From positions 38,870,503-38,934,502 of the forward strand of contig CP136065.1 of assembly GCA_032622095.1 (NCBI GenBank): DNA of 64,000 nucleotides. Reading direction: 5' to 3'. This DNA comes from Siphonodentalium dalli (lineage: Eukaryota > Mollusca > Scaphopoda > Gadilida > Siphonodentaliidae). A model generated the notes under the pieces. That model saw only the letters and a program-made list of their open reading frames with translations. It ran no database searches and had not been told where the DNA came from. Within the stretch, counting starts at the first letter, position 1. The number at the start of each line of letters is the position of its first letter. Positions 1 through 64,000 of the stretch are shown in pieces. Both the position numbers and the translations under genes were made by a program.

Positions 1-3000
1 ATATCTCGAGGAATACAGGGCGTAGGGAGCTCATTTTGATGTCTAACGAAAGGCCCACATTCGCCCTATCCACATATATTAACACCACCACTGACTGGGC
101 ACCAAAAGTTGCATTATTTGATCGACAATTGACCTAACATGGGGTGGAATTTGGGATAGAATGACAATCTGCGGGACAGGATTTTCAAATTGCGTGGGAC
201 GGCCGGTATCTCGAGGAATACAGCGCGTAGAGGGCTACTTTTGGTGTCTAACGAAAGGTCCACATTCGCCCTATCCACACATATTAACCCCGCCACTGAC
301 CGGACACCGGAAGTTACATTATTCGGTCGACAACTGACCTAACATAAAATGCCACAAACACGAAAAACCGCGTTCGACATTAATGTTTAGAATTTAGATT
401 TCTCGATGAATACACTAGCAAACAACAAGTTTTAGGTATCAAGTAACGCAGTGGAATACTGTGCATTCGTTTTTAGCTACAATATGGCTGTTTTAGTGCG
501 AATATTGTAATGGCGAACACGCAAACACGCTCCGATAAAACAGCTAAAAATAGACTCGATGTTTACAATTACAGGATCGATTTCAGCCGGTATATTCAAT
601 ATAATAGGGCGTATAGTATAGAATTAGACACAGGGAATGTATTTTTGTTCAAATGGGTCCAACAGGCGGTGAAATTTTTGCAGAAATTCGCTCCAAGATA
701 TTCGCACTTATTTTTATTTCAGTTGTGACTAAAAGCCCAGATGCCGGAGCCCAGCGACTAAAAGCCAAGTTACAAAATAGATCAACTGGTTTGAACGAAT
801 GAATATGTCAATGGTAAGACTATTCAAAAGAATATTCAAATCAAATAGTGTTTATAGACTTAAAAACTTATGTGTCCGCCATCCATATGCGGTGGAGGTT
901 CTCATATTATCTGCCAGTCATACGCGGGGGAGGTTCTCATATGAACATATTATCTGCCGGTCATACGCGGTGGAGGTTCATATTATCCACCGGTCATACG
1001 CGAGGGAGGTTCTCATATTATCCTCCGCTCATACGTTGGGGAGATTCTCATATGAACATATTATCCGCTGGTCATATGCAAGGGAGGTTCTCATATTATC
1101 CGCCGGTCATACGCGAGGGAGGTTCTCATATTATCCTCCGGTCATACGTGGGGGAGGTTCTGATATGAACATATTATTCGCCGGTCATACGTGGTGGAGG
1201 TTCATATTATCCACCGGTCATACGCGGTGGAGGTTCTTATATGAACATATTATCCGCCGGTCATATGCGGTGGAGGTTCTCATATGAACATATTATCCGC
1301 CGGTCATACGCGAGGGAGGTTCATATTATCCACCGGTCATTTGTAGGGGAGGTTCTCATATGAACATATTATCCGCCGGTCATACGCGTTGGAGGTTCTC
1401 ATATGAACATATTATCCGCCGGTCATACGCGAGGGAGGTTCTCATATTATCCACCGGTCATACGCGAGGGAGGTTCTCATATTATCCTCCGGTCATACGT
1501 AGGGGAGGTTCTCATATGAACATATTATCCGCCGGTCATACGCGGTGGAGGTTCATATTATCCACCGGTCATACGCTTGGGAGGTTCTCATATGAACATA
1601 TTATCCGCCGGTCATACGCGGTGGAGGTTCATATTATCCGCCGGTCATACGCGAGGGAAGTTCTCATATTATCGTTTGGTCAAATGTGGGGGGAGGTTCT
1701 GAAAGGAACATATTATCAGCCGGTCATACGCGGTGGGGGTTCATATTATCCACCGGTCATACATAGGGGAGGTTCTCATATGAACATATTATCCGCCGGT
1801 CATACGCGGTGGAGGTTCATATTATCCGCCGGTCATACGCGAGGGAGGTTCTCATATTATCCTCCGGTCATACGTAGGGGAGGTTCTGATATGAACATAT
1901 TATTCGCCGGTCATACATGGTGGAGGTTCATATTATCCACCGGTCATACGCGGTGGAGGTTCTCATATGAACATATTATCCGCCGGTCATACGCGAGGGA
2001 GGTTTATATTATCCACCGGTCATTCGTAGGGGAGGTTCTCATATGAACATATTATCCGCCTGTCATACGCGTTGGAGGTTCTCATATGAACATATTATCC
2101 GCCGGTCATATGCGAGTGAGGTTCTCATATTATCCACCGGTCATACGCAAGGGAGGTTCTCATATTATCCTCCGGTCATACGTAGGGGAGGTTCTCATAT
2201 GAACATATTATCCGCCGGTCATACACGGTGGAGGTTCTCATATGAACATATTATCCGCCGGTCATACGCGAGGGAGGTTCTCATATTATCCACCGGTCAT
2301 ACGCGAGGGATGTTCTCATATTATCCTCTGGTCATACGTAGGGGAGGTTCTCATATGAACATATTATCTGCCTGTCATACGCGGTGGAGGTTCATATTAT
2401 CCGCCGGTCATATACGAGGGAGGTTCTCATATTATCCTCCGGTCATACGTGTGGGAGGTTCTGATATGAACATATTATTCGCCAGTCATACGTGGTGGAG
2501 GTTCATATTATCCACCGGTCATACGCGGTGGAGGTTCTCATATGAACATATTATCCGCCGGTCATACGTGGTGGAGGTTCATATTATCCGCCGGTCATAC
2601 GCGAGGGAAGTTCTCATATTATCGTTCGGTCATATGTGGGGGAGGTTCTGAAATGAACATTATCAGCTGGTCATACGCGGTGGGGGTTCATATTATCCAC
2701 CGGTCATACATAGGGGAGGTTCTCATATGAACATATTATCCGCCGGTCATACGCGGTGGAGGTTCTCATATGAACATATTATTCGCCGGTCATATGCGAG
2801 GGAGGTTCTCATATTATCCACCGGTCATACGCGAGGGAGGATATGACCGGCGGATAATATGTTCATATGAGAACCTCCCCAACGTATGAGCGGAGGATAA
2901 TATGAGAACTTCCCTCGCGTATGACCGACGGATAATATGAACCTCCACCGCGTATGACCGGCAGATAATATGTTCATATGAGAACCTCCCCCACGTATGA

Positions 3001-4020
3001 CTGGCAGATAATATGAGAACTTCCACCGCATATGAATGGCGGACACATAAGTTTTTAAGTCTATAAACACTATTTGATTTGAATATTCTTTTTGAATAGT
3101 CTTACCATTGACATATTCATTCGTTCAAACCAGTTGATCTATTTTGTACCTTGGCTTTTAGTCGCTGGGCTCCGGCATCTGGGCTTTTAGTCACTACTGA
3201 AATAAAAATAAGTGCGAATATCTTGGAGCGAATTTCTGCAACAATTTCACCGCCTGTTGGACCCATTTGGAACAAAATACATTCCCTGTGTCTAATTCTA
3301 CATTTTGATATACTATACGCCCTATTATATTGAATATACCGGCTGAAATCGATCCTGTAATTGTAAACATCGAGTCTATTTTTAGCTGTTTTATCGGAGC
3401 GTGTTTGCGTGTTCGCCATTACAATATTCGCACTAAAACAGCCATATTGTAGCTAAAAACGAATGCACAGTATTCCACTGCGTTATTTGATACCTATAAC
3501 TTGTTGTTTGCTAGTGTATTCATCGAGAAATCTAAATTCTAAACATTAATGTCGAACGCGGTTTTTCGTGTTTGTGGCATTTTATGTTAGGTCAGTTGTC
3601 GACCGAATAATGTAACTTCCGGTGTCCGGTCAGTGGCGGGGTTAATATGTGTGGATAGGGCGAATGTGGACCTTTCGTTAGACACCAACAGTAGCCCTCT
3701 ACGCGCTGTATTCCTCGAGATATCGGCCGTCCCACGCAATTTGAAAATCCCGTCCCGCAGATTGTCATGCTATCCCAAATTCCACCCCATGTTAGGTCAG
3801 TTGTCGATCAAATAATGCAACTTCTGGTGTCCGGTCAGTGGCGGGGTTAATATGTGTGGATAGGGCGAATGTGGGCATTTCGTTAGACACCAAAATGAGC
3901 CCCCTACGCCCTGTATTCCTCGAGATATCGGCCGTCCCACGCAATTTGAAATTCTGTCCCGCAGATTGTCGTTTTGTCCCATATCCCATCCCATCCCGCA
4001 GATTGTCATGTCCCAACCAC
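1..4020. mobile_element. Foldback-type element with long inverted arms (left end cut by the window)
   Basis: The sequence from base 1 to about 890 is repeated in inverse orientation from about 3928 down to 3040; base 1 pairs with about base 3928. Each arm holds unique sequence (about 330-850, mirrored at 3060-3600) and an outer tandem pair of ~200-bp subunits (3586-3790 and 3791-3990), each with the cue gttaggtcagttgtcga. Between the arms lies a minisatellite. Long inverted repeats built of tandem subunits are typical of foldback elements. No transposase is visible. The right end lies near 4020 and the left end is outside the window, so the target duplication cannot be tested. Confidence 0.7.
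880..3040. repeat. Minisatellite of 33-43 bp units with an inversion at about 2840
   Basis: Units share the core ccgccggtcatacgcg followed by gaggttc. Three length classes (about 33, 35 and 43 bp) differ by the presence of ct and of the tgaacata block. About 1960 bp run forward (880-2840) and about 200 bp run inverted (2841-3040). Higher-order structure is visible: variant blocks with ttctgatatgaacatattattcg recur near 1157, 1878 and 2459, and the variant atcgtt(t/c)ggtca recurs near 1671 and 2621. The long open frames here only reflect a unit without stops. Confidence 0.9.
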
Positions 4021-7009
4021 TGTCATCAAATTAATATTCCATCAGCAGAATTTGAATACAACACAAAACTGTCATTTTTCCTATAATGCGAGGTAACTCT
4101 AAAACGTTGTGTCGTTTTACCTTCACTTTAAATTGTGGAGTTATCTATCGTCGATAATTGCGGCTGACGGAAAAAGGTCGATGGACAGCAAGATGGTCCG
4201 TCGTCTGTTTGGAACAGTCTCAGCAGAACAACAGCTTAAATCCCCAAACCTAGCGGCTAATGTTCATGATTTAATTGTATCATGGGAGCACAATATAAGG
4301 AGAACACTATATACGTCGTATGCTCGGGGGGGGGGTGTATCTTTTAAAAATGTACCAATATAATATAAATTCGTTGCCCAGACATCTACGTGCATTCGTG
4401 GGTCCTCTTTAAATCGTTCTCATACACGATACACACGAAACCAATCGACTCCACTTGGGAGTCCTGGGATACTCTATAGATGAGACAATACAAACAAGTA
4501 AAACATAAAGCGGGAAAGCCGGCGGTTAATGCTAGTTTGGCATCAACTGAAACTAGCGCTGATCGCTGCACATTTGTGTAGATTGATCCAAACCACGACA
4601 GGCGCAACATTGTTCTATAATTCCATACTATTTCGAATAACTACAGTTCACGTTGCCGATGGTGTGTTCTATTCCATTTCCACAAAGTTCGGATAATGCG
4701 TAGCCCGAGGAGTCGAAAATAAACAACGCACACTTAACCCGGGTCATATCAAATACGATTGATCGGTTACGAATAGCAATTTAGACTTCGCAATATACCC
4801 GGTAATACTTGAAACGACTGGAAATGTATCAGTACGACATTTATATTTAGTTGATTATGTTTCAATGATGAAGCAATGAAAGCTTTTGACATAGCAATAG
4901 GTTAATCGTTAAATACTTACTATATAGTGCATGGAAACGGGCGAGGAATTTTGTCAAAACAACATGAATGTTGATGTGTATCGTATCGGCTTGCCGTGTG
5001 GCGAATAATGTATTGAGACATTTCGCACGATGAACGACGACAAATAATGATTACGCTTATTGGGTAGTATGTCACAGTGTCTCACTATAATTTGTGTTCT
5101 CTTTATATTGGTTGTCGTTTTTCCCTATTCGCTGTTACGATTACAGGTTCGAATTTTCAACAAAACTCACAAATACATGATATACATTTAGTAATCAGTT
5201 CCTTATCGTTTATCGGCTCCTTAATGTGGGAGGTGACCCTGATATTATATCATTAAATTGTGATCGCCATGTGGCCTTACTTTTTATCTATTAGTGGCAA
5301 TCAAGTCATTCGTCGTCGTGAAACACGAGATCTCCGCTTGCGAAACACAAAAGCGCTAAGCTATTACCTGATAAAAGCATAATTAAGTACAAAATAATCA
5401 CGACAGGCTGTCCCGTAATCACCTTTCTTCGGGTAGCAAGCACGATTTTCTGACAAACGGAATCGTTGTCGTCAATTCTGCGAACACGTTTTTGGACCGT
5501 CCGAAAAAAATAATACGACAACAAATATATATAATAATGATCTGTCGTCGTCGTTCAAAATGCGAAAGGTCTCTAATACACAATTGATCGGATAACACGT
5601 GCCCCGTTTATAGATAGCTAAATGAATGACAGCGCATGCGCGATATCAATGTCTAAGACAACTGGACTTTATTTTAAAAAATGCATATTTAATGTATCTG
5701 AAGAATATACATAATCGTAGATACGGATTGAGGAACTACTTTTTTCATGCACATCTTACAGAGGGCCTCGCTCGTGTTACATTCCAATATAACAACTACA
5801 TTAACCATTTATATAATGATTTATTATTCGTTTGGAGAGATGTTCGTGAAATAAAAGCAGACGACAGGCAGAAGAAAGATAATAATACATAATAAATAAT
5901 AAAAACGTTTGTTGAATTTATTATCAGAGCATTTCCTAAATAAACTAGTGCGTGGTCACTGAGTATTTATTAAAGAAAGGTACACGATAGCAGCAGTTAT
6001 ATATATATATCTTTAATGCCTCCATTTAGGAGAGTTGGTATGTGGTAAACATTTTACAATATGTCGATTTCTTAATTTATAAAATCAGTAAGCAATGTTA
6101 TATATCTTCATCGAGGTCAAACATGTTTCATTCATTGCGGACCATTTATATTTAGTACAAATAACAAACGCGATCCATACTATTTAGTTACAACCAGTTA
6201 ATTGCTAAGCGAATTGAGATGGAGGAAAGTCACTTACGACAAAAGAATGATCACAAACAGACGACAATGCATAAAACTATTGGTTACTCTTTCCAATTAT
6301 TTATACGACATTAATTGTTGACAACAGCTATAATTCATCTCCCTTTGCCAAACACGTGCGACAGAAATAAATCAGACATATTGTTGTTTTTAAATACTAT
6401 GTTCGCTAATTCGGCAATTTGTTTTCATAAAAAACGGTTGATGAAGAAAAACAACAAATGTTCATTTTTCGTAACACATCTGTCCAGAACACGTGTTGTT
6501 GGAACGTGAATATAAATTTCCAGGTATGCATTGTGTGTACATGAATCGTTCATACCCATCCTAGCCCGACCACTTATAATACAAGCAGCTACATCCCGGA
6601 TATGTGAAGATGTTGTGACGATAATCTTCCTTCTGATTGTTGAATCACGCCATAAATATTTGGAGTCCTAGACCTGTTATTTCTTGAGATAATGTATTTT
6701 ACAAGAACCGACTCAACCCCCTGCTAACCTTACAGCGGCCGTAAATCAACATGGAGGTTTGCGATCCAAAATATATAATACTATTCGACATGGAAAATGC
6801 CTGTGACGTAGGCAAGTGTTCGTCAGAGCATATGAAGCCTGTATATCAATATTTCGTGTATTTAAATAATTTGTCGACCTATCTTATCCGTCCCTCCAAA
6901 CTACGAAGACAAAATTTGGAGGTTCGAATTAATGAGTCATCTGCATATCCGATTAAAACGTGCAAGTACATCCCTTCATTTTGTTTTATAGTTCTGATTA
7001 TATAGTGTA
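4021..7009. other. No recognisable gene
   Basis: AT-rich unassigned sequence. A short (ta)n run lies near 6000. The short open frames have no recognisable product or splice context. Confidence 0.6.
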
Positions 7010-8149
7010 CTAGCAGGGTTACCCGGCGTTGCCCAGGTTAATGTATGCTGTGGATATTTGTTGGGAATAGAGAATGCTCTTGCTTAAAGTGTTATACGTT
7101 TTCTCATAAATTGTATATTCAAATAGCATCACAAAACATGATTATTACAGTCATGGAATATAAGTAGTGGCTCACCTTGTCAATTGTCCTTCTGTTTATC
7201 GCGATTAATCCGTTCCACCAATAATGAAGTATTTATTTATTTACAACTGCGTATACATTCGACGTTATAATATGATACATGAACATCATAAACACATTAG
7301 TTCGATAAAAGATGATAATTGGGTTTTACATATTGAGATGTATCAATCAATCTAGTGGGTTGGACTAAGATCTCAAGGACACCTGGCTATCATATCTCCA
7401 TGAAGATACAGATGTTTCAAAGAAATTTCCAGGTGCTCCTCTGTTCATGGTGCTATATATTGGCTAAATATTCTTAGTTTAAACGAAATGTTGCTGCGCA
7501 CATATATCAGCTACATGTGCCAGGCACAGAGCGAGATTTTGAGTTTTTTTATGTCAGTCGATGAGTCTGTTCTAAAACCCTTGTCAGATGTCAGTATTGG
7601 TAGGATCCTGAAAAGTCTTATGCTACTAACTGCATTTTCTTGTATATCAGAAGAAACTATATTTGACTGCACACTGTGACCACTATTTTTGAACAGGCCT
7701 TCCATATCTCTTGACAAATTGTAACTTTTTGTGGAAACTGTATTGAATGGAACAGACTAAATTTTGTAATTATATATATGCAATCCTCTGACGGTTCGAG
7801 GTCTCCCAGTTTGCACGAATATATGTATCTCTTCAATAGAATGATAAATATACGTTTAATGCTTCTTCTAGTTATCTCTTTTTGCTAGCTCATTGTGTGA
7901 ATACATTGATTGCCATTCCCATATAAATATGACTGTTAAGAAGATATAATTGTTCAAGTGACTTATGTGGGTCACCATTATGTCGGGATTGTGAAATGTG
8001 AACGCCCAACTACTTAAAATGATATGGAGATGGCCTGGTGACTGTATATAACTTATATGTGGATATCGGCGAATAGCAATCTTATCAATGATAGTGCATA
8101 TCCGCTCGCCATCCGTGACGCAAACGACACCAAATGTGATTTAATTCAT

Positions 8150-9780
8150 GGTATATCATTAGAGAAAAACGTGTATGAATTTGGTGGAATTTGGTTTATT
8201 AAATCAATTGTTGTTGCAACGCTGACTCGAACAACGCCATATTACGAAGCTGATTATGTATTCGTTTGGTGGAAATCAGCGACAAAACTATTTCACCATA
8301 TTTTTTAAATTTCCCCTCCCACCAACAGCGTCATTTTAGAAAATTTTAACCCGCACCATTATCTTCCTTGTAAAAATTTACCCCTCTTAGAACGCCTTGG
8401 TGCCATCTCGATTGTACCGCGTGAAGTTATATATAGAACGCACACATACAGACAAAAAGACAGACAGACAGCACGATTTTATTTCTTGTATCATTTGAGA
8501 AGAACGTGTCTGAATTTGATGGTAATTGGTACTAAAAATATTTTGTATCAGTTTTGGTGACCCTCCCGTCCCTATTTCTGACTCAAGCTGCACACACTAA
8601 GACTCATTAGAGATTAGAGATGCATATATATGAAATTGGTGAAAATTGGCGAGTATCCAAATTCGTATTAAATTTAAGGTCCCCATATCTGACATATCTC
8701 TCACCCATAGGTCACCAATTTGGTGTATCTAAACCACACGATAAGATTCCTCGTATCACGGAGAAGAATATGTATCAATCTGGTGGAAATCGGCACTAAA
8801 CATATAGATATAATTTTTGTGTCCCTCTCATCTCTATACACCACTGACTCGAATGGCCCCACTTGTGACATCCTTAACCACACGATTACACTCCTGATAT
8901 CATGGAGATGATTATTTATAAGTTTGGTGATAATCGGCGACTAAACAATTTTTTTTATCAAATTTGGTGCCAATCCCTCCCCTCTCCATCTATCACCCAA
9001 ACAGCACCACTATGGCGTCTTTAAATCACGATTAGATTCCTCGTATCATGGATAACAACGTGTATCAATTTGGTGGAAATTGGCGCTAAAAAAATTGTGC
9101 ATCAATTTTGGTGCCCCTGTCCCTTTCAATGCAACCCTGACTCGAATGAGGCCACATTTGACAGATAAAAACCACACCATTAGACTCCTCATACCATGGG
9201 GATGATTTTGTATAAGTTTGGTGGCAATCGGCGACTTATTATCAAATTTAGTGCCCACTCCCTCCCAATCTCTCATCCAAAAACAACAATTTGGCGTTGT
9301 TAAATCGCACAATTAGATTCATTGTATCATGTAGAAGAATATATATCAATTTGGTGGAAATCGGCGCTAAAATTAGTTTTATCAATTTTGGTGCCCCTCT
9401 CCCCTTCCGTTCACCACTGACTCAAACGACGCCACTTTTGACATATTTAAACCACACCGTTGGATTCTTCATATCATGGGGATGATTATATGTAAGTTTC
9501 GTGGCAATCGGCGACAGAAGAAAAAAATCCCCCCCCTTCCGGGCACCCCTGACGCGAACGGCGCGACTTTTGTCATATTTAAACCACGCCATTAGTTTCC
9601 TCATATTATGGGGATGATTATATATAAGTTTGGTGGCAATCGGCGACAATTTTTTTTTCTGCCCCTCCCCCTTTTCTGCCCCAATGACAACAACGGCGTC
9701 ACTTTAGAAAATTCTAACCCCGATCATTATCTTTCTCGTAAAACGCTACTCCTAGTAGACCCCTTTGGCATCATCTAGAT
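8150..9780. repeat. Diverged tandem A/B repeats inside the Helitron
   Basis: Two related half-units of about 140 bp alternate. Type A (gaagaat...tatcaatttggtgg-aaatcggcgct) appears near 8155, 8491, 8755, 9045 and 9326. Type B (ggggatgatt...aagtttggtggcaatcggcgac) appears near 8899, 9192, 9473 and 9605. The full period is about 281-293 bp. A second copy of the Helitron 5' flank (gaacgcacacatacagac...) lies at about 8425-8475, so the element has internally duplicated its end. Confidence 0.75.
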
Positions 9781-9807
9781 GGTCCCCTGTGAATTTCTAT
9801 AGAACAC

Positions 9808-9825
9808 AGACAGACAGACAGACAT

Positions 9826-9855
<30 letters not shown>
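9808..9855. repeat. (CAGA)n microsatellite next to the Helitron 5' end
   Basis: About 48 bp of cagacagacaga with one interruption, adjoining the Helitron 5' terminus. Confidence 0.9.
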
Positions 9856-9856
<1 letters not shown>

Positions 9857-9876
9857 TTCGCAAATATAGATATAGA

Positions 9877-12680
9877 TGCATTAATGAATTCGGTTGGGGA
9901 GAATATGAAGATTTCAGTTGACTCCGAAACGAGCTCTCAGCATGGTTTATCTTTCTTCGAAAAATTGCCCATTCTACGCTAATCCAAATAATGTTCAGTG
10001 GTTTGTCATTAACTTTGTTCCACGTTCCATTCCATTCAGCGCGAAGCGTGATTACGTTGGGTACCAGCCTATACTATCCTATAGAAGCCGCGAACATACA
10101 TGTACACTATATCCGGTGTATATCTTCTCCATCGCCCACATGTCGAGGTAAATTCATATCACAAAGCATTATACTTATGTATAAGAAATTAGTTTGGGGC
10201 TAAAAGGATTAAGTAGAAAAACAAAACTCGCTTCCCATTTGTGTATTTTGTTTCAAAATGATACTTTCCTGTTTTTCAAACACAATATCAATTTTACAAC
10301 CAAGGTCAATGAACTCGCACTGAAAAACAAATGAGTGAACTAGTTTTAGAAATATTTATTCTGCCCAAGACGCGTCGCCTAATTTTGACTTATGAGTTAA
10401 CGCTGTTTAGATTTCAGCAACATCTGAAGTTCATACAAGCTGCAAAACAGAGTTCAGTCCCCTCGCTATATATACGCGATGTCTGAACGCTACCGGCGCG
10501 TGTATTTTCTTAATTAAATTTAACATTTGTATTGAAGTGTTTTGCCAGTTACAATTCATTCTGGTTTGATCTAGATCATTTTCAAATGAATATGGTCAGT
10601 TCAGTTTTTCAGAATAATGCAGAATGAATTGTGACCTACACAAATCTCAAATAAATAAAAGCAACATTTCTTCACAGTACTTGTTGGTGTGGGCAGCGGT
10701 AAGTCCTGCGTTGGGGACTGAACTATGCATGGAGCTTGAAGTTCATATTGATGGCGTGCAATTAATAATAAATGGTCATCGTACTCAACGACGCTGCCGA
10801 ATACCCAACTGTGATATACTGAGAAATTTTCAGTGAGGGTAGAAAATAGTTCACCACAATTCCATCAAAGGGAACATTTTCGTGAAATTATTCATAGATG
10901 ACTCACTATTGCAGATTTTGAAATATATATTTGTGTATTACATAACACATGCAATGGCACTTAAGGAATTTCGTGCATCTCACTTTGCATATAAACTTTT
11001 CTTTTGGGCGTATGCATGGTACTTCGTCGTTCGAATCATAACACCGAGCTCTTTACGGCAAATTAGCAATACAATTGCCAATGACATTTCCTAGCTTGTA
11101 AACATGCCTTTAACCACCATGGCTACGAGTACAATTATATAAGATTCCACATGGATCAACATGGATTGTGACACAAATGTTTTGTTATCCCTATTTGATA
11201 TTTATTCGACTAGAAATTTGATGTTTCATATTTAATTAAAGACATAATTATTATGGACTTACTTCAATGAATATAACCCAAATGTTAAAAACCAACATGG
11301 TAACCACTATATCTCCACTGGAAGAATGTAGAAATAAACTTAGATTATCCAAAATTCCAATCATATCACCTGTAATTTCAGAGAAAACAACATTTGAGCT
11401 ACAAATGTAAATATTTAAACTAATATTACTATTTACTACTTTATTCGGGACGATTGATTGCCAATAAACATTACGGCAATAATTCCGCCAACATTATAGT
11501 CAGTGCATGTAATTCGTTTATAACAATAACTCTGTTTTCTGCCCATCTTGTTATAAAATTTGGTATCAACTCCGGAGGGATAGTGCTCTGGCGTTATTGA
11601 CAGCATGCACCCGAAACTGTGACAGCTCTATGTGCCGGAAGTGGTTCCACCATATCGCCATGATCGGGCGCAGATTGAAAATGACACAGTTATTTTCAAC
11701 GCTTGTTGAATCTTACCCTTCGTCGTGATATTTAGCTAACGATACAATGCCAGCTAATACATACTGAAAAAAATCGGTATATAGGGAAGGCCAGGGGTTA
11801 TACTGGGGAATAATTCGAAATTCGTGTGAGCAAAAGAACAAAAAATAGTTTGCTCACAAGGGAACCGACTGCCATCAGGTGCATGTGTGAACTTTCCTGT
11901 ACTGGTCGCATGGTTATTTTCTCTGATGTCTGTTGTTAATAAGGGAAATATGCATTTCCCCATTTTATCCACGTGAGAATGTATTCCCATTCACTCGGAT
12001 GTCGAAGACACTCTCCGATTCGGTGATACTGGGATTACGGGTCACGTTGTGGTGTATATATTATAGGGAAGATGAACCAGCAGAAAGCCCGGAGCTACAT
12101 AATTATGCAAATAGTAACTTATATGTATTATATGGATATATTATGGTAAACCCTCACAGAATGATGTATGACTGTCCAATTATATACCATGATTTATGTT
12201 TGTCGGAATTCAAGACATGAGTCACACTCCTATTTGGAATGTACAACAATTCGGTTGACAAAATCACTATCACTTGATGATATCATATTTTTCATCAGTA
12301 ACAAAAACTCTCCAATGAGCGGAGACAGCATGCAAAGATATGTCGCCGATAACGCACATATATCATGTGAAATTGTTCAATAATTGCTCGGACCTATCCA
12401 CTATTAGTCTGCCACCATTTATCAGAGGGAATTCTCGAGCGATCGGCCTTTTGAAAAATGATTATAATCCCATACAATTATCGTCCACTCGAGGCGCAAC
12501 AACTAATTTTCTAAGGAGTAGATGTCACAATGTTACTATTAATGTTTAGACCAAACAATATTTAATATACGGGTGGAATATGTCAAAACTTGAAATACGA
12601 CAGAAAGTCACATCGGTCAAAGCCCCATGGGCAGGAGGCATTCGTGTGAACATTCTCCTGTTGACTCCATAACATGCATT
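9877..12680. other. No recognisable gene
   Basis: Unassigned AT-rich sequence. Open frames up to about 95 codons match nothing known to me. Confidence 0.55.
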
Positions 12681-12689
12681 CAGGGACGA

Positions 12690-12965
12690 TTGGCCATAGA
12701 CGTAGCAACAGAGGGATGGCAAAAACAGGTGGAAATGTCATATACCTGGCATAATATTAGTTGGTAACCACAGAACAAATATACAGTAGCAATTATAAGT
12801 TGAAATTGTTCTGACATGCAGTTGGAGATTTTTAGTAAAAAAAAATCGAATATTTTCCAATGTTAGTCAATTTTGAATCTGGTTCAATGGCAGGGTACAG
12901 TTGAACATTCCAAGCTGGACATCCTCTAAACGGAGATCCTCTCTATACCGGTCACGGCCTTATGA
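12690..12965. repeat. Dispersed repeat, GGGACGTGGC family, diverged copy
   Basis: Interior phrases such as gttgaacattccaagctgg and gttgaaattgttctgac, plus an end resembling the complement of the GGGACGTGGC terminus (ggtcacggccttatg), recur at 27.2, 32.5, 39.6-39.9 and 54.6 kb. Boundaries are uncertain. Confidence 0.4.
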
Positions 12966-13469
12966 TTGGTGAATAGGATTCCAATGACCACAATGTATAG
13001 CTAAATCAACAGAATCTCTGATTTTCAAGTTGAGAGTTCCATTTGCCGCCCATTGATATCGTTTTTGAACTGAGACAATAACCGCGATACTACTTTTGTC
13101 AAGATCTATTTTTAGTCTTCCTGTTGTTAGCTCTATTTTCATTCAATCAGTAAATGGAAAATGTTGTCTTTCTTCTTCACTTCTGCTTTGGACGCAAATA
13201 TGACTCAGTTGTATTGCAAATTCAAATTTTGCAACACACTAGAATTTCCATCATCATTGCGATGGGGCGGTGGTCCAGTACATTACATATAGTGGGTCGT
13301 TTTAAGATATCCAACGATGGCGAATCCGGTTCGATTCTTTAAAAAGGTCGGGTGTCTTTTCCATACAAAGATAGGGTAACCTTATTTTTGTATCCGGGCA
13401 GTTTATGACTGTTTGTCAGTAGCTTACTACGGTGGTTTCTACTTGCTGCGTCGTGGCTCGATAGTGAAG

Positions 13470-13868
13470 TTAACCCTTTACCCAACAAAACGGCCAAAAC
13501 CGGCCAAATAAAGCTTCAACAGCCTAAAATATCTTCGGTCTGTCTCAATAGAACCATACAAATCTGGATATCATTGGAACCGGCTCCTTGACCACACTGT
13601 GATAGTTACAGTTATGCCCTGTGCCAATGCATTCTCTTATATATGCGAGTCGACCATAGGTCGCCTCACATATATAAGAGAATGCATTGGCCTAAAAACA
13701 ATCTTTTTTTAACACTTTTTACCATTTTGTTTACATTCTTTAACAATTTTATAATTTTTAATGTGTTAAGCCAATGCATTCTCTTATATATGCGAGGCGA
13801 CCTATGGTCGACTCGCATATATAAGAGAATGCATTGGCACAGGGCCCTTCTGTTGGGTAAAGGGTTAA
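13470..13868 (-). mobile_element. piggyBac-like MITE, family 1, copy A
   Basis: Flanked by TTAA on both sides with terminal repeats TTAACCCTTTACCCAACA and its exact complement at the other end. It is 399 bp and in reverse orientation to copies B-D. It contains two ~69-nt hairpins (13623-13691 and 13770-13838). TTAA target plus CCC-start ends is the piggyBac superfamily signature. There is no coding capacity; the open frames seen across it come from the palindromes. Confidence 0.9.
13623..13691. repeat. 69-nt hairpin module (copy A1)
   Basis: Arm gccaatgcattctcttata continues to tatgcgag. The apex is cgacc-ata-ggtcg and the arm is then mirrored. There is essentially one mismatch pair near the apex (t opposite c) plus one substitution. 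The same module recurs at 13770, 16343, 16493, 20848, 20996, 28919, 38260, 38397, 60406 and 61952. Confidence 0.95.
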
Positions 13869-14167
13869 CCATGGATTTGGTAATTCTTCCATCTATAACA
13901 TTACATCAGCGACATCGTTATCATCATCGCCGTCGTGTGACATCTTCCAATGTTTTTTTTTGTATGTTTCATTTGCTGGTTTTTGTTTTTATTTTGTTTG
14001 TTATGTTTTGATTTTTTGTGGCCACTATATGAACATTTCGTTATTTAATAACTTGTGTCATGTTACAGAGAAATGTGCATTTGGAACAAGACGCTCACAT
14101 TGTTCATCAAGATTCATATAGTAATTTATATATATACAGACTGATCTTGACACTGATTTGCATCTAT

Positions 14168-15134
14168 ATGTGGAATTTACACGAACATGACTTTTGGAAC
14201 TTATTTCCTATTCCTTATTCGCAAAAATGTACCGTTCGGTCAATACCGCGCATAGAATCACAGCGCACACCGGGGATACAACCTCGAGGGGTGAAAATGG
14301 GGCATGGACCATTTTCGAGACCGGCAAGTATTTCGGCCAATTTGACGGCATGGGCGTGTGCGCCCCATATACATCCACACACTCGGCGGTAACGTCCTGA
14401 AAGGGGTAAAACATATGGTATGGACCATTGTCGAGAACGGTAATAATTTCAACCAATTTGACGGCATGTGTGTGACGCCCGCCCCAAATACCCCCTAGAA
14501 ACATCCTCACTCTTCAATCCGCACCTCCGGGGGTACCGACCCGAGGAGGGTAAACATTGGGTATGGACAATTTTCGGGAAGCACCCACCACTCGCCCGCA
14601 CCCCCGTGGGGTACCAACCCGAGGGAGTGAAAATGGTGTATGGACAATTTTCGAGAACAGTAAGGATTTCGGCCAATTTTACGGCATGGGTGGGTGGCCC
14701 TCCCCAAATACCCATAGAAACACACGCAGCTCACAGCCCCGGGGATATATAGGGGGTATTAAGGGCGGGCCACCCACTCATGCCGTCATATTGGTAGAAA
14801 TCCTTACCGTTCTCGAAAATTGTCCATACACCATTTTCACTCCCTCGGGTTGGTACCCCCGGGTGAGGGGGGTTCTATGGGGTATCTGGTATGGATCACA
14901 CACCCATGCCGTCAAATTGGCTGAAATCCTTACCGTTCTCGAAAATATACCATTTCCACCACTGGGGTGGTACCCCCGGGGTGCGGGTGAGGGGCGGGTG
15001 TTTCTAGTGGGTACTTGGGGTGGGCCACCCACACATGCCGTCAAATTTACCGAAAGGTACATTTTTTTCGAAAAAAAAGAAAGAATGAGGAATATGGAAT
15101 AAGTTCCAAAGTCATGTTCGTGAATTCACTATGT
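14168..15134. mobile_element. Second foldback-type element with tandem subunits in both arms
   Basis: The ends are inverted: cacgaacatgactttt-ggaactt at about 14180 mirrors aagttcc-aaagtcatgttcgtg at about 15120. Each arm holds several ~100-bp subunits with tatggacaattttcgagaac, ggcatgggtgggtgg and gggtaccaacccgagg, meeting near 14750. It is markedly more GC-rich than its surroundings. It has no similarity to the 1-4020 element beyond the design. Target duplication is not clear. Confidence 0.65.
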
Positions 15135-15696
15135 TAAGCTGTATATACAACGTTTAGATACGTATAATGTGCATGGTGTTTTCGTACAGGCATGCATGCT
15201 TTGTCTTGAATGGTTAATCGAGACATTCGATGTTTTTGGGGCACCGCGCCGTTGTTGGACATGCATGCCTATACGAGTTGAAGAACCATTACCTTTATAG
15301 TCTTGGGTTTTATAAATGAGCACATAAAGCTCCTTTCTTTTCCCCGACATTTACGACATTTCTATTAAAATTTTAAATTTTCTCAACAAGAAAACAACGA
15401 CCTTCCAAAGAAGAGGTTTTGACAAGTTTATTGAGATCACGTGCAAATTAAATAGTGTTTTCGTGTGTCGGTTCGGATGTAAAGAGATGCTAAATCCTTT
15501 GTTTGCGGTAAACGCGGCCTGCTGAACTAGAAACAGTTAATTCAAATGCAACAGGTGTGCGCTAGCCGAAAATAACGGTCGAGTGACTTTGATAAAGAAA
15601 GCTTTCATTAATGGCGCGCAAAAACCAAGTAAATACCCGGAATTTGTGTATTGAGATATCTTGAATCAGATGAAAAAACATCGGTATGTGTCCGAG

Positions 15697-16155
15697 CAAC
15701 TACAAGTACTAGATCATGCCATGAATTCCTGTCCTAGCTACGCCCGTAGAGCTCATATTCCACCAGTACAAAACCTGGGAACTTTTTGATGTTCTGACCC
15801 GTTATGACAGGGAACTTTATAACATTGAACAAACAAGGCAGGGAATATATTTCTTTGTTAATAAGTGTTCCTCAATAATATACTTCACAGTGGGGAATGG
15901 TCCCAGCTGGAGATTGCATGCTTTTTGTGATTTTTGTGAGCTCACATCGAAATAAACATTCAATTAATTACCCGGGAGAAATTCCATAATTTAAGCAAAA
16001 TTGCTGGCAGTCACTTTAATCGTACAACTTCAATGTAATAAATGTCCCTGTCAACTGGGCACAACATCAAAACGTTCCCAGGTTTTGTTCTGGTGGAATA
16101 TGATCTCTGCGGGCGTAGCCAGAGTAGAGATTCGTGGAATGATCAAGTGTAGTTG
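15697..16155. mobile_element. MITE with ~80-bp imperfect inverted ends
   Basis: Left end caactacaagtactagatc, then atattccaccagtacaaaac-ctgggaac; the right end is its complement (gttcccaggttttgttctgg ... gtagttg). A related, partial copy lies at 56690-56990. No clear target-site duplication is visible, so the superfamily is unknown. Confidence 0.65.
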
Positions 16156-16312
16156 ATATCTTTGTGGTGTATCTATATATAGGAACACAGTCATAAAATC
16201 AATCATTACACTTCAACGATGGTCATAAAGTAATGTTACTTTAGACAGTATTCTCATCATTACAGCTACAGTACCTATAGGAACACCAGCAGTAGCGAAG
16301 AAATGTATAGGC

Positions 16313-16712
16313 TTAACCCTTTACCCAACAGAAGGGCCCTGTGCCAATGCATTCTCTTATATATGCGAGTCGACCATAGGTCGCCTCGCATATATAAGAG
16401 AATGAATTGGCTTAACACATTAAAAGTTATAAAATTGTTAAAGAATGTAAGAAAAAATGGTAAAAAGTGTTAAAAAAAAGATTTTTTTTAGGCCAATGCA
16501 TTCTCTTATATATGCGAGGCGACCTATGGTCGACTCGCATATATAAGAGAATGCATTGGCACAGGGCTAACTGTAACTATCACAATGTGGTCAAGGAGCC
16601 GGTTCCAATGATATCCATATTTGTATGGTTCTATTGAGACAGACCGAAGATATTTTAGGCTGTTGAAGCTTTATTTGGCCGGTTTTGGCCGGTTTGTTGG
16701 GTAAAGGGTTAA
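16313..16712 (+). mobile_element. piggyBac-like MITE, family 1, copy B
   Basis: TTAA-flanked, 400 bp, with ends ccctttacccaacaga and tttgttgggtaaaggg. Two hairpin modules (16343-16411, 16493-16560) are separated by an AT-rich spacer. The interior right half (gagacagaccgaagatattt, ggccggttttggccggttt) is shared with copies A, C and D. Its right TTAA is also the left TTAA of the next MITE. Confidence 0.9.
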
Positions 16713-16950
16713 AGGGGTACTGCACGCTAAATCCGCCCATTTATGGGACCATCTCCTTTTATACTCAACATAATATATGCAACAAATAAATGAATTTGAG
16801 CCATGGATGAGTGCAAAATGCACACATGTGGTCTATAAAGGATGCGAAAAACATGGTAATTATAATGAAAATTCATTTTCATTATAATGAAAATTCATTT
16901 TCATTATAATTACCATGTTCTTGGAGAATTAGGGAACAGTCCCCCTTTAA
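16709..16950. mobile_element. TTAA-flanked MITE, family 5, copy 1
   Basis: TTAA followed by aggggtactgcacgctaaat, ending cagtccccct-TTAA. The interior contains an AT-rich palindromic tandem (attataatgaaaattcattt repeated, 16857-16911). It abuts copy B of family 1 through a single shared TTAA. Confidence 0.75.
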
Positions 16951-17593
16951 AGCTGGTCTTGAAGATCACGTGGCTTAGTTGTCACCTATACACACACATT
17001 AGTGCTTTATTCAACGTGTCAAACCCATCAAGAAAAAAGAAATGTTTGTTGATACGAATATACTACACGACAGCCTGCATCTTTTATTCACCACAGTTAG
17101 GTCATCGGGAATATTCAAAAGTACATGCGAACTGTGTGGTAGTAAATAAACCTCAGCGAATAACTCATATTATAGTTGTGGTTGTAGTCAATTCACAATT
17201 CAATAAAATGATAATGTTTAATTGGAAACCACTAAATGAATACTATGTATGTGAAAGCTTTAAATTCGATTACCCTGAGCTAAGTCAATTTTATACATGT
17301 TTACGAAACTTCCATTTCAAACTATTATACTATTTTATGGCCATCAACATTAGTGACTAACCAACAAGATGACTGTTAAGAAAATCATGAAACCTTGAAT
17401 TTTACCAATGATAGCAGACGAGAGTTGATAATTTAAAATTAAGTGGAGCCCTTATTGAACCCAAACGTAATAGAATACCTTTTTCGACACCCGAAGCTGC
17501 ATGACTGTGTTCGTCTCAGTTTTATTCTTATTAGTGCGAGCCATAGAAGACAAGACATCGAACATAGTTCGTGTTTAATACGAGAGCGGGCCT

Positions 17594-17784
17594 TTAAAGG
17601 GGTACTGTACACTAAATTTCATTTTCATTATAATTACCATGTTGTTTGCATCATTCATAGAGCACATGAGTGTATTTTTGCACTAATCCTTGGCTCAAAT
17701 TCATTCATTTGTTGCATATTTTCTGTTGAGTATAAATAGAGATGGTCCCATAAATGTCCGGATTTAGTGTACAGTGCCCCTTGA
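17594..17784. mobile_element. TTAA-flanked MITE, family 5, copy 2
   Basis: Left end TTAA-aggggtactgtacactaaat; right end atttagtgtacagtgcccct-TTGA, so one target copy has mutated. The interior is homologous to copy 1 (ggaccatctc, gagtataaa, attataattaccatgtt) in the inverse arrangement. Confidence 0.75.
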
Positions 17785-18369
17785 CTGTGACAGTGATCAA
17801 CGAGAAATGTACACCATTTACTATAGTTATCAATGTCCGAAAGTCCAACAGACATCACTGCTATACACAGTGTAAAGAATTGTCTGATCAGAGAATCAAA
17901 TTCAACAGGTGGCCGCCTGTTGATTCGTTGTACGAGCTATGACATCTGTCGTTGGCGCCCGATTCAAATCTTATAGTGGCACGTGTGTATTCAGACAATT
18001 AAATGGATTTTATTTAAAACTCAAATTAATTTAAAGTGACACATGGCCATATTAATTCCTATATTATAGTATCTTCCTGTTTTCGCGATGATGCAAATGA
18101 CATCTGTGGTAGGAATTCGAGGTGGAAGTAATCTTTTAGCTGATAACTGCATGGTGGAAAGTATGAGCATATATATGATCATAAGTGAAATGGCTATGGT
18201 TGCTGTTGCAATAAATTTGTTACGACAAAGAGTTAATGCAGTCTGAATACACTTTAGATCAACGAATATCGCTATGTCATAACTAGGCATATGTGTATAA
18301 TGTTAACACAAACAGGGATTAAAGGGCATGGTTCGTTCGAACCCGAAAATTATATATATAATTATTTGG

Positions 18370-18465
18370 TACTTTACTTTAAACATATTTTATTGTAAAT
18401 TCATTTACAACGGGATTGGGGTACACGTTTTAACAACCCACAGTGTCCCCGCTCCCATATACAAT
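18370..18465 (-). repeat. Fragment homologous to a LINE 3' UTR
   Basis: The stretch aacatattttattgtaaatt ... gttttaacaaccca ... cccgctcccata matches 21214-21305, which is the 3' flank of the minus-strand LINE fragment at 21464. Probably a second 5'-truncated copy. Confidence 0.4.
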
Positions 18466-18476
18466 CTATATATATG

Positions 18477-18630
18477 TATGAATTTAAACATCTATATATG
18501 AATTTAAACACCTATATATGAATTTAAACACCTATATATGAATTTAAACACATATATATGAATTTAAACATCTATATATGAATTTAAACACATATATATG
18601 AATTTAAACATCTATATATGAATTTAAACA
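18477..18630. repeat. 20-bp tandem repeat, 8 copies
   Basis: Unit atgaatttaaacacctatat repeated eight times with c/a/t changes at one or two positions. Confidence 0.95.
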
Positions 18631-18639
18631 TATTTGGTA

Positions 18640-19510
18640 AGATATATCTCAAAACATATATAGGCGTACGATTTCCGAACAAACTCGTATATATATATAT
18701 AGTACTGAAAATACGTATTTTGTTTCTTATATTTTCCGGTAAATTTGAGTTCGTTTCGTTTTAAGGCACGTGCGGCCTTAGTTGTCGAAAATTTTCATAT
18801 TTGTTCCAATCACCGTAAACAGAAAAACATTAAAAAGCATATAGTTTCGTCCATATATACCATGACCATCACGTAAACAGCATGTTATCATAAAGACATA
18901 CTATATTTTACCTAAACAAGAGCCTGATTGTGTTACAGAAGATAGCACAATGCTACTGGCTAATCACACACAAATGGCATAAACGCTCTTTATTAGTTCC
19001 ATATCAGGAATTCACCAACAAAGAACGCTCTTTATGTTTACCATCATAATATAAACAAACACCAGAAAAGTAACTTTTTAAGCTTTTGTTTTCATAACAA
19101 TGGTCAAATATATGACAATAACATGCTGTTTATGCGATATTTCTTATTTGTATACGGACAAAGTCTGTCTACATTTTGATGTTCTTTCTGTTTGTGGCGG
19201 TTTTTGACGGGTGGAAATATTTTCACAGGATACCCACCACCAAGGCCAACCGTATCTTTAATATGTGCCTGTTCACAATGCACATGTTACAGACCATAGG
19301 TTGAAACTCTAGAGCTGTCATCGCTCTGAATCTATTACGATTCTTTAATGGCTAAAATGAAGAGAAAGGAGTCGATGCAAAGCTACCCATAAATGACACA
19401 AGTGAATCACGATAATTTACAACGGGTGCTCGGCGGCCTATGTCGTTAATGTGCATACCACATTAGGCGTCATATACGTCATCCAGAAATTGTGAATCTG
19501 TTGGGTAGCA
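18640..19510. other. No recognisable gene
   Basis: AT-rich sequence. The phrase acgctctttat occurs twice here and again at 38.2 and 38.6 kb, but no element boundary can be drawn. Confidence 0.4.
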
Positions 19511-19513
19511 TTG

Positions 19514-19865
19514 GGGTACGTTCATACACTGGCAACTTTGCACGGTATCGTTTGCAGGCATTTCGTCGTAGAAAACGATATGGTGCCAGAATATGAACGG
19601 AAACATGCATATAAGATGCATCTATATCAAAGCGATTTACGTGTGAAGTAATCTCTATAGGTTCCACCTGAACCGATGCCACCGGAATGCTGCCTGTAAA
19701 GAGCATGCAATTATATCGCAAGAATCAATGATACGGGCATTTGTAGGCAATGCCAGTAGCACCGTTACAAGCGGAACTACAGGAATTTTACTTCTCATGT
19801 GGTTTTCTATGACGAAATGCCCACAAAACACACCATGCAAACTTGCCAGCGTATGAACGTACCCT
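19514..19865. mobile_element. MITE with ends GGGTACGTTCATAC
   Basis: The left end gggtacgttcatacactgg-caactttgca and the right end complement (gcaaacttgccagcgtatga-acgtaccc) form an inverted pair. A second inner pair (gcatttcgtcgtagaaaac / gttttctatgacgaaatgc) confirms it. About 350 bp, non-coding. No target-site duplication was identified. Confidence 0.7.
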
Positions 19866-20817
19866 TAGTGTCAAGTTTGTCGGTTACTTATAGTATAGTA
19901 GAGTATAAATAGTGTATGTGGAGTGTATCGATTTCCCCTTCAAATTAACCCTCTGGTCAGGTTTATCCAACAACGCCGTGAATTGGTCTGCCGCCTATAT
20001 ATGTATAACGACTGACATAACTGATTCCACAATATAACAATCTATACCATATTATAGGAAAATAGTCTGAGTACACGGGAATCAGGGGACCGAACTTATC
20101 AAAGACCCTGTGTTATCGGATTCAACCATTTATGCATGTATTCCATGTCATAGCGGGTATATGCATGCTCTTCAGAAATGGAGGTAATAAACAAATACGG
20201 TCATACCGATATGTGTGGTCATGACGGAGATAGACGGATACACAAAAACAGACATCTCGGATAACCGGAGATATGAGTTCATGAGGTGGTGAATGCACAT
20301 AGCGAACATTGTGGCGTGTACTTGAGTGCGTACTGTTTACTTTAGGATGATTTATAAAAGTTCGACAAACAATATTGAAACCCCTCAACAGGTGGGTACA
20401 ATACGGGCTTCAATGATGGTCGAACTATATTTCAATACACGGCATTCTTTCGAAGATGCATGGTGAATCTGAAATTACATTGTCTATTTCGATGTTATAG
20501 GGAGAAACAGTATTGTCATGATTTGTATGTATAGATATTTAAAATATTTTTACAGCACTTTACAATTATACATTCGAACCTCGAGGACAGGTCTGTTGGT
20601 ACGGGGTCGCGGACTTGCGGTCTTCCCCAAACGGTTCACTATATAGTCCACCCTGGTTGGTTTAAACATTGATTGTTTATATCCACCAAATATATAAGTA
20701 TGTTACATAAGACACATTGAACATGGACATACATAAGGAATTGTTACAATGTATATGGTACAGTGTTATATATACGGTAGTAAGGGAGATCGACAGTAAA
20801 CATGTGGCTTTTTTTGT

Positions 20818-21217
20818 TTAACCCTTTACCCAACAGAAGGGCCCTGTGCCAATGCATTCTCTTATATATGCGAGTCGACCATAGGTCGCCTCGCATATAT
20901 AAGAGAATGCATTGGCTTAACACATTAAAAATTATAAAATTGTTAAAGAATGTAAGAAAAAATGGTAAAAAGTGTTAAAAAAAGATTTTTTTTAGGCCAA
21001 TGCATTCTCTTATATATGAGAGGCGACCTATGGTCGACTCGCATATATAAGAGAATGCATTGGCACAGGGCATAACTGTAACTATCACAATGTGGTCAAG
21101 GAGCCGGTTCCAATGATATCCATATTTGTATGGTTCTATTGAGACAGACCGAAGATATTTTAGGCTGTTGAAGCTTTATTTGGCCGGTTTTGGCCGGTTT
21201 GTTGGGTAAAGGGTTAA
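20818..21217 (+). mobile_element. piggyBac-like MITE, family 1, copy C
   Basis: 400 bp, TTAA at both ends, terminal ccctttacccaaca / tgttgggtaaaggg. Hairpin modules at 20848-20916 and 20996-21064. Nearly identical to copies B and D, suggesting recent amplification. It sits at the end of the LINE 3' region (21218 upward). Confidence 0.92.
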
Positions 21218-21463
21218 ACATATTTGTATTGTCATACAATATTACAAGAGGGATCGGGGCACAAGTTTTAACAACTTACATCCGCCCCTCTCCCATTAAC
21301 ATTTTAACAAATACAACGTAGATGACGAACATAACATATATACAGGGTGATGTATGGTGTGTTTGTGATTGATGTCAGTCCTATCCTGCTTTTGAAATTT
21401 CATCTGAGGTAGTCAACATTTGTAACGCACAGGAGGATCGCCAATATTTTTAGCAGAGGGGGC

Positions 21464-21780
21464 CTAATTAAATCGTTTCGTTGATGAAATGTATGAATAA
21501 ACAAAATGGAAAAGAATTTCATTGGGTCGATTCGATTCTGATGATATCCCTGTGAGTAAGGAGGAAATGTTTGATATTATAAATTGGTGGGCTGCAATCT
21601 TGTTGAAAATTTCGCATCTTTCGGTTGCATACAGGGGGCACTCAAAGAAATAATGAAAGGCATCTTCGACTTCGTATCCACATGTGCATTTAGTGGTATC
21701 AGAGATAAACTTGTTGTACATATCTGATTACAATAGTTGCGAATTGGCTTTTCGGGTGTCGTTCTCCCCATGTATCATCA
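21464..21780 (-). pseudogene. C-terminal fragment of a non-LTR retrotransposon ORF2
   Basis: The minus-strand frame (85 codons) contains KCTCGYEVEDAFHYFFECPLY, the Cys-Cys-His-Cys zinc-binding end typical of LINE reverse transcriptase ORFs. Just upstream an in-frame TAA and a frame change break the coding sequence, and no reverse transcriptase palm motif is present. It is a dead, 5'-truncated copy. Its 3' region probably runs down to 21218. Confidence 0.65.
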
Positions 21781-22185
21781 AGGGCCCCTGTAAAATGTAT
21801 ATATAAATCATCCTGGGATTTTCCGATCGGGACAGGAAAGTATAGATAGATAATTCGGATATTACATGCATGGGTTCTGGGATTTTTTGGATATTAAGAA
21901 TTAATTTGCTATACGATGTTGGTGGTCCTGCTGATTTGCTACGATACTGTAGCCGATTCTGTTAAGTAAAAGTGGCGGTATTATTCCTAAAGTATTAGTA
22001 TTCCTAAACTATTTTCATATATAATGGTGGCGCTGTGTTTGCATATAACGACAGGGAAAGTCATCTCAATTGTGACTGGCTTGCAACAACCATTATTAGA
22101 CTTTGTATAACAAACCGTGTCACCATTTGCAATTGAAGTGTTTGAATAGATAATATATAATGTTCACGTAAAGTCTGTTTGATAC

Positions 22186-22400
22186 TTAATAATGGTGAAG
22201 TACACGATAGTCCACAAATTCCTTAAATTGGTCCAAAAAGTCAACATTAACTATACAGTTAGGAAGAGCATTCCACACATGTCGGATTATCTGTGTGAAA
22301 AGGTACTTTCATATATATACAGGGTCTCTGATGCTACTTTGGTCGATCACCATATGTTTTATCATGCCTATTGTCGCTGTATAAGTACGAAAGCGCATTA
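22186..22400 (-). pseudogene. C-terminal end of a second, different LINE ORF2
   Basis: On the minus strand the frame ending at TAA (22188-22186) reads FTQIIRHVWNALPNCIVNVD, then FLDQFKEFVDYR. This fits the WN-x-LP ... FK-x-x-(L/V)D tail found at the end of Jockey/CR1/L2-type LINE proteins. A stop and frameshift precede it. The 53-bp minisatellite starts directly at its upstream side. Confidence 0.55.
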
Positions 22401-24400
22401 GGGCCATCCGAAACACCACCGCACCACAAAATATACAAATATACAACTCGTTAGGGTCATCCGAAACACCACCGCACCCCAAATATACAAATACACAACT
22501 CATTAGGGTCATCCGAAACACCACCGCACCCCCAAATATACAAATATACAACTCGTTATAACGTTTACCAACAACTCATTGCAGCGACTTACAACTCGTT
22601 ATGATGACTTGCAAGTCATTATAACTAGTTGTAAGTTATTATAACGAGTTGTAGGAAGTCGTTATAACGACGTTATACTATAAAGAGTTGTGTATTTGTA
22701 TATTTAGTGGTGCGGTGGTGCTTCGGATGGCCCTAATGAGTTGTGTATTTGTATATCTGGGGGTGCGGTTGTGTTTCGGATGACCCTAATGAGTTGTGTA
22801 TTTGTATATTTGGGGGTGCGGTGGTTTTTCGGATGGCCCTAATGAGTTGTGTATTTATATATTTCGGGGTGCGGTGGTGTTTCGGATGACCCTAATGAGT
22901 TGTGTATGTGTATATTTAGTGGTGCGGTGGTGTTTCGGATGGCCCTAATGAGTTGTATATTTGATTATTTGGGGGTGCGGTGTGCTTCGGATGACCCTAA
23001 TGAGTAGTGTATTTGTATATTTGAGGATGCGGTGGTTTTTCGGATGACCCTAATGAGTTGTATATTTGTATATTTGAGGGTGCGGTTGTGCTTCGATGAT
23101 CCTAATGAGTTGTGTATGTGTATATTTGGGGGTGCGGTGGTGTTTCGGAAGACCCTAATTAGTTGTGTATTTGTATATTTGGGGGTACGGTGGTGTATCG
23201 GATGACCCTAATGATTTGTGTATTTGTATATGGCATTATGGGGGGGGGGGTGATGTGGTGTTTTGGATGACCCTAATGAGTTGTGTATTTTTATATGGGG
23301 GGTGCGGTGGTGTTTCGGATGGCCCTAATGAGTTGTGTATTTGTTTATTTGGGGCTGCGGTGGTGTTTCAGATGACCCTAATGAGTTGTGTATTTGTATA
23401 TTTAGGGGTGCGGTGGTGTTTCGGATGGCCCGAATGAGTTGTGTATTTGTTTATTTGGGGCTACGGTGGTGTTTCGGATGGCCCGAATGAGTTGTGTTTT
23501 TGTATATTTGGGGGTGCGGTGGTGTTTCGGATGGCCCTAATGAGTTGTGTATTTGTATATTTGGGGGTGCGGTGGTGTTTCGGATGGCCCTAATGAGTTG
23601 TGTATTTGTATATTTGGGGGTGCGGTGGTGTTTCGGATGACCCTAATGAGTTGTGTATGTGTTTATTTGTTGGGTGCTGTAGTGTTTCGGATGACCCTAA
23701 TGAGTTGTGTATTTGTATATTTGGGGGTGCGGTGGTGTTTCGGATGACCCTAATGAGTTGTGTATTTGTATATTTGGGGGTGCGGTGGTGTTTCTGATGA
23801 CCCTAATGAGTTGTGTATGTGTTTATTTGTTGGGTGCTGTAGTGTTTCGGATGACCCTAATGAGTTGTGTATTTGTATATTGGGGGGTGAGGTGGTGTTT
23901 CGGATGACCCTAATGAGTTGTGTATGTGTTTATTTGTTGGGTGCTGTAGTGTTTCGGATGACCCTAATGAGTTGTGTATTTGTATATTGGGGGGTGAGGT
24001 GGTGTTTCGGATGACCCTAATGAGTTGTGTATGTGTTTATTTGTTGGGTGCTGTAGTGTTTCGGATGACCCTAATGAGTTGTGTATTTGTATATTTGGGG
24101 GCGCGGTGGTGTTTCTGATGGCCCTAATGAGTTGTGTATTTGTATATTGGGGGGTGAGGTGGTGTTTCGGATGACCCTAATGAGTTGTGTATGTGTTTAT
24201 TTGTTGGGTGCTGTAGTGTTTCGGATGACCCTAATGAGTTGTGTATTTGTATATTGGGGGGTACGGTGGTGTTTCTGATGGCCCTAATGAGTTGTGTATT
24301 TGTTTATTTGGGGTGCGGTGGTGTTTCTGTTGGTTCTAATGAGTTGTATATTTGTATATTTGGCGGGGGGGGTGCCGTGGCAGTTCGGATGGGCCTAATA
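22399..24400. repeat. 53-bp minisatellite with a head-to-head inversion
   Basis: The unit runs gaccctaatgagttgtgtat, then ttgtatatttgggggtgcgg, then tggtgtttcggat (53 bp). Three units are inverted (22399-22555), followed by a ~130-bp spacer made of acaactcgttataac-like palindromes (22556-22688), then about 32 forward units to 24395. Some units alternate between two types (tttgggggtgcgg and tttgttgggtgctgtag), giving a ~106-bp higher-order period around 23620-24240. As 53 is not a multiple of three and the unit has no stops, the overlapping open frames here are not genes. Confidence 0.95.
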
Positions 24401-24545
24401 CGTTTTCGTAGTATAATTTTTTAAGACGCAACAGGAAATAGCGTAGCTTTGTTGATATTATAATATTCTATTTTTATTTTTGTACACCTCTAGAGGGTCA
24501 CCATGAAGTCTAAATAAAGGCGGTATATAAATGAAATTATACAGT
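24400..24545 (+). repeat. LINE-like 3' tail
   Basis: The end reads gtacacctctagagggtcac, then aataaaggcggtatataaat and a short atgaaat tail, resembling the 3' ends of non-LTR retrotransposons. The phrase cctaata-cgttttcgta at its left is related to cctaatg-cgctttcgta at the other, inverted end of the minisatellite. Confidence 0.4.
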
Positions 24546-24698
24546 TGGGAATTTGGTGTGATTCAAAGAGTGTGGGTGTGAACTTGAAAATTTAAAGCTG
24601 ACATCCCCGAAAGAAAAAACCCTTATAGCCACGGTCTTGAAACCCCATGATACCTTAGAAAATCAAAACCATCAATTAACTCGCGCTTTCACCTTTAG

Positions 24699-25039
24699 TG
24701 TACAAGAAGCTTTCATATCCATACAATAATGTTGCAACGAAAGTGCAAATTGCAGGGCAGTTAAGCGCTTCTGTAGTCTCATCAATCATTGCCGAGCCAG
24801 GTGAATTATTTACGTGCAGCATAAATCCCCCATCAGAAGATTACCGTTCTTTGTTATCATTAGCAAAATTCAAAACTGTTCCCGAAACAGTTAATTTGAA
24901 AATAAAATTCAACAGGTGGAATGATATCAAAATAACCGTCGATGGAGATTTTGGCGGGAAGATGAAGACATATGTTCAGAATGTCTCGCTTACCACCTTG
25001 CCTGTAACAACCAGCCACGACACTCTTCTTTCTTTTTGA
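24699..25039 (+). other. Exon-like open frame of ~113 codons, unassigned
   Basis: An open frame ending at TGA (25037-25039) starts just after an acceptor-like ctttcacctttag. The protein (contains NLKIKFNRWNDIKITVDGDF) has a balanced composition unlike the repeat-derived frames nearby, but I recognise no family. No partner exon was found. It may be a lone last exon or chance. Confidence 0.2.
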
Positions 25040-25399
25040 CCATATGGTTATTAATTCTGCCTAATTAGATCGAATGACTGACATGACGAAAGTCCCGAAT
25101 AGCATATATCGCGTATACAAAAGCGGGCCGCTAAACACCTAGCCTCCAGCTATCGATAAGTGATCGTCGTATTTTGTAATAGGGTCCTTGTAATTATTTG
25201 CCGAGAATTGACAGGTAAATCGTTTTACCGGTCGAGATTTTCTCGAAACTTTGTGTATTATACACCCTCGGGTTTGAAACTGAATATTTTTTTAATTTTC
25301 TCCCATATTGTGAGATGGGAGGTTTTGGGAAAATAACCAACAATTTTAAGACCTATATGTTATATAGAGGATCTTTAATGAGTCTCAATTATATACGAT

Positions 25400-25510
25400 A
25401 TATATTAACCGAGTGCACTAAATTCGAACCGAGACAAGCTTTAGCGAGGCTTGAACCGAATTTAGTGGACGAGCTAAATCCACTTCGTATACGAGAATTG
25501 CGACGAATTT
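25400..25510. repeat. Imperfect hairpin, ~54 nt
   Basis: cactaaattcg...gacaagctttagc pairs with gaggcttgaaccgaatttag-tg. It is the only copy seen in the window. Upstream, around 25320, is unassigned. Confidence 0.5.
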
Positions 25511-26049
25511 GAGATAATTTTTTTATCAAATTATCACATTTTAGCAAGGGAAAACTGTCTCGAAACGGCTAGGGTAAAAATAATAATATTGATGTCACCA
25601 CCAAATAAGAAGTAAAGACAACTTCAAGAAAAAATATAGTTCAATTTTAAATGTGTCTTTTCATGTTGACAAAATTGTTCAACCACACGTATCACACATG
25701 CATGTGTATCTCAAGTCAACACTAAATAAGTCAACACCAAATGAATATCATAATTATATTTTTAAAAACATAATAATAACACTGGTTGATAGCAAAGGCG
25801 CCAAGCTCTTATGTCACTGTGTGTGCCGATAATACACGTGTCTCTTACTAAAAATATGAGGCCGGGTTTACGTGATAATTATGTGATAAAATGTTGTTTC
25901 CTTCGATTTATTTGGTCTTTGATACTTAAGTATATACGTGTGAGCATCGATGTCTGTAGTAATTAAGAAATATATGCTGATGTGCTTGCGTTACATGCAG
26001 TATGAATGCACGTTGATCTGACATTTTTAATGGGACGCGAAAACTTGTC

Positions 26050-26300
26050 TCACCCAGCAGCCGGTCCAACATGCTCAACAGTTGGACATTTCATGCCTGG
26101 CACAACATTATATAGTTGGACATTTCAGAACAAAGGTGGGTTGAATTTTTCTGATATGTTGCTATTCCAACCAGTATATAGTATGAAAGTTGTGTTATAG
26201 ACCAACAATCGAATATGTTTTACTTTCTGCCATGTTGTTTGTACTGCAATGGCCATCAGTTGAACATTTCCAACAATCGACATTGGCAACAGTAATTGGA
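26050..26300. repeat. Dispersed repeat with ttggacatttc phrases
   Basis: The repeated phrase gttggacatttc occurs at about 26082, 26117 and (as gttgaacatttcc) 26260. It is related to the interior of the GGGACGTGGC family. Edges are unclear. Confidence 0.3.
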
Positions 26301-27044
26301 AGGTATGTATTTTACATGGTCACACCAATCATTGATAGCATTAGTCGCCTGCGCACGATCGGGCAATTTCAACAGGCGAGACAAGTGAGCAGTTATAAGC
26401 CATTATCAAACTAAATATTAAGACAGACAATACCGGTTCGTTGAGATGCCACGGCTAGTTTCAGAGCGAGCTCATGTGATAACATTCAATTCATGATAGC
26501 CTAGCTTTATGATACTTACCCGAAATTTGAGATTCTTTGGTTCTTTGGCTCGAGTCTTCTCTCTCAGACTCTCTGGCTCTATTAGTGGCTCGGATTAGTT
26601 TTTTTTTTATTTTGTCGCTAAATGTCCATGTGCGCAACTACAGATGGAATGCTGGCGTCAAGAAATAGTCAACTTCTTCCTTTCATCGTTGATTTGTGCA
26701 AATACAACGTTCTAGAAATATCGGTCCCACGCGTACGATGTGTTTTGTATCCACATGTTTTGCAAACTACCGCATGTTGATTTCTTCTTATAGCGTTCGC
26801 ATAAAGTGGCATCCGTATAATGCACGTAACAATCACCTATCACCAAACATAAATTACGCACATGTGTCACATGGTCACATGTGTCAATGATAATATTACC
26901 GTGGCGTGATTACTGAACGCACCACTTCCATGTGTGTACTATATAACGCGTGCATGTGTGTTACGTGATATAAACATCCAAAAAGTTATAACAAAATTTG
27001 TTTGCATATAGATTTTAATAATTATGAAAGCTGATAAAACCAAT

Positions 27045-27165
27045 GTGGCTTTTTGACCAAAATTAGGTGGCGTTTTGACTCAAAAAAAGTGGCGTTTCGT
27101 CCAAAAATGTGGCGTTCTGACCAAATGAAAATGTGGCGTTTTGACAATGTGGCGTTTTGACCGGT
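27045..27165. repeat. Short tandem repeat of aatgtggcgttttgacc
   Basis: Six imperfect copies of about 17-27 bp, each with gtggcgttttgacc or a close variant. Confidence 0.85.
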
Positions 27166-27242
27166 TCCCGGTTCAACGAGCTTGCAGTTGGAAATTCCAA
27201 GTTGGACACCCCAACGGAAACCTTATAGCCACGTCCCTGTAT
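27166..27242 (-). repeat. End of a GGGACGTGGC-family element
   Basis: The minus strand reads cagggacgtggctataagg, then tttccgttggggtgtccaac. This matches 54604 onward. Confidence 0.5.
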
Positions 27243-28867
27243 ATCAGTGTACAAAATAGTACTTTTCGAGCTATATTTAATGTAAATGTATCACTTAAAT
27301 AAAAAATTTACATGTTTCCTTTTCGTAGTTCGGGTAAACTGTCCATAGACAAAGCCCACACGTACGATCTTTCGGACCACACATACAGCAATATGTTATG
27401 TTGATTTGTTTCCAAGTAGCTAAATATTACAGTTTGTTTTGATTATGTGAAATGTGCCATACATAATCTTCTGAATTAATAATGCTGATTTGGGATGTAA
27501 AGACATACACGATGGCGTTTAATCTTCTGTACTTCTATATAGGCTCCGGATTGTAAAATAATAATTTTGAGTCGAGGAACCAGTCAGTAGAAGCCGCTGC
27601 CAATAGAAATCGATTTCATTTAAAATGTTCTATAGAGTAAACATTTGGATCAATACGTGTTTCTTTTAAGATATTTATGTTTTTTGAACGCGATATATAT
27701 GCCTGTCTGTTTTGATGGAAATATCATTAATCGCTTCAACTCGAATGTGTGACACTCCTAGACTCGTCCCTGGCTCATATGTGAAACACTACGGCGCTAT
27801 TGCTCTGTGACGTGCCCTCCCATAAGAGACCAGTACGGACTATCGCCATCTTTAAGTAGATGACGTCCATGATTTGCGTCATCGATCCAAATATAACGAC
27901 GGAGAGACAACAACAACACTGGGATACCCATCAAAACACAATACGTTGCCTCGTGTGTTCTGCGAAAATAGTTTACATATTTAAAATATCTATCCATAAA
28001 TACTAAGTAGGATATCAAAATAATATGTTTTGATAATTTGTTCCCGCCAGAGATCGGCAGAATCTAGTCAAATGTGGGTCTTTGAACACAACACACAAAT
28101 CACTTCAGCCAATCAGCTTGCACTGTTCTATTTTAGTCCCGGTAAAAATGGCGATAGTCCGTACCGGTCTATACTAACGACGTCCAAAGCAGAGCGATGG
28201 CAATGTTTATAGTCCGGGGACCAGTCAATGACACCCCCTGTTTGTCGTATATTTGGATGACATCAATACAAACATGTGGTGACCGCGGTTGATTAACTGT
28301 TTATTGAGAGTTTGATACAGACAGAAAGAAGGTATTACCGTGTCGAGGAAACTAAATTACATACATGTATCACTTTCGAAATATCACTGCTAACCGCCTG
28401 GTATAGATATTTGTTAATCGGGTTTCCCTTTGTATAGTCTGTAAGTCGGCACAGGTAACGGATAATCCACTTTCGAATATGACTAGTTCACATCACATAA
28501 TTTAAAAACTATGCATGGTGTATCCTAATGAGTTTAATAATAAAAACATGGTTGTTTCAAGTGTATGGGTAAATATCGGTGACAAGAAACAAACATGTGA
28601 ACTAAAACCGGGCATCTGCACAATGCTCTGTTAAGCTATGCCCACAAAGCAATTTTCATGATCTCGAGATGGCCATCTCTTTTACACATTTGCACGCTCT
28701 TCCAAAATTTGGAATAACAGAATATGAGTCTTCGAGTCTTCTATATATCAATTGTTAGGGCGATATGATTGTCATAAGTTACTCCATTACTGATTTACAA
28801 GGCACGTGAGGAATATATCCCACTAGGAATTTTAAAAAATGTTTGGCATTTCGAACTTATAATTATT
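27243..28867. other. No recognisable gene
   Basis: Inverted similarity is visible between about 27830-27990 and 28030-28170 (gtacggactatcgcc mirrored by ggcgatagtccgtacc), suggesting an old MITE. Nothing coding is recognised. Confidence 0.4.
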
Positions 28868-29349
28868 TTAACCCTTTCAGTGCCAGGTCCGATTTTTGTA
28901 TCAACCCATATACCCTGTGCCAATGCATTCTCTTATATATGCGAGTCGACCATAAGTCGCCTCGCATATATAAGAGAATGCATTGGCCTAACAATTTTCA
29001 TCATTTGTTATTATTTTTTACAATTTTTTACAATTTTAATAATTTTTTCTTATATTCTTTAACAGACTTATTTTGTAGGTTTAGTGCCAGTGAATCTTAC
29101 GTTTTTCATGGGCATCAAAATTATTACTATGAATATTTGGTGATAGTTTTGAGTTATAACATGCCCCTAAGGTTTTATCCAGTTTGTTTTTAAATTCGCT
29201 ATAGCATGCTTAAGCTTACCCAAAAAAAAAATTTACCCAAAAACAATCTAAAAAAACTAATTTATTTTTATTTTTATTTTTTTTAGGGCCGATTTTAAAG
29301 ACCGTAAATTAGGGCCGATGAGATCGGCCCCTGGCACTGAAAGGGTTAA
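28868..29349 (+). mobile_element. piggyBac-like MITE, family 2, carrying the shared hairpin
   Basis: TTAA-flanked, 482 bp, terminal repeats ccctttcagtgccagg / cctggcactgaaaggg, which differ from family 1 beyond the first six bases. It contains one 69-nt hairpin module (28919-28987), almost identical to those of family 1. Confidence 0.88.
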
Positions 29350-32140
29350 CTGTCGTTCACAGCCAAGCACATTACTTTAGATTACATGTAATATTATCAT
29401 AGAAATTACCAACGCCTAATATAAACGCACCTGTAGTATCTAGATGTCATGTCCGGTGCTGACAAATGTCGCCTGTGCAAAGAGACATCACACAAATGAA
29501 TGACGTTACAGAGAACAGCAAACAACCACATAAGTCACTAACGGTATATATTGTTGGTTCATATCAGCCGAATCGCTCTCCAGTGTTCAACCCGAGGCGA
29601 CTAACACATCATACAATGTCTCTGCAAACACTGAAATATCGTAAACTAAAATATACCATTTGGAATAATATGAACATTATAATAGGCGTAATATTGCTTT
29701 CAGGTAACACTTTATACTAACGCATGCATACCCGCGGCATGCAAGTTGATTCAATATCAAGATGAACCGTTTCATTTACTCGGATAATGTGCATGAGGAA
29801 CGGAAGTGGGGACTATCGTATACCATACATTGTCGCACCAGATTTAGAGTGTGAAAAGGACATCTCAGAGTCACCATATATATGTATTGTCTAATTTGCT
29901 CGAAGTGGTGCATCTATTGATTGTTATATAGATAATATGTATCCCCTGAGTATCGAACAATGGGAGACTTTCTGTTAATGAAACAAAAGTTTCGCATGGA
30001 ATTGACATCATGGCACTCGTGAGAACAATCAGTATATATATCAAACATATAGGTCGTGTGTCTAGACAAATCAGTAAATGTTAGAAAACATATTTCATAA
30101 TATGTCCAAGCATTGTCCCGCGGGACTTCAAGTGAATAGTGCGATACAATTTTACTGGTACAATTATCTGATTGGAATTCAATTAAAAATTGGAGGACCC
30201 AATCCTCCACCTGCGAGCCAGGTACAAATCATGTCTTTATATATCTAGTCCAGCTTGTAATTGCCGCATGTATAGGAGCTCAATCACTAAAATTCTTGGA
30301 GTCCCGTACATGTATTTATTATATGCTAAGCTCTCGAGTAGTAGTATTTTTGGCATAAGATACAAATCGTTATTCGTCTCGTGAGATATAGATATATCAC
30401 TCGTATACATCCGCGCTAAAATTAAAAGTGTTTTGGTACTAGACGAGTTAACATCGATTCGCCACATTGAGTGTTCCGGTTGAAAAATTGTAATCAATTA
30501 ATTTTGTTTGTTAAACATACTATGATGTTAGCCCTTTTATACCTCAACCAATCTGTCTGAAAATGGAACTAGCTCATTACCATGGCTGTGCTTGCATGGA
30601 TATACAAATTTGCACTTTTTACTTCTCTTTCGTGTTGAGCCATGATGGGCCAACTGAGCTGAGCATATAATAAACCGAACATCTACACTTCGTGGAAATT
30701 ATTTTTTTCATCATCACTCATGAGATAATTCCCATATCCAACCAAAAAGTGTAGATATCCTCTATAAATTACTATAGAACGCGTATACATGGACATGCAT
30801 GCTTGAGATCTAAACTTAAATTAGTAAAATTCTAAGTCAAAGGTTTACATTTGGCAGCGACAACTTGAACAAGCGTATAAGTGAGATAGCACAACCATGC
30901 ATTTATTCCAACCTAATGCCAATTCCTGTAAATCCTATATATCGTGAAACCATATGCATATCCCTATCCACATCCATACATCCGTATATATCCACATCTG
31001 CAGCCTATAGCCATCACTAACTTATATTAGCAGTTGAACGCCGTGAGAGAGGGGCTCGGCTCTTTAAAATGTGTTCTTCGGAAACAAAAACAATAACGCT
31101 CTTTAACAAACCTCTCTTAATTTCCGAATATCTCCGTTGTTTAGTCAATATAAACTACGTCTTTAAAAGCACTTCTTCGAGAAGAAAAAAACCGCTCTTA
31201 AATATTTTTTTATTTTCTGAATATCTCACTTGTTTGGTCAATATAATCATCCTGTATACCTGTTGTGAAATCAGTTTTAAAGTTTATATAGCGTAATGGT
31301 GGGCTCGATGGGTGTATGGGGCGCACAATTGAGTATCTAAAAAGATAACTGGTATATAGATGGTAAAAACTAACCGTCATTATGTAAACCTGATAATGCT
31401 ATGCGGATATGCATGGTGGCATGCATGGCACCCCTGTATAAACCGATATCACGGACACGGAGGATATCAAAGACAACGGAGTGAATGGGGATAAATTCCC
31501 ACACAGATAATGTGAACAAATGCACGATTAAATGAATTCCCGAATGAACGAATTGGGATGACGGTTATATGGATGTGTTGGTTTGGTTTGGTTTGGTATA
31601 TATATACATATACAAAAACAATAGAACATGAGAACGATAACATAACATATATACATGTACAGCACTTAACGTGTGTGCAAAACAAAGCAAATGTAGATGG
31701 AAACAGATCGGCCTGGCACACAAACAGCAGCACACAAAAATACAGCACACAAAGAGACAGCACAAGCTACAGACAGAGTTTGGGTAAAGATAGAATGAAA
31801 TGAGTTCAGTTAGGAGCGAGTGGGGAGAAACACAGAGGGGTTAATTAAAGCCAGATAAAACCCTAAATGTACGGAGAGACAACATGAAGTCTTTAAGAAC
31901 TAAATTTAGATTTGTGAAGTTTTGTTTATCTTAGGTTAAGTGAACATTTAGCTCTTCATTGTGGACAACTCTATGTTTGGTCATGCACGGCGCTATACAG
32001 CTTAACGGTGAGGTGGTACGCCACGCAGAGGGGACATATTCACCGGAAACCACACCACTGCAGAGAAACCTCGGGTTTAGAACCACTTTCACTAGCACTG
32101 GGCGAATAATGGCGGCTGTATATGTAAATTCATTGGGTTT
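29350..32140. other. No recognisable gene; two minor repeats
   Basis: 29930-30020 (minus) matches 62380-62480 (plus) and more weakly 59140-59240, through cacaagtgtcatgatgtcaa-like and gggagacatattatc-like phrases. This is a dispersed repeat of unknown type. At 31077-31250 a ~108-bp unit (aataacgctctttaa ... ttagtcaatataa) is present twice in tandem. Confidence 0.45.
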
Positions 32141-32412
32141 TGGTAAAAAGTCACCCATTTAAAAAAAACAGACAAAACGTCACCCAGGTTCGTTGAAACT
32201 GACAAAAAGATACGCAGGTTGAATCATTAAATTGAAATAGATATTGCTCATATCAATCACGATTGTCTCAAATTGAATGATCCAAACGATAAACATTCAA
32301 ATCACATGAATTTCAGACAAGACTTGATTCAACGTATGTGTCTTTTTTATCCGTTGCGGCGAACCTGGGTGACATTTTGTCTGGTTTAGAAACCTGGGTG
32401 ACCTTTCACCCA
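32141..32412. mobile_element. Palindromic MITE-like element
   Basis: The left arm gacaaaacgtcacccaggtt-cg mirrors cgaacctgggtgacattttg-tc. The inner pair ggttgaatca / tgattcaac extends it. It has ~100-bp imperfect arms and no coding capacity. Confidence 0.6.
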
Positions 32413-32449
32413 ATACAATATATGGTGCTTTACTGACGATATATATGCA

Positions 32450-33990
32450 GGGACGCGGCGATATTTCAAATGTTGGAACGTTCATATACTAACACAATAT
32501 CAATTGAAAATTTCAGACCAAATCTATAATAGGTTGAAATTGTTCTGATATATATAGATTGATTCTACCATGCATGCAGTAATATTTTAGTCTGCAATTT
32601 ATTGCTCTTTGACCAAAAGTCGAACATTTGCTTACTTTCGGCAATATTGTTGGACTGTCGCAAACTGCATGGCATTTGGAAAATGCATACATATTAATAG
32701 CATAATTTGTGTTTGTGTATATTCATCCATGTGAGAATTTGGCAGTAACCACATGTACCACTTTAAAATAGGAAGTTGGTGGATATCAAAATCAAGTATA
32801 TGAATTTTTTCCCCATCAAATCGCTGGCTAAACTTGTGGTGTTATATATATTTAGAACTATAATGACAAACTGCATGAAAAGGCCATTATTTCCAGGGCT
32901 ATATATAGCGAAAGTTGTTTGAATCCTGATTTACCTGGATTGTTCTTCCTGCATGGCAAAGCGGGGAGGTTATCCACGGATTCATAAACATACATGTATA
33001 AGATTGCATGTAAATTGCTTACCAGCGGACGGTGGTATATCTCATAAATGTGTGTCGGTTTTTACAGAAAAATGCTGCCCGTTTGTAATCGGATGGCGAT
33101 TATTTTTTTTCATTCGTCCTAACACTACATCACAAGTTGTGGGTAATTTGCTGTGAACAAATTATTCATATACTTCATATTTGACATTGTGTGTATTTTC
33201 ACCTATATAGTCACCACACCCAATATACCTTAAACCTGTCGCTTGGTCTCAACAGAGACAAAGAACAGGTTCTCAGTTTCGAATGCACAACGCAAAATAT
33301 TCGATGGAATGGCGAAAACTCATATTTGTTCAAGGCACCTGGTAGAGTTTTTGAAAACTGTGAAAAAGACAGAGCGATGTAACATCATTTTCTATTGTTG
33401 CTCAAACACATTGTCTAACACTGCAAACACAGTCTGTTGACAGAATTGCGAAAGGCCAACAACCAATCTACTGAAAATCGGTGTATAAAGATAACACCTC
33501 GATGCATCAAAATTGGTGTCAGATTCATATTTACCCCTCGGAGAAATCATCTGTGTCTATCACATTTCGATTACTTACAATTTAAACAATCATATTTGTT
33601 CATCATCCCGATACAATGGAAGCTTCCTATATCGGGAAAACCATATACCCATCGCGTTCACCCCGCAGGTCAATTCGACATATTATGTGACGCTTTATCC
33701 GAATAGTTTTGTAATAATGGACATTTCGTATCATCAGTTTTCCAAGAACTGAATTTGTTCACCTGTGGCAGCTGATAGCATTGTATACATCCGGTATATA
33801 TAGGTTGAACAATAAAGTTTCAGATTCACACTATCTCGGGCTTCATTCGTCACACATGTTTCATAATAGTACCGCGCTCAACAGCATGTTCATCTATTAC
33901 ACATGGGTTTACATTCCCAAAAAACAATCCACGGCAAGTAGATTTTACTAAATATTCCTTGAAAATACGCTATAGTGAAATCGGACATCA
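32450..33990. other. No recognisable gene; diverged dispersed repeat at the left edge
   Basis: gcagggacgcggcgatattt at 32449 resembles the GGGACGTGGC terminus. The rest is unassigned. Confidence 0.35.
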
Positions 33991-34011
33991 TGAAATACCC
34001 CCTCCCCTGAC

Positions 34012-34032
34012 CCCCCCCCCCCCCCCCCCCCC
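34012..34032. repeat. Poly-C run
   Basis: About 20 consecutive C. A common assembly or sequencing trouble spot. Confidence 0.9.
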
Positions 34033-35219
34033 ATGAGAATAACATGTCCTATCCGTGCAAAACTCGCCGGATAGTATGCCTTTCCCCATCGACGCGGAAT
34101 ACAAAGAGGGGACAGGACTAGTAGCTATATATGGGGATATACATCTCCCGCAGCGAACTTATATAATGTTCAAGACTGCATGTATGCATTCGATCAAAGT
34201 ATTGGGGGAAATGTTCCAATCGTAGCTGGATAAAAGCTGTTGATAAGCCTCAAGGAACGCTCAAAATGGATTGTTTTCGTACGGGTATATTATTTGTTCC
34301 GCTTAATACGAATATACTGGGTTGGGTTTTTAGATTTTGTTGTGGACCAATACCATAAAAAGCTATTATACACGGACCTGATATAAAAATATATGTTTTC
34401 TTTACCGGTGATTGTTTTATGTTGTTTTATGTTGCGTGCGATGTTTGACGATTTCCAATCTAAACTTTGCAATTCTTATGGGAATTGCTAACTGTGAGCT
34501 GGAGATGGTGATTTTGGCGCATTAGAATCATTATGATTGACGAATATAGCATGAATGTCAAAGATGGTTGGGTCCATTGGGTTTTATAGTCGTTTCAGCC
34601 ATTATATGACATATTACGTCGTCATTGTCAGTTTTGCACATGAACATTTGCATAATTACGCCTATATCCAGATATATCCATTTATTTTGACACATGATCC
34701 CCTCCCTATAAAGATGGGAATGCACAGAACAGCTTTGTTGAATGACTTGGATTGAAGTCCGTGGAATTAAGCAAACGCGTTCTATAATGCCAATAAACTG
34801 TGTTGGTGCCATGGATAAGTAGTTGCATATTATTCCCATTATTTTATTTTGGGAAATTGAGTTAATAATTTCAATGATCAAGCTGTTAGCACGTTCACCT
34901 TCAAAAACTTTCCCAAAATTAATCATTGGGAATACATGCATGTGAGGCTAGTTTCTCTGTTGTTTGCTTATATATTGTCATATACCATTTCAAAATGAAG
35001 AACACACCAATGAACACTTGTACGACTGAATTGGAAAATTCTTTCAAGGGTGAGTGCATGGGTTCAAATGAAGACAATATCATAATAGTAGTGGAATGGT
35101 GAACCAATATTTTAAAATTATGTCTAAAATGAATGTAAACCGGGAGAGGGGTTAAGTACGTTTTTGTGTCTTGTCCCCAATCCATTTTGTATGCATGCTT
35201 CATTAGAAATAAAATATGT
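34033..35219. other. No recognisable gene
   Basis: Two overlapping minus-strand frames (34558-34941 and 34919-35290) are among the longer ones outside repeats but match nothing I know, and the second runs into a MITE. Confidence 0.4.
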
Positions 35220-35490
35220 TTAACCTTTTTTATACTAATATGAGACACGGTGCCTAACTCCCGAAATGGAAAAATGGGATAAATACTCATTGACGAGTAG
35301 TTCCCTTATGGAATGCTCAGATAATAAGTTCAACAAACGACATATGGTCGTTTGTTGAACTTATTATCTGAACAATAATCTCACCAATGAATATGAACCA
35401 TTCTGCTCTTGCATTATATTTTCGCATGGTTGTCGTATGCTTTTATTGCATGAACACCATTCCAAATGAATAATATATCATTCCAATGAA
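35220..35490 (+). mobile_element. piggyBac-like MITE, family 4, truncated copy
   Basis: Begins TTAA-ccttttttatactaa and carries the family 4 hairpin (35318-35370, arm cagataataagttcaacaaa). It can be followed to aatatatcattcc, which matches aatataccattc in the copy at 43678. The expected right end is missing because a Helitron-like 5' end begins at 35491. Confidence 0.65.
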
Positions 35491-36173
35491 TCTATATATA
35501 AAAGAGTAGAATCTATCTGTCTGTCTATCTGTCCGCCTGTCTGTTCGTGATTTTTCTCACTGACCCCGATTTCAACTATATTTGGTGTGGTGACTTGGGT
35601 TGCCATGGCGGATGCTATAACGGCGTAAGATTTTCAAAATGTTGATTTTTTAAATCCGTTTTTGTTAAATTTGATAAATAAAAAACAATTTCAAAAATTA
35701 AAATTAAAAAGATATGATTTAAAAAAAAATTGTTTTTAAAAATATAATAACGAATAGCGAAACGCACAAGGGGGATGCCTCGGAATAAAGGCTCTGCTAA
35801 GATATATAACATGTTTGGACGCTGATCATTTTGAAATTCACCTCGACATTCCGACATAAGTTTTTGATAATGTAAAGCGTTCAGAGTTCATGGCACATCA
35901 TCGTGGCAGCCAGATACATTTTAAAGTATCGTAAAGTTGTCGTAAAACACACCACGTATATAGGACGCGTTAAGAAATCGTGGCTACTTTTACTTGTTCA
36001 ACACCATAATAAGTTTTAGTTTGTTGGGATCGTACGTCCATGCAGTTTCTATGCCATACCACGACGTTACCATATTTTATTAGAGGAAAGGTCACCAAGC
36101 TGTTTTATTTTATCGTGAAGTCATTCAAATGCACATAGAAACCACAGGCGCCGGGCACATTAAACGTATCTAA
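35491..36173 (+). mobile_element. Possible short Helitron
   Basis: After an A it starts TCTATATATAAAAGAG, followed by tctgtctgtctatctgtcc, a typical metazoan Helitron 5' end. A candidate 3' end is ggcgccgggcac ... CTAA|T at 36173, but the hairpin is weak, so the right limit is tentative. Confidence 0.45.
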
Positions 36174-37775
36174 TTATACTGGGTCCGCGCCTCCATAAAT
36201 ATGATAACTACAGGACATTGATCTTAACTCTTCGAGTGAAGAATTTCCACATGTCCCTAAAACTAGCCAGAAATTCAATAATAGACATAAAACATAATGG
36301 TAGAGCAATCGTTTTCCTATAACAATTCCATACATTATTTTTAATATTTGAATTACGATGATTGTGTCCATGGTTTTGTCGACATAATCCATGTTCTTAT
36401 AGTATTGTCATCATTGTGCATCGCAGGATCGGATAGTATTGTTCCACCATTTGTTTTGTCAAATGGCGTCAGATTCTTTCATGGTTGAATCATTTTCCAA
36501 AATGAAGGGAATTTTTCAAGGTCTTTTCAAATTATTTTTCGTGTAATGCTGAATTTCTGGCACCGCTGTGGCGATATGTGGAAATCTTTCATTTCGTCGA
36601 GAGTTAGGTACCGTGTCTCATATATAGTGACTATAAAAGTTTGTGTCGGGGACCTATCGTTGAAACCGTTTATCATGGAAATCAGCTGACAAACTAGCCC
36701 TGATACACACGTAATATATACCCTCCGCTTGCTTGGAATCATAACTTTGCACGTACATGATTCGAATCAGCTTCGTCTGCGCGGGGTGGATATGACTGCG
36801 TGGTGCGCTATGTAACTTGCCGACTAAACCACCGGCCCCACCATAAATGGACGTGAATGGTGTCGGGGCCAGGAACCTATACGTCACTAATGTGATATCT
36901 AACCAGTCTGGCCAAGCTGAACAACCCTACAATATGGACATACTATATATCCCCAACCCCTCCCTATGGATACACCACTCCTCAGGTGGTACCACTCTAT
37001 ATTTTGCCCCCGATTTCAAAATGAAACTTCATTGGAACCACAATCACCCACCCCTAGTAATTTTTATGCGGCTTTACTCTAGATTTCGCCAATTCTGCTA
37101 AAGGAAACCTCATTAGAACCACCATAACACCACGCCAAAATTCCCACTGAAATTACATAGCTACTCCCACCCCTCCCACAACTCGCGCATGCGTCACGTA
37201 TTTTATGTATTACCATATTCTGTATTATATAGCTTCAACATCACAATATTCATGATAACTTTAGCTAATAAAATCGTATCGTATCGTATCGGGAACTCAT
37301 AAAGTTGATGAGCTAGATATTTGTTGCAGACGTTATTGTATACTTACCAATATTTAGTAAATGGTTGAGGGGTTTGATTGTCAAAATCTGGGCACACAAT
37401 CGATACATTTCATTGTAAACATGAGTTTTTAACGATTACAGCAATAGGAATACGAATTGGGAAGTTTACCCCATCAGACAAGGTTTAGATATGACTGTTT
37501 AAAAAAAAAAAAAACCTCTTTGGGTTAGATATGTGATTGGTGATTTAGGTCCTGCCCCGGGGTATGTGAACAGAGATGTATGTAGGTTGAATTAATTTTT
37601 ATAGAATATCAGAGCACTGGAACATTACTATAAAACAAACATATTCGTAACAAACATACTTCATAAATCAATTTGTGCATGTAACATTATTAACATCACA
37701 CAGGAACACAAGGTGCAGACTAGGATGGACATCACAAATATACACAGACAATACATCTCGTTTGGGTTAAAGAGA
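36174..37775. other. No recognisable gene; LINE-like tail at 37268
   Basis: aataaaatcgtatcgtatcg at 37268-37290 looks like the end of a non-LTR retrotransposon with a (cgtat)n tail. No coding part is recognised upstream. A poly-A run lies at 37501-37515. Confidence 0.35.
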
Positions 37776-37988
37776 CAGTAATGCCCCAAGTAATCGACCC
37801 CTTAACCACATCAGAATTATGGGTAATTTTTCAGGATTTAGTTGGAAATATGGTTTGTTGCCATTCATCGGAAACCTCTCACTGAGAGCTTTCCAATGAA
37901 TGGCAACAAGCCATATTTCCGACTAAATCCTGAAAAATTACCCATAATTCTGCTGTGGTTAAGGGGTCGATTACTTAGAGCATTACTG
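37776..37988. mobile_element. Near-complete palindrome (213 bp) flanked by ~23-bp direct repeats
   Basis: The ends cagtaatg / cattactg are followed inward by arms of about 95 bp (taatcgaccccttaaccaca ... ggatttagttggaaatatgg). The direct repeat tacatctcgtttgggttaaa (23 bp, one length change) lies on both sides, at 37752-37774 and 37989-38011. Confidence 0.75.
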
Positions 37989-38229
37989 TACATCTCGTTT
38001 TGGGTTAAAGATATATGGTTGGCAGATGCGTTTAAATATGCCTAATCCAATGTGACACCAAACAATAGGGACAATTAAAAAAAAATTAAGCAGACCACTA
38101 GCGCCTGGCAATTAATTCACATCAGATTCATTTATTTATCACACGCAGGCTTCGCGAAACATATCGAAGGGATTTCAATTTAAAGTCATTATAGTCTAAA
38201 ATTAGAAAGGTAGAAGCGCTCTTTATAGT

Positions 38230-38618
38230 TTAACTCTTTACCCAACAGAAGGGCCCTGTGCCAATGCATTCTCTTATATATGCGAGTCGACCATAGGTCG
38301 CCTCGCATATATAAGAGAATGCATTGGCTTAACACATTAAAAATTATAAAATTGTTAAAGAATGTAAGAAAAAATGGTAAAAAAAGATTTTTTTAGGCCA
38401 ATGCATTCTCTTATATATGCGAGGCGACCAATGGTCGACTCGCATATATAAGAGAATGCATTGGCACAGGGTATAACTATAACCATCACAATGTGGTCAA
38501 TGAGCCGGTTCCAATGATATCCATATTTGTATGGTTTGATTGAGACAGACCGAAGATATTTTAGGCTGTTGAAGCTTTATTTGGCCGGTTTTGGCCGGTT
38601 TGTTGGGTAAAGGGTTAA
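38230..38618 (+). mobile_element. piggyBac-like MITE, family 1, copy D
   Basis: TTAA-flanked, 389 bp, same orientation as B and C. The left terminus carries one change (ctctttacccaaca). The spacer between the hairpins (38260-38328, 38397-38465) has lost about 11 bp relative to C. Confidence 0.9.
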
Positions 38619-39637
38619 TGATATCGGAATTAACGCTCTTTATGATAGGTGATTGTTTGAAGATTTTATCGCGAAGTCATATAATACAAGTTCTAAAACC
38701 GCCTAGTCAATCTCTCTTCTGAAAGTCGACATCTTACCAGAAAAACCTATACTTTGAGTTTCTATGTTCATATTTTATGACATCAGATCGGATTAGGTAT
38801 ATTTAAGACGACTAGACATGGACAAATTTAACATAGAGACTTTACAAGTAAGAAAGGGGTGAAATACTTTTTTCTGCAGAGCCGTGAGGTGAAACAAAGA
38901 TTAGCTTCAAAATAGGTGGAGAACAGAGAAGTAGTGAGTGAATCAGTGGATAAAGAAGGGTATACAGAGCGTGACAGAATTAGAACAGTGCTGAAATTAC
39001 AGTTAATTATAGATCAGAAAGAAAAACAAATGAAAATAAACTCTAAGTTTTAGCAGGAAATTTCCATGTTCGTTTAAACAGAAAGAAAGGAGAGCTAGAA
39101 ATTAGCATCATTTCGAAAGCAAATTATAATATATAATGTGTCATATATATGCAATATAATGGAAATTATGCGTTTTTCGCCATATGTTATATATATGTAT
39201 TTTATATATGTACAAACAATCAGACATATTATCACAATCTATAATACAATAGCTGCTGGAAGAGACATTAAATATTGCACATTCCCCGGAATGATGATAT
39301 ATCAACACATATATAATTGTATAATATCTCGACCAATACCACTGATCCATATATGAAGTTGTAAGTTTTTCAGACAAACAATTGGTTGCCGACAAGAGAA
39401 TGACATCGCAAATTACAGAAACGTCAACCGGTGAATAGTTATGTTTCCTGTAGAACAAAACGAGACAAAGGAAGCAAATATGATTTTGCTCAAATAATAA
39501 TTAAATAACTTCGCAAGATCTTCTTAAATAGCAGAGGTCGAGATACATGGTCATTAATACTCAATATTATTCATATATATAATCAGGTCACACACTCATC
39601 ATACATTCACAGATTCGTGTCAAATAAACATACAAAC
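38619..39637. other. No recognisable gene
   Basis: AT-rich. Nothing coding is seen. This region is downstream of ovo. Confidence 0.5.
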
Positions 39638-39923
39638 AGGGACATGGTTAGAAGGTCTCAGTTTTGCGTTTTTGAGTGTTCAGCTTGTAAATTATTTTCC
39701 AATATTGCGAAATTTTCAAATACTGTTGAAAATTTATAAAAAAAATAGGAAAATATTCGACGTTGTCTAAATAAAACAAAATTCATGTTAAATATTGGTT
39801 CGAAGATAGAAGAATTTCAACCTATATTTGATTTGAAATTTCCGTGTAATATGTTGGACACGAAATTTGCAACTGTTCAATATATTGGTGATACACCCCA
39901 AACCCCCTGTCGCCACGTCCCGC
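39638..39923. mobile_element. GGGACGTGGC-family MITE in the ovo 3' flank
   Basis: The left end cagggacatggttagaagg and the right-end complement ggcgggacgtggcgacagg form an imperfect inverted pair. The interior shares gttgaaaattt and aatttcaacc phrases with other copies. It begins about 40 bp after the ovo stop, so it is probably transcribed as 3' UTR or contains the polyadenylation site. Confidence 0.5.
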
Positions 39924-39962
39924 CACACAAAACACATTTCACATATACTCAATAAACGTTAC

Positions 39963-55783
<15,821 letters not shown>

Positions 55784-55990
55784 GAGTGAACATCAATGAC
55801 ACAAACAGATAAAGTTCAACAATAACACGCAGTAAGCCACGAGCTAAATAGTTCGAAGTATTGACAACAAATACACGTTGCTTCAGAATGTCTCAGGATT
55901 TTGTAAACGCCGCCTTTATTGGAAAACCCTCACCGCGCACGCGTGAAAACTTCGACCAAACAAATCGCTCGACGATTGTTATGCTAATTT
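55784..55990 (-). promoter_or_regulatory. Candidate 5' UTR/proximal promoter of ovo
   Basis: Sequence just upstream of the SNAG ATG. No good TATA box is seen at a suitable distance. A CpG-richer patch occurs around 55950 (cgcgcacgcgt), unlike the AT-rich surroundings. The transcription start cannot be placed. This is inferred from position only. Confidence 0.3.
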
Positions 55991-56689
55991 TAATATTATA
56001 ATAGCGGTAGATTCCGATATCACCTTCCAGTAAAGAACCGTTGACTGCTAATCAAAAATCTATTGTTAGATTTCCGAGCGGTATGAATGTTTACTCGGAT
56101 AGCAGTGGTGGAGGGTATTATTATCCAAATATATCGCCACGAAGCGTGAAGTTTACAACCTATCGTTCATTCATATTCCCAGCTTCCCTTTATTCTTACC
56201 ACAAAGGATCATAAAAATTTATGTTACGCGACTAGTTTTATCATGGAGGTGAGAACGAGCTCACGGAACATGAATGAAGCTTCACCGTGGTTTATTACTA
56301 AAGTTCATTAACTTACCGATAAGCTGGTAGACAATAAATTTTAATCCCTGCAATAATTACCCGAACGCTCAGGTAACATCGAACTCGTTGGATATCTTAT
56401 CAAGTTTCGTTGAGCTCGGATTTAACTTTACTACCTGATCAGAAAGATCCTAATGAGCTAATATAATTTGTTTCGTCACGGATTAACGTGTTTGTGATAA
56501 GATTAAAGGGAATTTACAGGTTGAAGTAATTGAATTATTTCTCGATTAGTTCCAAATTAAGAAAAAAATCTGGTGAAATTGTCTAGTAATAAACAGTTCC
56601 CGGTTAGATTAACACTGCCCAGCAGGCCTGGCTGTCTTCATTTTCAAGAGAACCAATTCCCTCGAAGGTGGTCATGCGATATAACGTAC

Positions 56690-56990
56690 AAGTCTGTAGA
56701 TCATTTCACGAACCTCTAATCTGGCTAACGTCCGTAGAGATCATATTCCACTAGTACAAAACCTGGGAACGTTTTGAAGTTTTGACAGGGAACCGTATAA
56801 AGTGGAAAAAATAACGCGGGGAATACATTTCTTAGTTATTGTATAATAATGTACTTCACTGTATGTGAAGGCCCCAACTCGAATTTACCCGATTTAAGTG
56901 ACTTTTTCAGCGAACTTGCTTTGCGTCGCTTACAATTATGGAATTTCTCCTGGGTAATCAATTCTATGTTCATTGCGATATTCTTACAAG
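56690..56990. mobile_element. Partial copy of the 15697 MITE, upstream of ovo
   Basis: tagagatcatattccactag, then tacaaaacctgggaacg and gacagggaac match the left arm and interior of 15697-16155. The right arm is not found. It lies about 0.9 kb upstream of ovo exon 1. Confidence 0.6.
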
Positions 56991-57679
56991 TTTAATAAAA
57001 CGTGATAGTAAACATTGGAAAAAGTCAAAGCATTGAAAATTATTCTGACCAAACTATTTGAATTAACTACACGATATGCGATGTTTGTTGATCAATCACT
57101 GTAACAGTTTTGCTCACATAACAATTGTTTCAAACCGAGGAATTTGGTTATTGGAAAAAAATATATACTGAATATAAGAACATAGGTTATCTATTTATCC
57201 ATGTTCTTCTTAGTGGTGATGTTTTATATATGTTGCACATTTACCACTTTAAGATTCGAATCTAATGTCTGCATAAAATTAAATCACAGGTAAACCCGCG
57301 GGTGCTCGTGTACACACATGTATATTAGTAAATATAAATTCGTTGATACACACCATATACCATATATTGGTAAATATATTATCTGATTATGATGAGTAAA
57401 CAAGTATACACACATTAAACGCGACATCGATGTATTATAATATTTATCATAATGATTTTATGTGTATGTATACATGTACATGTATTGATGATACGTAATT
57501 GTGTCATATGTATTGTCTCTGTAATGTCTTTCATGATGACCAGAGTTACTATTAAATTGAATTGTGTACAGAAGTGCACACATCGAACGGGTCATTGATT
57601 TATTACTGTGTATAGTCGTTCCAGTAGCTATAACGAAACTTTCAGTTGATATGGGTGGAGGAAAGACCGCACTGAGTGT

Positions 57680-58215
57680 TAATTCCACTCAACTGAACAT
57701 CGAACCTACGACCAACGGAAAATTAGATGACAAATTTGTCCAGATATACGAATCAGTCACCCGATTCGCGCGCATTACAAATGTACGCCTATCGGTATTC
57801 AAACCCGCTTCGCCAGCGCCGGATATATAACAGTACATATAGTGGGTTTTCGTTTGTTAGGGTGTACAACTTTGATTTTTTATCTGCATCCCCTCAAACT
57901 AGAGACTTTCATCTCCTGGTAATTATAGTTACACCCAAGTGGGCTGGAATTTTGGCACCTGAAACCATCACAACGCTCTCAACTCATTGTCGAAATTAAG
58001 TTTTAAACTGTTGAAAACTCTGACCAAATTTGGGACAGGACACCCAATCTAACTCTGGGCATTTTCGATAGGAACTTAAAAAATAAATTTTAGACTGAAA
58101 TTAAACAAAAAAATTCATTTGTTTTTATTCCACTCAACTGAACATCGAATCTACGACCACCGGAAAATTAGATGACAAATTTGTCCAGATATACGAATCA
58201 GTCACCCCATTCGCG

Positions 58216-58273
<58 letters not shown>

Positions 58274-58600
58274 CAGTACATATAGTGGGTTTTCGTTTGT
58301 CAGGGTGTACAATTTCGATTTTTTTATCTGCACCCCATCACACTAGAGACTTCCATCTCCTGGTATTTATATTTACACCCAAGTGGGCTGGAATTTTGGC
58401 ACCTCAAACCATCACAACGCTCTCATATCATTGTCGGCATTAAGTTTTAAACTGTTGAAAACTCTGACCAAATTTGGGACAAGACACCCAATCGAACTCT
58501 GGGCATTTACGATAGGAACTTCAAAAATATATTTTAGACCGAAATTAAACAGTCAGGACAATTTCGTTTCAAAAATTCATAACAATATACATTTATATTA
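57680..58600. repeat. Tandem segmental duplication, ~450 bp x 2
   Basis: Copy 1 (57680-58126) and copy 2 (58127-58600) share ttccactcaactgaacatcg at the left and ctgttgaaaactctgaccaa near the right. In copy 2 a unique stretch has been replaced by an (AT)n run. Confidence 0.85.
58219..58272. repeat. (AT)n microsatellite
   Basis: About 54 bp of uninterrupted alternating a and t inside copy 2 of the duplication. Confidence 0.95.
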
Positions 58601-59740
58601 TGGATTTGGTGACTTTCCTATACTTGTAGATGTTGTGTGAGGCATGACAACATTTCCAACTGTTGACAATTTTGACAATTTGGGAATTGGGGGGGGGGGG
58701 GTGGGTAGAACCCCACACCCTGTCACCATGTCCCTTGGTGGCAGGTGGGGGTTTCTCATTCCCTCGATATAATTCTGTTCTCTTGAGCCTACAACGTTCC
58801 CTTCTACTATTCACAGCAATCCCCACGGGAAATGCCAAGGGTACTTCACAAAATATCATTAGTTTAGCTAATTTAGTAGAGTGTGATAGTAAGTGATCTT
58901 ATCGACTGCCAAACTGTCCTGGTTAAATACATGGGTGCATGGCAGCTGGTGGTCTTCGATTTTGTCCACATCAATCCGTTATCTTGAACTATAGTGTACA
59001 TTCCTCGGACAATTTAGTTCAACCGTTTGGGGAAACCCATGGGACCCGCGTATTTTCGTAGAAACATAAATGAAATCCCCAGGGGGGACAAACTGTGTAA
59101 ATGATAAGAAATAGACTAGAGACATATAGCTTCTCACAAGTGTCATACACGTTACTTCATGTGAACGTATTGTTTCATTATCACAAAGTTCTCCACTATT
59201 GGAAGTATATTATCTACATAACAATTAGTATCGATCACCGTAAAAATATGTTTCAATTTGAGAAAATTAGACCCGAATGATTCGGTCATGTTCTTTTCAC
59301 ACTGAAAAACAAATAATCCAACAATTATTATCTGGTGCCCACTTCCGTTCTCAGCATTATGCGAGTATATTAAACAGTTAATCGGAAACCAAATTTACGC
59401 CGCAGGCACAAGAATAGGGGCATGTTAGCAGAAAACAATAGTATACCTATTAACCACAGCACTTATGGTGTTCCACGTGGAACATTTTAGTTAACGGTAT
59501 ATCATTGTTTGCAGAAACTGTTGTCCAACGTGTTAGACGCCTCGGGTTGAAAACAGTTCTGGAGAGCGATTCGGGATATAGCACCACAGTTGAGCTGAAT
59601 CAACAAGCTACCGTTAGTGGCTGCAATGGTTGTTTGCTGTACGCTAAAACGTCACCCGTCAGTGTGATCTTCCGGCGCTTGTTGGCGGTATTTATTAACA
59701 CCGGACATGTCAACAAGGCTCTAAAAGAACATACAGAAGG
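58601..59740. other. No recognisable gene
   Basis: 58630-58745 contains diverged phrases of the GGGACGTGGC family and a 13-G run. A frame starting near 59505 after an acceptor-like ttgtttgcag runs into the trinucleotide repeat and is not recognised. Confidence 0.4.
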
Positions 59741-59745
59741 CGACA

Positions 59746-59787
59746 TGGTGATGATGATGATGATGATGATGATCATCATCATCATCG

Positions 59788-59825
<38 letters not shown>

Positions 59826-59878
59826 GTCGTCGTCGTCGTCGTCATCGTCATCATCGTCATCATCGTCATCATCGTCAA
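59746..59878. repeat. Trinucleotide repeat (ATG)n-(ATC)n-(GTC)n with a self-complementary centre
   Basis: Nine atg units meet catcatcatc in opposite sense, then cgt/cat mixtures follow. The two halves are complementary and can fold back. Homopolymer Met or Ile runs in open frames here are artefacts of the repeat. Confidence 0.95.
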
Positions 59879-60305
59879 GGCGAAGGGACCTGCAAAATAC
59901 AGTCCAACCATCCTATATTCTCACCCGGCTTTCGGTCGGAAACGACCAACTATACCATATCACCATATCATCATCGTTATAGGGTGAAGCCACCTGAACA
60001 TTGCAGGCCTTCAACCGGAAACGACTCAACCATCATAATCGTCATAATCATCATCACCACCATCATAGTATACGGAACTAGTCTTTCGACTTTTGTTAAA
60101 TTTCCAATATATTCTGGTAGTTCACATACATATTAAGTTTGAATTTATATAGGTATTTTATTTAGAGCGCTTCATATAGGCCAATATTCGTGCAGGGTAA
60201 TTTTTTGATAAGGGATATTTGTTAATTTATGTGGATATATTTGTTGTTATTGTGACGACGGTCTCGTGTGGACGCTTTAAGTCATTAAACTGTTAAATAT
60301 ATAGT

Positions 60306-60524
60306 TTAGCACTTTCATGACTGGAGCTTCCTGATGTTTTGCGAAAACCCTGTGCCAATGCATTCTCTTATATATGGTCTAACAATATTTACCTTTACAT
60401 TGTAAGCCAATGCATTCTCTTATATATGCGATGCTCCCTATGGAAGACTCGGATATATAAGAGAATGCACTGGCAGAGGGTTTTTAATGCTGCATCAGCG
60501 CAGTTCCAGTCACGAAAGGACTAT
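60306..60524 (+). mobile_element. piggyBac-like MITE, family 3, degraded copy
   Basis: Left end ttag-cactttcatgactggagc, right-end complement atag-tcctttcgtgactggaac; both target copies have mutated. It carries a half hairpin arm (60354-60377) and one full hairpin module (60406-60474) with several changes at the apex. Confidence 0.65.
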
Positions 60525-61531
60525 TTATTTTTATCTCAAACAGAACACATGTGTTCTTTACAAGTAAGTATGTGCATGAACAATATGTTTATAAAGTTTA
60601 AAGTTGTTTTACTTTTGTTTGATTCAACTTATAAAACATGATATCTACATGGACTGTTTATCGATAGTTTTCCGTGATTCAATAAAGGTTCAGTCAAAGT
60701 GTTATGCTTATACCTGAGAAATATGACTCACTCTGATTAAGTTTGATACTATATTTATAGGCATGATAACCGCCACACCGACATGTCAACATGAATACGT
60801 TTAATGCAGACTTTCAGCCCGGTGTACATCATTTCCAAATGTTCATAACTGTGATGTTCTGTAAGCGGAAAACTAATACTCTATACCAGAACCATTTGTC
60901 TTGATCACAGAACACATATGATCTCAGAATATCCCTCTTAATATCTCCACCTGAAAGAATTTCTGAATTGGTATCCGAAGGAATGTATAAAGAAGCACTA
61001 TATTTATCGAAATAATATCTTACCCACGACAAATATTTAAATACCTCTCTGACGCTTTCAACAAAAGAAATAACTTTTTATATAGACATTAAACTACTTA
61101 TTATGGTAATGGTTAACACATATATACAACGAATCAGAATGAATGTTTTAATTTTTATTTTTATTTTGCAATTTGATTTAGCAGGAATCGATACGTAAAA
61201 TATTCCTTATACGTATGCGAAAATATTATATTAAGCGTGACATATAGGCCTTATTGGCCGGGTTTTTACTGTATACTGTTCTCATTATATTTTGTATTAT
61301 GCGTACACATGTCACGTAAATAAATGATATATATCTCTCTCTGTTCTACACAGAACATGTATTGGTAGGGTTCCGCTCTACTTAGAACACATCCGACGCG
61401 TCATGCGTACATTTTTGTTTTAACAATGTAGTATTGCTAATATGATTGCATATATATATATACAGGTTCTCAAATATATTCCATATAATGCGGGGTACCG
61501 GAATCATCCGCGGGGACACACTTTTAAAAAC

Positions 61532-61791
61532 CCTTTCTATTCTAAATTGATTTCCCCATTCACTTATAAAAGTATATATTGGAATTATCTATTATTCATT
61601 TGGAGGGGATGTTCAGTAAAAATGAGCAGACGGCAGTATGACAAAAAGATAATGCAAGTGCAGAAGTATTAATATTCTTTGGTGGGAATGTTCAGGTAAT
61701 AAGTTCAACATGGTCGTTTCGTTGAACGTATTATCTGAACATTTCCTTAGGGAACTACTCGTCAATGAGTGGTTAGTATAGCAAGGGCTAA
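61532..61791 (-). mobile_element. piggyBac-like MITE, family 4, third copy
   Basis: Left terminus aaccctttctattctaaatt; right terminus ggttagtatagcaagggctaa. The internal hairpin lies near 61691-61740 with arm ttcaggtaataagttcaaca. It is in reverse orientation to the intron 2 copy. The TTAA duplicates are imperfect. Confidence 0.7.
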
Positions 61792-61898
61792 AACATAGCA
61801 CAATTATATTCGGTAGACATGCAAACACAGAAAGTGTAATATATTTTCATGAATCAAGTTCATGCTAATCTGTCAGAATGAATGAATATATATAACTG

Positions 61899-62141
61899 TT
61901 TACCCTTCCATGACTAGAGCTTAGTTAAATTTTGCGAAAAAAAAAAACTGTGCCAATGCATTCTCTTATAAATGCGAGTCGACCATAGGTCGCCTCGCAT
62001 ATATAAGACAATGCATTGGCCTAACAAATGTTATATTATTTTTTTTAATTGTTAAAGAATGTAAGAAAAATGAAAATAATTATAAAACAAATGTAAGGTA
62101 ATTCACTGGCACTGGCACAGCTCCCGTCATGAAAGGGTTAA
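61899..62141 (+). mobile_element. piggyBac-like MITE, family 3, better copy
   Basis: Ends TTTA-cccttccatgactagagc and gctcccgtcatgaaaggg-TTAA, 243 bp. It contains one hairpin module (61952-62020) with the usual apex cgacc-ata-ggtcg. Confidence 0.8.
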
Positions 62142-62329
62142 ACAATTTAAAAGTGACCTTTCTTGTCATATTTCTGGATTGTTCTGCCATTTTGGGGGCC
62201 TTTTGAAATAGTTGTCTGTCACCTATTGTCCCTTGCGACCCTTAAACTGAAATAATGACACATGTTTTGTGTGGATGAAATTAAGTTCAGATGTTGATGC
62301 CACCCGAACAGGGAAGGCAGATATTTATC

Positions 62330-62580
62330 TCAACTTGCAATATTCTGAAAGTTCTTGCCTGGACGCAGAACCAACATATTGCTTCTCACAAGTGTCATGA
62401 TGTCAATTTCCTGCGAAACTATTTCATTATCAAAAAGTTAACCAATGTTCCATACCCAGGGGAGACATATTATCAACAAGACAATTGTTACAAGAAAACC
62501 ATAGTCAGAAATGGTAACGCCACCAAGATCGTATTATTAGCCATAAATATAAATAATAATACAATTATTCTATAAACTAG
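62330..62580 (+). repeat. Dispersed repeat of unknown type
   Basis: cttctcacaagtgtcatgat, cattatcaaaaagtt and ggggagacatattatcaaca recur at 29930-30020 (complement) and at about 59130-59240. The encoded peptides of the first two are similar (ECHDVNSMRNF and KCHDVNFLRNY), but no protein family is recognised. Confidence 0.4.
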
Positions 62581-62689
62581 CTTTCAAATTTTATGCGGGA
62601 AATTTGCGTACTTCCATATTTCAAGTTTTCCCGTTTCTCGTGGCATACATTACTTTCATCAAACTGTCTTCTTTATTACACAAGCTGAT

Positions 62690-63260
62690 AGGCCCGACTT
62701 CACCCGGGCTGTTTCACATCTGCTTTCCGGTGAAAGGTGCGATTTGACCTTCAATTGACTATTTCGAAAGTCAAGGTCAGGTCAGGGTCATGATTTGTCC
62801 AGTCCAAAACACCCCCACCCGTAGAAAACTACCCATAGGTATCAAATTTCGTCGAAATCCGTCCGTTTTACCCAACTTGACCTTTAATTAACAATTTTGA
62901 AGGTCAAGGTAAGGTCAGAGTCATGATTTGACCCGTCCAAAACACCCCCCCCCCCCGACAAAAGTACCCATAGGTATCAAATTTCGTCGAAATCTATCCG
63001 TTTTATCCGAGTTGACCTTTGATTGGCCATATTGAAGGTCAAGGTCAGGCCGAGGTCACGATTTGACCCGTTCAAAACTCTCCTCAGACCAAAGTATCCC
63101 TAGTATCAAATTTCGCCGAAATTTGTCCGTTTTACCCAAATTGACCTTGCATTGACAGTTTTAAAGGTCAAGGTCAGGTCGGGGTCACGATTTGACCCGT
63201 TCAAAACACTTCCCGGACACAAATACCCATAGGTATCAAATTACGTTGAAATCTATGGAA
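62690..63260. repeat. ~132-bp tandem repeat, 4 units, rich in AGGTCA half-sites
   Basis: Each unit has ttgacctttnattgnc, then gaaggtcaaggtcaggtcag, then catgatttgacccgtccaaa and cccataggtatcaaatttcg. The TCAAGG anchor lies at 62771, 62904, 63039 and 63168, so spacing is 129-135 bp. Confidence 0.85.
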
Positions 63261-63794
63261 AGCCGAGGAGGACATGTTGGTTGCTAATTGCTAGAATTAT
63301 AGTAGTTTATTCAAATTTTATGGCATAAATTGTTATTAAAACCGTATATACTATAAAAAATTAATGACTCGAAAATTAAGTGGGCCTTTAAACAAAGTCA
63401 CAATTGCATTTAGGCTCATCTCATACTCGTCCATTCAGCGATATTCTACTGCGCAGTTTGTTATAGCCTCCAGTATTTATTGAGCGTTATACCCCCAACT
63501 GTTATAATTCGCCTTTAGCAGGCGTACTCTTGCCTCAGATTATTGAGATATTAGGTCACACATAATCACATTAAATCGCATCGTAACATAGCAATTGTGT
63601 GGGCTCCATGGCGTTAATATGTAATGAGAAATAAGGTCATACGTAATGACATTAAACTCAAGAAAACCCTCGAAAACAAAACAAAATCACATTTAATGTT
63701 TTACGTTATTTCCTTCATAAAAAGAATCTTCGTGATAATGAACCCTCTCGTTACTTTAGAATATAGAATTAACCTTAAAATAAAAAAAATCTTT

Positions 63795-63910
63795 GGAACA
63801 CAGAACCTTCGGAATAACGAACCTTCGGATTGGTGAACCTTCGGAATAGCGAACATTCAGAGAAATTTCGGAATAGTGGACCTTCGGGATAGTGAACCTT
63901 CGGAATAGAG
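63795..63910. repeat. Degenerate ~17-bp tandem repeat
   Basis: Units of gaaccttcggaatagcg repeated six or seven times with changes. Confidence 0.85.
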
Positions 63911-64000
63911 CCATGCCTCCCAATATTCATATTATATGCCCAGAGTTCAAAGGTATGGACCCATAAAATTCTAAACTTGGCCCTTAAAATAATGAACTCC

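Follow-up and report, generated by a model that had tools for sequence, protein, structure and literature searches.

Classification of MITEs normally relies on the ends, which are taken to define mobility. The closest described counterparts of the elements studied here are the CMITEs of Acropora, TTAA-flanked piggyBac-type MITEs with mostly CCCTTT tips. Between CMITE families the internal region is better conserved than the TIRs; in the available part of that report the origin of this core is unexplained (PMC2872659). CMITEs are ~100 bp long with a 75-bp core, are estimated at ~1,600 copies in A. millepora and occur in tandem arrays, and in CMITE-IN a complete CMITE is found inserted at TTAA, with direct repeats on either side (PMC2872659). 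In piggyBac itself, subterminal palindromes near bp 25 are bound by a dimer of the cysteine-rich C-terminal domain (CRD) of the transposase (PMC7351741), and binding of CRD dimers to palindromes of this kind has been described more than once (PMC7351741, PMC11707139). According to the available sections of these papers, the sites of piggyBac and piggyBat are symmetrical, 14-19 bp long and near bp 25, those of piggyBat being repeated inward, and the site sequence differs between the two transposons (PMC7351741, PMC11707139, PMC13405395).

We analyzed a stretch of 64 kb of Siphonodentalium dalli DNA (the window; contig CP136065.1, positions counted from its first letter). The original prediction was that one near-perfect hairpin of 69 nt is present in 11 full copies and one half copy, inside seven elements with three terminus types (F1, F2 and F3). 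A recount gave the same tally, with four F1, one F2 and two F3 elements, and the three terminus types were recovered. F1 elements end in TTAACCCTTTACCCAACA, F2 in TTAACCCTTTCAGTGCCAGG and F3 in CCCTTTCATGAC; the flanks of both F3 copies in the window were partly decayed. The features are as follows, with apex subtypes given as A or B.

13470..13868, minus strand: F1 element with TTAACCCTTTACCCAACA ends and two hairpins
13623..13691, plus strand: hairpin, type A apex, long side of F1
13770..13838, minus strand: hairpin, type A apex, short side of F1
16313..16712, plus strand: F1 element with two hairpins
16343..16411, plus strand: hairpin, type A
16492..16560, minus strand: hairpin, type A
20818..21217, plus strand: F1 element with two hairpins
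20848..20916, plus strand: hairpin, type A, an exact match to the commonest form; copy used for folding
20996..21064, minus strand: hairpin, type A
28868..29349, plus strand: F2 element with TTAACCCTTTCAGTGCCAGG ends and a single hairpin
28919..28987, plus strand: hairpin of F2 with type A apex, centred on bp 82 counted from the tip
29312..29330, minus strand: palindrome of the F2 right end, GGGCCGAT-CTC-ATCGGCCC, bp 16-34, centre at bp 25
38230..38618, plus strand: F1 element with two hairpins
38260..38328, plus strand: hairpin, type A
38397..38465, minus strand: hairpin, type A
60306..60524, plus strand: F3 element with decayed flanks (TTAG/CTAT), one half and one full hairpin
60354..60376, plus strand: half hairpin, one arm of 23 nt
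60406..60474, minus strand: hairpin, nearest to type B apex
61899..62141, plus strand: F3 element (TTTA/TTAA) with one hairpin and a type A core
61952..62020, plus strand: hairpin, type A

The 11 full hairpins differed from the commonest form by 0-7 mismatches. Each copy left 1-5 of 33 possible pairs unpaired, and the orientation relative to the outer flank was identical in all window copies. Folding with DNA parameters, carried out on the single copy at 20848-20916, gave 32 pairs and a 3-nt loop at -35.4 kcal/mol (z -15.6 against shuffles, with 0 of 200 equally good). The hairpin pattern in the window is not due to chance. The block common to the families exceeded the hairpin, being composed of ACCCTGT-hairpin-CTAACA and part of an AT-rich spacer; the best block pairs were F1-F2 (142 nt at 87%) and F1-F3 (123 nt at 88%). 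Hairpin centres were located at bp 61 and 184 in F1, at bp 79-84 in F2, F3 and F4b, and at bp 121 in F4a (F4 is introduced below). No tRNA was found, the hairpin 23-mer did not occur in IMG/VR or GTDB contigs, and six hairpin or spacer strings had no match in a literature text search.

Among the TTAA-bounded window elements with 14-bp TIRs at <=2 mismatches, 6 of 8 were of the CCCTTT type (four F1, F2 and F4), and TTAA target duplication, which characterizes piggyBac-type MITEs, was found for F1-F4. The tips of F1-F4 belong to the CC[C/T]T class (CCCTTT) and not to the 5'-RR class reported for Kolobok (PMC9587614). Judged by TTAA and CCCTTT tips, F1-F3 are putative piggyBac-type MITEs. Outside the window, we observed a TTAACCCTTTCATGAC tip (locus L008, 3307) and a TTAA/CTCTTT element that had no hairpin (L014, 4231-4633).

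F4, a fourth TTAA family with ends CCCTTTCTATACTAA, contributed four further elements to the window, of which two had a near-intact hairpin with a different stem, one a damaged apex and one a single arm:

35220..35490, plus strand: F4 element with a different-stem hairpin, right end not recognizable
35317..35371, plus strand: F4 hairpin, apex CGACATATGGTCG
43678..43942, plus strand: F4 element with TTAA at both ends
43727..43793, plus strand: F4 hairpin with minus-strand apex CGACCTATGTTCG
61527..61791, minus strand: F4 element with damaged hairpin apex
5780..5990, minus strand: old, truncated F4 copy with a single hairpin arm remaining

The stems of F4 and F1-F3 hairpins were unrelated and their 13-nt apices were within one mismatch of CGACCTATGGTCG; random apices matched as well as this pair in 278 of 2,000,000 cases. 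F4 and the coral CMITE core have 12 nt in common, CATTGACGAGTA. A 60-mer of the coral core had 0 matches in this genome in a search that skips common words. We make no case for the coral core being built of CRD sites, as its own palindromes do not exceed chance, being equalled in 426 of 2000 shuffles.

The exact hairpin 22-mer occurred 133,654 times in the 2.23-Gb genome, against 0 for the control. We then sampled 20 chosen 10-kb stretches, counting hairpins at <=16 of 69 mismatches. The outer flanks of all 26 sampled hairpins were nearest to F1 (12), F3 (8) or a further type, F5 (6), each being assigned to the nearest of seven probes in a typing that could not return "none"; L008, L010 and L014 also contained further single arms and degenerate copies, which lie outside the 26 and this typing. 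Low flank scores (L009 1161, 0.38; L015 559, 0.44; L004 2618, 0.50; L014 3670, 0.64) were judged by eye. With 12 of 26 F1-like, hairpins were not limited to the first family, and the predicted combination of a conserved core with divergent ends proved correct and was seen again elsewhere in the genome. The F5 tip was preceded by TA at 5 of 5 occurrences, in three elements of which two were seen at both ends, indicating TA duplication, and we take F5 to be a TA-type, mariner-like MITE. Exact F5-hairpin junctions numbered 6,783 genome-wide. Since F5 is TA-flanked, the core crosses transposon types. Also, 97-nt arrays of hairpins were found in the overlapping loci L029 and L030.

The same core was found behind F1, F2 and F3 tips and behind the TA-flanked F5 tip. 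All eight F3-flanked sampled hairpins paired F3 tips with B cores, and F3 tips with A cores were found in the window (61952) and twice in L027. F3-like tips thus occur with both core subtypes, which means that cores recombine with ends. The apices of A and B are distinguished by two compensated pairs, in a comparison of 57 hairpins at <=14 mismatches (34 distinct), some of them from L021-L050, which were chosen by hairpin match. This double change is a single subfamily contrast and not many independent events. Exchange of the core among end types is, in part, shown. Regarding the readings offered originally, repeated capture of a module and a structure selected for transposition both stay in play.

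Our tentative choice is that these are piggyBac-type MITEs whose core has been exchanged among ends, and whose hairpin, by analogy with CRD sites, may serve as an inner palindrome for transposase binding. Non-autonomous piggyBac-type MITEs would carry a common hairpin core between tips of different end types. New tip/core pairs could arise when excision repair or palindrome-stalled replication switches template to the core of another element, and each end set would then be mobilized by whichever transposase recognizes that tip. Less certainly, the hairpin might be kept as a symmetrical transposase site, an inner copy of the CRD-dimer palindrome, and a strong core with a minimal CCCTTT tip might be sufficient for mobility.

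The piggyBac transposase domain had 128 matches in this genome, many of them without stops, and we read the flanks of 8, one 1,150-nt side each, with tips inferred from one end. A search for TTAACC, which is blind to palindromes, gave L052, L053 and L054; palindromes were centred at bp 28 and 74 in L053 and at bp 24.5 and 68.5 in L054, and none was found at the L052 tip. Tips in L057, L058 and L051/L055 (4 of 6 flanks, 3 of 5 families) were assigned by visual inspection that was not blind to the palindrome, the palindrome centres being 24.5 and 58.5 (L057), 24.5, 68.5 and 112.5 (L058) and 34.5 (L051/L055, whose tip follows TTAA 311 times genome-wide). Two of the 8 flanks, L052 and L056, had no palindrome-bearing tip, and L052 was left out as a tip because the palindrome was absent. 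In a random stretch, a site of this kind at 23.5-28.5 appeared in 2.1% of draws. As for the MITE tips, four families taken together were more symmetrical at bp 25 than expected (P 0.005, top of centres 16-59), and a strong palindrome there was seen at the F2 right end only, at the position described for the piggyBac CRD site (PMC7351741). F2 was also the only family whose tip resembled transposase-gene ends in these 8 of 128 flanks: L051/L055 carry TTGAGTGCC at bp 5-13, and the F2 copy in L021 has it at those positions too, there read as CCCTTTGAGTGCC. At bp 25, the palindromes of the families themselves differed from the hairpin apex, only that of L054 (CGAC-ATAA-GTCG) being alike by eye. At 69 nt, the hairpin is far above the 14-19 bp of a CRD site. 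The idea that hairpin centres coincide exactly with the second of the CRD positions (68.5) was considered and failed, none of those measured being there. Besides, F5, which is flanked by TA and not TTAA, has the hairpin in thousands of copies, and therefore a piggyBac CRD site cannot explain the hairpin there.

It is also possible, if somewhat doubtful, that the core is a block captured by several MITE families via template switching that has no role in mobility, its apparent conservation reflecting recent captures and huge copy number. Consistent with this, the TA-flanked F5 has the same core, an F5 tip without core was found (L004, 8140), and the hairpin was absent from the 8 transposase-gene flanks (one 1,150-nt side each). 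Hairpin and flank were not equally diverged in F1 (pairwise difference 0.030 in the hairpin vs 0.059 in the long inner flank); in F4, divergence of the hairpin equalled that of the tip. In nine F1 elements, hairpins were less variable than the inner flank (site permutation P 0.0155), which argues against a mere captured block; an element entered this set if its two tips were present and one arm of its short-side hairpin had <=3/23 mismatches, the second hairpin being unfiltered, a selection favouring conserved first hairpins (0.038, compared with 0.022 for the unfiltered second hairpin). A 14-element version gave P 0.0021 and is biased because it included loci picked for the exact hairpin 22-mer; the nine-element version is fairer. 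Among the four F1 copies of the window, variability was not clearly lower in the hairpin (variable sites 3/138 vs 10/153), as expected of a captured block. However, the subterminal placement near bp 80 in F2, F3 and F4b and the apex common to the unrelated F4 stem speak against it.

A selfish cis-module, in which the hairpin core would spread by swapping ends, piggyBac-type and TA-type in turn, appears rather unlikely. Both systems would carry it because the palindrome would help whatever transposase or repair process acts, and the core rather than the ends would therefore be the long-lived unit of inheritance.

Descent of F1-F3 from a single MITE, with tips diverging under transposase change and no core exchange, could account for tips that begin CCCTTT or CCCTT and for the similar tip-to-hairpin spacing of F2 and F3. 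However, neither the tips nor the TA flanks of F5 are related, A and B cores both occur behind F3-like tips and the long flank of F1 is unlike that of other families, making such descent quite improbable. We give as little credence to the double-hairpin block (ACCCTGT...ACAGGGT) being a transposon in its own right that entered several MITE families by insertion. Inverted repeats form the ends of the block itself and, in the listed copies, its borders are CCCTGT (outer) and CTAACA (inner) or close variants; the nested element proposed originally is nevertheless disfavoured, as each of the 26 sampled full hairpins had an outer flank nearest to a known element type, and inspection by eye showed no target duplication flanking the block. 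Selection on a transcribed and processed RNA (miRNA or siRNA-like) is highly improbable despite the very stable fold (DNA parameters) and the two compensated pairs of subtypes A and B, given that no Rfam family matched in the window at gathering scores, the exact 22-mer is present in more than 100,000 copies, and a 3-nt loop with a near-perfect stem is atypical of animal pre-miRNAs.

Returning to the exchanged core with a putative transposase-binding hairpin, coral CMITEs are a close precedent and a milder form of the present pattern, as far as the available part of that report describes them (PMC2872659). The two have in common TTAA, CCCTTT tips, one core behind different TIRs and arrays, here of hairpins. 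What differs here is that the core consists of one or two near-perfect hairpins of 69 nt, has its 22-mer at the copy number given above, and is also present in the TA-flanked F5. As with CMITE-IN, new elements form by combining TTAA elements, whereas insertion at TTAA between direct repeats was not seen here. The hairpin resembles the described piggyBac and piggyBat CRD sites in being symmetrical and subterminal, and differs in its length and in its centre near bp 80 (61 and 184 in F1), being here a putative site. The stable part of these elements is the core, at very high copy number and crossing end types. The reason for such cores is left open in the available text of the coral paper (PMC2872659), and the position and symmetry of the hairpin suggest a testable answer, that they are extra, putative transposase-binding palindromes.

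Recounting in the window bore out the original prediction: seven elements together contain 11 full hairpins and a single half copy. The near-perfect pairing was equally evident; in the commonest form of this 69-nt palindrome a 27-bp stem is followed by a T/C mismatch, a further 5 bp and a loop of 3 nt. Folded as DNA, one copy gave -35.4 kcal/mol (z -15.6). All 11 full hairpins had the same orientation relative to the outer flank. Exact TTAACCCTT words occurred 11 times in the window against 0.94 expected, every one within a hairpin-bearing element, F4 included. The TTAA-flanked piggyBac-type MITE families F1, F2 and F3 had been said to agree at their termini just in ccctt(t), and the common part was indeed CCCTTT or CCCTT only. 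The block they have in common exceeds the hairpin, with 142 nt aligned at 87% in the best F1-F2 pair and 123 nt at 88% in the best F1-F3 pair, and its spacer part contains TGTTAAAGAATGTAAGAAAAA. Next to F1, pieces with TTAAAGGGGTACTG ends (16709-16945 and 17594-17782) represent a separate inverted-repeat family. Other features of the window were a minisatellite with a 53-nt unit in a partly inverted array (22396-24400); a palindromic element of 254 nt (51226-51479) with the 8-bp repeat ATTGGAAC on both flanks, as in hAT elements, similar hairpins being found in loci L004 and L010 outside the window; and an open frame of 451 aa (43968-45323, minus strand) that resembles a coding exon, for which Pfam and PDB sequence searches gave no match.

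The shared hairpin core is real and abundant. In the genome assembly that includes the window (2.23 Gb, 9 contigs), exact counts were 133,654 for a hairpin 22-mer, 91,612 for the F1 tip, 7,916 for the type B apex (CTCCC-ATA-GGGAG) and 6,783 for the junction of the TA-flanked family F5, with 0 for each reversed control. We also sampled 20 places of 10 kb picked by round coordinates, except for two that adjoin the window, and found 26 hairpins at no more than 16 mismatches in 69. Hairpins were present outside F1: with each assigned to the closest among seven flank probes, and with single arms and degenerate copies omitted, 12 fell to F1, 8 to F3 and 6 to F5. Two of these six (L004 2618 and 2905) sit in a scrambled element of F4 and F5 pieces (L004 2460-3060), in which F4 hairpin pieces flank an F5-type double-hairpin core. 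F2 occurred in the window, L021, L044 and L047. Hairpin spacing at G000:C1:842617-920840 alternates between ~6,188 and ~4,987 nt, a pattern suggestive of element-bearing units of ~11.2 kb repeated in tandem. Smaller arrays were a 22-nt unit from one hairpin arm (6.3 copies, L008 2374-2512, within an F3-type element) and, in overlapping loci, direct repeats of the whole hairpin plus a 28-nt linker with a period of 97 nt (L029 1995-2257, L030 2386-2648).

TA precedes the F5 tip TGTGACCCGCCATATCAAATCC in 5 of 5 occurrences, and therefore the core stands behind the tips of a second transposon type; the tip at L004 8140 has no hairpin behind it. In the sample, all 8 type B apices were in F3 and all 18 type A apices in F1 or F5. 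Despite this, F3-like tips with type A cores were found at window position 61952 and twice in L027, and thus tips and cores recombine. Among 34 distinct hairpin sequences, the change from A to B consists of two compensated pairs, 30/40 (GC 17, TA 14) and 31/39 (AT 19, CG 12). The T/C mismatch was kept in 33 of the 34, which speaks against steady copying between the arms.

The expectation that the hairpin is less diverged than its surroundings held in part. We compared nine F1 elements, drawn from the chosen places and the window by a filter that favors a conserved first hairpin. Their pairwise difference was 0.030 in hairpins; the long inner flank stood at 0.059 (site permutation P 0.0155), the spacer at 0.045, and the tips at 0.033 and 0.046. 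The F1 hairpin thus varies about half as much as the inner flank, a contrast that is not dramatic; in the four window copies alone it was weak. In F4, by comparison, hairpin and tip were equally different (0.17–0.20), the remainder more so (0.29–0.40). The copies of F4 (CCCTTTCTATACTAA) in the window are as follows.

35220, F4 copy
43678, F4 copy
61527, third F4 copy, apex damaged
5780, fourth F4 copy, single arm left

The F4 stem is unrelated to that of F1–F3, F4 queries matching F4 places only among the described window elements. One F4 copy has the apex CGACATATGGTCG and another CGACCTATGTTCG, both a single mismatch away from the F1–F3 apex CGACCTATGGTCG. Random palindromic apices were as close in 278 of 2,000,000 cases; because the likeness was spotted post hoc, alongside a handful of other window hairpins, we estimate the corrected chance as nearer 1e-3. 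In the two better hairpins (35317-35371 and 43727-43793) the apex is inverted relative to its own flanks (CGACATATGGTCG versus CGAACATAGGTCG), CGAACATAGGTCG being nearer the reverse complement, as if the loop had flipped.

At the piggyBac end, the cysteine-rich C-terminal domain (CRD) of the transposase is described as binding, in dimeric form, a palindrome at bp 17–33 (PMC7351741), and piggyBat is described with palindromes, three repeats on one end (PMC11707139). The assembly has 128 matches to the piggyBac transposase domain PF13843, and we examined one flank of each of eight. A TTAACC search blind to palindromes pointed to L052, L053 and L054: palindromes were centered at 28 and 74 in L053 and at 24.5 and 68.5 in L054, while the L052 flank showed none and was not counted as a tip. 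The tips of L057 (24.5 and 58.5), L058 (24.5, 68.5 and 112.5, of which 24.5 is a reading by eye since overlapping palindromes masked it from the script) and L051/L055 (34.5 and 53) are weaker evidence because whoever set them by eye could already see the palindrome. Genome-wide, TTAA precedes the L051/L055 tip 311 times (0 for the control). No tip was recognized in the one L056 flank read. If the L057 tip is correct, GCGGGA lies at bp 11–16, the same motif and position as reported for piggyBat. Random stretches had a palindrome site at bp 23.5–28.5 in 2.1%. The MITE tips jointly showed a symmetry excess at bp 25 (P 0.005, F2 being the main contributor), and a hairpin-free TTAA/CTCTTT element (L014 4231-4633) has ACGTC-TTTT-GACGT at bp 25, read by eye. 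Hairpin centers of F2, F3 and F4b fall at bp 79–84, a position at which an inner palindrome might stand, and not at 68.5. Centers elsewhere are 61 and 184 in F1 and 121 in F4a. It is plausible, though unproven, that the hairpin would be an enlarged inner CRD site of piggyBac-type ends, a reading that as such cannot apply to F5 and that offers a testable idea for core retention.

Besides the papers cited here, a literature search at the level of search listings revealed no other such case. In coral (Acropora) MITEs (CMITEs), the core is described as better conserved than the TIRs and tandem arrays occur (PMC2872659). The S. dalli elements resemble CMITEs in having a conserved core behind differing ends and differ in that the core is a hairpin and copy numbers are far higher. 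The S. dalli case extends this kind: its core has passed into a TA-type family, and its apex is common to the unrelated stem of F4.
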